From the NCBI GenBank assembly GCA_945876285.1, contig CAMCNO010000013.1, positions 1 to 64,000 of the forward strand: a stretch of DNA of 64,000 bases, given 5' to 3'. Position numbers and translations under genes: made by a program. Numbering within the stretch: the first letter of the stretch is position 1; each line of letters starts with the position of its first letter. The DNA comes from an uncultured Clostridia bacterium (lineage in GTDB: Bacteria > Bacillota > Clostridia > Oscillospirales > Oscillospiraceae). Shown here in pieces: positions 1-64,000 of the stretch. The notes below the pieces were generated by a model, which saw only the letters and a program-made list of their open reading frames with translations, searched no databases and was not told where the DNA came from.

Positions 1-213
1 TGATTGCCCTCCCTCTGTAGAAGTTGTGTGGTAACTTCATTCTACCACGGGGAGAAAAATCACTATGGATTTTTTACTCAAGTGTCCAACTTGATTTTAC
101 AATCAACCATCCAAATATACTTGCATTGACATTGTTTATTGAATTGCTTCCTGAGTAAAGACACTTTTTTTCATGCAAACTACAAATAGATCATGAAAAA
201 CGGAGGGATTTTA
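1..213 (+). promoter_or_regulatory. Leader region upstream of portal gene, with imperfect dyad
   Basis: No gene is visible here. GTGGTA (28-33) and TACCAC (43-48) form a 6-bp inverted repeat inside a larger imperfect dyad beginning at TAGAAGTT (18-25). It could be an operator or the end of something upstream. The stretch is AT-rich with promoter-like hexamers (TTGATT 91-96, TATACT 116-121), but their 19-bp spacing is poor. A clear GGAGGG ribosome binding site lies at 202-207. The promoter itself is a guess. Confidence 0.3.
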
Positions 214-1458
214 TTGAATCAAGACATTGTTTGCACGAACATGCTGGATGAAACGGCGCTGTCCGGCGCGGTGGCGGAATTCCTGCGGACTGTGCGCCCG
301 GAGCGCCAGCGGCTGTTCGACTACTACCGGGGCGAACAGCCGGTGCCCAAGGGCGAGGCCGTACGGGGACGGCCCAACAATTTGCTCCGCGTCCCCTTCC
401 CCCGCTACATCACCGAGGTCCAGACCGGATATTTCCTGGGCCTCCCCCCTACGCTGGCGTTTCCCGGAGAGCGGGAAAGCCTTGCGTTTTCCACGCTGAA
501 GGACGCCCTGTCCCTGGACCACCTGCTCTTTGACATCGGCAGGGACATGAGCGTCTGCGGCGCCGGGTTCGCCCTGGTGTGGCTGGACCGGACAGGGCTG
601 CAGGCCTGCCGCTGCGACCCCCTTTCCTGCTTCGCCATCCGCAGCGGTCAGGCGGGAGCGCCTCTGCTGGGCACTGTCCGCCTGTTTCAGGACGCAGGAG
701 GCGGCACCGGCGGCGTCCTTTACCAGGCGGACGCCCTGCGGCCCTTCACCTGGGATGGCAGCCGGGCCGTTTGGGAGCCGCCCCAGGAAAACCTCCTCCG
801 GGCCATCCCCCTTGTCCCCTTCCTCAATAACTGCCAGGGCTGCGGCGACTTCGAGATGGTGACGGGGCTGGTGGACGCTTACAACCTGCTGCTCTCCGGC
901 GCGATGGACGATATGCAGTCCGTGGCCAACGCCTTTCTGGCGCTGTACGGAATGCAAGGCACCACTCAGGGCGACATCGACGAGGCCAACAGGACCCGGG
1001 TGCTGTCTCTGGCGGAGGGCGGCCGGGCGGAGTTCGTGGTGAAGGAGCTGAATCACGAGGCCCTGGGCCAGTTGGAGGAAAACCTGCGCCGGAGCATCCT
1101 GCAGCTTTCCATGACGCCGGACCTGTCTGACCAGCAGTTCGCGGGAAACGCCTCCGGCGTGGCGATGCAGTACAAGCTGTGGGGCATTGAACAGGTCCGT
1201 GCTGCCAAGGAACGGAGCTTTACAGACGCGCTGTTTCAGCTTTTGGCGGTTCTTTCCGGCGGCTTCGCCGTGCTGGGCACCAGCGTGGACCTGACGGCGG
1301 GCAAGGCGGCCTTTTACAAAAATCTGCCCCAGGACCACACAGCGCTGGCCCAGACGCTGCTCTCCCTCTCCCCTGTCCTGTCCCAGCGGACCATTCTGGA
1401 GCATCTGCCCTGGGTGACGGATGTGGAGGAGGAGCTGCGGAGAAAGGCCGCGGAGTAG
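214..1458 (+). CDS. Phage portal protein, SPP1 gp6-like
   Basis: This protein of about 414 aa would form the dodecameric ring at one capsid vertex, through which DNA is packaged and to which the tail attaches. It has SPP1 gp6-family layout: an N-terminal region with an RPNNLL/PRYI segment, a hydrophobic stem region, and the family-typical GNASGVAMQYKLW segment near residue 310. Length is normal to slightly short for the family (about 420-500 aa). I chose the TTG at 214 because GGAGGG lies 6 bases upstream; an in-frame ATG at 193 would put that ribosome binding site inside the gene. The scaffold-like gene follows after 40 bases. Oddly, no terminase precedes it in the window and no capsid follows; both are about 30 kb away. 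The frame is intact. Family assignment is firm; function within a working particle is inferred. Confidence 0.88.
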   Translation: MNQDIVCTNMLDETALSGAVAEFLRTVRPERQRLFDYYRGEQPVPKGEAVRGRPNNLLRVPFPRYITEVQTGYFLGLPPTLAFPGERESLAFSTLKDALSLDHLLFDIGRDMSVCGAGFALVWLDRTGLQACRCDPLSCFAIRSGQAGAPLLGTVRLFQDAGGGTGGVLYQADALRPFTWDGSRAVWEPPQENLLRAIPLVPFLNNCQGCGDFEMVTGLVDAYNLLLSGAMDDMQSVANAFLALYGMQGTTQGDIDEANRTRVLSLAEGGRAEFVVKELNHEALGQLEENLRRSILQLSMTPDLSDQQFAGNASGVAMQYKLWGIEQVRAAKERSFTDALFQLLAVLSGGFAVLGTSVDLTAGKAAFYKNLPQDHTALAQTLLSLSPVLSQRTILEHLPWVTDVEEELRRKAAE

Positions 1459-1498
1459 TAAAAGCGCCCTAAAAAATATTTGATAAAGGAGAAATTCT

Positions 1499-1789
1499 AT
1501 GACGGAAGACGAGAAACAGGAGCTGGAGGCTCTGCGGGAGGAAAAACGGCAGCGGGTACAGCAGGCCCGCGCCCGGAAGCTGCTGGAGGACGCCGGGATC
1601 CCCGTGTCCTTCGCTTCCCTGCTGGCGGGCGGAGATGACGGCGCCACGGACCAACGTACCCAGGACTTCTGTGCCGCCTATCAGGCGGCTCTGTCGGAGG
1701 ATGTGCGCAGACGCCTGCCCCAGCAGGCTCCGGTGGTGACGCCTCCTGTGCCCCAGCGTCCCCGCCGGGGCATCCAACGGCTTCGATAA
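1499..1789 (+). CDS. Capsid scaffold-like protein (DUF4355-type)
   Basis: A 96-aa protein with a highly charged, helical N-terminus rich in E, K and R (a likely coiled coil over residues 1-35), then a short LLEDAGIP-type motif and a tail rich in P and R. This resembles the small scaffold proteins encoded between portal and capsid genes in Firmicutes siphophages and myophages, although those are usually longer (150-200 aa). AAAGGAG sits 7 bases before the ATG. It shares the portal operon and ends at a strong hairpin. Here it is the last phage gene of the left locus, because the capsid gene expected next lies at 32381. It may be shortened or a rudimentary scaffold. Assignment rests on position and composition more than on sequence motifs. 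Confidence 0.6.
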   Translation: MTEDEKQELEALREEKRQRVQQARARKLLEDAGIPVSFASLLAGGDDGATDQRTQDFCAAYQAALSEDVRRRLPQQAPVVTPPVPQRPRRGIQRLR

Positions 1790-1793
1790 AAAG

Positions 1794-1821
1794 AATCCAG
1801 GCGGCAAAAGCCGCCTGGATT
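1794..1821 (+). terminator. Hairpin after portal-scaffold unit
   Basis: A perfect 12-bp stem (1794-1805 with 1810-1821) with an AAAA loop lies 4 bases after the scaffold stop. There is almost no T-run on the plus strand. It also lies just past the stop of the minus-strand gene at 1830, and reading that way it is followed by CTTTTT, so it could serve both directions. Confidence 0.6.
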
Positions 1822-1829
1822 TGCGCAGA

Positions 1830-1964
1830 TTAGGTATAAGATGTGTTCCCACATCTGGGGCACGGGGGCAGTGTATCGGTATTATCGTCCAAATGGACAT
1901 TCTGACCACACTCTGTACACTGGTAATCCCCGATGCCGGGTTTTTCTCCGGTATGATAAGCCAT
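1830..1964 (-). CDS. Small zinc-ribbon protein (44 aa)
   Basis: A 44-aa reading frame with two CxxC pairs: CTEC near residues 16-19 and CPRC near 36-39. This is the pattern of a single zinc ribbon. The N-terminus (MAYHTGEKPGIGDYQC) resembles small stand-alone zinc-ribbon proteins found across Firmicutes, whose function is unknown; structural or nucleic-acid binding is the usual guess. AAGGAG lies about 10 bases before the ATG. It is the last of three tiny minus-strand genes and ends facing the portal unit. A longer plus-strand frame over the same bases has no recognisable content. Confidence 0.65.
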   Translation of the reverse strand: MAYHTGEKPGIGDYQCTECGQNVHLDDNTDTLPPCPRCGNTSYT

Positions 1965-1988
1965 ACTATGTATGTCTCCTTTCGTGTT

Positions 1989-2108
1989 TTAGTTGGGGGT
2001 AGAGCGGCGGTGTCCGTCTACCTTTGTGCCGTCGCTTTTCGTATAGGGCTTCACGACGACGATCTTTTTGTCCGGTTTACCCCGGACACTGGACTTGGTT
2101 TTAGCCAT
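1989..2108 (-). CDS. Very small basic protein with KPYTKSDG motif (39 aa)
   Basis: A 39-aa lysine- and arginine-rich frame starting ATG-GCT-AAA. Its core, VVKPYTKSDGTKVDGHRRS, matches the short V-x-Y-x-[RK]-x-DG-T-x-V-x-x-H-x-R signature that recurs in many small bacterial and mobile-element proteins of unknown role. It could bind nucleic acid, but that is only inferred from charge. It lies 24 bases upstream (in transcription order) of the zinc-ribbon gene and may be cotranscribed with it. The upstream ribosome binding site is weak. Confidence 0.5.
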   Translation of the reverse strand: MAKTKSSVRGKPDKKIVVVKPYTKSDGTKVDGHRRSTPN

Positions 2109-2146
2109 CTTGTATGTTTCACAGCAGATGCTCTGATTCTGGAGCG

Positions 2147-2170
2147 GCGGGGAGGAGATTCCCTCCCCGC
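2147..2170. terminator. GC-rich hairpin between two tiny minus-strand genes
   Basis: GCGGGGAGG (2147-2155) pairs perfectly with CCTCCCCGC (2162-2170) around a 6-base loop. Neither strand has a T-run, so it may be an attenuator or an mRNA-stabilising structure rather than a true terminator. Confidence 0.4.
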
Positions 2171-2180
2171 TCTCGGTGCC

Positions 2181-2312
2181 TTAGCGGTACACAGGGATCC
2201 GAAATGCCTTCAGGCCGTGATCCTTAGCATAGTGCTTGACACCGTTGATCGTAATGGAGGCGCGAAAAATATAATAGGCGACCTCACGACGCTCCGTTTC
2301 AGGAGCTTCCAT
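2181..2312 (-). CDS. Small hypothetical protein (43 aa)
   Basis: A 43-aa frame beginning MEAPETERREVAYYIFRASI and ending with a basic tail (KAFRIPVYR). GGAAGGAG lies about 9 bases before the ATG, which is the best support that it is translated. The middle (AYYIFRASITINGVKHYAKD) has alternating hydrophobic residues like a beta-hairpin. I do not recognise the family. It is the first gene of the three-gene minus-strand group 1830-2312. Confidence 0.5.
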   Translation of the reverse strand: MEAPETERREVAYYIFRASITINGVKHYAKDHGLKAFRIPVYR

Positions 2313-2431
2313 GCGCTGTTCTCCTTCCCGGCTGGAGACTTGGATGCTTGACAGCGCACGGAACGTGTGTTATCGTAGAACTACTCAATCCTATTGCATC
2401 TGGGGATACCAACCGCATACCCCAACCAAAG

Positions 2432-2459
2432 GCGACGGCTCGGCAAAGCCGCCGCTTTT
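2432..2459 (+). terminator. Hairpin with T-run in the 2313-2651 spacer
   Basis: GCGACGGCT (2432-2440) pairs with AGCCGCCGC (2447-2455) with one mismatch, followed by TTTTCC. It could terminate a plus-strand transcript reading over the small genes, or be an upstream structure for the minus-strand transcript. The remaining spacer between 2313 and 2560 shows no gene. Confidence 0.4.
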
Positions 2460-2559
2460 CCTTTGTCCAACAACAGCATACCATGGATTTCCAGTTTTGT
2501 CAATACCACTCAATAAAAAGTGGATAATAGATAAATTAGTAATAAATTGCAGAAAAATA

Positions 2560-2587
2560 TTGATTTACTGGATGACCTGTGTATAAT
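2560..2587 (+). promoter_or_regulatory. Promoter of XRE regulator
   Basis: TTGATT (2560-2565) and a consensus TATAAT (2582-2587) are separated by 16 bases. The leader to the ATG at 2652 is about 60 nt and contains a direct repeat of AAAGCCGAA near 2607 and 2625. The perfect -10 box and AT-rich upstream DNA suggest steady expression; the repeat could be an autoregulatory site. Confidence 0.65.
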
Positions 2588-2651
2588 AGAATATAGGTAA
2601 TCATGTAAAGCCGAAATCATAAGAAAGCCGAAGAAAGAGAGGGGCTAGGTA

Positions 2652-3704
2652 ATGAAATTTGAGGTAACACCGGAATTGGCAGAGGCCATTAGAATGTCCC
2701 GTATTGAAAGCAATATCGCATCGAAAGACTTAGCCAGCCATCTCAACAGAAGCCCCGCCTATATTTCAAAGCTTGAGAAAGGCGAGATCAAGACAATTGA
2801 AGAGGAAGAGTTGACTTCTATCCTGAATTTCATCATTTGTGACAAAGATTCATTTGCGGAAAAGCTGGAGGCTTTTGCAGACAACCTGTTCCTTCGTTAT
2901 GATCCGGAAGAAATTGAGAGAAACCAGCTTTGGTTTGAAAACTACGACTGGGTCATTTGCAAGGTCCCTGTTCCGGAGACATTGGTTGACGAAATCAATG
3001 AGCGTATGGATGCAGCAGATGTACATATAAAGGACCTGAGCTTTTTGATCAATGCTAATTTAGAGCTGGATGAATCCGATCGATATAATGATAGTATTCC
3101 ATATAACCAGTGGCGGGAAAAAATTATTGATGGCCGCGTGCGGAATCATTACATCAAACTTAAAATCGACTCCGCTGAGATCACACAGCTTCTGGATAAA
3201 GAAACCACGGCAGTCAGTTATCTGCTAGTTTTTGTAATTGTTCGATTCCTACTTTGGATGACCGAGTTTCCCAACAGTAATATGCTTACAGATGAGGAGC
3301 TTTTAAAAATTTCCAAAGAAACAGGAAAATTGTTGAATAAGCACAAGTTTTTCTCTATTCGAGAAAAAGAACGGTTAAAGCGAAATACAGAGATGAAAAA
3401 GGAGCTGAACCTCCTGTTTTCCTCTGATGAGCAAGAAACTACCTCTTTTGTACAAGAATTGATTTCCTTTGTTGGAATTATGGGGACGCTTGATGTCCCG
3501 AGAGCCAGTAAAAGCTTGAAAAGCCTCAACATTGCGTTGGAATGGGATGCGGGCTTCATACTGAAGCTGTTGAGTCTCCCCTTTCCTGAGATGGACGGCG
3601 TAAGCTTTACAAATAAGAAGCAATTACTGCAAGAAATCGAAGACTTGATTCAAAAGTATAAGGATATGCCAGCCACTCTAAAGGGACTTGAATCTTATGA
3701 TTGA
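2652..3704 (+). CDS. XRE-family HTH regulator with large C-terminal domain
   Basis: A 350-aa protein. Residues about 8-62 form a Cro/C1-type helix-turn-helix, with SKDLASHLNRSPAYISKLEKG as the turn and recognition helix. The remaining ~280 residues are mostly helical, with a hydrophobic stretch near 190-205 (SYLLVFVIVRFLLW) and no motif I recognise: no LexA-type peptidase, metalloprotease or TPR consensus. Such proteins are usually DNA-binding regulators with an effector-sensing half. It has its own promoter and ends at a strong terminator. It lies between the isolated portal unit and the tail-fibre cassette, so it could be a prophage-derived repressor, but this is only positional. Base composition is more AT-rich than the surrounding phage and glycan genes, which suggests separate acquisition. 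Confidence 0.75.
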   Translation: MKFEVTPELAEAIRMSRIESNIASKDLASHLNRSPAYISKLEKGEIKTIEEEELTSILNFIICDKDSFAEKLEAFADNLFLRYDPEEIERNQLWFENYDWVICKVPVPETLVDEINERMDAADVHIKDLSFLINANLELDESDRYNDSIPYNQWREKIIDGRVRNHYIKLKIDSAEITQLLDKETTAVSYLLVFVIVRFLLWMTEFPNSNMLTDEELLKISKETGKLLNKHKFFSIREKERLKRNTEMKKELNLLFSSDEQETTSFVQELISFVGIMGTLDVPRASKSLKSLNIALEWDAGFILKLLSLPFPEMDGVSFTNKKQLLQEIEDLIQKYKDMPATLKGLESYD

Positions 3705-3741
3705 TGTCAGCGCTAACACTTCATATTAACGGAAATAGACT

Positions 3742-3782
3742 GCTCCGGGGATTACATCGCTGTAATGTCCGGAGCGTTTTTC
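3742..3782 (+). terminator. Rho-independent terminator after XRE regulator
   Basis: A 15-bp stem with two mismatches (3742-3756 with 3761-3775) is followed by GTTTTT. It lies 37 bases after the stop codon. Confidence 0.85.
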
Positions 3783-3907
3783 CTGTCCGGACATTTTTTG
3801 AGAAGCAATTCGCACGATTGCGCCAGACTTTTTCGTTACAGTAGAATCAAAGCCGCTCCTATGCCCGGAGAGCGGTAAACTGAGGAATCGAAGGAGTTGA
3901 AGCAAAT

Positions 3908-4978
3908 TTGGACATCCAAGGATATTTTACAGAAAGAGGGCTAGTGCTTTCCGCGAAACTGCTGACTGGAGCGGCATTGGTCATTACCCGGGTAGTCGCT
4001 GGCAGCGGCGAGACACAAACCACAGCAGGTTCTTTGTCGCAGCCATGCCAGACGCTGGCGGTAAATTCTCCTACCCGTAACGGGAACAACTCAACCATTC
4101 CCGCAACCCTTGCAGCGGTCAGTGCATCGGGAAACTACACGCTTACAGAGCTTGGCGTTTATGCCAATGATCCGGCTGAGGGAGAAATCCTTTACAAAAT
4201 CTATAGATTGGCTCACCCGGTGAATATTGTAGCTGGCAGCAGCCTGGCGCTGCGGTTCTATCTGGAGGAGACGGTCTCCCTGGACTTGGGTGTGACGGTG
4301 GAGTGCTCCCCTGCCGGACTGCTGACGGAGGCCGACCTGACGCCGGTGAAGGAAAAGCTGTTTGCAGTCAGCACAGGCAGCAGAAGCGTTTCTCTGGAAG
4401 CGTCCCAGCTGCAGGCCTTTTTGGAAAGTCTGCCCCGGCTGCTGACGGAGAACATCACCATCACCGTCAGCGGGACCACGGATGAATACATCTATATCAA
4501 AAATTTCTATGGAAGCGGCAGTATCAAGCTGCAGGCGGATGCGGGCGGATTTACGATTCAGCGCCAGCTGCAGGTGGATGACTGCTCCATCGACATTTGG
4601 TTGGATGGGCTGACGTTTGACGATTCGGCAGGACTGGACTATGACGCAAAGCTGCTGGTCTGGTATTCCGGCAGTGTTCATGTTTCCGACTGTGCGTTTT
4701 CAGGGGCAGACACAGGAACTGCGATCCAGGTGGGGTATACTTCCAACGCGCGCGTGAAGGACTGCTCCATCAAAAATTTTGAACGGGCTCTTGATACAAC
4801 CAGCAATTCAATGGCATCTCTGCAAAACTGCGCCGATGTGGCCGGCAATACGTTCGGAATTATGTCTTCCTGGGGTGCTCTGGTGTGGTTGGCAGGAAAC
4901 ACACCGGAACTGCTGGGAGGTGCTTCAAATTATAAAAATGGCGGACTGATCGCCAAAGTGGACGGAACACTGCTGTAA
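3908..4978 (+). CDS. Phage tail fibre/tailspike-like protein
   Basis: A 356-aa protein. Residues 1-150 match the tail-collar/fibre N-terminal domain and are clearly paralogous to the fibre at 40773: shared GSGET, LTELGVYA and SPAGLLTEADLT segments in the same order. From about residue 175 the sequence becomes a series of short beta-strands with regularly spaced D, G, N and S residues (for example VSDCAFSG, VKDCSIKNF), as in a right-handed beta-helix tailspike. The N-terminal part would attach to the baseplate; the beta-helix would bind or cleave a surface glycan. The start is TTG at 3908 with AAGGAG about 11 bases upstream. It heads a three-gene cassette ending at a terminator and is 30 kb from the tail operon, so it may be an alternative fibre. 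Confidence 0.75.
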   Translation: MDIQGYFTERGLVLSAKLLTGAALVITRVVAGSGETQTTAGSLSQPCQTLAVNSPTRNGNNSTIPATLAAVSASGNYTLTELGVYANDPAEGEILYKIYRLAHPVNIVAGSSLALRFYLEETVSLDLGVTVECSPAGLLTEADLTPVKEKLFAVSTGSRSVSLEASQLQAFLESLPRLLTENITITVSGTTDEYIYIKNFYGSGSIKLQADAGGFTIQRQLQVDDCSIDIWLDGLTFDDSAGLDYDAKLLVWYSGSVHVSDCAFSGADTGTAIQVGYTSNARVKDCSIKNFERALDTTSNSMASLQNCADVAGNTFGIMSSWGALVWLAGNTPELLGGASNYKNGGLIAKVDGTLL

Positions 4979-4989
4979 GGGGGGACTAT

Positions 4990-5250
4990 ATGACGCTGTA
5001 TCTTTATAAAACAGGGACGGATGTCCCTGTGGTACTGCTGGAGGATGTGAATTCCTATACCGCTGACCGGGTGGTAACGAAAAAAGGCGTATACGCTCCT
5101 CTGGCCGGGGACTGCGAGCTTTCCACCACTCCGGACTGCGCCGGGACGCTGCGGGCGGACTGGCGGAAAAAAAATCCTCCCGCCGAGAAACGGCTGGAGG
5201 AAGTGGAGGACGTGCTGGCTGAGCTGCTGTTTGGAGGTGAGGCGGAATGA
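4990..5250 (+). CDS. Small phage-associated protein after tail fibre
   Basis: An 86-aa protein beginning MTLYLYKTGTDVPVVLLEDV, with a small beta-rich N-terminal part and an acidic helical end (EKRLEEVEDVLAELLFG). Its location immediately after the fibre gene, with a GGGGGGA ribosome binding site, matches the small XkdW-like or fibre-assembly proteins at the ends of tail operons; the equivalent gene in the main tail operon is 42564-42950, though the two sequences are not obviously related. It overlaps the next gene by 4 bases, suggesting coupled translation. Function unknown. Confidence 0.6.
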   Translation: MTLYLYKTGTDVPVVLLEDVNSYTADRVVTKKGVYAPLAGDCELSTTPDCAGTLRADWRKKNPPAEKRLEEVEDVLAELLFGGEAE

Positions 5251-5387
5251 CTATGGCATTGAACCTGTTGCTGCGGGTCTTGCGCCGCAGAGTGAGTAAG
5301 GGGGAATCCCTTGACAGTATTCTGGCCGACTATCCCCGCCTGACGGAGGAGGAACGGGAACAGATCCTGGCCGCGCTGGAGGGCTGA
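5247..5387 (+). CDS. 46-aa protein with DUF433-like helix pair
   Basis: It begins ATGACTATG overlapping the previous stop. The second half (KGESLDSILADYPRLTEEER) matches the G-x-S-x-x-x-I-L-x-D-Y-P-x-L-T-x-E-D/E pattern of DUF433 proteins, which are often antitoxin-like DNA-binding partners. The first 15 residues are hydrophobic and basic (MALNLLLRVLRRRV). By position it corresponds to xkdX at the end of the main tail operon but lacks the XkdX signature. Last gene of the cassette. Confidence 0.5.
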   Translation: MTMALNLLLRVLRRRVSKGESLDSILADYPRLTEEEREQILAALEG

Positions 5388-5460
5388 ATGGAAGCCCTTA
5401 GGGGCCTTTCTCACTATATGGCTATCCGCTTTATCGCTCAAAGGGATATATTTAATCATG

Positions 5461-5491
5461 ACCGCCCGATCCAAATGGACCGGGCGGTTTT
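5461..5491 (+). terminator. Terminator of tail-fibre cassette
   Basis: ACCGCCCG (5461-5468) pairs with CGGGCGGT (5481-5488); an inner TCC/GGA extends the stem, and TTTT follows on the plus strand. It separates the cassette from the convergent SGNH gene. Confidence 0.85.
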
Positions 5492-5507
5492 CGCGGTGCT
5501 GAAGAGG

Positions 5508-6521
5508 TCAGGAGACCTCCATATATTTGAGAAAGTACCAGATTGCGTCCGCAATTTGCCAGTAACCGGACTCGTCAGGGTGGCAGTTGCCGTTAGAAAT
5601 GGTGGATAGCTCCGTATAGGAATTCCGGGCGTTGACAGGTGTGCTTTCCAGTCCCATATTATAGCGGGTATCCAAATTTGTATTGATGGGAACAAGGTAG
5701 ATGTTTGCATCTTCCTGACCGGTGAAGGTCTCGATCAGAGCCTTTGTCCAGAGGAAATTATTCAGCTTATACCGCCAACGGCTGATATCGCAGCCATAAG
5801 CTTTTCCAAAAGAGTCCTGGTCATAGGCCGGTGGAATGGTGACACAGAGGCCGATCCTGATGTCGGAACAGTAAGCGTGTATGCTGACGGTCATGGCCTG
5901 ATACTGAGTGAGCATGGATTGGATCTTTTCCTGAAGGGCGCTGTCATCTTCATAGGTAAAAACGTCGTTGATGCCCAGATTGATGAGCACGTAGTCCGGC
6001 GCGCCGAAACTCTGCGCGGCCATGTACCGACTAAAGTCAAATACTCCGTCAAAGACGAAGGGGCTCTCCGGGTCCTGGTAATACTGCTCCGTTGTCCATC
6101 CGCTTCTCCCCTCATGGCAAACCGGGGCCCCTCCCAAGGTTCCTACCAAGGTGATGTCCATGGGGTCATCCGCAAAATTCTGATACAGCTTTGACAACAT
6201 AACGCCGTTGGCGGTGGTGCTGTCACCAATCACCAGAATACTTCGGTTGACTCCGGCTCCGGCGTCCGCCGGCGCCACCTTTAAAATCGTTTCCGCCGAG
6301 GCGGCGAGACGGCAGTTTTCCCAAGCCTGGATGGTAATGCCGTACCAGCCTTCCTCCCCTTCTTTCGGAGTTATACGGTAGCCAAAGTCAAGTTGTTCGC
6401 CACGACCGCAATCCACATTGAAATCGTAACGGGTATCCCGGCCGCTTAAAATATTGTCGAAGTAGATGTTCAGTTCCTGACCCACAAGCCCATAAACTGT
6501 GTCGGGAAGGGCAATTTCCAC
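5508..6521 (-). CDS. SGNH/GDSL-type esterase, frame broken from its lipoprotein leader
   Basis: 337 aa from a GTG at 6521. Residues 1-85 look like an all-beta domain; an SGNH hydrolase domain follows, with block I VIGDSTT (Ser101), block III LGIND, and block V NCHPDESGY (His314). An Asp three residues before that His, usual in the triad, is not present. Likely substrate: acetyl or other acyl groups on surface glycan, since it is the last gene of the polysaccharide operon. The GTG has no good ribosome binding site. Upstream, an ATG at 6672 with TAGGAG encodes a lipoprotein signal peptide in the -1 frame; removing one G from the six-G tract at 6612-6617 would join leader, linker and enzyme into one ~388-aa lipoprotein. 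Either a phase-variable gene, a recent pseudogene or a base-calling error. Confidence 0.8.
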   Translation of the reverse strand: MEIALPDTVYGLVGQELNIYFDNILSGRDTRYDFNVDCGRGEQLDFGYRITPKEGEEGWYGITIQAWENCRLAASAETILKVAPADAGAGVNRSILVIGDSTTANGVMLSKLYQNFADDPMDITLVGTLGGAPVCHEGRSGWTTEQYYQDPESPFVFDGVFDFSRYMAAQSFGAPDYVLINLGINDVFTYEDDSALQEKIQSMLTQYQAMTVSIHAYCSDIRIGLCVTIPPAYDQDSFGKAYGCDISRWRYKLNNFLWTKALIETFTGQEDANIYLVPINTNLDTRYNMGLESTPVNARNSYTELSTISNGNCHPDESGYWQIADAIWYFLKYMEVS

Positions 6522-6591
6522 ATCCGACCCAGCCGCATCTGCTTGCGGCTCATGGAGCGGTGCATCGATATCTTGACCGATAGTCCCTGTA

Positions 6592-6672
6592 TCAGAGACG
6601 AATGTATTTGCGGGGGGCGCAGCCTGACAACAAGAAAGAAATTAAAATAATTGAAAAGACTATGAATTTCAT
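6592..6672 (-). other. Detached lipoprotein signal peptide with frameshift in six-base homopolymer
   Basis: The frame from ATG 6672 reads MKFIVFSIILISFLLSGC, a textbook lipobox (LSGC), then A-P and stops at 6592. It starts 56 bases after the hisF-like gene with a good ribosome binding site. The plus-strand run of six G (6612-6617, six C in the coding strand) lies immediately after the lipobox cysteine codon region, exactly where a single-base change restores the frame to the SGNH enzyme. Confidence 0.75.
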
Positions 6673-6728
6673 GGCAGTCTCCTATCCGCACGGAAGTAGC
6701 TTTCCCTGTGAACGAGAGGCAGAGTCAT

Positions 6729-7505
6729 TCAATCGTCCTCGTAAATGCCGGCGTTCAGGTAGTCGCTTTCCGTGGGGGCTGTGATCAGGATGGCCTTGTT
6801 GCGGCCGTAGTAGACGAAAAAGCTGCCGGCAGCGGCGGCGTGGGCGTGGCCCTCCTCCAGCACCTGCCGGAGATCATCGATAGAGCCGCAGCCGCCGCAG
6901 GCAATGACCGGGATGTCCACCGCGTCCGCCACGCTTTTCACCAGGGCAATGTCGTAGCCCTTCATCTGCCCGTCCCGGTTGATGGAGTTTAGAAGAATTT
7001 CCCCCACTCCAAGCTCCTGGGCGTAGGCGGCCAGCCTGGCCGGCGTGTAAGAGGTCTTTACCTGACCGTCGTTGGTATAGCAGGCGGCGCGGCCCAGAAA
7101 GTCGCTTTTCACGTCGATGGAGGCCACGATGCTCTGGCTTCCGGCGTAGGCCACCGCGTCCCGCACCAGTTGGGGGTTCGCCACCAGAGCGGTGTTCAGC
7201 ACCACCTTCTCATAGCCGATGGCAAACAGGCGGCGGATCTCCTCCAGCGTGGTGACGCCGCCTCCGTAGCTCAGGGGCATGAAGGCTTCCGTGGCGATGT
7301 CGTGGAGCAGGTCGAAGTCCGGCCCCCTCCCCTCCCGGGTGGCGGTGATATCCAGAACACACAGTTCGTCCACGCCCTTGTTGTTAAAGATCTTTACGGC
7401 GTTGACCGGGTCCCCTAGATACCGGGGATTTTCAAATTTCTGGGTCTTGACCAGTCCGCCTTCTTTCAGCAGCAGACTGGGAATGATTCTCGGACGACGA
7501 TACAT
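6729..7505 (-). CDS. wbuZ: HisF-like cyclase subunit of sugar amidotransferase (WbuZ-type)
   Basis: 258 aa, a complete TIM barrel of the HisF family. The N-terminus reads RIIPSLLLKEGG where histidine-pathway HisF has RIIPCLDVKDGR: the catalytic Asp (Asp11 in Thermotoga numbering) is Leu12 here, while the second Asp (IVASIDVKSDF) remains. This replacement is typical of the HisF homologues that work with HisH and an N-acetyl sugar amidotransferase in O-antigen clusters, where they deliver ammonia instead of cyclising PRFAR. It directly follows hisH- and amidotransferase-like genes, with no other his genes nearby. I chose ATG 7505 because AGAGG is 8 bases upstream; a GTG at 7514 overlaps the ribosome binding site. 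Confidence 0.9.
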   Translation of the reverse strand: MYRRPRIIPSLLLKEGGLVKTQKFENPRYLGDPVNAVKIFNNKGVDELCVLDITATREGRGPDFDLLHDIATEAFMPLSYGGGVTTLEEIRRLFAIGYEKVVLNTALVANPQLVRDAVAYAGSQSIVASIDVKSDFLGRAACYTNDGQVKTSYTPARLAAYAQELGVGEILLNSINRDGQMKGYDIALVKSVADAVDIPVIACGGCGSIDDLRQVLEEGHAHAAAAGSFFVYYGRNKAILITAPTESDYLNAGIYEDD

Positions 7506-7507
7506 GG

Positions 7508-8125
7508 TCAGCACCTCTCTACGAAGTTTTTCAGCAACTTCATCCCGTACAGGTGGCTCTTTTCGGGATGGAACTGCACACCGTAGACGCTGCCATGATA
7601 CAGCGCCGAGGGAAATGTGCCGTCATAATCGCAGGTCATCAGGACCGCGGAGGGATCCTCGCAGACGGCGTGGTAGGAGTGGACGTAGTAGTACCGTTCC
7701 TTCGCCTCCAGACCGGCGGTGAGGGGTGTGTCCGCCTGGATGTATGTCCGGTCCCAGCCCATGTGGGGGACCTTCAGGCCGCTGTCCGCCGGAGGGGCGA
7801 ACCGGACGCATCGAAAGGGCAGCAGGCCCAGCCCCGGCAGGTTCCCCTCCTCGCTGCGCTCTCCCAGCAGCTGCATTCCCAGGCAGATGCCCAAAAGGGG
7901 CCTTCCCTTCTCCAGCGCATGAGCGCGGATGAGGGGAATGAGGCCAAAGCGCTCCAGGCTCTCCATGCCCATGTCAAAGGCGCCCACGCCGGGCAATATC
8001 AGCTTGTCCGCGTTTTCGACGGCAATAGGGTCACGGGATATGATAACATCCCGGCAGCCGATTTTACGGATCATATTTTGGATGGAGCCCACATTGCCCA
8101 TCCCGTAGTCCAGAATGACAATCAT
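7508..8125 (-). CDS. wbuY: HisH-like glutaminase subunit (WbuY-type)
   Basis: 205 aa, a class I glutamine amidotransferase of the HisH type. From the chosen start, the nucleophile is Cys81 in GICLGMQLLG and the His186/Glu188 pair lies in VQFHPEKS, so the triad is complete. It would hydrolyse glutamine and pass ammonia to the HisF-like barrel. In this setting it supports amidination of an acetamido sugar rather than histidine synthesis. ATG 8125 has GAGG 7 bases upstream; the frame extends to a GTG at 8131. Two bases separate its stop from the wbuZ ATG. Confidence 0.9.
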   Translation of the reverse strand: MIVILDYGMGNVGSIQNMIRKIGCRDVIISRDPIAVENADKLILPGVGAFDMGMESLERFGLIPLIRAHALEKGRPLLGICLGMQLLGERSEEGNLPGLGLLPFRCVRFAPPADSGLKVPHMGWDRTYIQADTPLTAGLEAKERYYYVHSYHAVCEDPSAVLMTCDYDGTFPSALYHGSVYGVQFHPEKSHLYGMKLLKNFVERC

Positions 8126-8137
8126 AGGCACGCCTCG

Positions 8138-9289
8138 TTAACGGAATTTTTTCTTCTCGATGCCCAGCTTCCGCAAGACGACCGTGCCGAACTGGATCAG
8201 GCCCCAGCTGTTGTTGTAGTCCATGAAGGTTTTGTTGGGACCGTCGATAATGGACTGGAACTCCTCCGTGGAGATGCCCAGCTTTTTGGCGATATAAGCC
8301 TTATCCTCTTCCATCTGCTGAGGATCATATGGAGACTGCTCCAACTCTGCCAGAGCTTCATCTCTGGTCATGGTGCCGGCCAGAATCTCATTGGAGAAAT
8401 AGCACTTGCGCTTGTCGTAGCCAAACTTGTAGGGCAGGTAATAGCCCTCGTAGAACCGGGTAAACACGTTTTCGTAGTGCTTGTTTTCGTAAGGCTGCCA
8501 GCCGAATTCGTCCCGCAGGAACTGCTTGACCTTCTCCTTGTCATACTCCACCATGTCCAGCGGGGCAACCCGCTTCATTCCCTTGAAAATGGGATAGTAA
8601 ATCCGGTATTTTACCATGCCGCACAAGGGGAAGTTCTTGAGGGGACGGGTGCCAAACCGCTTGTGAATATCCCGGATCATGGTCAGGTCGTTCTGGTACA
8701 CCCACTCAATGGGGGGGCGAATGCACTCTGTGGCACTATTGGCGCCGGTGAGGACATATTTGATGTGGTTCTTGGTGGCAAAATTGTAAAGCCCGGCGAA
8801 GATGGCGTGATCCTGGGGCAGATCCTGATAAGGCACCTGGGACTTGAAGAAGGCCAGCTGGAGGTCTTTCATTTCGTTCCAGTCCACCACCTCGGTGTAC
8901 ATATCCAGATCCAGCGCTTTGACAATACGCTCGATGTTCTCCACCGCCACGTTCAGGTTCCAGCCGGTGTCGACCACGTAAATCAGGGGATTGAGCCCCA
9001 TGAGCACTTTGGCCACGTAGCAAAGGTAAGAGCTGTCAACACCACCACTCATGCCAATAATGCAGTCATATTTCTGCCCCTTGGAAGCGGCTCTGATCTC
9101 CTCTGCCGTCCGTTGAAGCAGAGTCTTATCTTGCAGCTGAGCTTTCCAGCGGGGCAAGATGTTGTCATGATAGTCGTTGCAGAAATCGCAGACACCCTTT
9201 TCATCGAAAACGATCTTTGAGTCCGTGGTGTCCATGACACAGCAGGTACAGCGCTGGAACTTGCGGGAAGTGGTTACTTGATAGCTCAT
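8138..9289 (-). CDS. wbuX: N-acetyl sugar amidotransferase (WbuX/PseA/LfnA family)
   Basis: 383 aa. The N-terminus carries zinc-type cysteines (RCTCCVMD near 14-20 and CDFCNDYH about 20 residues on). The PP-loop ATP-pyrophosphatase motif SGGVDSSY lies near residues 80-87. Family members convert an N-acetyl group to an N-acetamidino group using ATP and ammonia; LfnA does this to L-FucNAc in Pseudomonas aeruginosa O12, and PseA acts on pseudaminic acid. Because capE, capF and capG are in this window, L-FucNAc to L-FucNAm is a reasonable substrate guess. Start ATG 9289 has AAGGA 8 bases upstream; upstream in-frame codons lie in the spacer after the flippase. Order wbuX-Y-Z is the standard one. 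Confidence 0.9.
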   Translation of the reverse strand: MSYQVTTSRKFQRCTCCVMDTTDSKIVFDEKGVCDFCNDYHDNILPRWKAQLQDKTLLQRTAEEIRAASKGQKYDCIIGMSGGVDSSYLCYVAKVLMGLNPLIYVVDTGWNLNVAVENIERIVKALDLDMYTEVVDWNEMKDLQLAFFKSQVPYQDLPQDHAIFAGLYNFATKNHIKYVLTGANSATECIRPPIEWVYQNDLTMIRDIHKRFGTRPLKNFPLCGMVKYRIYYPIFKGMKRVAPLDMVEYDKEKVKQFLRDEFGWQPYENKHYENVFTRFYEGYYLPYKFGYDKRKCYFSNEILAGTMTRDEALAELEQSPYDPQQMEEDKAYIAKKLGISTEEFQSIIDGPNKTFMDYNNSWGLIQFGTVVLRKLGIEKKKFR

Positions 9290-9329
9290 AGATACTGTCC
9301 TTTCCGTGGGAAGTTTTGCGGGAAAGCGT

Positions 9330-10526
9330 TTAGAATTTCCAATAGCCCAATACATACAGGGCGAACAAACGAATGCTGTTTGCCAGAATGGCGGCCCAGC
9401 AGAAGCCCAGCAGACCGTAGGCGGGCATCAGCAGCAGTGCGGAGCCCAGATAGGCTGCCCCATAAATCAGCTGGATGGCCAGGATCCAGCGAGTGGAGCA
9501 GCATTTCAGGATCATGGGTTGGGCCATGTTCCCCGCAATGCTGATAACAGCGCCCAGATTTGCCAGAAAGATATATGGCGCGGACTGCGCATAAAGGGAA
9601 GGGTAAAGCAATTGGGTGAACCAGGGGGCCACCAGCCAGCAACCCAAAAGAAATACCGCCAGGCAGCCCAGGGAAATCCCGTTGACCAGGGTAAACAGCT
9701 TCTTGGAGGCGGTAAAGCTCTTCTGGGAGAAATACCCAAGTAGGACTCCCGCGATGGGCGTCATGACGATGCCCGCGCTCTTGCCGAAGAAGGAGGCGGT
9801 AGAATAATAGGAGACGCTCTCCGCGCCCAGGGTGGGATAGATGATCATGCGGTCGGCGTACAGCAGAATATTACCCACCAGTCCAGCCAGCATGAAGGCA
9901 AGCAGCTTCTGGGTGGTCTCGCTGAAAAGGGGTGTGCGGAAAAGTGGCTCCCGGTGGAAGCCGGTGGTCTTTGCCACATAGAGCAGGCCCGCGCCTTCGC
10001 CGATCAGAAATACCACCGGCCACAGCTCTTTTGTAGCAAAGACCGGCGTCGCGGCAATATAGGCCGCGCTGACCAGAACGTTGGCCATCAGAATGCGCTT
10101 GAAGTTCAGCTCCAGCCGGAAGAAGGCGCTGGCGTACTGGTACAGGTTGGAGGTCAAAATATAGGCGGTCAGCAACAGGGCGGTTAGCCCGGAATAGCTG
10201 AACATCGCCCATAAGACGAGCGAAAACACCACCGAAATGGCGGCGCCTATCACGCAGAGGAAGTTGAAATCCCCCGTTTCTCCCGCTTCCTCATATCGGC
10301 TGTTCTGTACCAAGCGGATGTTATTCAGGGAGCTGCCTACCAATGCGGTGCAGACGTTGGCAAGGCCCGTGACGGTCAGCAGTGTGCCGTAATCTCCTTC
10401 CGTCAGCCGGGCGGCCAGCAGCGGGAACACCACGATCTGCCGGGCAAAGGTATAAATAACGGAGGCCAGAATGTTGATGATGAAGTCGCCGGTGATCCGG
10501 GCGGCCTGACGTTTTCGGAAACTCAT
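9330..10526 (-). CDS. wzx: Wzx-type oligosaccharide flippase
   Basis: 398 aa with about 12 predicted membrane helices (for example VFSLVLWAMFSYSGLTALLL and LGCLAVFLLGCWLVAPW) and the MATE/MOP-like pattern of polysaccharide flippases. The N-terminus (RITGDFIINILASVIYTFARQ) resembles the first helix of PST-family exporters. It would flip undecaprenyl-pyrophosphate-linked repeat units across the cytoplasmic membrane. It overlaps the preceding Wzz-like gene by 4 bases (ATGA), showing translational coupling, and sits in a Wzz-Wzx-Wzy group. Confidence 0.88.
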   Translation of the reverse strand: MSFRKRQAARITGDFIINILASVIYTFARQIVVFPLLAARLTEGDYGTLLTVTGLANVCTALVGSSLNNIRLVQNSRYEEAGETGDFNFLCVIGAAISVVFSLVLWAMFSYSGLTALLLTAYILTSNLYQYASAFFRLELNFKRILMANVLVSAAYIAATPVFATKELWPVVFLIGEGAGLLYVAKTTGFHREPLFRTPLFSETTQKLLAFMLAGLVGNILLYADRMIIYPTLGAESVSYYSTASFFGKSAGIVMTPIAGVLLGYFSQKSFTASKKLFTLVNGISLGCLAVFLLGCWLVAPWFTQLLYPSLYAQSAPYIFLANLGAVISIAGNMAQPMILKCCSTRWILAIQLIYGAAYLGSALLLMPAYGLLGFCWAAILANSIRLFALYVLGYWKF

Positions 10527-11389
10527 ACGCGATTGTTCTTAGCCGCCGCACGGCTATCCTTTACAAAGGTCCAGAGCAGCAACAGGAAACAGGTAAGAAC
10601 GAAGGCAAACGCCATCGCCGTACCAACGGTTTTGATCAGAACAGGGGGCTGCGGTGGCGCCTGCATCACTATCTGGCTGAATTGGACGGACGCATCCATC
10701 GGAACAGGGTTCGGAATAAACTCCTGAGAAAGCTCGGTCATGCGGAGCTCCATGAAATAGGTGTCTCTGCCAACAGTCTGGATGTTTTCCAGATAATAGC
10801 CGATCAACTGCCGGGCAACGGTCTCTTCCAGACCATAGACTTGAATTTGAAACGTATTGGGGCTGGTTTGGGACAGTGAAAGGTAATTGGGCACACACAA
10901 CGGGCCGCTTTCCTGCAGGTCACCGTCCTCATTCACTGACGCAGGCTCCTGCATTTGGGATTCATTGGCTGCCTGCTGGGTTTTCTCCATCACAGCAGCA
11001 TCTGTCAGCAGCTTTCCGCAGTCGGCGGTCGCTTCACTGTATGCCTGTTCCGCTAAAGTATAGAGGTCTGCTGTTTCTTCCTGATTAAGGCTGCTTCCCC
11101 GGTAGTCTTCCATAAACTGCTGGATAAATGCCTCTTTATTTTTTGCCCGGGAAACATATAAAGAGAGATCATTGACCTGGAAGCCGTATTGATAAATGGA
11201 AATGCAGGTCCCCACCTCGGGAACCGAGGCAGGTGTATTGGCTGTATATTCTGCATACTGCGCAACGGCGTTTTCATAGGACTTCCGAGCGGTAATTGTG
11301 GAAAGCCCTCCAAGCAGGCACATGGCAAGTAAGATAACGTACCATTTCTTCAGTAAAATCCTGATTAAGTCATTGACACTGTATTCCAT
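10523..11389 (-). CDS. Wzz/CapA-like chain-length determinant
   Basis: 288 aa with one membrane helix near residues 16-33 (WYVILLAMCLLGGLSTI) and a second near 255-278 (TAMAFAFVLTCFLLLLW), flanking a large extracytoplasmic domain. This is the Wzz/Wzc-N layout of polysaccharide co-polymerases. No Walker-type tyrosine kinase is fused or next to it. Ribosome binding site GAAAGGAG is good. It overlaps the end of the polymerase gene by 25 bases and the flippase start by 4. It would set polymer length together with the Wzy protein. Confidence 0.78.
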   Translation of the reverse strand: MEYSVNDLIRILLKKWYVILLAMCLLGGLSTITARKSYENAVAQYAEYTANTPASVPEVGTCISIYQYGFQVNDLSLYVSRAKNKEAFIQQFMEDYRGSSLNQEETADLYTLAEQAYSEATADCGKLLTDAAVMEKTQQAANESQMQEPASVNEDGDLQESGPLCVPNYLSLSQTSPNTFQIQVYGLEETVARQLIGYYLENIQTVGRDTYFMELRMTELSQEFIPNPVPMDASVQFSQIVMQAPPQPPVLIKTVGTAMAFAFVLTCFLLLLWTFVKDSRAAAKNNRV

Positions 11390-12750
11390 GGTCTGCTCCT
11401 TTCAAATGATTTAAAGTATATGAGCACCAACAGGTATGCCAACAGCAGACCGCCGGTAAAAAGCGTTGTCAGCACCGCACCATCATTGAGGATGATGATA
11501 TAAATGGAAAACAGTGCGGTCAGCATGCTGTTATGCTCCCGGGTATCATAGGTACGAAGTCCACGCAGGATCAAAACCAACAGCAGGGACATCAGCAGCA
11601 TGCCCAGAAAGCCCATCTGCGCGTAAGATTCCCCCAAATATCCTGTATTCGTGTTAGAAGCCATAAACTCGCCGCCGGTAAAGGCGTAGATGACCTGCCC
11701 AGCTGAACCCTTGTACGGATATGTAAGCCCCAGCATTTTTCCGAATTGACCGTCGCTGAAATACAGCTTCGGAAACCGGCTGAAACACTCGTAGAATTTG
11801 AACTTGTTGTCAGCCGGATGGAAAATGGCCCGGACAGCGATCAGGGAATTCAGCATCCGCCCCAAGGTTCGGCCTTCCACATTATCCAGTCGGTATGCCA
11901 GAATAACAACCAGAAAGAGGACGGAAAGCCCCAGATACATGAGCTTCAGGAGGTGTCCGGTTTTCGAGAGCAGATAGATAAACAGGATGGGAACCAGAAT
12001 GAACAATGTGATCTTATTGCCGGTCTCCATGTATAGCAGAAGCTGAAGCGCCACCACCAGCATCATCCAGCGGTATTTTTTCCGGTGCAGGAACATCAGG
12101 CAGGCAAAAGGAAGAATCACATTTCCGGTCCACCCTATCAGATAGCTGAATCCGGGCGGATAAGTCGCGTTTTTCCGCATCTCATAGATGTAATTGAAGT
12201 CAAAGGCTGCAAGACCGGCAAAGCCATTGTAGAGAATGGGGATCAGCAGAACGAAGATTACAAGAATACCCAAAGCAACCGTTGCATAGTTCTGGATCCC
12301 TTTGATATGGACAGCCGCGCTGTTTTTAGCCGGCCTGCGAATCAGAATAATTTGAAGCAGGACACAGATAAACACGGCGACCATATACCGGCTGCTACCG
12401 CCCGAAAACCCGTAAAAGGACAGCATGGGAGCCACAGTGTAAACAAACTGCAAATGGAACAAAAACGCGACAGTGTCATGCTCCCGCTTAGGCAGGCAGG
12501 CAAAAAGCACCAGATACATACAGGACGCAATCACATACTTGAAGAAGCTGGGTTCATAAACCAACCCGGCATAGGAGAAGAAGGGGCTGGCCGCCCAAAT
12601 GTACAGCGCGTCCAGCACAAATTTATAAAGGATGCCACCCCCCCAGAACAGCGCTGTCTCATGGGCGGACGCAAAGCGCTCCAAAGTGTTCAGCAGCGGG
12701 ATGACTGTACAGCGGAGATGGAGGCAGCGGCTTTTGATACTTGCGATCAT
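11365..12750 (-). CDS. wzy: Wzy-like O-antigen/capsule polymerase
   Basis: 461 aa, very hydrophobic, about 11-12 membrane helices, with a longer soluble stretch near residues 300-370 (NKFKFYECFSRFPKLYFSD... region). Wzy proteins are too divergent for firm motif assignment; the call rests on topology and its place between sugar genes and Wzz/Wzx genes. It would polymerise lipid-linked repeat units outside the membrane. ATG 12750 is the first in-frame start; the ribosome binding site is weak. Confidence 0.75.
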   Translation of the reverse strand: MIASIKSRCLHLRCTVIPLLNTLERFASAHETALFWGGGILYKFVLDALYIWAASPFFSYAGLVYEPSFFKYVIASCMYLVLFACLPKREHDTVAFLFHLQFVYTVAPMLSFYGFSGGSSRYMVAVFICVLLQIILIRRPAKNSAAVHIKGIQNYATVALGILVIFVLLIPILYNGFAGLAAFDFNYIYEMRKNATYPPGFSYLIGWTGNVILPFACLMFLHRKKYRWMMLVVALQLLLYMETGNKITLFILVPILFIYLLSKTGHLLKLMYLGLSVLFLVVILAYRLDNVEGRTLGRMLNSLIAVRAIFHPADNKFKFYECFSRFPKLYFSDGQFGKMLGLTYPYKGSAGQVIYAFTGGEFMASNTNTGYLGESYAQMGFLGMLLMSLLLVLILRGLRTYDTREHNSMLTALFSIYIIILNDGAVLTTLFTGGLLLAYLLVLIYFKSFERSRPWNTVSMT

Positions 12751-12805
12751 GAGCGTTCCAATATCCCTTCCTCTTTTTTGGGCAGTACCGTTGTGCGGTG
12801 CTGCC

Positions 12806-13879
12806 TTAGAACTCCCCCGCCATATCGGTGCTGGCGAAGTCCGTCAGAGGCAGCTTTACTGGCTGGCCGGTCTTCTGGCTCTTGTAAATAGCCAGAATCA
12901 TTTCCAGAGCATTCCGGCCTGCAACTGCGTCCACGTAGGGCTTGCGGTCGTGCTCAATGGCGTCGATGACGTCGGCGAACAGGCTGGTGTGGCCGTTGCC
13001 GTAGACGTTGCTGGTGGCCTCCTGCAGGCCCTTGTTCTTCTCGTCGGCCTCTCCCTCGTCGGCAAAGTCCCACACGTCGATGTTGTTGGTGGAGGTACCG
13101 CCCAGCTTCACCGTGCCGGTCTCTCCGAACAGGTACAGGGTCTCCTCCAGGTTCTTGGGAAAAACATTGGTGGTGCCCTCGATGGTGCCGATGGCGCCGT
13201 TTTTGAACTTCACCACCGCCATGCCGATGTCCTCAGCCTCAAGATAGTGATGGAATTGCTGACGGGTAACGCCGTAGACCTCATCTACCTCGTCGCCCAT
13301 CATCCAGCGCAGCAGGTCAATGCCGTGGATGCACTGGTTCATCAGGCAGCCGCCGTCTTGAGCCCAGGTGCCTCGCCAGGGGGCTTGGTCGTAGTAACCC
13401 TGGTTTCGGTTCCAGCGGACGTGAATGGAACCGTGGGACAGCTTGCCGAACCGGCCTGTCTCCAGGGCATGGCGGGTCTCCTGTACGGCGATATTGAAGC
13501 GGTTCTGATGGCAGGCGGAGACTTTCACGCCCTTTTCCTCGCTGCGGCGAATAATCTCCTCTGCGTCGGTCATATTCATGGCCATGGGCTTCTCAATAAT
13601 GATGTTCACCCCAGCGTCGATGCAGTCCAGAGCAATCTGTGCATGAATGCCGCTCTCCGTGGCGATGCTGATGAGCTGGAGGTCATTCTCCGCCAGCATT
13701 TTTTTGTAGTCGGTATAACGCTTGATGGAGGTGTCCTTCTCCAGGCCGTGCTTAGCAAGGAGGGTCTCCATGGCCTCGGGAAGCACGTCGCAGACAGCGA
13801 CGATCTCCAGATGATTATTGAGGGCGGCTTTGATGTGGTTGGTCGCAATGCGGCCGCAGCCGATAAGCGCGTAGTTCAT
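12806..13879 (-). CDS. wbpB: Gfo/Idh/MocA sugar-nucleotide oxidoreductase (WbpB/WlbA-like)
   Basis: 357 aa. An N-terminal Rossmann fold starts YALIGCGRIATNH; the family motif EKPMAMN places the conserved Lys at residue 97; the C-terminal alpha/beta domain carries NQCIHGIDLLRWM with the conserved His. WbpB/WlbA oxidises C3 of UDP-GlcNAcA so that an aminotransferase can act. The downstream-partner genes are all adjacent (dehydrogenase, aminotransferase, acetyltransferase), which supports a UDP-GlcNAc(3NAc)A route. A general MocA oxidoreductase role cannot be excluded from sequence alone. Confidence 0.85.
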   Translation of the reverse strand: MNYALIGCGRIATNHIKAALNNHLEIVAVCDVLPEAMETLLAKHGLEKDTSIKRYTDYKKMLAENDLQLISIATESGIHAQIALDCIDAGVNIIIEKPMAMNMTDAEEIIRRSEEKGVKVSACHQNRFNIAVQETRHALETGRFGKLSHGSIHVRWNRNQGYYDQAPWRGTWAQDGGCLMNQCIHGIDLLRWMMGDEVDEVYGVTRQQFHHYLEAEDIGMAVVKFKNGAIGTIEGTTNVFPKNLEETLYLFGETGTVKLGGTSTNNIDVWDFADEGEADEKNKGLQEATSNVYGNGHTSLFADVIDAIEHDRKPYVDAVAGRNALEMILAIYKSQKTGQPVKLPLTDFASTDMAGEF

Positions 13880-13895
13880 ATGGGCACTTCCCTTT

Positions 13896-14483
13896 TTAAC
13901 TGATTTCGTTTATCTCGAATACAAAGCCGTTTTCATGGCGGTAGCCGCTTCCACATTCCAAACAAACCGCCTGATCTTCCCGGAAAGTCAGCTTACAGCC
14001 GCAGCGGCAGACATAACCATGGATTCTTGCTGGGGTGCCATAAACCATAGCATAGTCAGGCACATCCCGGGAGACCACCGCCCCGGCGCCCACAAAGGCA
14101 TATCTGCCCACAGTATGCCCACAAATCAGGGTAGCGTTGGCACCGATGCTGGCGCCTTTGCGAACAACGGTGGGACGGAACTCCTTCTTTCGGGAGACGA
14201 ATGCCCGGGGATTAACTACATTGGTAAACACACAGGAGGGTCCAAGAAACACATCGTCTTCCACGACGGCACCGTCATACAGGGCCACATTGTTTTTGAT
14301 AGTAACATGGTTTCCAACAGAAACACCGCTCTCTATAAAGCAGTGCTCACCAATATTGCAGTCCTCCCCGACCTTGGCGCCGGACATCACGTGGGCGCCG
14401 GCCCAAACACGGGTACCAGACCCAATTTCGCATCCCTCGTCTACAATACTCATGGGATGGGCGTAAAACGGTTGTTCCTTCAT
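13896..14483 (-). CDS. wbpD: Left-handed beta-helix N-acetyltransferase with zinc-ribbon tail (WbpD/WlbB-like)
   Basis: 195 aa. Hexapeptide repeats run from about residue 15 to 150 (IGSGTRVWAGAHVMSG, IGANATLICGHTVG), and the end of the coil has the usual YGTPARIHG. Residues about 158-185 form a four-cysteine zinc ribbon (CRCGCKL and CLECGSGY), an addition seen in many WbpD/WlbB relatives. It would acetylate the 3-amino group of UDP-GlcNAc3NA. Its ATG overlaps the aminotransferase stop (ATGA). Confidence 0.88.
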   Translation of the reverse strand: MKEQPFYAHPMSIVDEGCEIGSGTRVWAGAHVMSGAKVGEDCNIGEHCFIESGVSVGNHVTIKNNVALYDGAVVEDDVFLGPSCVFTNVVNPRAFVSRKKEFRPTVVRKGASIGANATLICGHTVGRYAFVGAGAVVSRDVPDYAMVYGTPARIHGYVCRCGCKLTFREDQAVCLECGSGYRHENGFVFEINEIS

Positions 14484-15658
14484 TGGTCATTCTCCAGCAG
14501 TGTTTTGATGATAAACGCCCTCTCCTCCTCCAGCAGTTCCGGGAACACCGGAATGGCAAAGGATGTGGCGGCCAAGCGTTCCGTCACCGGCAGGTCGCCG
14601 GTGCGGTAGCCCAGATGCGCAAACGCCCCCTGAAGATGCAGCGGGATGGGGTAATAACGGCCGCAGCCGATGTCCGCTTCCTTTAGCTTCTCCATAATGG
14701 CATCTGCGTTGGGATGGCACAGCACATAGAGGTAGTAGGAATGGCGGCAGTCCTCCCCCTCAAAGGGCGTGGTATAGCCACTGCCCGCCAGGGCCTTGTT
14801 ATAGAGCCGGGCATTTTCACGGCGGCCCTCCACAAATTCCGGCACATGGGGCAGCTTTGCGCAAAGCAGCGCCGCCTGAATGGCATCCATCCGGGAGTTG
14901 TAGCCGATGAGGTAATTGTAATATTTACTGGTGCCCCGGGGCATATTCTCCGGCAGGGCTTTTCCCTGCGCGCGATACCCGGCCTCCAGCACCTCCAGTC
15001 CATTGGCCCCGGAGCCGTGGACCTTATAGGCCCGAACGGCCTTTTCCGCGTCTTCCCGATTGGTGACTACCGCGCCGGCGTCACCGGCGGCACCTAGATT
15101 CTTCGTGGGGAAGAAAGAGAAGCAGCCGGCGTCGCCAAAGGTGCCCACCTGACGGCCTTTGTAGATGGTACCCATAGCCTGGGCGCAATCCTCAATGACA
15201 TACAGGCCGTGCTTCTTCGCAATGGCACAGATGGCGTCCATATCGGCGGCGTGGCCGTAGAAGTGGACGGGCAGAATAGCCCGGGTCCGCTCCGTGATGG
15301 CAGCTTCAATAAGAGCCGGGTTCATGCAGTAGGTGTCTGGGCGCACATCCACAAACACCGGGGTCGCGCCCACAGCGGCAACAGCCTCCGCGGTGGCGAA
15401 GAACGTCCAGGAGACCGTGATGACCTCATCCCCGGGGCCGATGCCAAGGGCACGCAGAGCCAAAAACAGCGCCGTGGTACCGTTGCTGCAGGAAACGGCG
15501 TGCTTCACCTGGACAGCCAGGGCAAATTCCGTTTCAAATTTCTCCACCCATGGCCCGCCGATATAAGTACCGCTGCGCAAGGCGTCCAGCACGGCGGCCT
15601 CATACTCGGCTGCATAGGAGGCCTCCTGCCGGCGGATATCCATCAGATTGACTTTCAT
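14480..15658 (-). CDS. wbpE: DegT/DnrJ/EryC1-family aminotransferase (WbpE/WlbC-like)
   Basis: 392 aa, a fold-type I PLP enzyme. The Schiff-base Lys is about residue 186 in FFPTKNLGAAGDAG; the cofactor-phosphate TTALFLAL and DVRPDT motifs are present. Family members transaminate keto sugars linked to UDP. Beside WbpA-, B- and D-like genes, the predicted reaction is amination at C3 of the UDP-hexuronic acid. The frame extends upstream to 15790, but GGAGG just before ATG 15658 and the MKVNLMDIRRQ start typical of the family decide the start. Confidence 0.88.
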   Translation of the reverse strand: MKVNLMDIRRQEASYAAEYEAAVLDALRSGTYIGGPWVEKFETEFALAVQVKHAVSCSNGTTALFLALRALGIGPGDEVITVSWTFFATAEAVAAVGATPVFVDVRPDTYCMNPALIEAAITERTRAILPVHFYGHAADMDAICAIAKKHGLYVIEDCAQAMGTIYKGRQVGTFGDAGCFSFFPTKNLGAAGDAGAVVTNREDAEKAVRAYKVHGSGANGLEVLEAGYRAQGKALPENMPRGTSKYYNYLIGYNSRMDAIQAALLCAKLPHVPEFVEGRRENARLYNKALAGSGYTTPFEGEDCRHSYYLYVLCHPNADAIMEKLKEADIGCGRYYPIPLHLQGAFAHLGYRTGDLPVTERLAATSFAIPVFPELLEEERAFIIKTLLENDQ

Positions 15659-15677
15659 GTGGTTCTGCCTCCTGTCA

Positions 15678-16994
15678 TCAAACGCCGGTGCCGTGATATT
15701 CAAAACCACTGTCCGCCATCTCTTCCTTGCGGTAGACATTTCGCAGGTCAAAGAGAATGGGCCGGCGCACCATAGTCCTGAGCGTTTCAAAATTCAAAGA
15801 GCTGAACTCACTCCACTCCGTGGCAATGACCACAGCGTCAGCGCCGCGCACAGTTTCCTGAACGGAGGAACACCACACGGCGTTGGCCGGTTCTCCCAAG
15901 GCCCGTTTGGCGTTGGCCATAGCCTTGGGGTCATACATCCGCACGGTAAAGCGGGGATCGGACAGCAGCGTCCGGGCGATCTCCACCGCCGGGGATTCCC
16001 GAATATCATCGGTCTCCGGCTTAAAGGACAGGCCCAGCAGGGCGATTGTGCCGCCCTCCGGGAACCGGGCGACGATCTTTTGAGCCGCCAGTTCCTTCTG
16101 GCGCTCGTTGGCCCGGATGACGCTCTCTACCACTGTCAAAGGCGCGTTGTACTTCACGCCGGTATCCGCCAGTGCTTTTGTATCCTTGGGGAAGCAGCTT
16201 CCGCCGTAGCCGGGGCCGGGATGCAGGAACTTGGGGCTGATACGGCCGTCCTTGCCCATGGCGGCGGCCACCTCCAAAGCGTTGGCGCCCACCTGCTCAC
16301 AGAGATTGGCGATCTCGTTGATGAAGGTGATCTTGGTAGCCAGGAAGGCGTTGGAGGCGTATTTGATCATCTCCGCCGTCTCCGGCGTGGTGACGACAAC
16401 AGGCTTGTTGGAGCGTGAGAACACCTTGTAAAGCTCCCGCAGCATCTTTTCCGCCTTCTCGCTGGCAACGCCCAGCACGATGCGGTCCGGGTTGTTGAAG
16501 TCACCCACAGCCCGGCCCTCACGGAGGAACTCCGGGTTGGAGGCCACATCAAAGGGCAGATCCTTCCCCAGGGCCTTCAGGCGATCCGCCATCCGCTGGC
16601 GCAGGGCCCGGGCGGTGCCCACCGGTACGGTGGACTTGTCCACCACCAGCTTATAGCTCTGCATATAGTCGGCGATCTCGTCCACGGCGCTGTGGACGTA
16701 TTTCATGTCGGCGCTGCCGTCGGGAGCCTCCGGCGTGCCCACAGCAATAAAAATCAGGTCGCCGTGCTCCACCGCTTCCTTCACATCACAGGTGAAGCGG
16801 AGCCGCCTGCTGGCAAGGCCGTCGGTCAACTGCACTTCAGCGCCGGGCTCATAGATGGGGCAAATCCCCTGCTGCAATTTTTCAATCTTTTCGGGGACCA
16901 CATCCAGACAGACCACCTCGTTGCCCCATTTGGCAAAGCCCAGACCTGCGATAAGGCCCACATAGCCTGTACCAATCACTGTGATTTTCTGCAT
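15678..16994 (-). CDS. UDP-sugar 6-dehydrogenase (UDP-Glc/UDP-GlcNAc type)
   Basis: 438 aa, full length. NAD-binding GTGYVGLIAGLGFAKWG at residues 7-23; the catalytic Cys is about residue 265 in GPGYGGSCFPKDT; KPETDDIRESPA in the C-terminal domain is present. It oxidises C6 of a UDP-hexose to the uronic acid. Sequence alone does not distinguish UDP-glucose from UDP-GlcNAc; the flanking WbpB/D/E-like genes favour UDP-GlcNAc (WbpA role). Good GGAG ribosome binding site. Confidence 0.9.
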   Translation of the reverse strand: MQKITVIGTGYVGLIAGLGFAKWGNEVVCLDVVPEKIEKLQQGICPIYEPGAEVQLTDGLASRRLRFTCDVKEAVEHGDLIFIAVGTPEAPDGSADMKYVHSAVDEIADYMQSYKLVVDKSTVPVGTARALRQRMADRLKALGKDLPFDVASNPEFLREGRAVGDFNNPDRIVLGVASEKAEKMLRELYKVFSRSNKPVVVTTPETAEMIKYASNAFLATKITFINEIANLCEQVGANALEVAAAMGKDGRISPKFLHPGPGYGGSCFPKDTKALADTGVKYNAPLTVVESVIRANERQKELAAQKIVARFPEGGTIALLGLSFKPETDDIRESPAVEIARTLLSDPRFTVRMYDPKAMANAKRALGEPANAVWCSSVQETVRGADAVVIATEWSEFSSLNFETLRTMVRRPILFDLRNVYRKEEMADSGFEYHGTGV

Positions 16995-17012
16995 AACCTC
17001 GTTTCTCCGTTC

Positions 17013-18158
17013 TTATCTGTACAATCTGGCAGCCAGTGCCCGATAGTCCAACAGCTCCTGAGCGCATCGCTCCGAATTTTTCCTCAACGTTTCCAGCGGG
17101 ATCTCACTGGCAGAGAGTTTGCGGAATACGGCTTCCATATCCTCTTCCGTTTTCACCCAGAGGATATTGCCGTAATCGTAGTCTTTCACATATCCAGGAT
17201 GGGGATAGAGCAGAATGGGACAACGGTTACATATGGCGTTCTGCATAATGGCGGAGACCTTGCCGGGCTGGCAGTAGAGATCAGCGGCGCAGAGATATTC
17301 CTGTAAATCGGCTCCGGATTTCCATCCCAGATATGTCACCCGGGGATCGGCATCCATCTGGGCCATCAGGGAGGCTTCTATTTCCTTCGGAATGGAACCG
17401 ATGATGGCCAGCCGGGCTTTCAGTTCCGGCTCGGCGGCGAAGGCCCGCAACAAGACCTCCGTTTTTTTCTGAGGCTCCAGCTTTCCGGCGTGGACCAGCA
17501 GCAGCTCGTCCGGCTGCACGCCCAGCTCCGCGCGCCGGGCGGAACGATAAGCCTGGTAGTCCTCCTCCGTGGGCAATACGCCGCCCAGCGGATAGAACTC
17601 TGTCAGTTCCCCCGGAACGCCGTAATTTTCAATGTTGAATTGCCGGCATTCATCGGAGATGCAGAGATATTTTTCAACGTAAGGCAAGGCCTTCTGCACC
17701 AGATAGTGATAGAAAATCCGGTGCAGAACATGCAGAGACAGCCAGTTGGTACCGCTGGTGTATGCATCCGCATGGGTGTCCGCATAGAACTTGACCTCCG
17801 GATGGTCCTTTTTGTAGCGGAGGACATCAAGGACGGACCAATAGCCAAGATCATGAGATAGGATGACATCCGGGGCAAAGTCCTCCAGTAGCTTATAAAG
17901 GCCTTTCACCTTTCGGAACTTATCCGATACAAAATGATTCACCACCCGCTCATACGGGAGCCGTACCAGCCGGACTCCGCTGGATAAAACGGCATCCTCG
18001 TAGCCGGTCTCCACAACTTTTCCGTTCACATATTTAGCGGCGTTGGAGATGTACAGTACCTGATGGCCGTCCCGGACATTCTGCTTTGCAAGCTGGTTGT
18101 CCTGATACGTCATGCCATCTGTGTAAAAGCTGGCAAGGCCAACATGCACGATCTTCAT
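17013..18158 (-). CDS. Glycosyltransferase family 4
   Basis: 381 aa, a GT-B fold protein. The N-terminal domain starts MKIVHVGLASFYTDGMTYQDNQ; the C-terminal donor domain has HAGKLEPQKKTEVLLRAF and a shortened acceptor/donor loop (LYCQPGKVSAIMQNA in place of the usual E-x7-E). The E-x7-E motif is weak, so retaining activity is inferred from overall family resemblance. It would add one sugar to the lipid-linked repeat unit on the cytoplasmic side. Thirteen bases separate it from the preceding transferase. Confidence 0.82.
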   Translation of the reverse strand: MKIVHVGLASFYTDGMTYQDNQLAKQNVRDGHQVLYISNAAKYVNGKVVETGYEDAVLSSGVRLVRLPYERVVNHFVSDKFRKVKGLYKLLEDFAPDVILSHDLGYWSVLDVLRYKKDHPEVKFYADTHADAYTSGTNWLSLHVLHRIFYHYLVQKALPYVEKYLCISDECRQFNIENYGVPGELTEFYPLGGVLPTEEDYQAYRSARRAELGVQPDELLLVHAGKLEPQKKTEVLLRAFAAEPELKARLAIIGSIPKEIEASLMAQMDADPRVTYLGWKSGADLQEYLCAADLYCQPGKVSAIMQNAICNRCPILLYPHPGYVKDYDYGNILWVKTEEDMEAVFRKLSASEIPLETLRKNSERCAQELLDYRALAARLYR

Positions 18159-18170
18159 TTGAGGGTCACC

Positions 18171-19373
18171 TCACAACAATTCCTGATAGATGCGCTGATA
18201 GTTTTCATACATAACATTCTTAGAGAACCGCATACTGCCTTCTTGAGCGATTTGCTCTCGCACCAATGTCTCTTTTTTCAACTGGTGCGCAACCGCATCT
18301 CTCAGTGCGTCCATATTCCCGTATTCACAGAACAGGCCATAGGGAGCCGGGACTGTCTCCGCTGTGCCACCGGCGGCAAAGCCGGCCACCGGCGTCCCGC
18401 AGCAGAATGCCTCCAGACAGGTGGTGGGAAAATTTTCCTTCTCACTGCAGATCACAAAACAATCCGCCAAGGAGTAATATTCCGCCAACTCCTGCTGGTT
18501 GAATATCCGTCCCAAAGCGATCACATTCGGCGGAAATTCCTCTGTCAGGTCATCTACACCAATCAGAATAAATTTGGTGTGTTCACCTTGCATAGCCTCT
18601 GCCAGCTTTACCACCCAGCGTCCGCCCTTTTGAGCGGACATCAGGCCGGGAGCCACCGCCAGCACGACTTTTTCATCCGACAGACCATGCCGCTCCTTCA
18701 AATGCTGAACAGGCCGGGGATGGAACACGTTCTCTGTATCGATACCATTGTGGACTACCCGGATATCTCTTCCCTTGAGAAAAGACTGCCGGGCGCGGTC
18801 CGCCAGCCAACCGGACGGAGCAGTGATGATTACCTTCTCCAAACCAGTAAACTGGGCTTTTTTCTGCCGAAACATATGGGCGGTAAAGTCTAAAAACAAC
18901 GTTTTGGGATACTCCCGTAGCTTTGGGCAATGTCCGCATCCTGTCTTCCACCGCTCACATTCATATGCATGGCCGCATTTTCCCGTATAGGCAAATTCAC
19001 AATGGAGCGTATAGACCACGGGGATCTTTCGCTCCTTCAAATATTGGAACAGCGGTTCTAAGTTCACGAAGTACGCGTGAAGTTCATGGATATGGATCAT
19101 GTCTGGCCGAAACTCATCCAGAAACCGCAGCAGCCGGCGGGTAGAGAAAAAGGACCAGCATCCTGTCAGGCCCGTCAAACGGGTCAGCAGGGCGTGAAGG
19201 TTCGTCTCCCAGTCCAGGCCGAACTTGAAAATATTTTTCTCCTCCACCAACGGGCCCCGGCCATAGCAGACCGCAGTCTCGTTTCCATCCGCCATACCCT
19301 GCGCATAGAGGTCATATACGATCTTTCCTGTGCTGCTATTTTTGCAGTTTACGTCGATATATAAAATCTTCAT
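18171..19373 (-). CDS. Glycosyltransferase family 4 with Cys-rich insert
   Basis: 400 aa from ATG 19373 (MKILYIDVNCKNSSTGKI). It has an insert CGHAYECERWKTGCGHCPKL near residues 115-135, a pattern found in a subgroup of GT4 transferases and possibly metal binding. The C-terminal domain has the E-x7-E motif (EKENFPTTCLEAFCCGTPV). The open frame extends upstream to 19553, but that part is antisense-frame remnant of capG and not real protein. The first transferase downstream of the decayed capF/capG region, so its translation may once have been coupled to capG. Confidence 0.85.
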   Translation of the reverse strand: MKILYIDVNCKNSSTGKIVYDLYAQGMADGNETAVCYGRGPLVEEKNIFKFGLDWETNLHALLTRLTGLTGCWSFFSTRRLLRFLDEFRPDMIHIHELHAYFVNLEPLFQYLKERKIPVVYTLHCEFAYTGKCGHAYECERWKTGCGHCPKLREYPKTLFLDFTAHMFRQKKAQFTGLEKVIITAPSGWLADRARQSFLKGRDIRVVHNGIDTENVFHPRPVQHLKERHGLSDEKVVLAVAPGLMSAQKGGRWVVKLAEAMQGEHTKFILIGVDDLTEEFPPNVIALGRIFNQQELAEYYSLADCFVICSEKENFPTTCLEAFCCGTPVAGFAAGGTAETVPAPYGLFCEYGNMDALRDAVAHQLKKETLVREQIAQEGSMRFSKNVMYENYQRIYQELL

Positions 19374-19381
19374 AAAGCCAC

Positions 19382-19690
19382 TCACTTCTTCCGCCACACC
19401 ATCTTGTTGACCACGCCGGTGTAGCTCTGGATGATCTTGACCACCTTGGTGGAGATGTTCTCCGCCACGTAGTCCGGCACGGAAATGCCGTAGTCCCCAT
19501 TGGCGTTCATGGTAACTGCCGTATCCATCGCCTGAAGCAAGACTCATCATCAATACCCGCCAGGATGAAGCAGCCTTTGTCCAGGGCTTCCGGCCGCTCC
19601 ATGCTGGTGCGGATACACACCGCTGGAAAGGGATGTCCTACGGAGGTAAAGAAGCTGCTCACCCTTGGCAGGGTGCCGCTATCACCACAT
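19382..19690 (-). pseudogene. capG: capG remnant (C-terminal third)
   Basis: Reading the minus strand, fragments match the end of the intact CapG at 59955: SDSGTLP, SSFFTSVGHPFPAVCIRTS, ERPEALDKGCFILAGID, and the last residues KVVKIIQSYTGVVNKMVW. Frameshifts are visible after FILAGIDDES. The first two thirds of the gene are missing; a deletion joins it directly to the capF remnant. Confidence 0.85.
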
Positions 19691-19821
19691 CGTCAATATA
19701 GCAGAGTGTCCAGGCCTGTGGGTAGGCCCCGGGCGCGGTCCTTTCCGTCCTGGACAGCTTTCAGGGGCTCCGCCAAATTCCGGCCCACAAAGCCGTGGGC
19801 ACCAGTTATCAAAGTCTTCAT
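19691..19821 (-). pseudogene. capF: capF remnant (N-terminal ~42 codons)
   Basis: It starts ATG one base after the capE stop and reads MKTLITGAHGFVGRNLAEPL, matching the intact CapF start (MKILVAGAGGFVGKNLVENL) at 61126, then runs into a stop near 19695 where the capG remnant begins. Everything else of capF is deleted. Confidence 0.85.
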
Positions 19822-19822
19822 C

Positions 19823-20863
19823 TTACCGGGTCTCCCAGGCCACCAGCTCGTCCTGAATATACCGAAGGGCCAGCAGCTTTTCCTTTACCTGCTCCACAGT
19901 CAGGAGCTGGGTGTTGTTAGAATTGAACTCCGTCAGCACGTTCCGCTCCACGCTGCCCTGAGTGAAATACTTGTCGTAATTCAAATCTCGCTTATCGCAG
20001 GGCACCCGGTAAAAACTGCCTAAATCAATGGCGTGGGCGCACTCCTCATTGGTCAGCAGGGTCTCATACAGCTTCTCGCCGTGGCGGATGCCGATCACTT
20101 TGACCTCCGTCTCCGGGAGGAACAGCTCTGCTACCGCCTTGGCCAGCACCTCAATGGTGCAGGCCGGGGCCTTCTGAACCAGGATGTCGCCGCTCTCGCC
20201 GTGTTCAAAAGCAAAGAGCACCAGGTCCACGGCCTCCTCTAGAGACATGATGAACCGGGTCATCTTCGGCTCGGTGACGGTGATGGGGTTCCCAGCCTTC
20301 ATCTGCTCGATCCACAGGGGAATCACGCTGCCCCGGGAGCACATGACGTTGCCGTACCGGGTGCAGCAGATCTTGGTTTTCTCCGGGCTGACCGTGCGGG
20401 ACTTTGCCACAATCACTTTCTCCATCATGGCCTTGGAGGTACCCATGGCGTTAACGGGATAGGCCGCCTTGTCGGTGGACAGGCAGATAACGGACTTTAC
20501 CCCCGCCTCAATGGCGGCGGTCAGCACATTGTCAGTGCCGATGACATTGGTTTTGACGGCCTCCATGGGGAAAAACTCGCAGGAGGGCACCTGCTTCAGC
20601 GCCGCGGCGTGGAAGATATAATCCACGCCATACATGGCGTTTTTCACGCTGGACAAATCCCGGACGTCGCCGATAAAGAATTTAATCTTTGCGGCGGCCT
20701 CCGGCATTTTCGCCTGTAACTCATGGCGCATATCATCCTGCTTCTTCTCGTCTCGGGAAAAGATGCGGATCTCCCCGATATCTGTCTCCAGAAAGCGATT
20801 CAAAACGGCGTCGCCGAAGGAGCCGGTGCCGCCGGTGATCATCAGTGTTTTTCCCTGAAACAT
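19823..20863 (-). CDS. capE: CapE-type UDP-GlcNAc 4,6-dehydratase/5-epimerase
   Basis: 346 aa, a soluble short-chain dehydrogenase. NAD motif TGGTGSFGDAVLNRF at residues 10-24; KQVPSCEFFPMEAVKTNV and the SMK-type triad variant (STDKAAYPVNAMGTSKAMME) are those of CapE/WbjB/FnlA. It makes the UDP-4-keto-6-deoxy sugar that starts the UDP-L-FucNAc pathway (CapE, then CapF, then CapG). The natural next genes are decayed here, and intact capG and capF lie at 59955-62325. CapE itself looks intact, which makes sense only if the distant copies supply the later steps or the intermediate feeds another route. Confidence 0.92.
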   Translation of the reverse strand: MFQGKTLMITGGTGSFGDAVLNRFLETDIGEIRIFSRDEKKQDDMRHELQAKMPEAAAKIKFFIGDVRDLSSVKNAMYGVDYIFHAAALKQVPSCEFFPMEAVKTNVIGTDNVLTAAIEAGVKSVICLSTDKAAYPVNAMGTSKAMMEKVIVAKSRTVSPEKTKICCTRYGNVMCSRGSVIPLWIEQMKAGNPITVTEPKMTRFIMSLEEAVDLVLFAFEHGESGDILVQKAPACTIEVLAKAVAELFLPETEVKVIGIRHGEKLYETLLTNEECAHAIDLGSFYRVPCDKRDLNYDKYFTQGSVERNVLTEFNSNNTQLLTVEQVKEKLLALRYIQDELVAWETR

Positions 20864-20904
20864 GGTGCTTCCCCTTTTCTTATCTTTCCGCCAACGGAGC
20901 CGCT

Positions 20905-22092
20905 TCAGCGGCAGGCGTCTTCCAGAGCCTGGGTCAGTTTCTGAATAAAAGCATCCTTGCGGAAGTTTTCCCGGTAATAGGCCCGGGCCTGTTCTCCATA
21001 TTGGCGCAGCAGGGCCGGGTCATCTGCCAAAGCGCGGACGTTTGCGGCTAGAGCCGTGGCGTCTTCGGCGGGACCGCATAGCCCACAGGCAGCGTCCGCC
21101 ACCAGGGCAGCTGTCTCTCCTCCGGCAGCGGCTACAATGGCCCGTCCGGCAGCCATATAGGACTGGACTTTCCCCGGCAGTGTGCCGGAGATGGCGCCGC
21201 TGTCCTTTAACGTCACCAGCATGGCATCGGCCTTGACGTAGAAATCCGGCATCTCGGTGATATCCCGGCGACCATAAAAGGTAATGTTAGGAAGTCCCTC
21301 CGCCAATACCCGACAGGCATCCAGCCGAATCCCATCGCCTACGATGCGGAAATGGACCCGGGAGTCGTCCTTCAACAGACGGGCAGTCTCCACAATGGTC
21401 TCCACCGATTGGGCTTCCCCGATATTCCCGGCAAACAGAAATGCCAGTGGGCCGGTATGCTTCTCCACTGGCGGCACGCTGTCAAACTGGGACTCGGCAT
21501 ACTGGGGCAAATAGCGCAGTGATGCATCTTCAATGCCCAGCACATCCCGGAAGTAGGGAAAAAAGCCCCGGGAAGTAACCAAGATATCATCGGCAGCCTG
21601 GTAAATGCGGCGGGAGATGCCTAGAAATACGCGGTATACCAGAGACCCCGGCCGAATACCGCCGGCGGTCATACTTTCCGGCCACAAATCCAGGCAGTAC
21701 AGCACGCAGCGCTTTCCGTGCCGTTTTGCCCATCGCAGAGCTCCCTCCGCCATCATGACGGGAGAAAGCTGGTTCACAAAAATGACATCGAAATCCTCGT
21801 TCAATTTGGACAAATACCGGGAAGATGCCCACACAAAGCTGTAATAATTCCAGAAGCGGTGAATCGCCCCCCGCTTCCGGGGATGGATGGGGCAACGGTG
21901 TATCCGAACCCCGTCCAGCACCTCGTCCCGGCGGGCCGTGCCCTGATAGCCGGGGTAGATCTCCCCCTCCGGGTAGTTGGGGGTCCCGGTGACCACCGTC
22001 ACCTCATGGCCGGCAGCGGTCAGAGCCTCACAGATATCAGCAATTCGAAATGGCTCCGGCGCGTAGTATTGACAAACCGCCAAAATTTTCAA
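20905..22092 (-). CDS. wbuB: WbuB-like GT4 (N-acetyl-L-fucosamine transferase)
   Basis: 395 aa, starting TTG with AAAGGAG 8 bases upstream. N-terminus MKILAVCQYYAPEPFRIADICEALTAAGHEV and the segment TGTPNYPEG are typical of WbuB/WcaI-like enzymes; the C-terminal part has KDSGAISGTLPGKVQSYMAAGRAI, the WbuB donor-site signature. In Escherichia coli O26, WbuB transfers L-FucNAc. It directly precedes capE in the operon, which fits that donor. Substrate remains inference. Confidence 0.87.
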   Translation of the reverse strand: MKILAVCQYYAPEPFRIADICEALTAAGHEVTVVTGTPNYPEGEIYPGYQGTARRDEVLDGVRIHRCPIHPRKRGAIHRFWNYYSFVWASSRYLSKLNEDFDVIFVNQLSPVMMAEGALRWAKRHGKRCVLYCLDLWPESMTAGGIRPGSLVYRVFLGISRRIYQAADDILVTSRGFFPYFRDVLGIEDASLRYLPQYAESQFDSVPPVEKHTGPLAFLFAGNIGEAQSVETIVETARLLKDDSRVHFRIVGDGIRLDACRVLAEGLPNITFYGRRDITEMPDFYVKADAMLVTLKDSGAISGTLPGKVQSYMAAGRAIVAAAGGETAALVADAACGLCGPAEDATALAANVRALADDPALLRQYGEQARAYYRENFRKDAFIQKLTQALEDACR

Positions 22093-22155
22093 AGCCAGAA
22101 CTCCTTTTCAATTTAGAGTTTTGCAAATAATATATCATTTTCAAAAAATTCCGTC

Positions 22156-22779
22156 CTATTTCAGCACAGAATCCCTCTCTTTTTTCTTCAATTCACCGGT
22201 GCCGCCTTCCACCACGCCGTCATGGCGCAGCACCTTGCCGATGGTGCCAAAGAAGCACTTGCAGTCAAAGGCAAAGCTGATTTTTTCCACATACTCACCG
22301 TCGTACCGGGCCTTCACCTCGATGGGCAGCTCGTCCCGGCCGTTGATCTGCGCCCAGCCGGAGAGGCCGGGGCGGACGTCGTTGGCGCCGTATTTGTCAC
22401 GCTCGGCAATCAGATCGTACTGGTTCCACAGGGCGGGCCGGGGGCCGATAACACTCATCTGCCCAATTAAAATGTTCCACAATTGCGGAAGCTCATCCAA
22501 ACTGGATTTCCGTAAAAAGGCACCCACGCGGGAAATGTACTGCTCCGGATGCTCCAGAAGATGCGTGGGGACATCCGGGGTATTCACCTTCATGCTGCGG
22601 AATTTATAAAGGTTAAAGTTGTTTTTATTCTGACCGACCCGCTTTTGGCTGAAAAAGGCAGGGCCCGGATCGTCAATTTTAATAGCAGCCACAATAACCA
22701 AAAAGAGAGGCCACAAAACCAACAAGCCGCAAAACGCCAGAAAAAAATCCAGAGCTCGTTTCAAAAAACGCTGATACAT
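22156..22779 (-). CDS. Initiating undecaprenyl-phosphate sugar phosphotransferase (PglC/WcaJ-C-like)
   Basis: 207 aa, a monotopic phosphoglycosyl transferase: one N-terminal re-entrant hydrophobic helix (FFLAFCGLLVLWPLFLVIVA), then KRVGQNKNNFNLYKFRSM, LRKSSLDELPQLWNI and the catalytic DE in that segment, and RPGLSGWAQINGR. It transfers the first sugar phosphate to undecaprenyl phosphate. I used ATG 22779 because AAAAGGA is 9 bases upstream; a TTG at 22788 overlaps it. Next to a CapD/PglF dehydratase, the first sugar could be a UDP-diNAcBac- or QuiNAc-type derivative. Confidence 0.92.
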   Translation of the reverse strand: MYQRFLKRALDFFLAFCGLLVLWPLFLVIVAAIKIDDPGPAFFSQKRVGQNKNNFNLYKFRSMKVNTPDVPTHLLEHPEQYISRVGAFLRKSSLDELPQLWNILIGQMSVIGPRPALWNQYDLIAERDKYGANDVRPGLSGWAQINGRDELPIEVKARYDGEYVEKISFAFDCKCFFGTIGKVLRHDGVVEGGTGELKKKERDSVLK

Positions 22780-22810
22780 AAAACTCAATCCTTTTCACCC
22801 TGAAAATCTT

Positions 22811-24727
22811 TCAAAAGGCGGGCTGTCCTTCCTGTTCCGACTGCTCCGGTATCTCCACGGTCTGCCCCTGGCAGGCATTGACCTCTTCCGGCTCGTGGAA
22901 TGTCGGCACCACCCGGTGCAGCACTTCCCGGATGACGGCAAGGTCCTCGGTTTCATCATTTTTCGACAAAGCGTCCCGCAGAAGTTCCAGTTTATCCTCC
23001 AGCTCCGCCGGCGTTACAGGGGGCTGATGCTCCACGAAAATCATTTCGTTTTCGGTTTTCTCAATATCCCGGTTGGCGATAAGCAGCTCCTCATAGAGTT
23101 TCTCGCCAGGCCGCAGTCCGGTCTCCACAATATCGATGTCCCGGTACGGTTCATACCCGGACAGGCGGATGAGATTTTCCGCCAGATCCAAGATTTTTAC
23201 CGGGCGTCCCATGTCCAGCACGAACAGCTCGTTTTGCTTCGCCATGGCGCCGGCCTCCAGCACCAGCTGGGCAGCTTCAGGGATAGTCATGAAGTAGCGG
23301 ATGATCCGCTTATCCGTGATGGTGACCGGACCACCGGCGGCGATCTGCCGCTTGAACAGGGGCACCACAGAGCCATTGGAGCCCAGTACGTTGCCGAACC
23401 GCACCGCGGCAAAGGTCGTTTTGGAGCAGGTGTCCATGGACTGAACGATCATTTCGCACAGCCGCTTGCTGGCGCCCATGACGGACGTCGGATTCACCGC
23501 CTTATCGGTAGAAATCTGGATGAATTTCTTCACCCCATGGGCATCCGCTGCCCGAACCAGATTCAGCGTACCGAACACGTTGTTCCGGATGGCCTCCTGC
23601 GGGCTGGTCTCCATCAGAGGAACATGCTTATGAGCAGCAGCGTGAAAGACTACATCCGGCTTATATGTATCAAACAGCAGATGCAGTCGGCTCGGGTCCC
23701 GGATGGAGCCGATTTCCACACTGAGAGACAGATCTTTCCCGTACTGGTACAGCAACTCCTGTTGAATGTCATAGGCATTGTTCTCGTAGATATCGAACAC
23801 CACCAGGCGCTTCGGATGGTGCTTGACGATCTGGCGGCACAACTCGCTCCCGATGGAACCGCCGCCTCCTGTCACCAGCACAGTGCGATCCTTCAGCAGC
23901 TCATCCACAGATGCGTTATCCAGATGGATGCTATCACGACCTAGCAGATCCTCGATCTTCACCTCACGTAGCTGCTGCCGAATCGGTTTCTGCTCGATCA
24001 GCTCCAGCGTATTCGGTAGCATGGACACCTTTATGCTCCGCTCTGCCAGCTGCCACAGAATCTCCCGGCGGCGCTTCTCCTCCATGGAGGGGATGGCAAA
24101 GATTACCTCATGGATGTCCATTGCGATCATACGGGGCAGCGCCTGCTCAATGGTGTCAACAACCGGGACCCCACGGATCCGCATATTCACCTTGCTCATA
24201 TCATCGTCAAAAAAACACCGGACTGTGTATCTACTGTTGGAGTTGTGCTGCATTTCATCCAGCAACTGCACGCCGGCTTCGCCCGCGCCGATGATTGCCA
24301 CAGGAATGGCGCCTTTCTGCTTGTTCCGCAGCACCGTCGCCCGATAGCAGCGGTAGCTGAAACGCAGGATCAGCATTTCAAGGATCCACAGACTGGCAAT
24401 GGCTGCCAACAAGACAAAGGAGATCGTTCCCACTCTGGCGACGCGGGCCACTGCCTCATAAAGTGCGAATCCGCAGAATGCGGAGACGATCAGCATCAAG
24501 TACTCCCGGCTCTCCGCATAGCGCCACAGACTGTCATAGGTCTTAAACGCCACCTGAAACAGTACGGTGCAGCCATAGAGCAGCAGCAGATCACCAAAAC
24601 GGTCTTTCCCACTGCCGCCGATCTGGGTATAAGGAAGCCATGTCGCTAACAACAGATATACTCCTGAAGCAATGCCGAACAATACCGCATCACAGAGAAA
24701 TAATAATTGCTTACGAAAGCGATTCAT
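22811..24727 (-). CDS. Membrane UDP-GlcNAc 4,6-dehydratase (CapD/PglF/WbpM family)
   Basis: About 638 aa. Four N-terminal membrane helices (residues ~1-115), a first Rossmann domain (AIIGAGEAGVQLLDEM), then the catalytic short-chain dehydrogenase domain with VTGGGGSIGSELCRQIV near residue 285 and STDKAVNPTSVMGASKR with the family's Met in place of Tyr. It makes UDP-2-acetamido-4-keto-6-deoxyhexose. ATG 24727 is preferred to TTG 24739, which is too close to the AGGAGG. The C-terminal tail (about 40 residues, rich in E and Q) is longer than usual. Confidence 0.92.
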   Translation of the reverse strand: MNRFRKQLLFLCDAVLFGIASGVYLLLATWLPYTQIGGSGKDRFGDLLLLYGCTVLFQVAFKTYDSLWRYAESREYLMLIVSAFCGFALYEAVARVARVGTISFVLLAAIASLWILEMLILRFSYRCYRATVLRNKQKGAIPVAIIGAGEAGVQLLDEMQHNSNSRYTVRCFFDDDMSKVNMRIRGVPVVDTIEQALPRMIAMDIHEVIFAIPSMEEKRRREILWQLAERSIKVSMLPNTLELIEQKPIRQQLREVKIEDLLGRDSIHLDNASVDELLKDRTVLVTGGGGSIGSELCRQIVKHHPKRLVVFDIYENNAYDIQQELLYQYGKDLSLSVEIGSIRDPSRLHLLFDTYKPDVVFHAAAHKHVPLMETSPQEAIRNNVFGTLNLVRAADAHGVKKFIQISTDKAVNPTSVMGASKRLCEMIVQSMDTCSKTTFAAVRFGNVLGSNGSVVPLFKRQIAAGGPVTITDKRIIRYFMTIPEAAQLVLEAGAMAKQNELFVLDMGRPVKILDLAENLIRLSGYEPYRDIDIVETGLRPGEKLYEELLIANRDIEKTENEMIFVEHQPPVTPAELEDKLELLRDALSKNDETEDLAVIREVLHRVVPTFHEPEEVNACQGQTVEIPEQSEQEGQPAF

Positions 24728-24764
24728 TCCCCTAAACAATCCTCCTCATCACACGGACATCCCG

Positions 24765-27254
24765 TTAATTCTTCTGAGTAGCAGCCTGCTCCACTTCCAG
24801 GCGGGCATCCACGTAGCGTTGTACCCATGCCTGTGCGGCCGCTTCATCCGTTTCATAGAGCTGGCAGAAATTCGCCATCTCTTCATACATCTTCTGAGGT
24901 GTCTCTTGCAGTTCAATAGGCTGCAGTGCGGTATCATTCCGGTGCTGCAGCGCATCGCAGTATTCCTTCAATGCCGGTGCCAGCTCCATATGGGTCAGCA
25001 GGCCGTCAGGTACAGTGACGAAATACGTCCATACCGTATTGATCGTCCCGTTCCAGGTATCGTTATCGGAAGCTGAATAACGGGTGCTGTTCATGGCAGC
25101 CTCAAGCATCTTGTCATACTGTCCGGTAATTGCGTAATACTGCTGCAAATAGCGGGGAATCGTGTTGGACTGCACCTGCATCAACTCTTCTGCATAGGCA
25201 TTGGCAGTATCCAAATATTCAGACGCTTCTACCTCTCCTTGTTCCACCATGTCTTTTACGCCAAACACATAGGACAACTTTACATCGTTATACTCGAAAC
25301 GATCCAACTGTACTGCCGTTTCCAGATTCGCAAAGAACTGCCGGTAGCTACCCACACTCCGATGAATCAGGTTCTGCGCAACCATATTCCCGGCGATGGT
25401 CAACAGAAACAGCACCGGCACCAGTGTGCATACCAGATGAAGCACCACACTGGATTGCTTCTTCTGCACCTTCCCTTTCTTTTTCTGCGGCGCTTCAACA
25501 GCCTCCTGCGTTCTCACCGGCAGCGGTGTGGACAACAGGCGAATGATGAGGGCGAAAAACGCATAGATCATGCAGAGGTAGATCTCACGGGACAGGGAGA
25601 TATCCCAGCAGGTGACCGCAGCCATCATCACAAATACAGATGCCAGTGCGGGAAATGCCCAGCCATAAGTCTCATCGGCAGAAAAGCCCCGTTTTTTCAG
25701 CAACAGGCCTGCCATACTCAGCAGTGCACCCACATACAGCACAAATCCAATGACGCCACCTTCCAACAGCACCTGAATGTAATGATTGTGGACGTACTTC
25801 GTCTCAAAGTAGAAATCCTCCACCCGGGAAATCCCCGTTTCAAACGCGCCGTAGCCATTACCGATGACCGGGCTGATACGGAACAGACGCATACCGTAAT
25901 CCCACAGAGCAGCACGCACCACAAAACTGTTGCTGCTCCACGCACCCTGAATGCGATCGGCAATAAAGTCCGGCAAAAGGGTATAGCGCAGCGGCACGTT
26001 CTTCACGCCGTCCTCCTTGACGGAGATTAGTTTGCCGCCGTTGGGGGCGGAGAACCAGAACTCACACAACTCGCTACGCTCCGGCACGGTATACACAGCA
26101 TCCTCCACCGGACCACGGTACAGCAGAGAGGCCTCTCCCTGCAAAATCTGGCGGCGATCCTTGGACACAATATCCACCATGATGTCTCCTTGTGCCTCCA
26201 CCGACAGCGTATGCTCGCCCGGGATGGCAGAAATGCTGCGGGACAAGGAACCATTCTCGGAGAAGGTATAGGCCGAGGTCAGATTCAGTGCAGCTACCAC
26301 ATAGACCGCTACCAGCACCAACACCGCAAGCATTGCAATAAGAGGCGCCTTGGTGTGGCGGTTCAGCTGATCGGACAGGCGCTCCGTCAGACGGCTCTCC
26401 AACACCACAGCCACAGCCATATTGGCCACTAACAGCAGCACCGGAACGATGCCCAGGGCGCCGCCGCGAAGATAGCACGGAACGCTGAGCGCGCCAAAGG
26501 CCGCTGTGGGAATGGCCACAAAGAACATGCGCAGCAGCGCGGAAACTCTTTGCTTGCCGGCCGCCAGCAAATACACCAGCACAGCCGGGATAAAGCAGAT
26601 CATGGCGCCCACGCTGATACACAACAGGAAGGCAAAGGCACTGCAGGTGCAAAGAGCCATATGCATCATACGCTGACGAGAGGTTTCCGCCCCTGCCATG
26701 CAGGCAAAACCGGACAACATACCCAGCGCGTAAATCGACGCCTCCACGTTGGAGTTGGAGAACACACCATAAAGTCGGTTGCTGAAGACCACCTGAGACC
26801 ACTCCAAAGACGGAAGGGCGTGAATCAGCTTAGCCGTCAGGCCAGTGCCGGCACCCTCCACACTCAGGAAAGCAACAATGGCGGACAGTGCCGCAATAAC
26901 CGTCAGCACATGGCGGACAAAAACTCTGTTATATTTCGGCTTCAACAGCACAAACAGGAAAAAAGCCATCGCCACGGCAAGCTTGCTGTACTCCCGCAGA
27001 AAGAACTTACCGGACATGGCCCAGAACATACCGATCCCGCTATAGACCACATAGGCTGCCAGCAGCAATGTGCTGATATTCCACATGGGCTTCAAATCCC
27101 AGAAAAACAGCATGGCTGCCGCCAAGCCGGCAAAAAGCAAGACGATCCATTTGTCGCCAATGCCGGCGTAGAACAGAAACTCCACCACAACGAGCAAAAC
27201 AGCGGCCAGAATAGTCGTCCGCGCCGACTTCTTATCTTGTATGGAAAGACCCAT
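24765..27254 (-). CDS. O-antigen ligase/polymerase-like membrane protein (Wzy_C)
   Basis: About 829 aa. Some 12-14 membrane helices with a long extracytoplasmic loop containing YVHNHYIQVLLEGG, the conserved His-containing Wzy_C motif, near residue 485. A beta-rich insert of about 130 residues precedes it (SGISA-to-LPDFIAD region), and a ~200-residue soluble C-terminal part follows, with TPR-like helices. Such large ligase-like proteins in Firmicutes may attach glycan to a surface acceptor or polymerise it. First gene of the operon, with its own promoter. ATG 27254 has GAGGG 8 bases upstream. With a second Wzy at 11365, this one may be the ligase. Confidence 0.82.
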   Translation of the reverse strand: MGLSIQDKKSARTTILAAVLLVVVEFLFYAGIGDKWIVLLFAGLAAAMLFFWDLKPMWNISTLLLAAYVVYSGIGMFWAMSGKFFLREYSKLAVAMAFFLFVLLKPKYNRVFVRHVLTVIAALSAIVAFLSVEGAGTGLTAKLIHALPSLEWSQVVFSNRLYGVFSNSNVEASIYALGMLSGFACMAGAETSRQRMMHMALCTCSAFAFLLCISVGAMICFIPAVLVYLLAAGKQRVSALLRMFFVAIPTAAFGALSVPCYLRGGALGIVPVLLLVANMAVAVVLESRLTERLSDQLNRHTKAPLIAMLAVLVLVAVYVVAALNLTSAYTFSENGSLSRSISAIPGEHTLSVEAQGDIMVDIVSKDRRQILQGEASLLYRGPVEDAVYTVPERSELCEFWFSAPNGGKLISVKEDGVKNVPLRYTLLPDFIADRIQGAWSSNSFVVRAALWDYGMRLFRISPVIGNGYGAFETGISRVEDFYFETKYVHNHYIQVLLEGGVIGFVLYVGALLSMAGLLLKKRGFSADETYGWAFPALASVFVMMAAVTCWDISLSREIYLCMIYAFFALIIRLLSTPLPVRTQEAVEAPQKKKGKVQKKQSSVVLHLVCTLVPVLFLLTIAGNMVAQNLIHRSVGSYRQFFANLETAVQLDRFEYNDVKLSYVFGVKDMVEQGEVEASEYLDTANAYAEELMQVQSNTIPRYLQQYYAITGQYDKMLEAAMNSTRYSASDNDTWNGTINTVWTYFVTVPDGLLTHMELAPALKEYCDALQHRNDTALQPIELQETPQKMYEEMANFCQLYETDEAAAQAWVQRYVDARLEVEQAATQKN

Positions 27255-27311
27255 GGTATAACCCTCTTTATTCAATGAATTTCGATTTATCTCAATGATT
27301 ATTCAAGGGTC

Positions 27312-27340
27312 AGCATATCACAAAACTGTCAGGCGCGCAA
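27312..27340 (-). promoter_or_regulatory. Promoter of the left polysaccharide operon
   Basis: On the minus strand, -35 TTGCGC (27335-27340) and extended -10 TGATATGCT with TATGCT at 27312-27317, spacer 17. It lies about 55 nt before the first gene. Confidence 0.65.
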
Positions 27341-27410
27341 CCCGATTTCTGCTTTTTTCAGCCGGGAAATAGAACCAAGACAGCTGGTATTTCCCGTTCA
27401 TGGCGCAAAA

Positions 27411-27440
27411 GAAGGCCCCCTCCAAACGGAGGGAGCCTTC
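27411..27440 (-). terminator. Terminator of S-layer gene
   Basis: A 13-bp stem with one mismatch (27411-27423 with 27428-27440), AAAC loop, followed by TTTTG on the minus strand. It isolates the S-layer transcript from the glycan operon. Confidence 0.88.
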
Positions 27441-27493
27441 TCTCTTAGAAGTCAGCCTTCAAACGAAGGATTCCCAAATCTTCGAGGTGAAAA

Positions 27494-29917
27494 TTACTTC
27501 ACAACGTAGATCGTGGAGATGTTCTCGGCCTTGCTGTCGTAAATGACATACAGGGTCAGGCTGGAGACGTTCACGTCATCCTCGACAACGTTAACGATAT
27601 CAGCCAGAGAGACGATGTCGTTGCTGGAGGTGTCGTAGATCACAGCGTCGGAAGCCAGAGCGATGTCATCGTTCACAGCAGTGCCAGACAGAGGAGCACC
27701 CAGACGGACATAGGTGTCCTTGTTAATGGCATAGACCTCGCCGGAACCGTTCAGGTCGACGGTAACAACGAAGACGTCATCAGTCTTGGCGGTCAGCTCC
27801 AGATCGCCGGTGGTCTGATCAATAGCATACTCGAAGTAGCCAACAGCGGGAGTGCCGCTCTTGATGCCGTACTCACCCTTCTCGCCGTTCAGGTAGAACT
27901 CATAGGTGTTGACCTTGGTGTTGTCCTTGTTGACATAGTTACCCTGGATGTCGGTGTCAGCCATGAACAGCAGGTCGTTGCCCTTGGTGGAGGCAGCAGC
28001 CTTAGCACGGATGAAGACCGCGACAACCTCGCCCTCGTCCAGGATAGCGAAGGAGTTGGCGGGAATGGTAGCAACCTTATCCACGGACTTGGAGGTGGTG
28101 ACCTTCAGGTCATCGCCGGACTTGTTCATGTAAACGAAGGTCACGTCATCAGCGAAGAAGTAAGGATTGCCAGCGGTGTTAGCGGTGGTCAGCTTGGCAG
28201 CGCCTTCCTTGATGGTGGAGCTGCTGTTAGAAGCGGTGGCAACCAGAGGCACAACATCACCGGAAGAAACGGTGGTGACGCTATCGACCTTGCCACTGTC
28301 GGTGGTGTAGGTAATCACGGTGTTGGCAGTAATCGTAGAGTCAACGGAAGAATCCTTCACCTTCAGCTCCTTGACCTCACCCTCGGCGGTGACGATCTGA
28401 GCATAGTAGGCAGGAACACCCTTGGTGCTCTCACTCCACTTAGCAGTGACATAGACATACTCAGTGGTGCTGTCGACCTTCTCACCGCGGACAACCACGC
28501 CGTACTGGTCGATCCAGACCTTCTGAGCGTCCTTGTCAGCAGCGACGTTGGCGCTCTGAGGATACTCCACGCCGTCCAGAACGATGTAGTCAGCGTTAGC
28601 AGCCTTGGAGACAACGCCCTCCTTCACAGTGGTGGGATAGACATAGGTGGGCTTGCCGACGCCGGGCTTCACGAAAGTGACATAGTCGCCCTTCTCGATA
28701 GCGCCAGCCAGAACGATGGTATCGGTCTTATCTTTGTCAGCATAGTCAACAACAGAGCCGCAGCCGCTGTCGATGGTGTAGGTCACGTCACCGGTCTTGG
28801 TGTTGGTGGCAACCTTGGTCACCTTACCAACAGTGTAGGTGAAGGGACCAACGATTTTGGTGATCTGATTTTCGGAGTTGACAAAGATCTCGACCAGCTT
28901 GCCGTTGTCGGTCAGGTTAGAGATGACCTTAGCAGAAGTCTTGTTGCCGTAAGCAGCAATCTTGGTGTCGTCCTCGACCTTGTAGCCGTTCTGATCCTTG
29001 ATGCCCTTCAGAGCCTTGGCAACCTTGGAAGCGGAGGTATCGACGGTGAAGGTGAAGTCAGCGGTCTCGGCATAGGTGCCGACTGCGTCGTTCTTGTAGG
29101 TCCACTTGTTGGACACGCGGCCGAAGTCGTCGGTAGCGGAATCGTCCAGAACCAGCTTGCCCTCGTACAGCTTCTCGCCCAGCTCGACGGTGTACTTGGG
29201 GCCAGTAATGGGAGTACCGACCACGATCTTGTTAGCGCCGGAAGCAGCAGTGTCATAGACAGGCTCAGCCTTGGAAGCGCCGGTAGCGATCTCAACGCCG
29301 TTGATGGTGATGTTGGTACCCTTGGAGTCATAGTCAACGGTGGTGGCCTTCAGAGCGTTCAGGCAGTACTGAGCGGCATCCTCACGGGTCAGCTCAGCGG
29401 AGGGAGCGGCCTTGACGTCCTTGTTGATGTCGTTGGACTTCATCAGCTTGGCAACAGCGATGCTCCAGTTGGCGCCGACGAAGGACTCGATGGTGGCATC
29501 ATAGCCCAGCACGCACAGAACCAGCTTGCCGAACTGATAGCCGGTCAGCTTGCCGGTGGGGTCGAACTTGCCGTTGCCCACGCCGTTGATGTAGCCGGCG
29601 TCCGCGCAGTAAGCAATGTACTTAGCTGCCCAGTGGGTCTCGGGAACGTCAGCGAAGGCCTTCACTGCGGGCAGAGCCTCAGCGGTCTTCTCACCCAGGT
29701 CCAGATAGGCGATCAGCTTAGCAGCCTCAGCGCGGTTCAGGATAGCCTTGGGGTTGAACTTGCCGGCGGAACCCTGGAAAACGCCGACTGCGGACATGAC
29801 TTCGACGGCCTCAGCCTTGTCGACGTCTGCTGCATCCGTATAGTCTGCAGCGCTGGCGACGGTGACCAGGGACATGACCATGATCAGAGCCATCACCAGA
29901 GAAAGAAACTTCTTCAT
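27494..29917 (-). CDS. S-layer protein with SLH domains
   Basis: 807 aa, exported (signal peptide MKKFLSLVMALIMVMSLVTVASA, cleavage after ASA). SLH motifs lie at residues about 24-72 (GVFQGSAGKFNPKAILNRAE), 88-142 (FADVPETHWAAKYI, GNGKFDP) and a weaker third at 148-190. These bind secondary cell-wall polymer. The rest is a long, T-, V-, K- and D-rich beta-strand region, likely several Ig-like domains of the outer lattice. Cysteine is almost absent. Codon choice is very uniform (GTG, AAG, ACC, GAC), as in abundant proteins. It has its own promoter, an inverted repeat upstream and a strong terminator. It probably forms or contributes to the S-layer to which the neighbouring glycans are exposed. 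Confidence 0.9.
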   Translation of the reverse strand: MKKFLSLVMALIMVMSLVTVASAADYTDAADVDKAEAVEVMSAVGVFQGSAGKFNPKAILNRAEAAKLIAYLDLGEKTAEALPAVKAFADVPETHWAAKYIAYCADAGYINGVGNGKFDPTGKLTGYQFGKLVLCVLGYDATIESFVGANWSIAVAKLMKSNDINKDVKAAPSAELTREDAAQYCLNALKATTVDYDSKGTNITINGVEIATGASKAEPVYDTAASGANKIVVGTPITGPKYTVELGEKLYEGKLVLDDSATDDFGRVSNKWTYKNDAVGTYAETADFTFTVDTSASKVAKALKGIKDQNGYKVEDDTKIAAYGNKTSAKVISNLTDNGKLVEIFVNSENQITKIVGPFTYTVGKVTKVATNTKTGDVTYTIDSGCGSVVDYADKDKTDTIVLAGAIEKGDYVTFVKPGVGKPTYVYPTTVKEGVVSKAANADYIVLDGVEYPQSANVAADKDAQKVWIDQYGVVVRGEKVDSTTEYVYVTAKWSESTKGVPAYYAQIVTAEGEVKELKVKDSSVDSTITANTVITYTTDSGKVDSVTTVSSGDVVPLVATASNSSSTIKEGAAKLTTANTAGNPYFFADDVTFVYMNKSGDDLKVTTSKSVDKVATIPANSFAILDEGEVVAVFIRAKAAASTKGNDLLFMADTDIQGNYVNKDNTKVNTYEFYLNGEKGEYGIKSGTPAVGYFEYAIDQTTGDLELTAKTDDVFVVTVDLNGSGEVYAINKDTYVRLGAPLSGTAVNDDIALASDAVIYDTSSNDIVSLADIVNVVEDDVNVSSLTLYVIYDSKAENISTIYVVK

Positions 29918-30044
29918 AAATTTCTTTCCTCCTGTAAAAAATAGTCAAACCGGTTGTTCCGCCATTGCCCCGATGTACATATCGTGGCTAGCCGACCCAA
30001 TATCTGCATCGGAACTTCGGCTTCCCGACCGTTTTGCCATCGTT

Positions 30045-30074
30045 AATGTAACACAAGGGGAAATCGGTTTGCAA
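30045..30074 (-). promoter_or_regulatory. Putative S-layer promoter and leader
   Basis: On the minus strand, -35 TTGCAA (30069-30074) and -10-like TACATT (30045-30050), spacer 18. The leader to ATG 29917 is about 120 nt and contains short dyads (GGAA..TTCC near 30011-30024, GGCTAGCC near 29987-29994), so it may be structured. The AGGAGG ribosome binding site is strong. Confidence 0.4.
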
Positions 30075-30088
30075 GAGGGTCTGGTGGT

Positions 30089-30126
30089 TTGTAACAGAAC
30101 TGTAATATTGCGGAGAACTGTTACAA
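30089..30126. promoter_or_regulatory. Long inverted repeat upstream of S-layer promoter
   Basis: TTGTAACAG (30089-30097) and CTGTTACAA (30118-30126) are perfect 9-bp inverted arms 20 bases apart. Inside, AGAACTGT occurs twice in direct orientation. The element starts 15 bases upstream of the proposed S-layer -35 and 60 bases from the end of the mor gene, so it may bind a regulator of the S-layer gene. Confidence 0.5.
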
Positions 30127-30185
30127 TCCTTTATGCCGCAAGGGCTGCCCAAAGATGTGTGAAACCCACGTGAGTTTTGTTCGGG

Positions 30186-30476
30186 TTAAGTACGGGTGCC
30201 GTTGATGATCTTGCGGATCTGGCGCTCACTCAGGCGGAACTGGGCTGCCAGCGCCCGGTAGTTGGCGCCGTTGAAGCGGGCGCGGATCTCCCGGTCCCGG
30301 CCGTCCCGCTCCAGCGAGTCCAGCTTCGGGATGTACAGGCTCTGGCCGCCGCAGAGGGTAGTCAGCCGCAGGAAAGTGTCCAGGCCCAGGGTCTCCACGA
30401 TGTCCTGGTACTCCTCGGGGATGTCCTCTTCCCGGATGCTGCGCAGTGTCTGAAAACTGGAAGTCGTATTTGCCAT
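30186..30476 (-). CDS. Mor/C-type transcription activator
   Basis: 96 aa. The segment CGGQSLYIPKLDSLERDGRD followed by IRARFNGANYRALAAQF and LSERQIRKIIN is the Mu Mor/C signature: a GG-x-x-x-YIP dimerisation strand, then an FNG-x-N helix-turn-helix. Mor-family proteins activate phage middle or late promoters together with host RNA polymerase. It lies 81 bases after terL on the same strand and faces away from the capsid-tail operon. It is the best candidate for switching on the structural genes. Start ATG has AAAGGA 8 bases upstream. Confidence 0.82.
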   Translation of the reverse strand: MANTTSSFQTLRSIREEDIPEEYQDIVETLGLDTFLRLTTLCGGQSLYIPKLDSLERDGRDREIRARFNGANYRALAAQFRLSERQIRKIINGTRT

Positions 30477-30557
30477 AAAATGATCCTTTCTCTTTATTGT
30501 AAATGTGATTGAACATGTATCTGCCGGACTTTTTCCCGGGCAGGACTCTTGTGCGTG

Positions 30558-32135
30558 TTACAGATGAAGTCCCGCAATGGCGGCGCTGCGGCTCTGCCTG
30601 CGGGCCAGGGTGCGGGCGCCCTCCAGCGCGTCGGGGCCGTCGTCATGGGCACCCAGGGGGAACTGGCTCAGCTGCTGCAGCAGCAAGGTCTGGTCCTTCC
30701 GGAACAGGATGTAGCCGTTTTTCACGTCCGGCTGCAATGTCTCCACCCGCATGGTCTTGTCCTCCGTGGCCCGGACACCCTGAATGGGCAGGTACAGTCC
30801 CTGCCGGGCCGATTCCCGCGCTAATTGCTCTTTCAGGAACCACTGGAACTGGTTCGTCTCCGCACCGAACAGGCAATAGCCCCGGCCCGTCTCCCGGCGC
30901 AGGAGCCGCTCCTTTTCCAGAATGTCCGTAATGATGCGGTCCGGGTGCCGGCGCTGGATATCCGCGTCCCAGACGTAGGAAATGCCGCTGCCGCCGTCCA
31001 CCGCCAGTGTAATGATGGCGGAATAGTCGCTGGTGGCGCTGCGGCCGAGGGACGGGTCGCAATAGCCGTAGAAGCGGAAACGGGACGCCCGGAAGTCCAC
31101 CTCGCAAGGGTTGAAATACCGGAACCACTGGGACGAGAACAGGCAGGAGCCGGGGTCGATGGGCTGGTTCTGCATTTCCGAGTTGAAGGCACTTTCGCCT
31201 TCAATGAGCCGCATACAGCGCAGGTCGTAGTAACTCAGCTTCTGGGGCCACAGGACATGGGCGCCCTTCAGCATCTCCCGGCGGTGGGAGGAGAAAAAGG
31301 CCTGCGCCGTGGCTTCCCGCTTTGGGTCGGAGAGGTCGGTGAAGAGCCGCTCCCAGTCCTGCCACAACGGGGAAGTGGCCTCGGACAGGACCGCCTGGAA
31401 CTTCAGGCTGTGAAAACCGGGGTTCTCCAATAAATGGAGGAGCAGGGAATCGTGATGCAGAATGGTGCCGATGACCACAATATCCGTATAGCTGTCGCCG
31501 GACTTGCAGACCACCTTCCAGAACCAGTCCGACAGTTTCTGCCGCTGCTCTGCGTTACGGACGCCTTCATCGTTCTCAATGTCGTCGCACACAATGAGGT
31601 CGGGACGGCGCTCGTAATTCCGGCGGCCCCGGAGCTTCTGGCCGCTGCCCACCGCATCAATGCGGCAGCCGTTGTTCAGCAGAATGGAGGAGGTCTTCCA
31701 AGTTTTCTTGCCGGCCTGCTCGCCGAAATCCCGCAAAATCAGCTCGTTGGTCTCCAGCTCATTCTTGATAGCGTCCAGAAAGCTGACGGCCTGTACCTCC
31801 GTGTCAGAGACCAGGAGTATGTAGCGCTTGTAGCCGTACAGGGCGGCGTGGAGAACGTTTTTCAGGCTCATGACCGTGGATTTCGCATGGCCCCGCGGCG
31901 CCGCAACGGCGCTGCGGGTGCCTTTTTTCTGCAGCATGGCATCGCAGTCCGACACAGGGTCGCCGTTTTTCATGACGCGGCTGCGCCACAGCGTGTCCAG
32001 CTGTTTGTGAAACGCAGGGGAGGGGCGGGTGAAGTAGTGGGAGAGATAATGCTTTCCGAAATAGGTGGGGTCCCGGGCGGCACGACTGAAATCCGTGATG
32101 TCGGGAAGCTGCGCCGCCTGCTGGGGTTCTTCCAT
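30558..32135 (-). CDS. terL: Phage terminase large subunit
   Basis: 525 aa, complete. ATPase: Walker A APRGHAKST (79-87), Walker B LIVCDDIEND (180-189), coupling motif VVIGTILHHDS (~220-230). Nuclease: Asp360 in YGYCDPSLG, Glu426 in FGAETNQF, and Asp498/499 in GAHDDGPDALEGA. All catalytic residues are present, so packaging activity is plausible. It is most like the gp28/psiM2 type. The frame extends to 32330, but AAGGAG upstream of ATG 32135 fixes the start. It is transcribed away from the capsid operon, and no small terminase gene is visible anywhere in the window. Divergent placement relative to the capsid is unusual; in PBSX and most phages all these genes run the same way. Confidence 0.93.
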   Translation of the reverse strand: MEEPQQAAQLPDITDFSRAARDPTYFGKHYLSHYFTRPSPAFHKQLDTLWRSRVMKNGDPVSDCDAMLQKKGTRSAVAAPRGHAKSTVMSLKNVLHAALYGYKRYILLVSDTEVQAVSFLDAIKNELETNELILRDFGEQAGKKTWKTSSILLNNGCRIDAVGSGQKLRGRRNYERRPDLIVCDDIENDEGVRNAEQRQKLSDWFWKVVCKSGDSYTDIVVIGTILHHDSLLLHLLENPGFHSLKFQAVLSEATSPLWQDWERLFTDLSDPKREATAQAFFSSHRREMLKGAHVLWPQKLSYYDLRCMRLIEGESAFNSEMQNQPIDPGSCLFSSQWFRYFNPCEVDFRASRFRFYGYCDPSLGRSATSDYSAIITLAVDGGSGISYVWDADIQRRHPDRIITDILEKERLLRRETGRGYCLFGAETNQFQWFLKEQLARESARQGLYLPIQGVRATEDKTMRVETLQPDVKNGYILFRKDQTLLLQQLSQFPLGAHDDGPDALEGARTLARRQSRSAAIAGLHL

Positions 32136-32380
32136 AGGGGCAAAACTCCTTTCTTTACATGGTTTTTCCCAGTTTGACGGCAAAGGCGGTCGTGGGATAG
32201 GGAAGGAGTTTTTCCGGGAACTCGTTCCATATGTGGGACCCGGAGACAAAATCATGCACGAAGCCATACAACACATTCGAAATATTTTCCGGAAATGCTT
32301 CAAAAGTGTGGAAGTGGCAAAAAGCGTCATACTGTGTTCAGCGTCCCACGCAGGGGCAGAACATATTTAGGAGGTATTTT
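32136..32380. promoter_or_regulatory. Divergent control region between terL and capsid operon
   Basis: 245 bases without a supported gene. Both operons must start here. No consensus sigma-70 pair is obvious on the capsid side, which would suit an activator-dependent (Mor-like) promoter. TTAGGAGG (32368-32375) is the capsid ribosome binding site. A short dyad AGTTTTTCCGGGAAC is near 32205-32220. Confidence 0.4.
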
Positions 32381-33316
32381 ATGGCATTTGATTACGCAAA
32401 GGCATACCAGCAGTTCATCGATGAGGAGATGACGGCCCTGTCCGCCACCGCCTGGATGGTGCCCGAGGTGGGTAAGGTCCGCTTCACCGGGGGCCGTGAC
32501 GTGGAGATCAGCACCCTGTCCACCAGCGGTCTGGGCAGCTACGACGCCACCAAGTCCGACGGCAGCGCCTATCCCAGCGGCACCGTCACCAACGCCTGGA
32601 AGACCTATCCCCTGACCATGGACCGGGGCGTGAAGTTCGCCCTGGACCGCACCGATCCAAACGACACCGGCTTCATCGTCACCGCCGAGAACGTCATTCG
32701 GGAGTTCTCCCGCTCCGCTCTGGTGAAGGAGCAGGACACCTACCGCATCCAGAAGCTCTACGCCCTGGCCAACGCCGACACCGCACACAAGGCCACCCAC
32801 ATCGTCTCCAAGACCCTGACCAAGGCCAACGCCATCACTGAGGTCACCTCTCTGCTCCAGACCGTCCGGGATGACGCTGAGGAGATGGAGGGCTATGTGG
32901 CCCTGGTCAGCCACAAGAACAAGAGCGCCTTCCTGGAGGCCGCCACCGGCACCTATCACAACATCTCCTTCGGCAACAGCGTGTCCATCAACGGCGTGGT
33001 GTACGAGAACGTCATGATGCTGGACGATCTGCCCTGCATCTTCCTGCCCCAGAGCCGCATGAAGACCGCCATCTCCGTCCAGAACGGCGACGGCAACGAA
33101 GGCGGTATCGTCCCTGCCTCTGATGCAAAGAACATCGCCGTGGTCATCACCCACTGCGACGCGCCCCTGGCCGTCAGCAAGCTGGACTCCATCAAGCAGT
33201 TCGGTCCTGCCGAAAACCAGTTCTTCGACGGCACCTCCATCCAGGCCCGCTACCTGTACGACCTGTTCGTGCCCGAGAAGAAGCTCCCCGCCATCGGCGC
33301 TATCGTGGAGGCCTGA
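32381..33316 (+). CDS. Major capsid protein, HK97 fold
   Basis: 311 aa. Pattern of small Firmicutes HK97-type capsids: helical N-terminus (FDYAKAYQQFIDEEMTALS), then GGRDVEIST, TMDRGVKFALDRTD in the E-loop/P-domain region, and an A-domain with YVALVSHKNKSAFLE. There is no long N-terminal delta domain, which suits a separate scaffold protein (the scaffold-like gene is at 1499). First gene of the plus-strand operon with an excellent ribosome binding site and codon use like the S-layer gene (GCC, ACC, GAC), suggesting high expression. Confidence 0.88.
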   Translation: MAFDYAKAYQQFIDEEMTALSATAWMVPEVGKVRFTGGRDVEISTLSTSGLGSYDATKSDGSAYPSGTVTNAWKTYPLTMDRGVKFALDRTDPNDTGFIVTAENVIREFSRSALVKEQDTYRIQKLYALANADTAHKATHIVSKTLTKANAITEVTSLLQTVRDDAEEMEGYVALVSHKNKSAFLEAATGTYHNISFGNSVSINGVVYENVMMLDDLPCIFLPQSRMKTAISVQNGDGNEGGIVPASDAKNIAVVITHCDAPLAVSKLDSIKQFGPAENQFFDGTSIQARYLYDLFVPEKKLPAIGAIVEA

Positions 33317-33317
33317 T

Positions 33318-33641
33318 ATGGCGGACGCTGACAAGCTGTCCGCCATTCTGAAAAAGGCGGAGGCTCTGGTGGGGGAGCCTCTTGGTGAGTATGGCGAGGA
33401 CCTGACGGGCATTGCGGCGGCACTGGCCTGCGTATGGTGTAACCGTGAAGACATCCCGGAGGATATGGAGGATGCTGTGGCGCTGATGGTGGCGGCGCTG
33501 GCCGGAGAGCGCAGCGCGGTCAAGACCATCAAGCGGGGCGATACCTCCGTTACCTATGACACCGGCGGCGGTGCGCTGGGGCTGTCGGCCGTTTCCTTTC
33601 TGGCACCCTGGCGCAGGCTGGGGCAACTGAAGGAGGAATGA
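33318..33641 (+). CDS. Head-tail connector-like protein (XkdH/gp6-type)
   Basis: 107 aa, all-helical N-terminal half (LSAILKKAEALVG, DLTGIAAALACVWCNRED, EDMEDAVALMVAALAGERS), as in gp6/gp15-type connector proteins that bind the portal ring. It begins one base after the capsid stop, as in other PBSX-like operons. The open frame extends back into the capsid gene but ATG 33318 is the natural start. Assignment is by position, size and helix pattern. Confidence 0.65.
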   Translation: MADADKLSAILKKAEALVGEPLGEYGEDLTGIAAALACVWCNREDIPEDMEDAVALMVAALAGERSAVKTIKRGDTSVTYDTGGGALGLSAVSFLAPWRRLGQLKEE

Positions 33642-33644
33642 GCC

Positions 33645-34115
33645 ATGACGGACGCGGCAATGGCGGCTATTTTGGCCAGAACCTACTTCCACACCGTCAC
33701 CGCTTGGCGCCCTACCGCGGAAAACGGCGAGGAACGGCTCTGTGAGGCCGCACAATGCGCCCTGAGCCGCTCCGCACATACCAGCGCCCCCACACCCCCG
33801 GATGGCTTCTATGTGCTCCCAGAGGCCCTGTACAGACTTTCCCTGTACACCTGTCCCGAACTGGTCTTTCGCTTGGGAGACCGGGTGGAGATCACGGATG
33901 AGGGCGGACGGGTCTGGCACGGACGGACTTCCGACAGCTTTCCGTACCCCAGCCACTGTGTGACGGTGGTAGAGATCAGCGAAGTGGAGACCCCCGGCGG
34001 AATCCAGCGCAGCGGTTCCGCTGGTGAGAGGACGAGCATCGGAGTGAGCGGGGGATATGGAGATTGCGAGGACGTTGGACAAGACTCACATGAGACGGGG
34101 GAGGGGAACGCATGA
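33645..34115 (+). CDS. Head-closure/minor structural protein (XkdI position)
   Basis: 156 aa. Residues 1-115 are a small beta-rich domain (LVFRLGDRVEITDEGGRVW) of the type found in head-closure proteins. The last 40 residues are low in hydrophobics and rich in G, S, E (GGIQRSGSAGERTS...), looking like an added tail. The stop overlaps the next ATG (ATGA). The tail DNA contains the near-repeat TGGACAAGACTCACATGAG also found inside the chaperone gene at 36573. Confidence 0.6.
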   Translation: MTDAAMAAILARTYFHTVTAWRPTAENGEERLCEAAQCALSRSAHTSAPTPPDGFYVLPEALYRLSLYTCPELVFRLGDRVEITDEGGRVWHGRTSDSFPYPSHCVTVVEISEVETPGGIQRSGSAGERTSIGVSGGYGDCEDVGQDSHETGEGNA

Positions 34116-34522
34116 AAGCCATTCAGGACGCCGTAACGGCGTATTTGGAGACAGCCACGGGCGTCCGCACCGTGGCTGACAGAACCCGCGTCCCCGGCGT
34201 GTACCCCCTGCTGGCGGTGGCCGTCCGGGAGGACGGCACCGTGCTGGTGGACGGTGGACGGCAGGCCGAGCACACCTACCGGGTAACCGTTTCGGCGGCA
34301 TCCGACAGAGACCGGGACGGGAACACCGCTCTGCTGGCGTCTCTGGTGCCTGTCCTGCTCCGGGGCGTGCCCATGGGGGAGCGCACTTTGCATCCCCTGG
34401 ACATCAAGACCGAGGGAGAGGAACTGACCTTTGCCCTGGTGCTGTGCATGCCGGTGCCCCCGGCGGAGAAACCCGGACAGACGGAGCCGGGGGTTATGGA
34501 AACGCTTCGGCTGGGCATTTGA
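34112..34522 (+). CDS. Tail terminator-like protein (XkdJ/DUF6838 position)
   Basis: 136 aa, alternating strands and helices typical of tail-completion proteins (VYPLLAVAVREDGTVLVDGG, HTYRVTVSAASDRDRDG). The DUF6838-like pattern of an N-terminal helix (AIQDAVTAYLETAT), then RxxR and a VxV strand pair, is present. It would cap the tail tube at the head-proximal end. Translationally coupled to the previous gene. Confidence 0.68.
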   Translation: MKAIQDAVTAYLETATGVRTVADRTRVPGVYPLLAVAVREDGTVLVDGGRQAEHTYRVTVSAASDRDRDGNTALLASLVPVLLRGVPMGERTLHPLDIKTEGEELTFALVLCMPVPPAEKPGQTEPGVMETLRLGI

Positions 34523-34552
34523 CCCGGACATTTTATGAATTAGGAGGAATCT

Positions 34553-35596
34553 ATGGGACTTCCCGAAATTTTCATTTCCTTTGAGACGGCGGCTGTCACC
34601 GCCATCAGCCGCTCCGCACGGGGCGCGCTGGCGGTGGTGCTGACCGACGCGACTGAGGGCGGCGTGGCCGAGGCCGTATACCGCTCCCTGAACGAGGTGC
34701 CCGAGAGCGCCTTTACCGCCGCCAACTACCGCCTGCTGAAGCTGGCCTTCCTGGCGGCGCCCTCCAAGGTGACGGTTCTGCGCACCTGCGAGGACGAGAA
34801 CGCCGTCTGGGAGGCACTGGACCGCCTGCCCTTCGACTGGCTGGCCGCCCCTACCCTGGACAACACCAAGGTCGTGTCCTACATCAAGGCCCAGCGGGCT
34901 GCCGGACGGGGTGTCAAGGCCGTGGTGGCAGACGCCAACGGCCCCGACTGCGAGGGCATCGTGAACCTGGGTGTCAGCGGCCTGGTGCTGGACGACGGCG
35001 CGATTGAGGCGGCAGGCTATACCGTCCGGGTGGCGGGATTGCTGGCGGCTCTGCCCCTGACCCGCTCCGCGACCTATGCGGAGCTGAGCGAGGTGATGTC
35101 CTGCGACAGCCTGACCGATCCCGACGGCGAGATCGACAGCGGGATGCTGGTCATTGTCTCCGGCGCCGACGGCGGTTACCGCCTGGGCCGGGCTGTCAAC
35201 TCCCTGACCACCCTGACCCCCGACCACGGCGCGGCCTTCCGGAAGATCAAGATCGTGGAGGGCGTGGATCTGATCCGCAAGGACATCGCCTCCGCCTTCG
35301 AGAGCGGCTATATTGGCAAAGTCCTCAACGACTACGACAACAAGCTGCTGCTGGTCACCGCTATCAACGCCTATTTGAAGGGCCTGGAGGGCGACGTGCT
35401 GGACAAGACCGCCGACAACCGCTGCCGGGTGTCCCTGGAGGGTCAGCGGGCCTATCTGGAGAGCCGGGGCACCGACACCTCCGCCATGAAGGACGCGGAT
35501 ATCCTCCGGGCCAACACCGGCAGCGAGGTGTTCCTGGAAGCCAACCTGACCTTCTGCGACGCCATGGAAGACCTGTCGCTGGTCATTTCGATGTAA
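34553..35596 (+). CDS. xkdK: Contractile tail sheath protein
   Basis: 347 aa. Begins GLPEIFISFETAAVTAISRS and ends with EVFLEANLTFCDAMEDLSL, the sheath C-terminal strand that embraces the next subunit. The middle (GRAVNSLTTL, IKIVEGVDLIRKDI, YIGKVLNDYDNKLLL) is the conserved sheath core. Shorter than XkdK of Bacillus (about 466 aa), in line with the smaller Clostridia sheaths without an outer domain. It makes this a myophage-type tail. Strong ribosome binding site AGGAGG. Confidence 0.92.
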   Translation: MGLPEIFISFETAAVTAISRSARGALAVVLTDATEGGVAEAVYRSLNEVPESAFTAANYRLLKLAFLAAPSKVTVLRTCEDENAVWEALDRLPFDWLAAPTLDNTKVVSYIKAQRAAGRGVKAVVADANGPDCEGIVNLGVSGLVLDDGAIEAAGYTVRVAGLLAALPLTRSATYAELSEVMSCDSLTDPDGEIDSGMLVIVSGADGGYRLGRAVNSLTTLTPDHGAAFRKIKIVEGVDLIRKDIASAFESGYIGKVLNDYDNKLLLVTAINAYLKGLEGDVLDKTADNRCRVSLEGQRAYLESRGTDTSAMKDADILRANTGSEVFLEANLTFCDAMEDLSLVISM

Positions 35597-35608
35597 GGAG
35601 GAGAAACA

Positions 35609-36052
35609 ATGAGGGAATTACAGGCAAACCGCACCCTGTCAGGCTCTTTTGCCGAGGTCTGGGTGGACGGTGCACGCATTGCGGAGCTTAGCGAGCTGAC
35701 GCTGACCGTCAAGGTTCAGCGGGAGAAAGTCCAGTTCGGCATGGACGTGGACAGCAAGATCGTGGGCTACTCCGGCGAGGGCACCATGACCCTCAAGCAG
35801 GTCTATACCCGCTTCTATGAGGTGCTGGAGCAGGCCAAGCGCGGCATCGACAAGCGCTGCACCATCACCACCGCCCTGAAGGACCCCGATGCCGCTGAGG
35901 GCGCCGAGGAGCGTTACAGCGTCAGCAACGTGGCCTTTACGGAGCTGCCCTTTATGAACTACAAGATGGGCGAGGTCAACCAGCAGAAGCTGCCCTTTAC
36001 CTTCCGTCCCTCTGATCTTACCTGCCTGGACGCCATCGGCGTCCCTGACTGA
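35609..36052 (+). CDS. xkdM: Tail tube protein
   Basis: 147 aa of the XkdM/DUF2001 type: SFAEVWVDGARIAELSELTL, KIVGYSGEGTMTLKQVYTRF and a late FTELPFMNYKMGEVNQQKLP segment. It forms the inner tube inside the sheath. The stop overlaps the next gene by one base (TGATG). Confidence 0.92.
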   Translation: MRELQANRTLSGSFAEVWVDGARIAELSELTLTVKVQREKVQFGMDVDSKIVGYSGEGTMTLKQVYTRFYEVLEQAKRGIDKRCTITTALKDPDAAEGAEERYSVSNVAFTELPFMNYKMGEVNQQKLPFTFRPSDLTCLDAIGVPD

Positions 36053-37275
36053 TGGGACTGGCGGAGGAGCTGAGAGCGCGGGCGGCCCGACAGGGCCGCT
36101 CCGCGACCATAGAATGCGGCGCTCTGGGCACGGTGACCGTGGAGGCTCTCCCTGTCCGGGAGCTGGAGCTGATGTTCCGGGGGCCTGACGGCCAGCGTGC
36201 GGTGTTTTACGCTGCCTGCCGGGAATTGCAGGCCGCCGGCGAGGAGCTGCGGAAGGCCGGACAGGTGTTTGCCCCGGACGGCATCATGCAGTTCGTATCC
36301 AACAGCGAGGCGGCAGCGGCGGCACAGACAGTTTTGGAACTGAGCGGACAGCCGGACTTTTCGGCAAAGACTGAAAACCAACTTGAGTCCGTGCATGAAT
36401 TCGTACAGCAAATCCCGGAAGTCCGACAAGACATTGTGCAGGAGCAGGTGGTTTCTTCCGCGGAACCACAGGCAGAGCGCGAAAACCAACTTACGACCGT
36501 GCAGGAAACGGTGCAGCAATTGTCCGAAATCCGACCAGTAACCGTGCAGTTCCCGGAGACCGCTCCGGCGGCTGGACAAGTCTCACGTGAGTTTTCCCCA
36601 AATGGGGACTCCGGGTGGGTGACACCAAGCGAGGGGACTGTTTCGGATTTTGAACAACAAAATCCTGCGTTGCCCGAGAAAAACGACGGTTTTATGTTAT
36701 CTTTTGAAGTGTCCGGGGATCATGGGAAAGTACCTGGGCAAATGGAGGGTATGAACGAAATCAAGTCGGAATTCGGAGAGGGGCAGCAGGAAACCACTTC
36801 GGGATTTCAGGACGGAAATCGGGAAAGTCTGCACGAAACCACATCGGAATTTCAGGGTGGGAACTGGGAAAGTCCGCACGAAACCACATCGGAATTTCAG
36901 GGCGGAAACCGGGAAAGCCTGCACGAAACTACGTTGGGATTTCAAGGCGGAACAGAGGAAACGATGTACGAAATCATGTCGAAATCCACTGACGCGCCGC
37001 ACGAAACTATGCCGGAATACCGATATGGCTTGCAAGAAACCAAGTCGGATTTTGACGGAATCCGCCGGAATAGTCCGCACAAAACCACATCGGATTTCAA
37101 TGAAGCTCTGCACGAAACGACGTCGGACTTTCAGCAGGGGCTGCACGAAATGACATCGGAATTCCCGAAAAAAGACCGTGCCGCCCTGCACGAAACTACA
37201 TCGGAACTGGCGGAAGCCGTGGTCCGGCGGCTGGTGGAGGGCCTGCAGCGGGCAAAATGGGTGAGAGGGGACTGA
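36052..37275 (+). CDS. Tail assembly chaperone-like protein with long internal repeat region
   Basis: 407 aa, about three times the usual XkdN length. Residues 1-105 resemble tail assembly chaperones (VTVEALPVRELELMFRGPDG, AVFYAACRELQAAGEEL), and the last 30 (LAEAVVRRLVEGLQRAKWVRG) look like the end of the same domain. Between them is a low-complexity region rich in E, T, Q, S and H: from residue ~247 at least 11 tandem units of 15 or 11 aa, each starting H-E-T-T-S-E/D-F. Its position is right before where the tape-measure gene should be; that gene is absent. The insertion could be repeat expansion in a dispensable loop or a real structural element. No slippery frameshift site is obvious. Confidence 0.65.
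   Translation: MGLAEELRARAARQGRSATIECGALGTVTVEALPVRELELMFRGPDGQRAVFYAACRELQAAGEELRKAGQVFAPDGIMQFVSNSEAAAAAQTVLELSGQPDFSAKTENQLESVHEFVQQIPEVRQDIVQEQVVSSAEPQAERENQLTTVQETVQQLSEIRPVTVQFPETAPAAGQVSREFSPNGDSGWVTPSEGTVSDFEQQNPALPEKNDGFMLSFEVSGDHGKVPGQMEGMNEIKSEFGEGQQETTSGFQDGNRESLHETTSEFQGGNWESPHETTSEFQGGNRESLHETTLGFQGGTEETMYEIMSKSTDAPHETMPEYRYGLQETKSDFDGIRRNSPHKTTSDFNEALHETTSDFQQGLHEMTSEFPKKDRAALHETTSELAEAVVRRLVEGLQRAKWVRGD
36790..37209 (+). repeat. In-frame 45/33-bp tandem repeat array in chaperone gene
   Basis: Units begin GAAACCACATCGGAATTTCAG or close variants. Unit lengths run 45, 45, 45, 45, 33, 33, 45, 33, 33, 45, then a partial unit; all are multiples of 3, so the frame is kept. Units 2 and 3 differ at about six positions; outer units are more diverged. 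GC is lower than in flanking genes. Weaker VQE-V-QQ repeats precede it (36380-36560). Confidence 0.85.
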
Positions 37276-37279
37276 TTTT

Positions 37280-37903
37280 TTGAACACGAGAACAGTTTTG
37301 CTTTGGCACAACAACGGTGAAGAGCGTATCTACTTTACAGTCAATCCCGCTCAAATTGCCGTCTCCCGGCCCAACCGGAACCGGGTGTTGTCCCTGGCCA
37401 TGGGCGGCACGGTGAACGCATGGGGCGGACGGGGCCTGCGGGAGGTGCGTCTGGAGACCTTTCTGCCGGACGCGGGCTCTCCCTTTTACGACGGCACCGA
37501 CCCCCAGACCGTGCTGGCTATGCTGCGCTCCTGGCAGGACTCCGGAGACCCGGTGCGGCTCATCCTCTCCGGCAGCGACATCAACGACGCGTTCCTCATC
37601 GAGGACGTGACGGAGACCCTGCGGGAGGGCGACAGGGACGTGGGGCTGACTTTGACACTGCGGGAGTATAAATTCAAGTCGGCTCTTGCGGCCCTGGCAG
37701 GAAAGAGCGGCACATCCGGCGTCAGCTTTCAGCGGCAGGATGAGCGGGTGCTGCCCCGGACCTACACCGTCAAAAAAGGCGACACCCTGTGGGGCATCGC
37801 CTGCCGGTTCTACGGGGACGGGACGAAATGGGGCACGCTGGCGGCGAAGAACGGCGTCAGCGACCCGAGAAAACTGCAGATAGGGACGGTGCTGACGCTG
37901 TGA
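37280..37903 (+). CDS. xkdP: LysM-domain tail/baseplate protein (XkdP-like)
   Basis: 207 aa, TTG start with GAGAGGGG about 10 bases upstream. Residues 1-150 are the XkdP-type domain (YFTVNPAQIAVSRPNRN, FLPDAGSPFYDG, LREYKFKSA). Residues ~160-207 are a LysM domain (TYTVKKGDTLWGIACRFYGD, NGVSDPRKLQIG). In phage tails it joins tube and baseplate hub. In PBSX it follows the tape measure; here it directly follows the chaperone-like gene. Confidence 0.88.
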   Translation: MNTRTVLLWHNNGEERIYFTVNPAQIAVSRPNRNRVLSLAMGGTVNAWGGRGLREVRLETFLPDAGSPFYDGTDPQTVLAMLRSWQDSGDPVRLILSGSDINDAFLIEDVTETLREGDRDVGLTLTLREYKFKSALAALAGKSGTSGVSFQRQDERVLPRTYTVKKGDTLWGIACRFYGDGTKWGTLAAKNGVSDPRKLQIGTVLTL

Positions 37904-38787
37904 GACTGACGGTCAACGGCCTTTTGGTCAACCCCGTGCTGGGGACGGCACGGCTGGAAAAGAGCAGGGAGGACGCCTCGGCGATTTTGACCGCCATCCT
38001 CTGGACGGCCCCGGCCGATACCTACTTCCAAAAGCCGTCCCTGGCGGTGGGGGACGTGGTGCGGCTGACGGACGATTCCGGCAAGGAGCGGTTTCTGGGC
38101 AGTGTCCACTGTCTGGAGAGAAGCCCTGAAAAGGTGACACTCACCGCCTTTGACCGGGGGGTGTACCTGGCCCGGAACGAGCTGTACGGCGTGTTCTGCG
38201 GTTCCGGAACGGATATCTGCCGCCAGGCGGCGGCGAAGCTTGGCATTCCTGTGGGGAGCATTGATGCCGACATCACCCGCAGGACGATTGTCACCAGGGC
38301 GGGGGAGAGCGCCTTCTCCGTCCTGCGGAAGGCCGCGGGGGAGGGCCGGGAGATTTCCGTTGAGGGTGAGGCCCTCACTGTCCGGCGCTGCCGGGAGGAG
38401 ACGCTCACTCTGGCTCCGGAGCGGGTGCTGGAGGTCTCCGCCGCGGTGGACATCCGAAAGGTGATAGACCGCTGCGTGGTGGTGGATCGGAAAGGCCGTC
38501 CCATTGCCACGGCGGAGAACGGCGGAGACATTGCGGCCTACGGCCTGTTCCAGACCGTGCTGGGCAAGGCAGGCAACGCAAATGAACAGGCCAGAGCAGC
38601 TCTGACGGGTCGAGCTATGACCGCCGGGGTGACGCTTCTGGGCGATCTGGGCTTCCGGGTGGGGAGCCGGGTGCGGGGCTCTCTGCCCCAGTGGGGGCTG
38701 GAGGGTATCTACACTGTCACCGCCGTATGCCACCGCTGGGAGGCGGGGCTTTTCACCACGGAGCTGACATTGGAGGTACTGGAATGA
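37900..38787 (+). CDS. xkdQ: Baseplate hub protein (XkdQ/gpD-like)
   Basis: 295 aa from GTG 37900, which overlaps the previous stop (GTGA). Contains the gpD/late-control-D pattern: FLGSVHCLERSPEKVTLTAFDRG, ISVEGEALTVRRC and a C-terminal IYTVTAVCHRW domain. It would form the hub at the tail tip. A longer frame upstream lies over xkdP and is not needed. Confidence 0.85.
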   Translation: MRLTVNGLLVNPVLGTARLEKSREDASAILTAILWTAPADTYFQKPSLAVGDVVRLTDDSGKERFLGSVHCLERSPEKVTLTAFDRGVYLARNELYGVFCGSGTDICRQAAAKLGIPVGSIDADITRRTIVTRAGESAFSVLRKAAGEGREISVEGEALTVRRCREETLTLAPERVLEVSAAVDIRKVIDRCVVVDRKGRPIATAENGGDIAAYGLFQTVLGKAGNANEQARAALTGRAMTAGVTLLGDLGFRVGSRVRGSLPQWGLEGIYTVTAVCHRWEAGLFTTELTLEVLE

Positions 38788-39032
38788 ACGTTTACAGCGA
38801 GCTTTTGGAGCTGTTGTCCCCCCGGCATCAGGCGGAGCCGCCTGTGCTGCTGGGCGTCATCCGGGGCGTGTCGCCCCTGACGTTGGAGGTGCGGGGGACG
38901 GCAGTCACTGAGGGGCTGATGGTCCCCCGGGGCACTGTGTTCTGCCAGGAGGATGTGGGCAGTGAGGTGGCCCTGCTGCCCTGCGGCAGCGGCTTTCTGC
39001 TGCTGTTTCAGGTGGAAGGAGGAGAGACATGA
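38784..39032 (+). CDS. xkdR: Baseplate protein, DUF2577-like (XkdR)
   Basis: 82 aa, a small OB-like beta-barrel pattern: VLLGVIRGVSPLTLEVRG, LMVPRGTV, DVGSEVALLPCGSGFLLLF. Matches XkdR in position and type though slightly short. Overlaps both neighbours by 4 bases. Confidence 0.8.
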   Translation: MNVYSELLELLSPRHQAEPPVLLGVIRGVSPLTLEVRGTAVTEGLMVPRGTVFCQEDVGSEVALLPCGSGFLLLFQVEGGET

Positions 39033-39466
39033 TTTTTCCCGACTGGGGCGTCCAGACAGCCGAAAATGGCGGAGAGGAGCCGCCCCTTTACACCGAGTGG
39101 GCCGTGGACTGGGACGGTGGGGCCTTCGCCCTGCGGGATGGGAAGCCCTACACCGTCACAGGAGACGAGGCCCTGAAAATTTGGGTGCGGTATGCCCTGC
39201 ACCCGGAGAATGTGCGCTTTCTTTACTCCGCCCACTCGGCGGAATACGGCAACCAGCTGGCCGACTGCATGGCGGAGCGGGCCGGAGGCGACATTCTGGA
39301 GAGCCTGCTGCGCCGGGAGATCCGGGAGACGCTGCTGGTGTCGCCCTACATCACCGCCGTGGACGGCTTTGCCTTTACACGGCAGGGCAGCCGCCTGACG
39401 GTCTGCTTCCGGGTGGACACCGTCTACGGGAACTTTACAAGTGAGTCGGAGGTGCTGACGGCATGA
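39029..39466 (+). CDS. xkdS: Baseplate wedge protein, DUF2634 (XkdS, gp25-like)
   Basis: 145 aa. GDEALKIWVRYALHPENVRF near residues 48-68 and the later LRREIRETLLVSPYI segment are characteristic of the XkdS/gp25 lysozyme-like wedge family, which nucleates sheath assembly. Coupled to both neighbours by ATGA overlaps. Confidence 0.88.
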   Translation: MIFPDWGVQTAENGGEEPPLYTEWAVDWDGGAFALRDGKPYTVTGDEALKIWVRYALHPENVRFLYSAHSAEYGNQLADCMAERAGGDILESLLRREIRETLLVSPYITAVDGFAFTRQGSRLTVCFRVDTVYGNFTSESEVLTA

Positions 39467-40245
39467 CAAAAGACGAGATATTAGCGGCGCTGCTGGCGGC
39501 CTACCACGGCCCCGGCAGCACCGGGGAGGGCAGCTTTGCCGGAGATGTGCTCCGCGCCTGCGCCGACGCCATGGCGGAGCTGTGGAGCGTGGATATCGAC
39601 GGCCTGGAGCGCCGGGCCTTCGTGTCCACTGCTACAGGGGACTGGCTGACGCGGGTGTGCGCTGACCGTGGCGTGGAGCGCCGGGAGGGCGAAACGGACG
39701 AGGAGCTGCGCAGCCGCACGCTCACCAAGCTGGCAAGCCAGCCCGCCTCCGGCAACGCCGACCACTACACCGCCTGGTGCGGCCAGGTGGCGGATATCCT
39801 GCGGGTGCGGGTGCTGCCCCTCAACCGGGGAAACGGCACGGTGGACATCGTGGCCGTGGGGCCGGACGGAAAAAGCCCCGCCCAGAGCGTGCTGGACGAG
39901 GCGCAGGCGATTGTGGATACAGAGCGGCCTGTGGGCGCTGACGTGAAAGTGATGGCCGTCACAGAGACGGCGCTGGACATCGCCGCCACAGTGACGCTGA
40001 TGGACGGCGCGGCGCTGTCCGCCGTGGAGACGGCCTTTGGGGCGGCGCTGGCAGCATTTTGCCGGGATAACGCCCTGCGCACCACCACCATCAGCTACGC
40101 CAAGGCGCTGCGGCTGCTGCTGGACACGGCGGGCGTGGCAGATGTGGCGGGCTTTACCATCTGCGGCGTTGCGGAGAGCCTGACGCTGGAGCAGACCGCG
40201 GTAGCCGTCCCCGGTACGCTGACCTTTACGGAGGCGAACGCATGA
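39463..40245 (+). CDS. xkdT: Baseplate J-like protein (XkdT)
   Basis: 260 aa. VDIDGLERRAFVSTATGDWLTRV and RREGETDEELRSRTLTKLAS (family motif E-x-D-E-x-x-R-x-R), then PASGNADHYTAW and VLPLNRGNGTVDIVAVGPDG. XkdT of Bacillus is about 350 aa, so this is a compact version lacking part of the N-terminal region. It forms baseplate arms. Confidence 0.9.
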   Translation: MTKDEILAALLAAYHGPGSTGEGSFAGDVLRACADAMAELWSVDIDGLERRAFVSTATGDWLTRVCADRGVERREGETDEELRSRTLTKLASQPASGNADHYTAWCGQVADILRVRVLPLNRGNGTVDIVAVGPDGKSPAQSVLDEAQAIVDTERPVGADVKVMAVTETALDIAATVTLMDGAALSAVETAFGAALAAFCRDNALRTTTISYAKALRLLLDTAGVADVAGFTICGVAESLTLEQTAVAVPGTLTFTEANA

Positions 40246-40757
40246 GACTTCCCGCATTTTTGAAAAGAATCTCCCCCATCGGGGAGACACTGGAGGCCAT
40301 GGAAGCAGGTGCAGCCCTGCTGACGGAGGAGACGGCGCAGCGGAACCGCCAGCTCTCCGTGGAGACGGCGGACACAGGCCTTTCCCTGTGGGAGGGCGAT
40401 TATTCCCTGTCTGGAGGCGGGGATCTGGAGCTGCGCCGGGGCCGTATCCGGGCCGCCATGGCGGGCGGACGGACGCTGACGGCGGAGGAACTGAAGATAC
40501 TGGCGGTCACTGTGGGCGGCGCCGACGGCGGGGCGGTGGAGGAGGACTTCTCCGACTGGAGCGTGACGCTGTACGCCCTGTTTGACGGCCGTATACCGGG
40601 GGATATGACGGCGCTGAAGGAGGCTGTTGCCCGCCGACAGCCCGCCCATCTCGCTGTGGAGGTGGCACCCGTGACGGTGCTGCGGGGCACTCTGACCCGC
40701 TATACCGCCCTGACCGGCAAAGCGCACCTCATCGTGCATAACCGGATGGAGAATTGA
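40242..40757 (+). CDS. xkdU: Baseplate/tail protein, YmfQ-like (XkdU)
   Basis: 171 aa of the DUF2313/YmfQ type: ETAQRNRQLSVETADTGLSLWEGDY and LELRRGRIRAAMAGG, where E-x-x-Y/L and RR-x-R-I positions match. It follows XkdT as in PBSX and overlaps it by 4 bases. It probably links baseplate to fibres. Confidence 0.85.
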   Translation: MRLPAFLKRISPIGETLEAMEAGAALLTEETAQRNRQLSVETADTGLSLWEGDYSLSGGGDLELRRGRIRAAMAGGRTLTAEELKILAVTVGGADGGAVEEDFSDWSVTLYALFDGRIPGDMTALKEAVARRQPAHLAVEVAPVTVLRGTLTRYTALTGKAHLIVHNRMEN

Positions 40758-40772
40758 CAAAGGAGGAATACC

Positions 40773-41528
40773 ATGGAACTACTGGGACAGATGACCCAGC
40801 GGGGAAACGAGCTGCGCCGGGCGGCGCTGGCGGGAGAGTCCGCCCTGCAGTTCACCCGCTGCGCCGCGGGAAGCGGCGAGACCGCAGCGGACGCCGCGGT
40901 ACTGGACAGCGAACAGCAGGCGCTGACGATGGGACAGACCCGCAGTACGGACACGGGACATATCCTGCCCGTCACGCTGGTCGCGGCACTGGCGCAGCAG
41001 GACTATTTGCTCACGGAGGTGGGCCTGTATGCCCGTGACGGGGCGGGGGAGACGCTCTACTGGGTGTACCGGATGACATCCGCCCTGGCCATCACCGCCG
41101 GGGGCGGCCTGACAGTCCGCTTCGAGCTGGAGGAGGCCATTGACGGCGAGCCGGAGGTGACGGTCAGCCCGGCGGGCCTTGTGACCGAGAGGGACCTGAC
41201 GGCCCTGATGGGCGCGCCGGACGGCCTTGCTACGCTGGACGGGAACGGCAAGGCGCCGGACGCACAGCTCCCCGCTCATGCGGCGCGCCACGCCAGCGGC
41301 GGCAGCGACTGCATCACGCCGACCAGCATCGGAGCGGCGGTGGCAAGCCACACACAGGCCGCAAGCACAATTTCGGAGGGTACTTTTGCAGGAAAAGTAC
41401 GAAGCGACCCAACAGCAAGAGCCGTTTTGACGGACTATCAGCTCCGGGATATTGCGGCTGGCAGCACGGACATGACGGCGGGAAGCACCGCCTTGAGCAA
41501 TGGCCTGGTGTACCTCGTCTATGAGTGA
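40773..41528 (+). CDS. Tail fibre protein (collar-domain)
   Basis: 251 aa. Residues 1-150 are the same fibre N-terminal domain as at 3908 (GSGETAADAA, LLTEVGLYARDG, SPAGLVTERDLT). After a short linker (LDGNGKAPDAQLPAHAARHASGGSD, a GNGK-x-x-x-x-QLP type fibre repeat) there is SIGAAVASHTQAAS and a short unique end. The C-terminal adhesin portion is small, so the following gene may complete the receptor-binding assembly. Confidence 0.85.
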   Translation: MELLGQMTQRGNELRRAALAGESALQFTRCAAGSGETAADAAVLDSEQQALTMGQTRSTDTGHILPVTLVAALAQQDYLLTEVGLYARDGAGETLYWVYRMTSALAITAGGGLTVRFELEEAIDGEPEVTVSPAGLVTERDLTALMGAPDGLATLDGNGKAPDAQLPAHAARHASGGSDCITPTSIGAAVASHTQAASTISEGTFAGKVRSDPTARAVLTDYQLRDIAAGSTDMTAGSTALSNGLVYLVYE

Positions 41529-41539
41529 GGTGAGCACAT

Positions 41540-42550
41540 ATGGCTAGGAATGCTTACATCGGCGTGAGCGGCGTAGCGAGGAATATTTCAAAGATGTATA
41601 TGGGTGCGTACTTTGGCGGAAGCGCCGGGCGCACGGAGTGCATCGTATCTACCGCGGACTTTCTTTTGTACACATACAGCAGCCGAAACTACAAAAAGGC
41701 ATGCGCCGGGGACGCCTATGTGGCCTACGCAGTGTCAGACGGCTGGCTGGCTCCACTGCTTGTCAGCAGGACGGCAAACGCTGTTGCCTACTACACGGAC
41801 GGAGATTACTCAAGCGCTATTATGGAGTACGAGAAAACCGTTACCTTCCGTGGAGAAACCTGGTATGTGAGCACCAGCGGTGCGGCATTTCAGACTACTG
41901 ACATCCCTTCCACGTCAAATGTGGTCAATATCAATGCAATTGCCGGCGTTGCGTCGTTCAACACTCGTGAAGAAGCAGCGCTTGCCCTGCTCAATTATGT
42001 AAATTGGTTACCAGCAGGTGACAACATTGCCAGAAAAATCACTAATGGATATGTCGGTGTAAATGGCATTGCAAAAGCGTTCTATACAGCGCCTGTTCGT
42101 GACGAATTGATTGTAAGCACTGCAAACAAACTGATTTTGAGTGTTGGACGTGACGCAGTTACTCGTAATTTCTACAAGGTAAACGCAAATCCTTCCATTT
42201 GTGCATATCAGAAATTTGCAGGCACATATAACGGGACCGCATGTAACTACTACACTCCAATACTCATAAGCGAAGACCCGGAGGCGGTTAAGGTTTCTGT
42301 CTATGATGTGGAATCAAGTGGAACAACTACGCTGGGAACCAATGTTGCGTATCAAACCACCATTCAGTACCGTGGTAAAACATGGTACGTAACCCGTGAA
42401 CTTTCCGCTGTTTATGACAAAGTGGGGAGTAATGAAAATACGGTGAAAGACGGCGTTTCCTTCCTAAACGGACTGACTGGTGTTTCCAGTTATTCCAGCC
42501 CTGACGCAGGTGCGCTTGCATTGCTGAAATATTATCACTACGACATTTGA
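41540..42550 (+). CDS. Two-domain internally duplicated tail-tip/adhesin-like protein
   Basis: 336 aa built of two homologous halves. Half 1 starts NAYIGVSGVARNISKMYMGAY; half 2, from about residue 166, starts ITNGYVGVNGIAKAFYTAPV. Both go on through a Y-rich beta segment to FRGETWYV / YRGKTWYV and end with FNTREEAALALLNY / YSSPDAGALALLKYY. No signal peptide. By position (between fibre and XkdW/XkdX genes) it should be a fibre or receptor-binding subunit. The second half is distinctly AT-richer than the first and than the surrounding operon, a sign of recombination. Confidence 0.72.
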   Translation: MARNAYIGVSGVARNISKMYMGAYFGGSAGRTECIVSTADFLLYTYSSRNYKKACAGDAYVAYAVSDGWLAPLLVSRTANAVAYYTDGDYSSAIMEYEKTVTFRGETWYVSTSGAAFQTTDIPSTSNVVNINAIAGVASFNTREEAALALLNYVNWLPAGDNIARKITNGYVGVNGIAKAFYTAPVRDELIVSTANKLILSVGRDAVTRNFYKVNANPSICAYQKFAGTYNGTACNYYTPILISEDPEAVKVSVYDVESSGTTTLGTNVAYQTTIQYRGKTWYVTRELSAVYDKVGSNENTVKDGVSFLNGLTGVSSYSSPDAGALALLKYYHYDI

Positions 42551-42563
42551 TGGAGGAATTTTT

Positions 42564-42950
42564 ATGATTATCAAACTGACAAACGGCACAGCACTGAATC
42601 CCATCCTCGCAACGGGCGGGCAGAGATACGTGCAGGGCGTAAGCCGTGACACGCTGTCTTTCGTGTTCCCTGCGGATGCAGGCATGGACGAGCTGGATGC
42701 CCTGTTCACAGCCGAAAACTGCGAGGCGATCACCATCGTGGACGGTGAGAACGAGTATATCCATCACGGCTATACCATCCGCGCGGAGCTGAAGCGGGAG
42801 CCGGTGGTGGTAACGCCCGCGGCAGAGGCCAGCGAAGCGGTTACGGAAAACCGTGTGACGGTCTCCATGAGCCAGCGTACCTACATGGAGAGCCAGCTTG
42901 CCGCCACTCAGGCGGCCGTGGAGATGCTGTGCATGCCCGATGCGGAATAA
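42564..42950 (+). CDS. Small tail-associated protein (XkdW position)
   Basis: 128 aa: a compact beta-rich domain of about 80 residues (RDTLSFVFPADAGMDELDALF, CEAITIVDGENEYIHHGYT) then a helical end with SQRTYMESQLAATQAAVEML. Such proteins sit just before xkdX in many Firmicutes prophages. Function unknown; possibly a fibre chaperone. Confidence 0.7.
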   Translation: MIIKLTNGTALNPILATGGQRYVQGVSRDTLSFVFPADAGMDELDALFTAENCEAITIVDGENEYIHHGYTIRAELKREPVVVTPAAEASEAVTENRVTVSMSQRTYMESQLAATQAAVEMLCMPDAE

Positions 42951-42962
42951 GGAGGAGAGATT

Positions 42963-43094
42963 ATGAACTACAGCACTGTGAAAAGATTTTACAGCAGCGG
43001 CCTGTGGAGCCTGAACATGGTAAAGATGGCCGTCCGCAAGGGCGTCATCACCAAGGAGCGGTTCCGGGAGATTACCGGAGCGGTATACGGCTGA
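42963..43094 (+). CDS. xkdX: XkdX-family small protein (43 aa)
   Basis: 43 aa: MNYSTVKRFYSSGLWSLNMV, then the hallmark AVRKGVITKERFREITGAVY (V-x-K-G-x-I-T-x-x-x-x-x-x-I-T-G). XkdX usually marks the end of the tail operon. Ribosome binding site AGGAGAG is good. No holin or endolysin follows; the operon ends at the terminator. Confidence 0.88.
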   Translation: MNYSTVKRFYSSGLWSLNMVKMAVRKGVITKERFREITGAVYG

Positions 43095-43101
43095 GAAAAG
43101 A

Positions 43102-43127
43102 GCCCCGCACCGATCTCGGTGCGGGGC
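43102..43127. terminator. Bidirectional terminator after tail operon
   Basis: A perfect 12-bp GC-rich stem (43102-43113 with 43116-43127). On the minus strand it is followed by TCTTTTC, so it best serves the convergent glycosyltransferase operon, but also closes the tail operon. Confidence 0.85.
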
Positions 43128-43136
43128 CTTGCTCGT

Positions 43137-45110
43137 TCAGGGCTGCCAGGGGGTGTCGTTCCGGGTATAGACCCGCAGGGGATAGGCGGCATCGTCGTCC
43201 CGATAGGTCAGCGTATAGTAGATATTTACGAATTCGTTGAAGGAATAGGCCTCCTCGTCGATGCTGAGGGTCTCATACCTGCCGGCGTCCACATAGACGA
43301 TCTTGCCGGGGATCTGCCCCGTGACGGAGAAGTAGGCGGGGAGCCGTGATTCCTGCTCCGCCGAACCGCCGTAGCCGGTGTCCCAGGTGGTGGAGGTGCA
43401 GTGCCGGGCCTGGGTCATCAGATAGGACATGGGAGCGAAGTCCAGAAACAGCACGGTGTCCTCCGGAGAGAGCTGCGTCTGCAGCTCCTTCTCCAGAGCC
43501 GGAAGGCCCAGGGCCTTGTCCTGGGTGGTGTACAGGCCCTGGTAGACGCCCTCCTCCACCCGGCAGGTCAGCTCAGACAGGGGAACGTCCCCGTAGACAA
43601 AGCCATACAGGGAGAGGACGGCGGCACAGAGGCAGGCAGCCGTTCCGCCCAGCCGCAGACGGGAGGCCCGGTGGGACGGGCAGGTGTCTGTGATATAAAG
43701 GGCGCTGAATACCAGGAAGCAGAACTCACCGCCCAGTAGAGCGATACAGCGGTTTGCGTAGCCGTCAAATACGGAGAGTCCGGTAACCACCAGCCAGAGG
43801 CCCGCCGGGAACCACAGCGCGGCGAACAGCGCCTTGCAGGCGGGATGCTTCCGGCGGACCAGCCACAGCGCCGCCGGCGCCAGCAGGTAGGGCGGGACGA
43901 TGATCTGAATGAGAAAGGTGCGGTGGTAGGAGACGAAGGGCCTGCCGGGAAAGAACAGGTAGAGCACCGCACCGATCAGCAGATTCAGGAGATAGGCGAG
44001 CCAGCCGCAGGTGAACAGCATCCGGGGCCAGTCCAGGCGTCGCAGGCCCGCAAGGCCCCGGTGCCCCTCGTGGAAGTGCTTCCGGATGGGCCCTGCGGCC
44101 AGCAGGACGGCCAGCAGGAGCAGCCAGAAGCTCAGACAGGCACCGACGATCAGGGTGCTCCAGACCAGCTCCATGAGGGGTGTGCGGGTCCACAGGGAGA
44201 GATAGCCGCCGGAGAGGATCTGCCGGATGCCGAAGAGAATGGAGGAGATCCCTCCGCCCTTCACGGCCAGATAGGCCACCACAGCTGTTGCTGTAGTCAG
44301 GCCGCCCGCCGCATAGCCCGTGAAAAGGCGACAGGAACGGCGCAGGCGGTGCTCCCCGACCAGCAGCGCCAGGGCCAGCAGCGCGCAGGTGGCGATATGG
44401 GTGGGATAGACGCCGGCACTGAAAGCGGAACAAATGCCGCTGAGAAATGCCAGGGGGAACGACCGGTTGGAGGAGCGGTCCTCCAGCATGGCGGCGGCCA
44501 TCAGGATGCCGGAGAGGAACAGCAGGTAGAAGGAGTGGGAGGTATAGGACAGGTTGGAAATGTTGCAGTAGACCGGAAGCATACACACAGCGCCGGATAC
44601 GGCCAGCATCCACAGGGGGAACCTCTTTTTCAGCAGAAGGCATGCTGCCGCGGCCAGCAGGACCTTGCAGAGGAGGTAGGCCATACGCATTCCCAGTATG
44701 ACGCCCGCGTTCCCGCCTGTCACCAGCTGGACCAGCCGGAGGATGGGGGCGTTGAGCAGGGTGAAGGGAGCAAACTGCATCCAGTTGTTGACCACAGGGA
44801 CCGCGCCCTGCAGGGTGATATACGCCTCACTGACATACAGCGCCTCGTCAGACAGGTCTACGCCGAAAAACAGGCGGATAAAGGCCCCGGCGAAGGCAAG
44901 AAGAACCATAGTGCTCAGTAGCAGGCGCTCTCTACCGGACAGGTTGGTGTGGTTCACGTTGGTGCTCCGGGCAGGTGCGGCGGCATCTGCTTTCTCCCGA
45001 ATATGGGGTAAGTTGGGGGATACAAATACAGGCGGCAGCGCTGCTGCCGCCTGTAAAAAGGTCTGAACAGAGTGTCCACAGGAATAATATTCCCAGAACA
45101 GGGCGGTCAT
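43137..45110 (-). CDS. Large membrane protein, GT-C-type glycosyltransferase-like
   Basis: 657 aa with roughly 11 membrane helices in residues 60-500 and a soluble C-terminal domain of ~150 residues. The first extracytoplasmic loop has VDLSDEALYVSEAYITLQG, where the acidic pair fits the catalytic DE/DD of GT-C polyprenyl-phosphate-sugar-dependent transferases; the pattern also resembles the protein at 47590. It would act outside the membrane on polyprenyl-phosphate-linked sugar made by the GT2 at 46414. The ATG overlaps the previous stop (ATGA) but the first ~50 residues are not hydrophobic, so the start is uncertain. Last gene of the right-hand glycan operon. Confidence 0.7.
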   Translation of the reverse strand: MTALFWEYYSCGHSVQTFLQAAAALPPVFVSPNLPHIREKADAAAPARSTNVNHTNLSGRERLLLSTMVLLAFAGAFIRLFFGVDLSDEALYVSEAYITLQGAVPVVNNWMQFAPFTLLNAPILRLVQLVTGGNAGVILGMRMAYLLCKVLLAAAACLLLKKRFPLWMLAVSGAVCMLPVYCNISNLSYTSHSFYLLFLSGILMAAAMLEDRSSNRSFPLAFLSGICSAFSAGVYPTHIATCALLALALLVGEHRLRRSCRLFTGYAAGGLTTATAVVAYLAVKGGGISSILFGIRQILSGGYLSLWTRTPLMELVWSTLIVGACLSFWLLLLAVLLAAGPIRKHFHEGHRGLAGLRRLDWPRMLFTCGWLAYLLNLLIGAVLYLFFPGRPFVSYHRTFLIQIIVPPYLLAPAALWLVRRKHPACKALFAALWFPAGLWLVVTGLSVFDGYANRCIALLGGEFCFLVFSALYITDTCPSHRASRLRLGGTAACLCAAVLSLYGFVYGDVPLSELTCRVEEGVYQGLYTTQDKALGLPALEKELQTQLSPEDTVLFLDFAPMSYLMTQARHCTSTTWDTGYGGSAEQESRLPAYFSVTGQIPGKIVYVDAGRYETLSIDEEAYSFNEFVNIYYTLTYRDDDAAYPLRVYTRNDTPWQP

Positions 45111-46399
45111 GCTTCGGTTTTTCCCTTGCGGCGCGAAAAAAACTCAGAACGGCCGCAGAAGAAGAACACCAGCAAAGTAAGAACAGCCAGCGCCGCGACC
45201 ACCAGCGCGTACCGGTACAGGTGTGGGAGTGGATACGGCAGCAGAAGGATCAGGAAGCAGACGAACCAGGGCAGATCCTGCTTTTCCAGCGTGGGACGCT
45301 CCCGCAGGAAGGCCAGGAAGGGGATGAGGAAAAAGGCCAGGGTGTATCCGCCAGAGGACTGCAGGAAGAGCAGCAGCAGCGTCAGGCAGAGGAGCCGCTT
45401 CCACTGGGAAGAGGCCTTGACCAGAGCGAACAGTAGCACCACCGTCACCAGAACAAACAGCAGCAGGGTCAGCTGGTGCTGGAAGGGGAGGGCGATGTCA
45501 AACTTCCGGGCGGCCTCCTCATAGAACGTTGTCACAATGCTGCTCAGGCCGTATCCCATCAGGGCTTGGGAGGTCTCGCTGTTGAAGGAGTAGAAGATCT
45601 CCAGGAATAAGCGGAGGTCAGACAGGCCGCCGAAAGCGAAGAAGGGCAGGAAGAAAGCGGCCAGACCATAACAAACGGTGCGAAGGGCCGGTTTCCACTG
45701 CTTATCCAGCAGCAGCAGGAGGCCGAACAGGGCGGGATAGAGCTTCAGCCCTGCCGCGATGGCCAGGGAGATCAGGGCCAGCTCCCGCAGAACGGGATGC
45801 TCCGAACGATAGAAGCACACGAAAAACAGGGTGCACAGCATGGCCGGGATGAGGATGTTGCCCCGCTCATAGGCGTATAGAGTACCGTAGCAGAGGCAGC
45901 AGGAGACGGCGGCCGCCTTGGGGAAACGGGTACGATCCTTCATCATATACTCCAACAGCGCGGCCAGCGCCAGCACTGTTACCAGCAGGAACAGCAGGAA
46001 CAGCACCAGGGGAGCCTGATAGGTCCGAAGGTCACGGTAAGTCCCGCGCATTGCCATGATCCCCCTGTGGGTGGGTGCCCACTGGGTGGAAATGCTGCTC
46101 GGCACACACTGCTGCAGCACATAGAAAAACAGGTTGGCCAGCGGGGGATAGACAGTCCCGTACCGGGAATAGGGCTCGCCTCCCACCGTCTCCGCCATGG
46201 AATTGAAGAAGTCCATGCCGGTGTCCCGGATGTCCACGAAGAAAAATTCGGACAGATAGCCGCCGTTTGTCAAAAGAACCGTGCCAAACAGCAGAACCAG
46301 AGAGACGGCGGTGCATACGGAAAATATCATTCCGCCGTCCCGGGGCAGGGGGAGCTGCCCCTGTCTTGTTTTTTTGTGAAGAAAGAACTTTTCAGGCAA
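45107..46399 (-). CDS. GT87-like (DUF2029) membrane mannosyltransferase-type protein
   Basis: 430 aa, about 10-12 helices. Motifs of the family: DTGMDFFNSM near residue 60 (acidic site in first loop), YERGNILIPAMLC, and AIAAGLKLYPALFGLLLL. TTG start at 46399 with AGGGG upstream. It likely transfers a sugar from a polyprenyl-phosphate donor to a glycan or protein outside the membrane. It overlaps the next gene by 4 bases. Confidence 0.78.
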   Translation of the reverse strand: MPEKFFLHKKTRQGQLPLPRDGGMIFSVCTAVSLVLLFGTVLLTNGGYLSEFFFVDIRDTGMDFFNSMAETVGGEPYSRYGTVYPPLANLFFYVLQQCVPSSISTQWAPTHRGIMAMRGTYRDLRTYQAPLVLFLLFLLVTVLALAALLEYMMKDRTRFPKAAAVSCCLCYGTLYAYERGNILIPAMLCTLFFVCFYRSEHPVLRELALISLAIAAGLKLYPALFGLLLLLDKQWKPALRTVCYGLAAFFLPFFAFGGLSDLRLFLEIFYSFNSETSQALMGYGLSSIVTTFYEEAARKFDIALPFQHQLTLLLFVLVTVVLLFALVKASSQWKRLLCLTLLLLFLQSSGGYTLAFFLIPFLAFLRERPTLEKQDLPWFVCFLILLLPYPLPHLYRYALVVAALAVLTLLVFFFCGRSEFFSRRKGKTEA

Positions 46400-46413
46400 C
46401 GTTCTCTGCCCCT

Positions 46414-47406
46414 TTACACGCAGGATAGCTCTTTTTCCGCATCCGGAGCAGGCTCAAAATTCAGCCGCTCCTCCTCAATCACCAGCGGGCGGTTCATGAT
46501 GCGGGTGTTCATTGCCATGATGTACTCGCCCAAAAAGCCCAGGAAGGCCAGCTGGACGCCGCCCATGAAGAACACGGCAATCATGGTGGGGGCGTAGCCG
46601 GGGGCGAAGCTGTCCCAGGCCACCAGCTTGGCCACCAGATAAAACAGGCCGATGAGGAAGCTGATCAGCGCGATGCCGAAGCCCGCGAACTCCGCGATGC
46701 GCATACCCACCTTGGTGTAGCTGGTGAAGCTGAGCATGGCGGCGTCGAACAGGGTGTAGAAGTTGTTGTGGGTCTTGCCGGCCCGGCGCTGGGGCTGCTC
46801 GTACTCGATCTCCATGCGCTCGGGGCCAAGCTCCGCCACGATGCCCCGGATGAAGGGGGTGGGGTCGTGGAGCTGGCGCAGGGTCTCCACAAAGCTCTTG
46901 TCATACAGGCCGAAGCCGGTGAACTGTTCGATCATCTCCACGCTGCTCATCTTCTTGATGAGCTTGTAGTAGCAGCCCCGGAGGAAGTACATGACGGGGT
47001 TCTCCCGGCTCCGGGTCTTTTTGCCGATGACGATCTTGTAGCCCTCCTCCCAGGCGGCCACGAACTTGGGGATCATCTCCACGGGATCCTGGAAGTCGGC
47101 GCACATGGTGATGGTGCAGTCGCCGGTGGTCTGGCATATAGCGTGATAGGGGCTGTTGAACTGGCCGAAGTTCTTACTGTTGAAGATGGCTTTCACATGG
47201 CGGTCCTCGGCGCAGATCTCCCGCAGGATGGCCCGGGTGCGGTCCTGGCTCTTGTTGTCGATGAACAGGATCTCGTAGTCGTAATTGGGGCAGCTGCGCC
47301 GCAGCTCGTCCCGGACAGCCTCATAGATGGGCCGGGCGTTCTCCTCCTCGTTATAGCAGGGAATCATCACGGAGATGGTTTTCTTTTGTTCAAGCATTGG
47401 TCTCAT
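46414..47406 (-). CDS. GT2 glycosyltransferase, GtrB/DPM1-like
   Basis: 330 aa. N-terminal GT-A domain: ISVMIPCYNEEENARPIYEA, DYEILFIDNKSQDRT, CADFQDPVEMIP (the D-x-Q-D-P motif) and RSRENPVMYFLRGCYYKL; two C-terminal membrane helices (residues ~230-300). This is the bactoprenol-phosphate glycosyltransferase layout. It makes undecaprenyl-phosphate sugar for the GT-C enzymes next to it; GtrA at 56020 could flip that product. The start codon region overlaps the relic of an epimerase. Confidence 0.92.
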   Translation of the reverse strand: MRPMLEQKKTISVMIPCYNEEENARPIYEAVRDELRRSCPNYDYEILFIDNKSQDRTRAILREICAEDRHVKAIFNSKNFGQFNSPYHAICQTTGDCTITMCADFQDPVEMIPKFVAAWEEGYKIVIGKKTRSRENPVMYFLRGCYYKLIKKMSSVEMIEQFTGFGLYDKSFVETLRQLHDPTPFIRGIVAELGPERMEIEYEQPQRRAGKTHNNFYTLFDAAMLSFTSYTKVGMRIAEFAGFGIALISFLIGLFYLVAKLVAWDSFAPGYAPTMIAVFFMGGVQLAFLGFLGEYIMAMNTRIMNRPLVIEEERLNFEPAPDAEKELSCV

Positions 47407-47510
47407 TCCTCATGTAAGCAACTGTATTTCGGATGCCTTCCTCAAAGGGGACGGAGGGCGTGAATCCGGTATCCGCCGGCAGGTGCATGACCTGCCGGTC
47501 GTTTTTTCGC
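47390..47510 (-). pseudogene. Epimerase remnant (C-terminal ~36 codons)
   Basis: The minus-strand frame reads RQVMHLPADTGFTPSVPFEE and then GIRNTVAYMRNETNA, nearly identical to the C-terminus of the intact epimerase at 50894 except for a short internal deletion. Upstream codons are unrelated AT-rich DNA. It marks one end of a duplication. Confidence 0.85.
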
Positions 47511-47589
47511 GTGAATGTGGTTGGCGCTGGACTACGATTTTGACCTCGATAAACTAATTTTTTCCGAGAATTCCAGAAGTGCGCTCCCT

Positions 47590-50382
47590 TCAGTTGGTGC
47601 TGGTGCCAAACACCAGGCGCCCATCTTGCGAGAATTCCCATTTGAGCAGCTTCACTTCAGAATCGATTTGCTCAATTTCAGCATTCATATTCTTTTTCAT
47701 TATCTTATTACCAAGGTAGTCGCTGTCCACATATTTTACTTCTCTATTCCCATATGCATCAAGGATACCCGCAGAAACAAGCGTATGATCTGCCCATACG
47801 TTGGAGACATACCCGCTGGGATACGACACTGCGCCGGCCATGTCTTTACCGATACACTTGCTGTAACTGATGCAGTTAATCACGCTGCCGCAAAAATTAT
47901 CAGCAATTCCACCTGCGCGGGTTCCCTCTACGGTACTTTCAGTATAACAATTAATTATTCTGGCCGCTTCGCAATATGCGCGAGAAGAAATAACGCCCAC
48001 ATATTGACCTTTAACATAACTATCTACAACGCCAAGGTTGCATACCGTTCCTCCCAGACATCCAAACAGGCCGACATTATCGTTCGCACGACAATTCATA
48101 TTTCTGATCACGTGTCCTCTTCCATCATAGGTTCCCTTAAATTGGTTTTCGCTGTTGTATTTACCTATGGGAACCCAATTCTTAATCCCGGACAAATCAA
48201 TATCGTTTGCCTGTTCGATATACTGGTTTTCAAAGCAATAACCCATATTGACCATATCTCGGACTTGTTCCAGCTGGTCAGCTGTTTCGACAATAAATGG
48301 ATTATCACTCGTGCCGTTGCCACCGCCAAACATTTCAGACAGCTCATCCTGCCCGAAGTATTTATCGTTCCTTTTCCACACCTGGAGAGTACCGTCTCTA
48401 TGATTGTCAACTTCAATCTCCAGAGTGTAATTATTTTTCACGACCGTCTCATAAAATTCTTTCAGTGCGCGTTGGCCGCTTGGCTCGCCATTTCTAAAAA
48501 CATCTTCAAGAAGATCCCACTGTCCCTCGTCCATGTTCTGCCAAATAACGATTTTAGGCGGATCCTGTTCAAGCAATTCTGCATCGGCCGCCGCTACCGC
48601 ATCCGGGCAAACATCAAACCATGCAATTGGCGCATATGCTGGAGATCTCCGCTCTGTCAACACATTAAACAGTGCTGTATTGGCAAAGGAGTAGACCGCA
48701 TCATCCTCCTCCGTCTCATTTAGGATCAAATCGACAATTTCCGAATATGCTTCATTGGTTTCTCTTGAAACCTTTAATCCTTCCAGCCCATTAACATCGC
48801 AATAGACATCATCACCGGAAATAGGACTGACACGCCATCCTTGCCAATCATAAGGAATATATAATTTGCAAATAAGGGAAAGGATCGTCAGCGCTAATGC
48901 GCCGCCAACAATGATTCCATTTTTAACCTCTACTCTTGGACATTCGAACTTAAAAAGCACTGCGATGGCAAAAGGAACATAGAAGACCATAAAGAGTTCC
49001 TCAAGCACTGATGCGCTGATTATTCCCACAAAAAAATGCATGGTGATTACTGTCCAAAACATGAGTAAACTGTATTCACCGTGCTTTTTTTGGACAAAAT
49101 AACTGAACATTTGCTGAAGCCAGAATACTACAAAGAGATAACTCAGTATAATGATCAGCTTTCTGCGAAAACCGTAGATTCCTAAACTGTCGTATAAATA
49201 TTGCAAATGATCTGCTGATAATTTTGTGCAGATAAGCATTGCAACTATCAGGAATGCCACACACGCAACTTCTTCCTGCCGCAAAGTAGGCACCTGATGC
49301 TCTTTTTTCAATCGAATCCAGAAAAAGCTGCACAGCACAATGATAAAAATATAGAATTCTAGCTTTAAATTTTTAATAAAGGCAAGCAGGTTTGAGAAGT
49401 CTGGATGAAAAACATGTCCTATACAGAACAAGATGCAGCATACAAGAAGCACCTTCATGAAATCCACATATTTTTTATCCCAGTTTGCTTTTGAGCCATA
49501 CCCATTCTTTTCTGTGAGAAGTATCAGTAAAAATGCAGAAAGTGCAATAACCCACCCACTCTTGGAACTTAAAACAACAATCAAATGATTCAGCAACCCG
49601 CCAAATCCGCCTTTTGCCCCTGTTGCGATATTTAAACAGCGCAGGAAATCACTCCAACAATCATTGTACACAAAATATATGAGGGCGGGTAATAGTCCCA
49701 AAATATAACCTAAAGCCGCTGACGCAAGCGTCCAAATCGTTTTGGGAATTCGTTCCTTTATATGTAAAATTACTAGCATCAAAAGCAATAGAACCGAAAA
49801 AGCAATCCCCAAAGTCTGCTTTGACATGAGCAATATACTGCATAGCATGCCAATAGCAAATGAGATTATCAGCCGTTTCCGTTGATCATTTCGCTTTGTA
49901 TAATACTCCATGATACAATATGCAATAAGCAAGCAAGGAAGGAGTAGAATTGGATTATAGTCAAACCATGCATCCATCAAATAAGTGGAAGAAATAACTG
50001 CTCCCACAAAAACGGAAATGGCCGCAAACTCAGGCCGTACGATCTTTCCAATTGCTTTATACAAAATCAGGAGGCATAAAACCTTAACTGGATAGCCAAC
50101 GAGAATTGTATACAACATGAAATGTGATTTGAACAGCGAATAGAAAATGCAGACAAAAAACACATAATAAGGGGGCATGTATAGATAGATATCCTTATAC
50201 AGCACATCCCCCTCCAGCACGTGGCTGGCATAATACTGCCACCAGCCCTGCTGGGGCATTATCACATGTGGAATATAGAAGCTGGAGTAGATCGTAAAAC
50301 AGGCAATTAGAATCACTCCCCAAACAACGCCAGGATTTGATTCCATTTTTTTGAGGACATTTTCTTTCCATTTTGCCGCCAT
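47590..50382 (-). CDS. Low-GC GT-C-like membrane protein fused to GLUG-type beta-helix domain
   Basis: 930 aa. Residues ~15-520 contain about 12 membrane helices, with GWWQYYASHVLEGDVLYKDI in the first loop as in PMT/ArnT-like GT-C enzymes. After a soluble linker with YSFANTALFNVLTERRSPAY, residues ~684-890 hold GLUG-like repeats: FKGTYDGRGHVIRNMNC, NVGLFGCLGGTVCNLGVVDS, and TRAGGIADNFCGSVINC. GLUG domains usually occur in exported adhesins, so joining one to a glycosyltransferase is odd. The gene is markedly AT-richer than its neighbours, which are GC-rich, and lies between decayed duplicate copies of a GT2 and an epimerase. The start ATG 50382 follows GGAAGGAAG; the frame extends to 50445. 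Acquired by transfer is the natural reading. Confidence 0.78.
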   Translation of the reverse strand: MAAKWKENVLKKMESNPGVVWGVILIACFTIYSSFYIPHVIMPQQGWWQYYASHVLEGDVLYKDIYLYMPPYYVFFVCIFYSLFKSHFMLYTILVGYPVKVLCLLILYKAIGKIVRPEFAAISVFVGAVISSTYLMDAWFDYNPILLLPCLLIAYCIMEYYTKRNDQRKRLIISFAIGMLCSILLMSKQTLGIAFSVLLLLMLVILHIKERIPKTIWTLASAALGYILGLLPALIYFVYNDCWSDFLRCLNIATGAKGGFGGLLNHLIVVLSSKSGWVIALSAFLLILLTEKNGYGSKANWDKKYVDFMKVLLVCCILFCIGHVFHPDFSNLLAFIKNLKLEFYIFIIVLCSFFWIRLKKEHQVPTLRQEEVACVAFLIVAMLICTKLSADHLQYLYDSLGIYGFRRKLIIILSYLFVVFWLQQMFSYFVQKKHGEYSLLMFWTVITMHFFVGIISASVLEELFMVFYVPFAIAVLFKFECPRVEVKNGIIVGGALALTILSLICKLYIPYDWQGWRVSPISGDDVYCDVNGLEGLKVSRETNEAYSEIVDLILNETEEDDAVYSFANTALFNVLTERRSPAYAPIAWFDVCPDAVAAADAELLEQDPPKIVIWQNMDEGQWDLLEDVFRNGEPSGQRALKEFYETVVKNNYTLEIEVDNHRDGTLQVWKRNDKYFGQDELSEMFGGGNGTSDNPFIVETADQLEQVRDMVNMGYCFENQYIEQANDIDLSGIKNWVPIGKYNSENQFKGTYDGRGHVIRNMNCRANDNVGLFGCLGGTVCNLGVVDSYVKGQYVGVISSRAYCEAARIINCYTESTVEGTRAGGIADNFCGSVINCISYSKCIGKDMAGAVSYPSGYVSNVWADHTLVSAGILDAYGNREVKYVDSDYLGNKIMKKNMNAEIEQIDSEVKLLKWEFSQDGRLVFGTSTN

Positions 50383-50407
50383 TATTTTTGATTCTTCCTT
50401 CCTACTA

Positions 50408-50443
50408 TAATATAAAATGCTCCAAATCCCCTGATTTAGGAGC
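50408..50443 (-). terminator. Terminator-like hairpin before low-GC gene
   Basis: GCTCCAAATC (50419-50428) pairs with GATTTAGGAGC (50433-50443) with one bulge; on the minus strand ATTTTATATTAT follows. It may end transcripts coming from the GT2 relic, or mark the edge of the inserted AT-rich segment. Confidence 0.5.
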
Positions 50444-50454
50444 ACTCACTTGCG

Positions 50455-50910
50455 TTCATCAAAATCAAAATTCAGATGTTACTCCGCCGCCACCGGCGGT
50501 TTATAATGTAGGCGTTTATAACCGTAATATGATTGCCGGAGAAGCCCAAAATGACAATCAAACTCCCCCATGAAGAATACTGTAATCATGGATGAAGTGT
50601 AAGTCGGCGATGAAACTGTTCCAGGATGCCGGCTTGGTCGCCACATAGAACAGGCCGATCAGAAAGCTGATCGGTGCAATGCCGATTCGGTAAACTCCGC
50701 TATGCCCATACTGACCTTGGCGCAGCTGGGCATGGCGGTGTCAAACAGAGTGTAGAAATTGTTGTGGGTCTGTCCACCCGGCGCTGGAGCTGTTCGTACT
50801 CGATCTCCATACGCTCAGGCACCCAACCTCCGCCACGTGAAGGGGGACGTAAAACTGGTGCAGGGGATCATCACCGAGATAGTTTTCTTTTCTTCAAGCA
50901 TTGGTCTCAT
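50455..50910 (-). pseudogene. Decayed copy of the GT2 glycosyltransferase
   Basis: The plus-strand bases align over most of their length with the 46440-46830 and 47370-47410 parts of the intact GT2: the start (MRPMLE-EKKTISVMIPC) and the C-terminal membrane half are recognisable, with about 180 internal codons deleted and several frameshifts. It overlaps the end of the intact epimerase, exactly as the intact GT2 overlaps the epimerase relic. Confidence 0.85.
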
Positions 50911-51838
50911 TCCTCATGTAAGCAACTGTATTCCGGATGCCCGTCTCGAAGGGGACGGCGGGTGTGAATCCGGTATCCGCCTGCAGGGCGGAGATGTCCG
51001 CCTGCAGGTGCATGACCTGCCGGGGGCCGTAGGGCACCTGACCGAAGCCCAGGGGCAGCGTGGGATCCACGGCGTCCCGCAGCAGCTCCACATACTCCCG
51101 CAGGGGGCGGGCCTGGCCGCTGCCCAGGGGGTAGACGGCCCCGCTGCGGCCCTTCAGGGCCGCCAGATAGAAGGCGGCGGCCGCATCGTCGGCGTACAGA
51201 TAGTCCCAGAGCTGTTCGCCGGGGGTCAGGGCGGGAACCTCGCCCGCCAGCAAATTGCGGATGGTGCCGCTGACCATAGTGGCCTCACCGTCCCGGGGAC
51301 CGTAGACGGACAGGACGCGAACCCAGATGTGATCCAGCCCCAGACGCTGGCATTCCACCCGGCTCATCTGGCCGGCGCAGAGCTTGGCCATGCCGTAGCC
51401 GTGCTCCGGAAAGCAGGGGGTTTCGGGCTTCAGCGAGCCCTCCACCCGGCCGTATTCCGCCTGGCTCCCGGCACCGAGAAAAACCTTGCAGCCCAGGGCC
51501 TTGGCCGCCCGGACGGCGTCGATGGTGAAGCGGATGTTGTCAGTCTGAGCGGGCATGTCGTTTCGCCCGGCGCCGATGGTATGGGCCCAGGCGAAGTGGA
51601 AGAAGGCGTCGGCACCCTCCGGCAGCAGGCCGGGCAGGCGCTCCAGCTCGCAGGCGTCACATTCCACCACGTGCAGCAGGGGGGAGGCGGGCAGCGCCGC
51701 GATCCGGGGACTGCCGGGTCGGCAGACGGCGTAGACCGTGATGCCGTGCCCCGTCAGGCAGCGGCACAGGGCGGTGCCGATGGCGCCGGTGGGGCCGGTG
51801 ATGACGGCCCGGCGGATGTCACGTGAAATTGCGGTCAT
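50894..51838 (-). CDS. NAD-dependent epimerase/dehydratase (extended SDR)
   Basis: 314 aa. NAD motif ITGPTGAIGTALCRCL (a TGxxGxxG variant), substrate loop GAGSQAEYGRVEG, Tyr-Lys pair HGYGMAKLCAGQM. The C-terminal part (ALQADTGFTPAVPFETGIR) is like sugar-nucleotide reductases or epimerases of the RfbE/AbeL type. With RfbF-G-H in this operon it may reduce or epimerise the CDP-3,6-dideoxy-4-keto hexose. AAGGAG ribosome binding site. Confidence 0.85.
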   Translation of the reverse strand: MTAISRDIRRAVITGPTGAIGTALCRCLTGHGITVYAVCRPGSPRIAALPASPLLHVVECDACELERLPGLLPEGADAFFHFAWAHTIGAGRNDMPAQTDNIRFTIDAVRAAKALGCKVFLGAGSQAEYGRVEGSLKPETPCFPEHGYGMAKLCAGQMSRVECQRLGLDHIWVRVLSVYGPRDGEATMVSGTIRNLLAGEVPALTPGEQLWDYLYADDAAAAFYLAALKGRSGAVYPLGSGQARPLREYVELLRDAVDPTLPLGFGQVPYGPRQVMHLQADISALQADTGFTPAVPFETGIRNTVAYMRNETNA

Positions 51839-51875
51839 ATGGAACGCTCCTTATGTTGTTTCGTATGGCGGAAAA

Positions 51876-52538
51876 TCATGAAAGCCCGTGGAGTAGCAGT
51901 TCCCGCAGCTGTCCGCTGTCCTCCGCGCGGGCGGCGGCACGGGGGTCGGCGCGGTCCGCCGGAGACCCCTGGCCCCAGAGGACGAAGACACAGGGGATGC
52001 CTGCGTTGACCGCGGTGTCCAGGTCGCTCTTCCCGTCGCCCACATAGACGGCGTCAGCCAGGGTACAGCCGCATGTGCGGCAAATCAGCTTCACGCCATA
52101 CGGATCGGGTTTAGAGGGTCGGTTCTCCTGGTAGCCCACCACGGCGTCAAAAAAGCTGGGAGGGAACATCTTGCCCACCATATCGTCCAGCAGGGCTTGT
52201 CCCTTGTTGGAGTTGACAGCCAGATGAAAGCCGCTTTCCTTCAGCTCGTCCAGCAGGGGCATGATGCCGGGGTAGGGCTTTGTATTGGACTTGTCACTGT
52301 TCAGGTACAGCCCGCGATAGACCGTTTTCACACGGGTAATATTTTCCTCGGTGACCTGTCCCGGCGGCAGCATCTTGGAGACAACGGTCTCCAGATTGCC
52401 GCCCGCAAAGCTGCCGAAGCGCTCCAGGGGATGCTGGGGCAGACCGTTTTGCCGCAGCGCCTCATTGAAACAGATACCCACGTCCGTGATGGTGTCCACC
52501 AGCGTACCGTCGAAATCGAAAATGACCAGTTTTTTCAT
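51876..52538 (-). CDS. HAD-family phosphatase (phosphoglycolate phosphatase-like)
   Basis: 220 aa. Motif I DFDGTLVDT (residues 8-16), motif II VNSNKG, motif III Lys in RPSKPDP, motif IV VGDGKSDLDTA. All catalytic residues are present with a C1-type helical cap. In glycan operons such enzymes dephosphorylate sugar phosphates; here the substrate may be a product of the adjacent aldolase/ThDP pair. It begins 5 bases after the ThDP enzyme stop. Confidence 0.88.
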   Translation of the reverse strand: MKKLVIFDFDGTLVDTITDVGICFNEALRQNGLPQHPLERFGSFAGGNLETVVSKMLPPGQVTEENITRVKTVYRGLYLNSDKSNTKPYPGIMPLLDELKESGFHLAVNSNKGQALLDDMVGKMFPPSFFDAVVGYQENRPSKPDPYGVKLICRTCGCTLADAVYVGDGKSDLDTAVNAGIPCVFVLWGQGSPADRADPRAAARAEDSGQLRELLLHGLS

Positions 52539-52542
52539 GCTG

Positions 52543-54342
52543 TTACTTCAAATAGCGGTTGCTCTCGTACTCATCCCGGGGCAGGAAGGGGAACATATCA
52601 TCCATGGACGGAGAGACGATGCGGCCGTCAGGCAAGACCTTGGAGGACAGCTTCGGAACGAAATTCTGCTCCGGATCCACCACCACGTTGCACATGACCG
52701 GGCCATCGGTGGAGAGAACCTGATCCAGCAGACTGTCGACGGACTGCTCCGCGCTGATTTCATAATAGGCGAAGCCGAAGGCGTCGGCCAGCTTCCCAAA
52801 GTCGGGGAAGCCCACGCCAGTGTCCGGGTCCAGACCGATCAGAGGCGGCTTGAACAGGTTCCGTTGCGTCTGGCGGATGGAGTGGTAACCGTTGTTGTTC
52901 AGGATAAACAGCTTGACGTTCAGATGGTTGTAGGCAATGGTCGCCAGTTCCTGCACGTTCATCATCAGGCTGCCGTCGCCGTCGACGCAGACCACGCGGC
53001 CGTTTTCCGCCTGCCGTGCAACAGCGGCGCCCAGTGCCGCGGGGAGACCATAGCCCATGGCGGCGCAGCCGGAGTTGGTGAACATACGCTGTCCCTGCTT
53101 GATTTTGGCAGCCTGGAAGGTCATCACACAGGCGCTTCCGTTGCCCAGCGTCATCACGTCGTGCGCATCCAGATGAGCAAACAGCTTGTCCAGGAACACA
53201 TAGGGGTTGAGCTTTTCCGTGCCGTGGTACGCGGGCAGAACGGCGGGGTATTTCTCCACCATCTGCCGGCACCAGGCCAGCCAGGGCTCATGCTGGGACT
53301 GCGGGGTATAATCCAGCGCCAGCAGCGTTTCCAGGAACTGCCGCACGTCTCCGTGGACCGGCATATCCGGGACAAAGGTGGGCTTTTTCAGCTCCTCCTC
53401 GTCAATATCGACCATGATTTTGTAGGCATTGCGGGCAAAATCGTTCTTGTTGTAGGTGATGGTGCGGATATTCATCCGGCTGCCCAGCACCAGCAGCAGA
53501 TCACAGTTCTGCACGATGAAGCTGCTGCCCCGGGTGCCCTCCCGGCTGGGAGACCCCGCGTAGCAGGGGTTGTCATAGGCCACCAGGTCGCCGGAGTTCC
53601 AGGCCAGAGCCACGGGGATGTGCAGCTTCTCCACGGCCTTGAGCAGCAGCTCGGCGGCGCCGGACAGCCGGACGCCGTAACCCGCGAAGATCAGAGGGGC
53701 CTTGGCATTGCGGATCTTCTCCAGAATGTCCCGGACGGTTTCTTCGGCAATGGCGGGGACGGCGGGAAGCTCCGCAGAAGGGTCGAAGTGCCGCAGCTCA
53801 TCGGTTTCAATAGGCGCGCCCTGAACGTCCAGAGGAATGTCCAGCCAGACGGGGCCCTTCCGGCCATGGTTGGCCAGATACCAGGCTTTTTCCAGGTGGT
53901 AGGCGATCTCATTGGGCTCCGTGACCATGACGCAGTATTTGGTCATGTTGGAGACGGAGTGGATGATGTCGAATTCCTGGTCGCCCAGCTGGCGCAGGGC
54001 CAGGTGCGGGACCGCCCAGAGCGTGGTCTCCCGCTTGACCTGACCGGAGAGAACAAACATGGGGATGCTGTCCAGCCAGCCGCCCATGACGCCAGTGATG
54101 GCGTTGGTGCCGCCCGGTCCGCTGGTGACGCAGACGTTCGCGATCTTGCCGGTAACGCGGGTATAGGCCTCGGCTGCGATGGCGCAGCCCTGCTCATTGT
54201 GGTTGAAGACGGAGTGGAGCTCCTTCTTGTGGCCCAGCGCGTCGTCCAGCTGCATGGCGCCGCCGCCGGTGACCATGAAGTTGTGGGTAACGCCGTGCGC
54301 TACGAGAAAATCCGCGATATAGTCTGCAAGTCTGATCCTCAT
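52543..54342 (-). CDS. Thiamine diphosphate-dependent enzyme, acetolactate synthase-like
   Basis: 599 aa, three-domain ThDP enzyme: N-terminal Pyr domain with the catalytic Glu in FNHNEQGCAIAAEAYTR (~residue 50), a central domain, and C-terminal PP domain with GDGSLMMNVQELATIAYNHLNVKLFILNNN (GDG-x-NN ThDP-Mg site, given here in parts). It is not beside other branched-chain amino-acid genes. In the context of RfbF-G-H it resembles YerE-type enzymes, which add an acetyl unit from pyruvate to a CDP-3,6-dideoxy-4-keto sugar. It overlaps the aldolase stop by 4 bases. Substrate is inference. Confidence 0.85.
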   Translation of the reverse strand: MRIRLADYIADFLVAHGVTHNFMVTGGGAMQLDDALGHKKELHSVFNHNEQGCAIAAEAYTRVTGKIANVCVTSGPGGTNAITGVMGGWLDSIPMFVLSGQVKRETTLWAVPHLALRQLGDQEFDIIHSVSNMTKYCVMVTEPNEIAYHLEKAWYLANHGRKGPVWLDIPLDVQGAPIETDELRHFDPSAELPAVPAIAEETVRDILEKIRNAKAPLIFAGYGVRLSGAAELLLKAVEKLHIPVALAWNSGDLVAYDNPCYAGSPSREGTRGSSFIVQNCDLLLVLGSRMNIRTITYNKNDFARNAYKIMVDIDEEELKKPTFVPDMPVHGDVRQFLETLLALDYTPQSQHEPWLAWCRQMVEKYPAVLPAYHGTEKLNPYVFLDKLFAHLDAHDVMTLGNGSACVMTFQAAKIKQGQRMFTNSGCAAMGYGLPAALGAAVARQAENGRVVCVDGDGSLMMNVQELATIAYNHLNVKLFILNNNGYHSIRQTQRNLFKPPLIGLDPDTGVGFPDFGKLADAFGFAYYEISAEQSVDSLLDQVLSTDGPVMCNVVVDPEQNFVPKLSSKVLPDGRIVSPSMDDMFPFLPRDEYESNRYLK

Positions 54343-55946
54343 GCCTGCGTGGCCTCCTGATACTGTGTTTTTGTAACAAAATGGACGTCCATTTTTCCCT
54401 GCAGGGACTTGAAGAAGGCTTTCCCGTACTGGTTCAGGGAATCTGCCTTTTCCTTTACAAAGCTGTACTCCATGTTCGTATTGAAGTAATTCATGGTGTC
54501 CGGGGTATAGCCGTCAAAACCGGCGAGGGATACCGCCTTCACGCCGACGCTGCACAGCAGCTTGCACAGCATGACCATGGAATTATCCGGGAACTCAGCC
54601 TCTGCGTCGATGAGGCTGCTGTAATTGACCACATAGGGGAATTTTCCGCCGGTGCGGGTGACATTGGAGGTGGCGATGATGGGAAGCCCGTCATAGCACT
54701 TGTCCAGCAGGCGGCTAGCCATCTGCCGATAACGCTGGGCGTTGGAGATGAACATGGCGTCGATCTGGAAATCCCGGGGGATATAGTTGATGGAGATCAC
54801 GAAGGGATGATTCTGCTCGATATAAGCCTGAATGGCGTCCCGCTCGCTCTCCATCGTGGTGCCGGGGCCCAGCATCAGTACGTTTCTGCCTTCCAGCAGC
54901 GCGGCGATCTGCCGCAGGGCCTCGGCATCGTTGCAGGCCTGGCTCTGGTAATCCAGATAAAGCTGCTCCAGCATCTTCATGTTTTTCCCCAGCTTTTCCT
55001 CCTCGGGAATGCGCTGGAGGATCTCGTTGATGGCGGTGATGGACAGGGTGCGCTTGTTCATCAGATAGGAGACGTAGTTGGGATGGCAGCTGTTGGCGGC
55101 GGCGATGTAGTAGAACAGCTTGTAGCCCCAGGGCTCCACCTTATAGATGTCCAGCAGGCTGGTCACGATGGCTTCCTGCATCTGATCCACATCGTACCGC
55201 TTGCCGAAATGAGCGTTCATGTACATGGCAATCAGCTCAATGGGGGCGTTGCCGGCGCTCTTGCCCATGCCGTACAGGGAGCCGTCCACCAGCACATCCC
55301 GCTGGATGCCGCTGTTGAGCATGGTGACGGCGTTGGAATAGCCCAGCTGGAAGTTGTTGTGGGCGTGGAAACCAAGGGTGATGTCCCGGTCAAGGCAGGG
55401 ATCGATGACGGAAATGATATGGCTCAGCATGGCGTTGTCCAGCAGACCGTAGGTATCCACCATGGACATGGCGTAGGGATGGCAGTCGTTGACCAGACCT
55501 ACCAATTCCCGCAGCTCGTCATCATTATAGCTGGTGATGGAGACCGCCTGGGAGAACACCTTGTACCCCAGCGCCTTGACTTGCTTGCAGAAGGCGATAG
55601 CAGCGTGCATTTTTTCTTTTTTGAAAATGACGCGGATGCCGTCCAGACAGCTTTCGGCGCAGGGGGACAGATGCTCGATCCCGCAGGTGCCGAAGTCGAT
55701 CATGGCCACGACCAGAGCGTTTCCGTGATCCATCCGGCCGAAGATCTTGTCATAGCAGGTGGTGTCCGGCTGGATGGTGCGGTCCGGGTCAAACTCGCGG
55801 CGCTCGTCCAGAAAGCCGACTTCAATGGCGTCTACACCGGAACTGACCTGCCGCTCGAAGATATTGGCAATATTGTCCCGGCCAAACTTCCAGTCATTGA
55901 TATATCCGCCGTCACGCAGGGTGCAGTCCAATAAATAATGTTCCAT
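54339..55946 (-). CDS. HMGL-like (DRE-TIM) aldolase with extra C-terminal domain
   Basis: 535 aa. Residues 1-290 are a DRE-TIM barrel: LDCTLRDGGYINDWKFG, GVDAIEVGFLDERREF, and metal His in LGFHAHNNFQLGYSNA. Residues ~345-535 are a separate Rossmann-like domain (RNVLMLGPGTTMESERDAI, FPYVVNYSSLID, AVSLAGFDGY). Known relatives (4-hydroxy-2-oxovalerate aldolase, citramalate synthase) make or cleave C-C bonds next to pyruvate. Translationally coupled to the ThDP enzyme, so the two probably make one precursor or branched sugar. Ribosome binding site GAGG 6 bases before ATG. Confidence 0.85.
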   Translation of the reverse strand: MEHYLLDCTLRDGGYINDWKFGRDNIANIFERQVSSGVDAIEVGFLDERREFDPDRTIQPDTTCYDKIFGRMDHGNALVVAMIDFGTCGIEHLSPCAESCLDGIRVIFKKEKMHAAIAFCKQVKALGYKVFSQAVSITSYNDDELRELVGLVNDCHPYAMSMVDTYGLLDNAMLSHIISVIDPCLDRDITLGFHAHNNFQLGYSNAVTMLNSGIQRDVLVDGSLYGMGKSAGNAPIELIAMYMNAHFGKRYDVDQMQEAIVTSLLDIYKVEPWGYKLFYYIAAANSCHPNYVSYLMNKRTLSITAINEILQRIPEEEKLGKNMKMLEQLYLDYQSQACNDAEALRQIAALLEGRNVLMLGPGTTMESERDAIQAYIEQNHPFVISINYIPRDFQIDAMFISNAQRYRQMASRLLDKCYDGLPIIATSNVTRTGGKFPYVVNYSSLIDAEAEFPDNSMVMLCKLLCSVGVKAVSLAGFDGYTPDTMNYFNTNMEYSFVKEKADSLNQYGKAFFKSLQGKMDVHFVTKTQYQEATQA

Positions 55947-55976
55947 ATTGACCTCGCTTTACTGAAAAGTTGTTGG

Positions 55977-55994
55977 CTCTTGCGAAGGCAAGAG
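55977..55994. promoter_or_regulatory. Intercistronic hairpin between gtrA-like and aldolase genes
   Basis: CTCTTGC (55977-55983) and GCAAGAG (55988-55994) form a perfect 7-bp stem with a four-base loop. No T-run follows closely. It may adjust expression within the operon. Confidence 0.4.
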
Positions 55995-56019
55995 GAAGTG
56001 TCTCGGGTGTAAGATCCCG

Positions 56020-56460
56020 TCATTTTTTGAACGTCCAGAACTTATTGATGATAAAATTGAGGGGGATCGTGATGAGCAGGTTCACGATGGGGGCGTAGAC
56101 CTTGCTCACGCCCAGCAACGCCACCTCCAGCCACAGCAGGATTGTGGACAGCGCCGAGGTGCCGCCGTAGCTGACGTAGGTCTTGCCCAGGCGGGACAGC
56201 ACGCTCCGCCAGTCCCGGGGATTCCCGGTGAACACGAACAGATCGTTCCAGATGAAGGCGTTGGCGATGCTCAGAACGGTGCCCAGCACGCTGCCAACCA
56301 TATAGAGCGCGGGGTCGATCCAGAGGAACAGGTAGTACACCGCCATGGAGACGGCCGTATTGCTCAGACCGACGATGCCGAACTTGAAGAATTGCCAAAA
56401 GAGCTTCCAAAAGCCCTCCCGGTCGCCAGCGCCCAGCTTTTCCAGAAGTTTTTTCAGCAC
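56020..56460 (-). CDS. GtrA-family membrane protein
   Basis: 146 aa, four helices: FKFGIVGLSNTAVSMAVYYL, ALYMVGSVLGTVLSIANAFI, the third around TSALSTILLWLEVALL and the fourth around IVNLLITIPLNFIINKFW ending in TFKK, the GtrA hallmark. GtrA proteins are thought to flip undecaprenyl-phosphate sugars made by GtrB/DPM1-like GT2 enzymes, present here at 46414. GTG start adjoining the rfbH stop. Confidence 0.9.
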   Translation of the reverse strand: MLKKLLEKLGAGDREGFWKLFWQFFKFGIVGLSNTAVSMAVYYLFLWIDPALYMVGSVLGTVLSIANAFIWNDLFVFTGNPRDWRSVLSRLGKTYVSYGGTSALSTILLWLEVALLGVSKVYAPIVNLLITIPLNFIINKFWTFKK

Positions 56461-56461
56461 G

Positions 56462-57799
56462 TTACTGTTCCAGACCTTCCTTGATGACTTGGGCCATGTA
56501 GTCGATCATCTCGTCGCTCATGCCGGGATACACGCCCACCCAGAAGGTGTCACGCATGATGCGGTCGGTGTTGGTCAGCTCGCCCACCACGCGGTAGGCG
56601 TCGGTGCCGCGGATCTGGTCGAAGCAGGGGTGCTTGATGAGGTTTCCGGAGAACAGCATCCGGGTCTGGACGCCCTTGCCCTCCACATAGCGGACCACCT
56701 TCTCCCGGTCCACGCCCTCCTGCACGGTCATCAGGAAGCCGAACCAGCTAGGGTCGCTGTTGGGGGCGGGCTGGGGCAGAATCAGCTTGTCCTGCACGCA
56801 CTCCAGGGCGGCGTGGAGCCGGGTCCAGTTGTGCCTGCGCCGCTCCACGAAGGAGGGGAACTTCTTCAGCTGCTCGCAGCCGATAGCGGCCTGCATATCC
56901 GTAACCTTCAGGTTATAGCCGAAGTGACTGTACACATACTTGTGGTCGTAGCCCCGGGGCAGTTCGCCGTACTGGCCGTCGAAGCGGTGCTGGCAGATGT
57001 TGTCCCGGCCGGAGGGGCACATGCAGTCCCGGCCCCAGTCCCGGTAGGAGTTGATAAGCCGGTGCAGCAGGGGATTGTTGGTGTACACGCAGCCGCCCTC
57101 GCCCATGGTCATGTGGTGAGGAGGATAGAAGCTGGAGGTGCCGATGTCGCCGATGGTGCCGGTGAGGCGGGTCTCGCCATTGATGGTATAGGTGCTGCCC
57201 AGGGCGTCGCAGTTGTCCTCCACCAGCCAGAGGTTGTGCTTGTCGCAGAAGGCCTTGACGGCGGCGAGATCGAAGGGGTTGCCCAGGGTGTGGGCGATCA
57301 TGACGGCCTTGGTCTTTTCGCTCAGGGCATCCTCCAGCTTCGTCACGTCGATGTTGTATTGGGGGATGGTGACGTCCACGAACACCGGCACGGCGCCGTA
57401 CTGGAGGACGGGGGTGACGGTGGTGGGGAAGCCGGCGGCCACGGTGATGACCTCGTCGCCCCGCTTGATCTGCCGTTCGCCCAGCTCGGGAGCGGTCAGG
57501 ACGGAGAAAGCGATGAGGTTGGCAGAGGAGCCGCTGTTGACCAGGCTGGCGAAGCGCACACCCAGCCACTTGGCGAATTCCCGCTCGAACTCATCGGCGA
57601 AGCGGCCGGTGGTCAGCCAGAAATCCAGGGCGGAATCCACCAGTGAGCACATCTCCTTCTCGTCAAAGACCCGGGCCGCATAAGTAATGCGGTCACCGGG
57701 TTCAAAGGCCTTTTTCGGTTCCTTGTATGCGTGATAATAGGAAGCCACCAGGGAGAGGATCTCCTGGCGAGCTTCCTGCTCATTGTTCCACTGCTTCAT
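56462..57799 (-). CDS. rfbH: CDP-6-deoxy-4-keto-hexulose-3-dehydratase (E1, RfbH)
   Basis: 445 aa. DegT-fold enzyme in which the PLP Lys is replaced by His: SSFYPPHHMTMGEGG near residue 228, diagnostic of the PMP-dependent E1. The [2Fe-2S] cysteines follow (DWGRDCMCPSG, NICQHRF). It removes the C3 hydroxyl of CDP-4-keto-6-deoxyglucose, giving a 3,6-dideoxy sugar, and needs a reductase (E3), which is not seen in this window. Follows rfbF and rfbG in the standard order. Confidence 0.95.
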   Translation of the reverse strand: MKQWNNEQEARQEILSLVASYYHAYKEPKKAFEPGDRITYAARVFDEKEMCSLVDSALDFWLTTGRFADEFEREFAKWLGVRFASLVNSGSSANLIAFSVLTAPELGERQIKRGDEVITVAAGFPTTVTPVLQYGAVPVFVDVTIPQYNIDVTKLEDALSEKTKAVMIAHTLGNPFDLAAVKAFCDKHNLWLVEDNCDALGSTYTINGETRLTGTIGDIGTSSFYPPHHMTMGEGGCVYTNNPLLHRLINSYRDWGRDCMCPSGRDNICQHRFDGQYGELPRGYDHKYVYSHFGYNLKVTDMQAAIGCEQLKKFPSFVERRRHNWTRLHAALECVQDKLILPQPAPNSDPSWFGFLMTVQEGVDREKVVRYVEGKGVQTRMLFSGNLIKHPCFDQIRGTDAYRVVGELTNTDRIMRDTFWVGVYPGMSDEMIDYMAQVIKEGLEQ

Positions 57800-57805
57800 A
57801 ATAAG

Positions 57806-58864
57806 TCAGTCCTCCAAATAGTTTTTGATCTGCGCGTCCATGGCGGCCGCGGTGTCGCCGCCGTTCATCCAGACCTTCGTCCACTCCACCGTCTTTTCGA
57901 TGGCGTCGGCAATGTGCCAGCGGGGAGTCCAGCCGAAGGTGGTTTTCAGCTTCGTGCAGTCCAGCTTCAGGAAGTTGGCCTCGTGGGGAGCGTTGGCCTC
58001 CGCACGGTTCTCCCATGCCATCCCGTCGCCCCAGGCACGGCAAAACAGGTCCACCAGCGCGCCGGTGGTGACGCAGTCGCAGTCATCGGGGCCCACGTTG
58101 TAGCACCCGGCCAGGGAGGCGTCCGCGTACTGGCGCTCCGCCAGCATCAGGTAGGCCATCACCGGCTCCAGGACATGCTGATAAGGCCGGGTGGAGTGGG
58201 GGTTGCGTACCACCACCTGACGCCCGGCCTGGGCGGCCCGCACACAGTCGGGCACGATGCGGTCCCGGGCGAAATCGCCGCCTCCGATGACGTTGCCGGC
58301 GCGGACCGTGCTGACGGCCACGCCCATGGGCGCCAGGAAGCTCTGCTGATAGCTGTGGGTGGCGATATCGGCGCAGGACTTGGAGTTGGAATAGGGGTCG
58401 TAGCCGTCCAGCGGCTCGTTCTCCCGGTAGCCCCAGGCCCACTCCTTGTTTTCGTAGACCTTGTCGGTGGTGACGATGACCACGGACTTGGGGGGCTGGG
58501 CCGCCGTGCGGACGCACTCCAGCACATGGACGGTGCCCATGACGTTGGTCTCGTAGGTGTAGACGGGCTGCTCGTAGCTGGTGCGGACGATGGGCTGGGC
58601 CGCCAGGTGCAGCACGATCTCAGGCCGGGCTTCGTCAAAGGCGGCCTTCATGGCGTTATAGTCCCGGATGTCTCCGATGATGGAGGTCATGCGGCCCTCC
58701 AGCCCCGCCAGGGCGAAGAGGTTCGGCTCCGTAGGGGCGGGGAGGGAGTAGCCGGTGACGATGGCGCCGGCGTTGACCAGCACCCGGCACATCCAGGCGC
58801 CCTTGAAACCGGTGTGACCGGTGATGAATACCCGCTTGCCACGGAAAAATTCCATATCCATCAT
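57806..58864 (-). CDS. rfbG: CDP-glucose 4,6-dehydratase
   Basis: 352 aa from ATG 58864, which overlaps the rfbF stop. NAD motif FITGHTGFKGAWMCRVL, KSVVIVTTDKVYENKEWAWG, Tyr-Lys in DPYSNSKSCADI. Makes CDP-4-keto-6-deoxyglucose. The open frame continues upstream over rfbF to 58948 but that is an overlap artefact. Confidence 0.95.
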   Translation of the reverse strand: MMDMEFFRGKRVFITGHTGFKGAWMCRVLVNAGAIVTGYSLPAPTEPNLFALAGLEGRMTSIIGDIRDYNAMKAAFDEARPEIVLHLAAQPIVRTSYEQPVYTYETNVMGTVHVLECVRTAAQPPKSVVIVTTDKVYENKEWAWGYRENEPLDGYDPYSNSKSCADIATHSYQQSFLAPMGVAVSTVRAGNVIGGGDFARDRIVPDCVRAAQAGRQVVVRNPHSTRPYQHVLEPVMAYLMLAERQYADASLAGCYNVGPDDCDCVTTGALVDLFCRAWGDGMAWENRAEANAPHEANFLKLDCTKLKTTFGWTPRWHIADAIEKTVEWTKVWMNGGDTAAAMDAQIKNYLED

Positions 58865-59646
58865 CAGTCGGCCCACACTTTCCAGGGCGCCTGCCCGCTG
58901 GCCCAGAGCTTCTCCAGGAGCTGGTGATCCCGCTGGGTGTCCATGCACTGCCAGAAGCCCTCGTGGCGGTAGGCCATCAGCTGGCCCTCATCCGCCAGAC
59001 GCTCCAGGGGAGCCTTCTCGAACACGGTGGAGTCGCCCTCGATGTAGTCGAACACCTCCGGCTGCAGCACCATGAAGCCGCCGTTGATGACGGCGCCGTC
59101 GTCGTTCTGCTTTTCCCGGAAGGAGTTGATGCGGCCCTCCTCGCTGATGTCCAGCACGCCGAAGCGCTGGCCCACGTTGACGGCAGTCATGGTGGCCAGC
59201 CTGCCGTGGGACTTGTGGAACGCCAGCAGTTTGCCGATGTCCACGTTGCTGACGCCGTCGCCGTAAGTCAGCATGAAGGGCTCGCTGCCCACATAGGGCG
59301 CGATGCGCTTGACACGGCCGCCGGTCATGGTGTTCAGCCCGGTGTCCACCACGGTGACCTTCCAGGGCTCGGAGGAATTGTGGTGGACGACGACGTCGTT
59401 CTTCCCCTGGGTGAAGTCGAAGGTGATATCGGAGGTGTGCAGGAAGTAGTCGGCGAAATACTCCTTGATGATATGCTGCTTATAACCCGCGCAGATGATG
59501 AACTCATTGAAGCCGTAGGCGGAGTACTGCTTCATAATGTGCCACAGAATGGGCTGCTCACCGATCTCGATCATGGGCTTGGGCTTCAGATGGCTCTCCT
59601 CAGAAATGCGGGTTCCGAATCCGCCTGCCAAAAGGACAACTTTCAT
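58864..59646 (-). CDS. rfbF: Glucose-1-phosphate cytidylyltransferase
   Basis: 260 aa. KVVLLAGGFGTRISEESHLK with the nucleotide-binding GGxGTR, KPMIEIGEQPILWHIMK, and GDGVSNVDI. Activates glucose-1-phosphate with CTP. First gene of the right glycan operon, about 150 nt after its promoter. Confidence 0.95.
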   Translation of the reverse strand: MKVVLLAGGFGTRISEESHLKPKPMIEIGEQPILWHIMKQYSAYGFNEFIICAGYKQHIIKEYFADYFLHTSDITFDFTQGKNDVVVHHNSSEPWKVTVVDTGLNTMTGGRVKRIAPYVGSEPFMLTYGDGVSNVDIGKLLAFHKSHGRLATMTAVNVGQRFGVLDISEEGRINSFREKQNDDGAVINGGFMVLQPEVFDYIEGDSTVFEKAPLERLADEGQLMAYRHEGFWQCMDTQRDHQLLEKLWASGQAPWKVWAD

Positions 59647-59700
59647 AATCTTACGCTCCCATCGTCAATATGTATGGATGATCGACATGCTGGTAAAAGG

Positions 59701-59800
59701 CCGCGGCAAGATGCCATAGGGGTCGGCAAAGGACAGATCGTAAAACTTTTTGTCGATTAACCATGTAATTGTGACAAACGTGTCGATAAATAGCAATACT
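59701..59800. promoter_or_regulatory. Tandem TGTCGAT repeats in rfbF leader
   Basis: TGTCGATTAA (near 59752) and TGTCGATAAA (near 59781) are near-identical 10-base direct repeats 29 bases apart, in the transcribed leader just downstream of the rfbF promoter. They resemble, but do not match, the Spo0A box TGTCGAA. A regulator site is possible. Confidence 0.3.
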
Positions 59801-59829
59801 ATTTTACAATGAATAGTGTTATTATGCAA
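59801..59829 (-). promoter_or_regulatory. Promoter of right glycan operon
   Basis: On the minus strand -35 TTGCAT (59824-59829) and -10 TAAAAT (59801-59806) with an ideal 17-bp spacer, in AT-rich DNA. Drives rfbF onward. Confidence 0.75.
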
Positions 59830-59885
59830 GGTATTTGAAACACAGTATACTAATGGAAACCCCTTCGAAAACTCTCGTGAAACTG

Positions 59886-59915
59886 TTGCGCAAACATAGG
59901 TCAGGGTTGTATACT
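59886..59915 (+). promoter_or_regulatory. Promoter of capG-capF
   Basis: -35 TTGCGC (59886-59891) and -10 TATACT (59910-59915), spacer 18, about 40 nt before the capG ATG. A second TATACT at 59846-59851 lacks a good -35. Confidence 0.6.
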
Positions 59916-59954
59916 GAAAACAAGCATCATTCCAAGTAACGGGGGGATTACATC

Positions 59955-61115
59955 ATGGCAAGTTTTCGGAATAACGGCAAGCTGAAGCTGCTCATCATCG
60001 TGGGCACCCGGCCGGAGATCATCCGGCTGGCGGCGGTCATCAAGAAGTGCCGCAAGTACTTTGACACCATTCTGGCCCACACGGGGCAGAACTACGACTA
60101 TTCCCTCAACGGTGTGTTCTTCCATGACCTGGAGCTGGAGGATCCGGAGGTCTATCTGGACGCCGTGGGGGACAACCTGGGCCAGACCATGGGCAACATC
60201 ATCGCCCGGTCTTACGAGCTGATGGCGGAAATTAAGCCCGACGCGGTGCTGGTGCTGGGGGACACCAACTCCTGCCTGTCCGTCATCGGTGCAAAGCGGC
60301 TCCACATCCCCATCTTCCACATGGAGGCCGGCAACCGCTGCAAGGACGAGTGCCTGCCGGAGGAGACCAACCGCCGCATCGTGGACATCATCTCTGACGT
60401 GAACATGGCCTATTCCGAGCACGCCCGGCGGTATCTGGCGGACTGCGGCCTGCCCAGGGAGCGCACCTACGTCACCGGCTCTCCCATGGCAGAGGTGCTG
60501 CACGACAACCTTGCCAAAATCGAGGCCAGTGATGTCCATGAGAAGCTGGGCCTGGAGAAGGGGCGCTATATCCTGCTCTCCGCCCACCGGGAGGAGAACA
60601 TCGACACCGAGAAGAACTTCCTCAGCCTGTTCACCGCCATCAACTGCATGGCGGAGAAGTACGATATGCCCATCCTGTACTCCTGCCACCCCAGAAGCCG
60701 CAAGCGGCTGGAAGCCTCCGGCTTTACATTGGACAAGCGTGTCATCCAGCATGAGCCCCTGGGCTTCCACGACTACAACTGTTTGCAGATGAACGCCTTC
60801 GCCGTGGTGTCCGACAGCGGTACCCTGCCGGAGGAGAGCAGTTTCTTCACCAGCATCGGCAGGCCCTTCCCGGCGGTGTGCATCCGCACCTCCACCGAGC
60901 GGCCGGAGGCCCTGGACAAGGGCTGCTTCATTCTGGCGGGCATCGATGGGGACAGCCTGCTGCAGGCGGTGGACACCGCCGTGGAGATGGTCAAAAACGG
61001 CGACAACGGCATCCCTGTGCCGGACTATGTGGATGAGAACGTCTCCGACAAGGTAGTCAAGATCATCCAGAGCTACACCGGCGTGGTCAACAAGATGGTC
61101 TGGCGGAAATTCTGA
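59955..61115 (+). CDS. capG: UDP-2-acetamido-2,6-dideoxy-hexose 2-epimerase (CapG/WbjD)
   Basis: 386 aa, a hydrolysing/non-hydrolysing UDP-GlcNAc 2-epimerase family member: LIIVGTRPEIIRLAAVIKK, HMEAGNRCKDECLPEETNRR, LLSAHREENIDTEKNF, VSDSGTLPEESS. The CapG subgroup converts UDP-L-PneNAc to UDP-L-FucNAc; assignment over plain WecB relies on the adjacent capF and the match to the relic behind capE at 19382. Strong G-rich ribosome binding site. Confidence 0.9.
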   Translation: MASFRNNGKLKLLIIVGTRPEIIRLAAVIKKCRKYFDTILAHTGQNYDYSLNGVFFHDLELEDPEVYLDAVGDNLGQTMGNIIARSYELMAEIKPDAVLVLGDTNSCLSVIGAKRLHIPIFHMEAGNRCKDECLPEETNRRIVDIISDVNMAYSEHARRYLADCGLPRERTYVTGSPMAEVLHDNLAKIEASDVHEKLGLEKGRYILLSAHREENIDTEKNFLSLFTAINCMAEKYDMPILYSCHPRSRKRLEASGFTLDKRVIQHEPLGFHDYNCLQMNAFAVVSDSGTLPEESSFFTSIGRPFPAVCIRTSTERPEALDKGCFILAGIDGDSLLQAVDTAVEMVKNGDNGIPVPDYVDENVSDKVVKIIQSYTGVVNKMVWRKF

Positions 61116-61125
61116 GGGGGACAGC

Positions 61126-62325
61126 ATGAAGATACTGGTGGCAGGCGCCGGGGGCTTTGTTGGAAAGAACCTGGTGGAGAACCTGAAAAACATCCGGGAC
61201 GGCAAAAACCGCACCCGGCCAGGTCTCCGTATTGAGGAGATTTATGAATACACCAGAGCCTCTACCCGGGAGGAACTGGACGCTTACTGCGCTCAGGCGG
61301 ACTTCGTGTTCCACCTGGCGGGGGTGAACCGTCCCAAGGACCCCAGGGAGTTCCGGAAGGGCAACCGCGATTTCACTGCCACGCTGCTGGAGACTTTGAA
61401 AAAGCACGATAACAGAGCACCTGTCATGCTGGCCTCCTCCATCCAGGCCACGCTGCAGGGCCGCTTCGGCGACAGCGAGTATGGCCGCTCCAAAAAAGCG
61501 GGGGAGGAACTGCTCTTCCAATACGGCCAGGAGACGGGCACCAAAGTGCTGGTGTACCGCTTCCCGAACCTGGTGGGCAAGTGGGTGCGGCCCAATTACA
61601 ATTCCGCCGTGGGCACCTTCTGCCACAACATCGCAAACGACCTGCCCATCACGGTGAGCGACCCCAGCGTAGAGCTGGAACTGCTGTTCATCGACGACCT
61701 GGTGGAGGAACTGCTGGATGCCCTGGAAGGCAGGGAACACCACTGCGAGTTTGCCGGGGTGGAGACTGTCCTGCGTCCTGACGGCCGCTACTGCACCGCT
61801 CCCGTGACCCACAGGGCCACCCTGGGCCGCATTGTGGAGCTGCTTCATACGTTCCACGACCAGCCGAAAACGCTGGTGATGCCGGAAATTCCGGCATGCA
61901 GCTTTGAAAAGAAGCTGTATTCCATGTACCTCTCCTACCTGCCCAAAGAAAAGGTGGCCTTTCCGCTGAAAATGAACGTGGACGAACGGGGCAGTTTTAC
62001 GGAGCTGCTGAAAACGGAGAAATGCGGACAATTTTCCGTGAACATCTCCAAGCCCGGCATCACCAAGGGCCAGCACTGGCACAACAGCAAGTGGGAGTTC
62101 TTTATCGTGGTCTCCGGCCACGGCCTCATCCAGGAGCGGAAGATCGGCACGGACGAGGTTCTGGAGTTCGAGGTCTCCGGCAAGAAGATCGAGGCGGTCC
62201 ACATGCTGCCGGGGTACACCCACAACATCATCAACCTGTCCGAGACGGAAAACCTGGTGACGGTGATGTGGGCCAACGAACCCTTCGACCCCGCCCGCCC
62301 GGATACCTTCGCTGAGCCGGTCTGA
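61126..62325 (+). CDS. capF: Bifunctional epimerase/reductase (CapF/WbjC)
   Basis: 399 aa. N-terminal SDR domain (MKILVAGAGGFVGKNLVENL, SEYGRSKKAGEELL Tyr-Lys pair) and, from about residue 260, a cupin domain (GQHWHNSKWEFFIVVSGHG with metal His). CapF uses the cupin to epimerise C3 and the SDR domain with NADPH to reduce C4, in the UDP-L-FucNAc route. The start lies 10 bases after capG. It is intact, unlike the relic at 19691. Confidence 0.93.
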   Translation: MKILVAGAGGFVGKNLVENLKNIRDGKNRTRPGLRIEEIYEYTRASTREELDAYCAQADFVFHLAGVNRPKDPREFRKGNRDFTATLLETLKKHDNRAPVMLASSIQATLQGRFGDSEYGRSKKAGEELLFQYGQETGTKVLVYRFPNLVGKWVRPNYNSAVGTFCHNIANDLPITVSDPSVELELLFIDDLVEELLDALEGREHHCEFAGVETVLRPDGRYCTAPVTHRATLGRIVELLHTFHDQPKTLVMPEIPACSFEKKLYSMYLSYLPKEKVAFPLKMNVDERGSFTELLKTEKCGQFSVNISKPGITKGQHWHNSKWEFFIVVSGHGLIQERKIGTDEVLEFEVSGKKIEAVHMLPGYTHNIINLSETENLVTVMWANEPFDPARPDTFAEPV

Positions 62326-62631
62326 TTGGTGAGAGCCTATATATCAGGTGTGTCTGCCGTTCCGGCGACATTGCGGCCTGCTGCGTAGACCCCCCGGAAA
62401 ACACTGGAGGAACCGGGCGGGCAGCCGCGTTTGACATTGGTGAGTTGTGTGCGTCCAGCCGGAAGTAGTAATCCGTGCATCCAAACAGCTATGTGAAACA
62501 AGAGCCCTTCTATGGATGCTTCATGTTTCGATCAGTTTTTCATAAGGCGGATCAAACTATACAAGAACCGCAGACTGTGATAATATTGTGCGCATGAAGC
62601 ACTTAAGGCGAAAAGGAGGTGGCCGGAAAAG
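62326..62631. other. Intergenic region without a supported gene
   Basis: 306 bases. GCATCCA (62477-62483) pairs with TGGATGC (62513-62519) across a 29-base loop and overlaps GAAACA/TGTTTC arms, possibly the end of the capF transcript. Weak promoter-like hexamers (TATACA 62558, TAATAT 62581) precede the next gene, whose ribosome binding site AGGAGGTG is near 62614. Confidence 0.5.
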
Positions 62632-63795
62632 ATGAAAAACCGAAGATGGACGGCGCTGGTGCTGTGCTTGCTGTTGGTGTTCCAGATAGCGGTACCCCCC
62701 CAGGCAGAGGCCGCGAACTACGTGTTTTTTGTGGCGGCAGGCGAAAACGTGCTGCCTCTTTCCGACGCCACTATGCCTTTCTGGAGCGGAGGGTATCTGT
62801 ATATTGCCAGCTCCATTTTTACCGGTACGACCCGGGAAGCTCTGGATATCAGGTATGTACGCAGTGATAAACAAAAAACAGTGGTTCTGTACAACAGCAG
62901 CGGATCCAGAATTCTGTGCTTTGAGTGGGAGAAGAGTTACGCCTATGATATAGACGGCAATATCTATCATCCAGGCGCGGTCCGCCGGAACGGAGAGGTC
63001 TATGTGTCGGCGTCTCTGGTGGCACAGTTCTTCGGCCTGCAGTACAGTGTCAACAAGGTCAACACGGTGGCGAATGGGCAGCGGATTCAGGGTGACCTGG
63101 CCTGGATCCGAAAACCAGGCAATATTCTGACAGACCAGTATTTCATGGACGCAGCTTCCTACGCCATCGCAAGCCGCTATGAGGCCTATCTGAAGGAGCA
63201 GAAACAGCAGGACCCTTCTGCTCCCAGCGATACACCTCAGGAGTCCACCGGAGTGGACATGGAGGGAAAGCGTATCTACCTCTGCATGACCGCGGGCGAC
63301 AACACAGCCTCTTTGCTGGATGCGTTGGACCGCTACGGCGTTCAGGCCGCCTTTTTCTGTACGCCGGAATTCATGGAGCGGCAGGGGGACCTGCTGCGGC
63401 ACATGATTGCCACGGGGCAGACCATTGCCATCCTGGCGGACGCCGGAGACAAGACGCGGACCGTGGAGGAGCAGCTGGAGGCAGGAAACCAGGCTTTGGA
63501 ACGGGCCACCTGCGGAAGAACCCGTCTGGCGCGGGTGGAAAATGGCGATAAGGAAACGCTCCTGCGGATGCAAGAGGCGGGTTACTGCTACCTGAAACCG
63601 GATTTAGACCGCTCCGGGTATGACCTGCGGAGCGCTTCCAATGCCGACAGCCTGCTGCGGGTGCTGGCCCGTCGCGGAGACGATGTGACAGTCTGGCTGG
63701 CGGACCGGGTGGACGCACTGGGCCTGCGGAATCTCCTTGTGGAGATGAAGAATGACGACGGCCGGTGCCTGGCATGGACGGAAACCACTGTTTAG
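62632..63795 (+). CDS. Exported protein with degenerate polysaccharide-deacetylase-like domain
   Basis: 387 aa. Signal peptide (TALVLCLLLVFQIAVPPQAEA). Residues ~28-150 look like a copper-amine-oxidase N-terminal-type stalk domain (LDIRYVRSDKQKTVVLYNSS, NGEVYVSASLVAQFFGLQY), often found on Firmicutes surface enzymes. Residues ~215-385 follow the NodB layout (GKRIYLCMTAGDNTASLLDALDRYG, VQAAFFCTPEFMERQGDLLRHM) but the catalytic Asp pair and the H-x-x-x-H are missing, so it is probably not an active deacetylase. It could bind wall glycan. No membrane anchor or SLH domain seen. Confidence 0.8.
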   Translation: MKNRRWTALVLCLLLVFQIAVPPQAEAANYVFFVAAGENVLPLSDATMPFWSGGYLYIASSIFTGTTREALDIRYVRSDKQKTVVLYNSSGSRILCFEWEKSYAYDIDGNIYHPGAVRRNGEVYVSASLVAQFFGLQYSVNKVNTVANGQRIQGDLAWIRKPGNILTDQYFMDAASYAIASRYEAYLKEQKQQDPSAPSDTPQESTGVDMEGKRIYLCMTAGDNTASLLDALDRYGVQAAFFCTPEFMERQGDLLRHMIATGQTIAILADAGDKTRTVEEQLEAGNQALERATCGRTRLARVENGDKETLLRMQEAGYCYLKPDLDRSGYDLRSASNADSLLRVLARRGDDVTVWLADRVDALGLRNLLVEMKNDDGRCLAWTETTV

Positions 63796-63868
63796 CAAAT
63801 AATAAATTCGACACTTTCGGCCAAAGTGTCAAAAACACGCCGAAGATCGGTGCGGGAATGGGTTGGAT

Positions 63869-64000
63869 ATGATATTTGGAGATACCTTACTTAGGAAGCT
63901 GGCCATGACCTTCGTCATGGCCATGGTGCCGGTGGTAGAGCTGCGGGGAGCCATCCCGCTGGGCGTGGCCGCCGGATTGCTGCCCGCCGTGGCGGCGGTG
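63869..64000 (+). CDS. Small multidrug export family protein (N-terminal part)
   Basis: 44 codons to the window end. It reads MIFGDTLLRKLAMTFVMAMV, then PVVELRGAIPLGVAAGL, the ELRGAIPLG signature of the small multidrug export protein family (PF06695), an inner-membrane protein of unclear substrate. The upstream GACACTTT/AAAGTGTC hairpin (63810-63830) has no T-run. Confidence 0.75.
   Translation, partial: MIFGDTLLRKLAMTFVMAMVPVVELRGAIPLGVAAGLLPAVAAV

Follow-up and report, generated by a model that had tools for sequence, protein, structure and literature searches.

Phage-derived head, packaging and tail genes in separated cassettes of an uncultured gut Clostridia bacterium: a possible contractile gene transfer agent

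Introduction

In RcGTA of Rhodobacter capsulatus the particle genes lie over several loci and are regulated by the host. In PBSX of Bacillus subtilis the genes are contiguous, and the portal gene sits between terL and the capsid gene. The receptor of RcGTA is an extracellular polysaccharide (PMC10218006). FpGTA of Faecalibacterium is divided between two chromosomal loci, which in one strain are separated by about 125 kb. It was judged to be podovirus-like and carries a candidate small terminase gene as well as, in locus II, a holin-endolysin pair; the available text of the report identifies no DNA replication genes (PMC12946183). The same source reports GTA-like packaging in Oscillospiraceae (Onthomonas), and among the MAGs searched there the Faecalibacterium operon was the one strong candidate.

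The window analysed here, a stretch of 64,000 nucleotides from an uncultured Clostridia bacterium (contig CAMCNO010000013.1; genome G000 below), carries phage-derived genes for head, packaging and tail, recognised by Pfam and PHROG matches. As in RcGTA, the particle genes are distributed over more than one locus, whereas the RcGTA tail is non-contractile, its regulators differ and its host belongs to another phylum. PBSX shares with the window a contractile tail, XkdM, LysM and XkdX-type genes and a similar gene order; in the window, unlike in PBSX, the portal is away from the terL-capsid locus and terL has the reverse orientation. FpGTA resembles the window set in its gut Bacillota host and in having DNA-packaging phage genes in two loci. 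Against the published description of FpGTA (PMC12946183), on which this comparison is based, the window set differs in its contractile tail, in lacking any recognised small terminase or lysis gene, and in having relatives whose loci adjoin Rep3/ParAB genes. With its candidate activator and operator, the dispersed gene set of the window is a concrete starting point for asking whether gut Clostridia own a contractile gene transfer agent.

Results

The left cassette (193-5387) holds portal, scaffold and fibre genes, and a glycan locus separates it from the capsid set. The SPP1 Gp6-like portal gene (193..1458, + strand; PF05133, E = 6.8e-61; PHROG portal, 7.1e-75) is followed by a short DUF4355/Gp46 head scaffold gene (1499..1789, +; DUF4355, 6.5e-10; PHROG scaffold, 2.5e-12). 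The portal start at 214 (TTG) given previously is a plausible alternative. The fibre part comprises tail fibre A (3908..4978, +; PHROG tail fibre, 1.8e-12), an 86-aa fibre-associated protein (4990..5250, +; 55-57% identity in G029, G066, G021 and a UViG) that matched no family in Pfam or PHROG searches, and a 46-aa cassette-end protein (5247..5387, +; PHROG 28526, function unknown, 1.5e-6). These matches bear out the preliminary description, in which an intact portal and scaffold at the left and a fibre cassette at 3908-5387 had been proposed. In G000 an HTH protein (2652..3704, +; HTH matches under the cut-off) intervenes between scaffold and fibre, which are direct neighbours in the gene order of G029 and G198; it is probably not a particle component. 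Outside the window, contig C5 of this genome carries a second portal, a finding that had been expected to speak against a domesticated particle, but by eye its surroundings are an unrelated siphophage-like prophage. The C5 protein is 21% identical over part of its length.

The second locus (30186-43094) consists of Mor and terL on the - strand, divergent from a capsid-to-XkdX series on the + strand; the gene content is as previously claimed and now supported by PHROG and Pfam matches along the locus. The Mor-type late transcription activator (30186..30476, -; PF08765, 7.9e-17; PHROG late transcriptional activator, 8.4e-18) lies next to the terminase large subunit gene terL (about 30558..32135, open frame to 32330, -; PHROG, 4.3e-97; no match in the Pfam search). 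The Walker A-like, DDIE and DPS motifs are kept in all 10 TerL sequences read, and HDDxPDA in nine of them. On the other strand lie the major capsid protein (32381..33316; PHROG major head protein, 9.3e-62; no match in the Pfam search), two head-tail adaptors (33318..33641 and 33645..34115; PHROG, 1.4e-5 and 5.6e-7), a tail completion candidate named from its position (34112..34522; conserved at 44-82%, no family match), the contractile tail sheath (34553..35596; PHROG, 1e-104) and an XkdM-like tail tube (35609..36052; DUF2001, 1.8e-28). A 407-aa protein without a phage family match (36052..37275) is, by position, a candidate short tape measure. The gap between tube and LysM genes that it fills is 1,248 bp in the window and 0.78-1.5 kb across 15 contigs of the family, versus 3,155 bp in the prophages G006 and G033. 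The tail continues with a LysM hub protein (37298..37903; LysM, 7.3e-13), a YqbQ-like protein (37900..38787; PF24032, 1.4e-17; PHROG tail protein, 7.2e-23), an 82-aa baseplate-region protein (38784..39032; conserved at 46-60%, no family match), a sheath initiator (39029..39466; PF10934, 2.5e-21), baseplate J (39463..40245; PF04865, 1.5e-30) and a Mu Gp48-like baseplate protein (40242..40757; PF10076, 1e-7, under its cut-off). Tail fibre B (40773..41528; PHROG, 1.2e-7) is an N-terminal paralogue of fibre A (43% identity), and is followed by two proteins assigned as fibre-associated from position, without family match (41540..42550 and 42564..42950). The last gene (42963..43094) was named XkdX-like by eye; a similar 43-aa protein occupies the equivalent position in L092.

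Between the cassettes lies a surface-glycan locus (5508..27275, -), identified by family scans of part of its genes and not belonging to the particle. Family searches of a subset of the window ORFs recognised no integrase, replication gene, small terminase, holin or endolysin, and a search for a lysis cassette found none; a CHAP-domain protein follows Gp48 in G075. Among the same scanned proteins Mor was matched but no MuA-type protein, unlike in a Mu-like transposable phage, which combines MuA transposase with Mor and a late operon; no Mu F-type minor head protein was recognised. The earlier view that self-propagation genes are lacking fits the scanned window proteins but is less clear for the family at large: in six of 12 carriers, though not in the window, the capsid locus has Rep3/primase-helicase genes, ParAB genes or both next to it. 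At the right edge, the start of a Sm_multidrug_ex gene is present (63863..64000, +; PF06695, 3.4e-40 on the full-length L049 gene); in several relatives this gene sits between terL and capsid.

We asked how far the split arrangement recurs. The capsid is found at 71% identity or more in nine of 86 genus genomes (Oscillibacter kin), a patchy distribution, and 21 further genus genomes match it at 33% or less. Eight of the nine carriers also have the portal (at least 69% identity in seven, truncated in G020), and in none of the 86 genomes does a matching portal occur alone (Fisher p = 1.7e-10, genomes taken as independent). Three other genera contribute capsids: G198 and G261 with a portal, G264 with the capsid only. 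In all 13 contigs holding both genes, terL and capsid are divergent with no portal between them, whereas ordinary prophages of the genus (G006, G033, G080) are colinear, Mor-terL-portal-capsid. Among IMG/VR capsid loci the portal shares the contig in one of 11, after the tail and ParAB genes. Particle genes thus occupy more than one host locus, two in the window genome and three in G021, and their dispersal is conserved between species. Misassembly, a worry raised at the outset, is unlikely: in each of G029, G066, G021 and G198 a single contig likewise carries the cassettes at separate places. Judged by eye, the G066 contig bearing both loci carries dnaK/dnaJ-, recR- and rnf-like genes and reads as chromosomal. 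These results confirm the split particle gene set as a sequence observation.

Most particle genes are intact and evolve under purifying selection; all compared pairs gave dN/dS below 1. For G007-G029 it was 0.05-0.53 over 18 genes (<0.2 in 14) and for G066-G021 0.04-0.59 over 17 genes, fibre A being the highest; with the window genome selection looks weaker (G000-G029, 0.16-0.64 over 20 genes, capsid 0.53). An active phage would fit such values too. In G007-G029, dS of eight main-locus genes was 0.18-0.44 versus 0.48 for host gyrB, while portal dS (0.98) exceeded this host value. Decay was joint in G020, where terL is in four pieces, the capsid and sheath frames are broken and the portal is truncated; decay is partial in G261, and a stop interrupts one of the G075 adaptor genes. 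Gene trees partly match the host tree and partly indicate exchange. Portal and capsid phylogenies, whose agreement had been proposed as a check, concur in part, but the G007 portal joins that of G261 from another genus (SH-aLRT 99), and the G000 capsid groups with those of G066/G021 (94), whereas the kin of its host are G007/G029.

An operator-like dyad, TTTATTGAATTGCTTCCTGAG, lies upstream of the portal (135..155, +), and further copies lie upstream of fibre A (3796..3816, +) and capsid (32286..32306, +). With a matrix built from 13 further capsid-upstream sites, none of them from the window genome, the fibre site was the best match in the contig, the capsid site the second and the portal site the third of 131,568 positions. 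In no case among 500 column-shuffled matrices did two or more of the top three matches fall at these sites. The ranking suggests one regulon for portal, fibre and capsid, perhaps under the Mor-type activator. In nine of 11 portal contigs the best site is 53-62 bp upstream of the portal, weak in several (in five genomes 1.4-3.3% of windows score as high); within 150 bp of the portal the motif is absent in G261 and the UViG. Being homologous, the relatives' portal sites are not independent evidence. A strict pattern, composed after the three window sites were known, matched eight positions in the window genome including these three, and 37 positions over eight carriers versus 20 for the backward control.

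Discussion

From gene content, the conserved split, co-occurrence, purifying selection and the shared motif we infer, with moderate confidence, a domesticated contractile GTA-like particle kept by the bacterium as one regulon; the gene set looks more like a gene transfer (or killing) particle owned by the bacterium than a broken virus. Both cassettes would encode a single contractile-tailed, DNA-packaging particle, whose assembly is predicted from sequence. Its ancestor may have been a phage of the G033 kind, with Mor, TerL, an SPP1-type portal and a DUF4355 scaffold, and its genes would now be bacterium-kept, dispersed and maintained by selection. The Mor-type activator is the probable binding protein of the TTnGGAA-N4-TTCCnAA operator that recurs ahead of portal, fibre and capsid. 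Since terL has no recognised small terminase gene beside it, heads would probably be filled with host DNA without sequence preference, and the fibre-bearing contractile tail may deliver this DNA to kin, making the particle a gene transfer agent in function.

A domesticated, PBSX-related particle had been suggested before. The recurring split and purifying selection fit its domestication, and the order of tail genes is PBSX-like, but the nearest ordinary relatives found in the genus are the colinear prophages G006, G033 and G080 (Mor 41-44%, terL 54-55%, portal 26-27%, capsid 28-30% and sheath 43-47% identical to the window). G033, the one of the three that was scanned, shares the DUF4355 scaffold and is Mu-like, with MuA, Gp27, Mu F, a holin and a LysM/C39 peptidase, none of which was recognised in the window.

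The main rival, which we consider unlikely, is a PBSX-like killing particle, likewise co-regulated, host-kept and packaging host DNA, that kills competitors through its fibres and delivers no DNA. It would suit the contractile tail, whose genes for DUF2001 tube, LysM, YqbQ, sheath initiator, J, Gp48 and XkdX-like proteins stand in PBSX-like order, and the elevated dN/dS of fibre A. Retention of the TerL motifs, portal and scaffold means that packaging seems selected for, and killing alone has no obvious need of it; PBSX likewise packages DNA. As far as the available text of the FpGTA report goes, PBSX does not inject its own DNA (PMC12946183).

The replication and partition genes beside the capsid locus in relatives suggest a more autonomous ancestor or element, and raise the possibility of a phage-plasmid or integrated plasmid-phage hybrid, in which Rep3, primase-helicase and ParAB travel with a still mobile particle and the window is a part that lost its replication module. 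Rep3 and ParB occur together in the same seven of 86 genus genomes, five of them capsid carriers; G093 and G075 have the order primase-Rep3-Mor-terL/capsid-tail-ParAB, which G261 and G020 repeat except for Mor; and the capsid, portal and ParAB genes of UViG_28048 all fit into 23 kb. However, no Rep3 or ParB match was found in G000 (85.5% complete), G066, G021 or G022, all incomplete genomes (in G198 and G264 the search covered the fetched contigs). Rep3 had no match among plasmid records, plasmid and phage capsid matches were 33% identical or less among those listed, the contigs and stretches examined for end overlap showed none, neither an integrase nor a lysis set was recognised in the window, and the G066 contig is chromosome-like by eye. 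We regard a hybrid as improbable. Old prophage remnants broken by rearrangement, or two unrelated remnants, are highly improbable: the decay in G020, G261 and G075 and the 77 of 86 genus genomes without a high-identity capsid would suit them, but co-occurrence, purifying selection, the shared motif and full-length portal and capsid genes at separate places in nine genomes of three genera already largely contradict this reading.

Beyond the GTA-like particle favoured here, there is a slim prospect that the particle, a contractile gene transfer agent under a captured phage late activator, uses its conserved genes on either side of the surface-glycan locus as recombination arms and so spreads glycan loci with matching fibres between species; this could account for the orphan GTA-like packaging described from Oscillospiraceae. 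Portal and the putatively receptor-binding fibre lie on one side of the glycan locus and capsid on the other in G000, G029, G066, G021 and G198, and terL is on the capsid side in three of these five.

Conservation of the split particle genes

We consider it highly probable that the portal cassette (portal, scaffold and fibre A, 193-5387) and the main cassette (Mor-terL divergent from capsid-to-XkdX, 30186-43094) specify one particle that is split, co-regulated and kept. The preliminary description had delimited both gene sets, and Pfam and PHROGs agree with it; tRNA and Rfam scans gave no matches. It had also proposed a domesticated, PBSX-related particle resembling a gene transfer agent (GTA). 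GTA-like function is somewhat favoured here, with PBSX-like killing as the chief rival. In PMC12946183, a GTA (FpGTA) is described in Faecalibacterium, three of 25 GTA-like packaging events are attributed to Oscillospiraceae (Onthomonas), and a search of four MAGs for GTA genes gave a strong candidate in one, Faecalibacterium. No literature pairing 'gene transfer agent' with 'Oscillibacter' was found in a search with most subscription journals outside its scope; a pairing with 'Oscillospiraceae' occurred in two papers, of which PMC12946183 is one.

To define how widely the cassettes are shared, 86 genomes of the genus were searched, including the genome under study (G000; 2.29 Mb, 94 contigs, 85.5% complete). 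A capsid match was found in 30 (query with 50 extra N-terminal residues), at ≥71% identity in nine and ≤33% in 21. The portal was present at ≥69% identity in seven of the 86, plus a truncated copy in G020. All eight portal-bearing genomes also hold the capsid, and capsid without portal was seen only in G022 (87% complete); Fisher's exact test gave 1.7e-10, assuming independent genomes, which these are not. Among 300 sampled genomes of the family, five matched at 1e-30 or better (G000, G007 and three from other genera); the portal was present in two of the other-genus carriers and was not found in the third, G264 (85% complete). For fibre A, the similarity is confined to the N-terminus in some genomes.

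The same split order recurs in related genomes: terL and capsid are divergent, with no portal between them, in all 13 contigs holding both (G000, G007, G029, G093, G075, G022, G020, G198, G261, G264, L092, L096 and L102). In G021, where terL lies on a separate contig, 19 kb separate capsid from portal. A 75-kb contig of G066 holds capsid and portal without terL, a statement about this contig only, as the genome-wide terL search covered 60 relatives, with G066, G075 and G093 outside it. In IMG/VR, one of 11 capsid loci (UViG_28048) carries the portal on the same contig, downstream of the tail and ParAB genes. Two unrelated remnants are unlikely, because portal and capsid co-occur and share a motif. 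Misassembly as the cause of the split is unlikely, since other assemblies show the same arrangement.

A separate siphophage-like prophage was recognised by eye on contig C5 of G000 (~41000-79500; L047, L048), with a 498-aa portal and capsid-like, 1,056-aa tape-measure-like and replication-type genes. Its portal was rejected as supplier for the split particle: it sits among its own capsid-like and tape-measure-like genes and is 21% identical to the window portal.

A shared operator-like motif upstream of capsid, portal and fibre

A dyad with the consensus TTTTGGGAA-N4-TTCCCAAG, called when 13 or more of its 17 consensus letters matched, precedes the capsid by 95-122 bp in 16 of the 20 upstream stretches inspected. 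Matrices were built from 14 sites for the scan of relatives' portals and from 13 for a G000-free scan of contig C13 (65,804 bases, of which the window covers 1-64000); L090, L092, L101 and G261 (poor sites) and L094 and the UViG (near-duplicates) were omitted by hand after inspection. The G000-free matrix placed 3796 (before fibre A), 32286 (before the capsid) and 135 (before the portal) as the top three of 131,568 positions, and none of 500 column-shuffled matrices put two or more top-three hits in these windows. In nine of the 11 relatives' contigs examined, the best site in 150 bp was 53-62 bp upstream of the portal (top 0.05-3.3% of windows). Such a site was absent within 150 bp in G261 and UViG_28048; the latter has one at 17759, ~300 bp upstream. 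In G000 an HTH gene (2652-3704) separates scaffold from fibre, and the fibre is preceded by an operator-like site of its own. GC is low around this gene (0.443 for 2001-4000); the lowest GC among 2-kb steps is 0.407 at 48001-50000.

A strict pattern, written after the sites had been seen, matched eight times in G000, three matches being known sites, and its backward control three times. Over eight carriers there were 37 matches versus 20 for the control, with 11 of the 37 at known particle sites. Fifteen of the remaining 26 were read: 12 fell within called genes or overlapped their ends, one (G000 C9) lay where a gene judged acetyltransferase-like by eye begins, and two (G000 C6, G007 C48) were outside called genes. 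None of these 15 preceded a recognisable lysis gene.

In G261 Mor was not matched on the contig that bears the capsid, and neither capsid nor portal is preceded by a good site, one case weakly favouring Mor as the putative binding protein of the dyad; it is weak because G261 is a decaying copy. G086, without capsid or portal match, has a strong site at 1795 (-) beside a CapD-like gene, perhaps a relic; the position beside this gene is occupied by the portal in G066, G021 and G020. A longer hairpin with a T run after it encompasses the dyad in some relatives, so that the dyad may possibly act as a terminator.

Selection, exchange and decay

dN/dS, computed as a check on the preliminary description, was below 1 throughout the comparisons. 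For G007-G029 this held in 18 of 18 genes, with 14 below 0.2 (portal 0.22, scaffold 0.31, p46 0.36, tape measure 0.53). Values were 0.04-0.59 for G066-G021 (17 genes) and 0.16-0.64 for G000-G029 (20 genes), the last higher than in pairs without G000. Main-locus dS between G007 and G029 was 0.18-0.44 (eight genes), at or below that of gyrB (0.48), and portal dS was 0.98.

Agreement of the portal and capsid phylogenies was partial. Capsid and terL trees retain the host pairs G007-G029 and G198-G264 (where both members are present), and capsid and sheath trees retain G021-G066, but the G000 capsid groups with G066/G021 and the G007 portal with G261, from another genus. This pattern points to vertical keeping mixed with exchange. 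The host tree covered 11 of the 12 carriers, without G093, and six of its rows had under half of the columns filled. Since sequences with coverage <60% or a stop inside the match were excluded from alignments, G020 is absent from most gene trees.

The two cassettes decay together in G020: its terL is split into four pieces, the capsid and sheath genes carry interruptions, and its portal is truncated. Breaks affect J, the fibre and an 82-aa gene in G261, and a single adaptor gene in G075.

Origin, replication and lysis genes

Ordinary colinear relatives are present in G006, G033 and G080 of the same genus. The G033 prophage carries MuA, an AAA (MuB-like) protein, Gp27, Mu F, a DUF4355 scaffold, a holin and a LysM/C39 peptidase. 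The split family retains Mor, terL, portal, scaffold, capsid and tail; no MuA, AAA (MuB-like) protein, Gp27, Mu F, holin or LysM/C39 peptidase was recognised in the window. Between the tube and LysM genes there is a gap of 0.78-1.5 kb in 15 split-family contigs versus 3,155 bp in G006 and G033, and the short gap suggests that the tail is probably short. The gap is 0.61-0.64 kb in five contigs with more distant capsids (L090, L098-L101), which may or may not be split.

No replication gene was recognised among the window proteins scanned, but for the family the replication-free picture is revised, as Rep3 and ParB lie beside particle genes in several relatives. Both occur in exactly the same seven of 86 genus genomes, namely the capsid carriers G007, G029, G093, G075 and G020, and G086 and G104 without capsid; G261 also holds both. 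The order primase/helicase, Rep3, Mor, terL, capsid to Gp48, ParB-ParA-RHH is contiguous in G093 and G075, and the same without Mor in G261 and G020. An ancestor able to replicate and partition by itself is probable, with Rep3/ParB later lost from G000, G066, G021 and G022 or overlooked because these genomes are incomplete. Circular plasmid contigs were not supported: no end overlaps were found in the sequences tested, some being partial contigs. The G066 contig with both cassettes is, by eye, chromosomal, because dnaK/dnaJ-, recR-, rnf- and folC-like genes are aboard. In G075 a CHAP-domain protein, a possible lysis enzyme, directly follows Gp48 (C9:29890-30606).

The glycan locus and neighbouring genes

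Between the cassettes the window encodes a GDSL lipase, HisF- and HisH-like proteins, a sugar aminotransferase, a UDP-sugar dehydrogenase, a glycosyltransferase, two Polysacc_synt_2 proteins and an S-layer-homology protein; in one batch from this locus, four of ten proteins had no Pfam match at 1e-8. Polysaccharide genes lie between the cassettes in all five long-gap contigs (G000, G066 and G198 by Pfam; G021 and G029 by similarity to the window glycan genes), and UViG_28048 has ParAB there instead. That particle and glycan locus travel together is speculative. RcGTA is reported to use an extracellular polysaccharide receptor (PMC10218006). Fragments of genes 59955-61115 and 61126-62325 (80-82% and 61% identity) at 19388-19821 are signs of glycan-locus recombination.

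In G093, small genes that are tail-like by eye (L257, C36:2-1325) adjoin a putative sugar transferase and may form a further cassette; Pfam gave no matches for two of them, and an operator-like match falls inside a gene. Host-gene names in relatives' contigs were partly assigned by eye. A small multidrug-export family gene (63863-64339, its end in L049) is ~30 kb from terL/capsid in G000; in G029, G007, G020, L092 and L096 it separates terL from capsid, and in G066, G021 and L093 it is directly 5' of the capsid.
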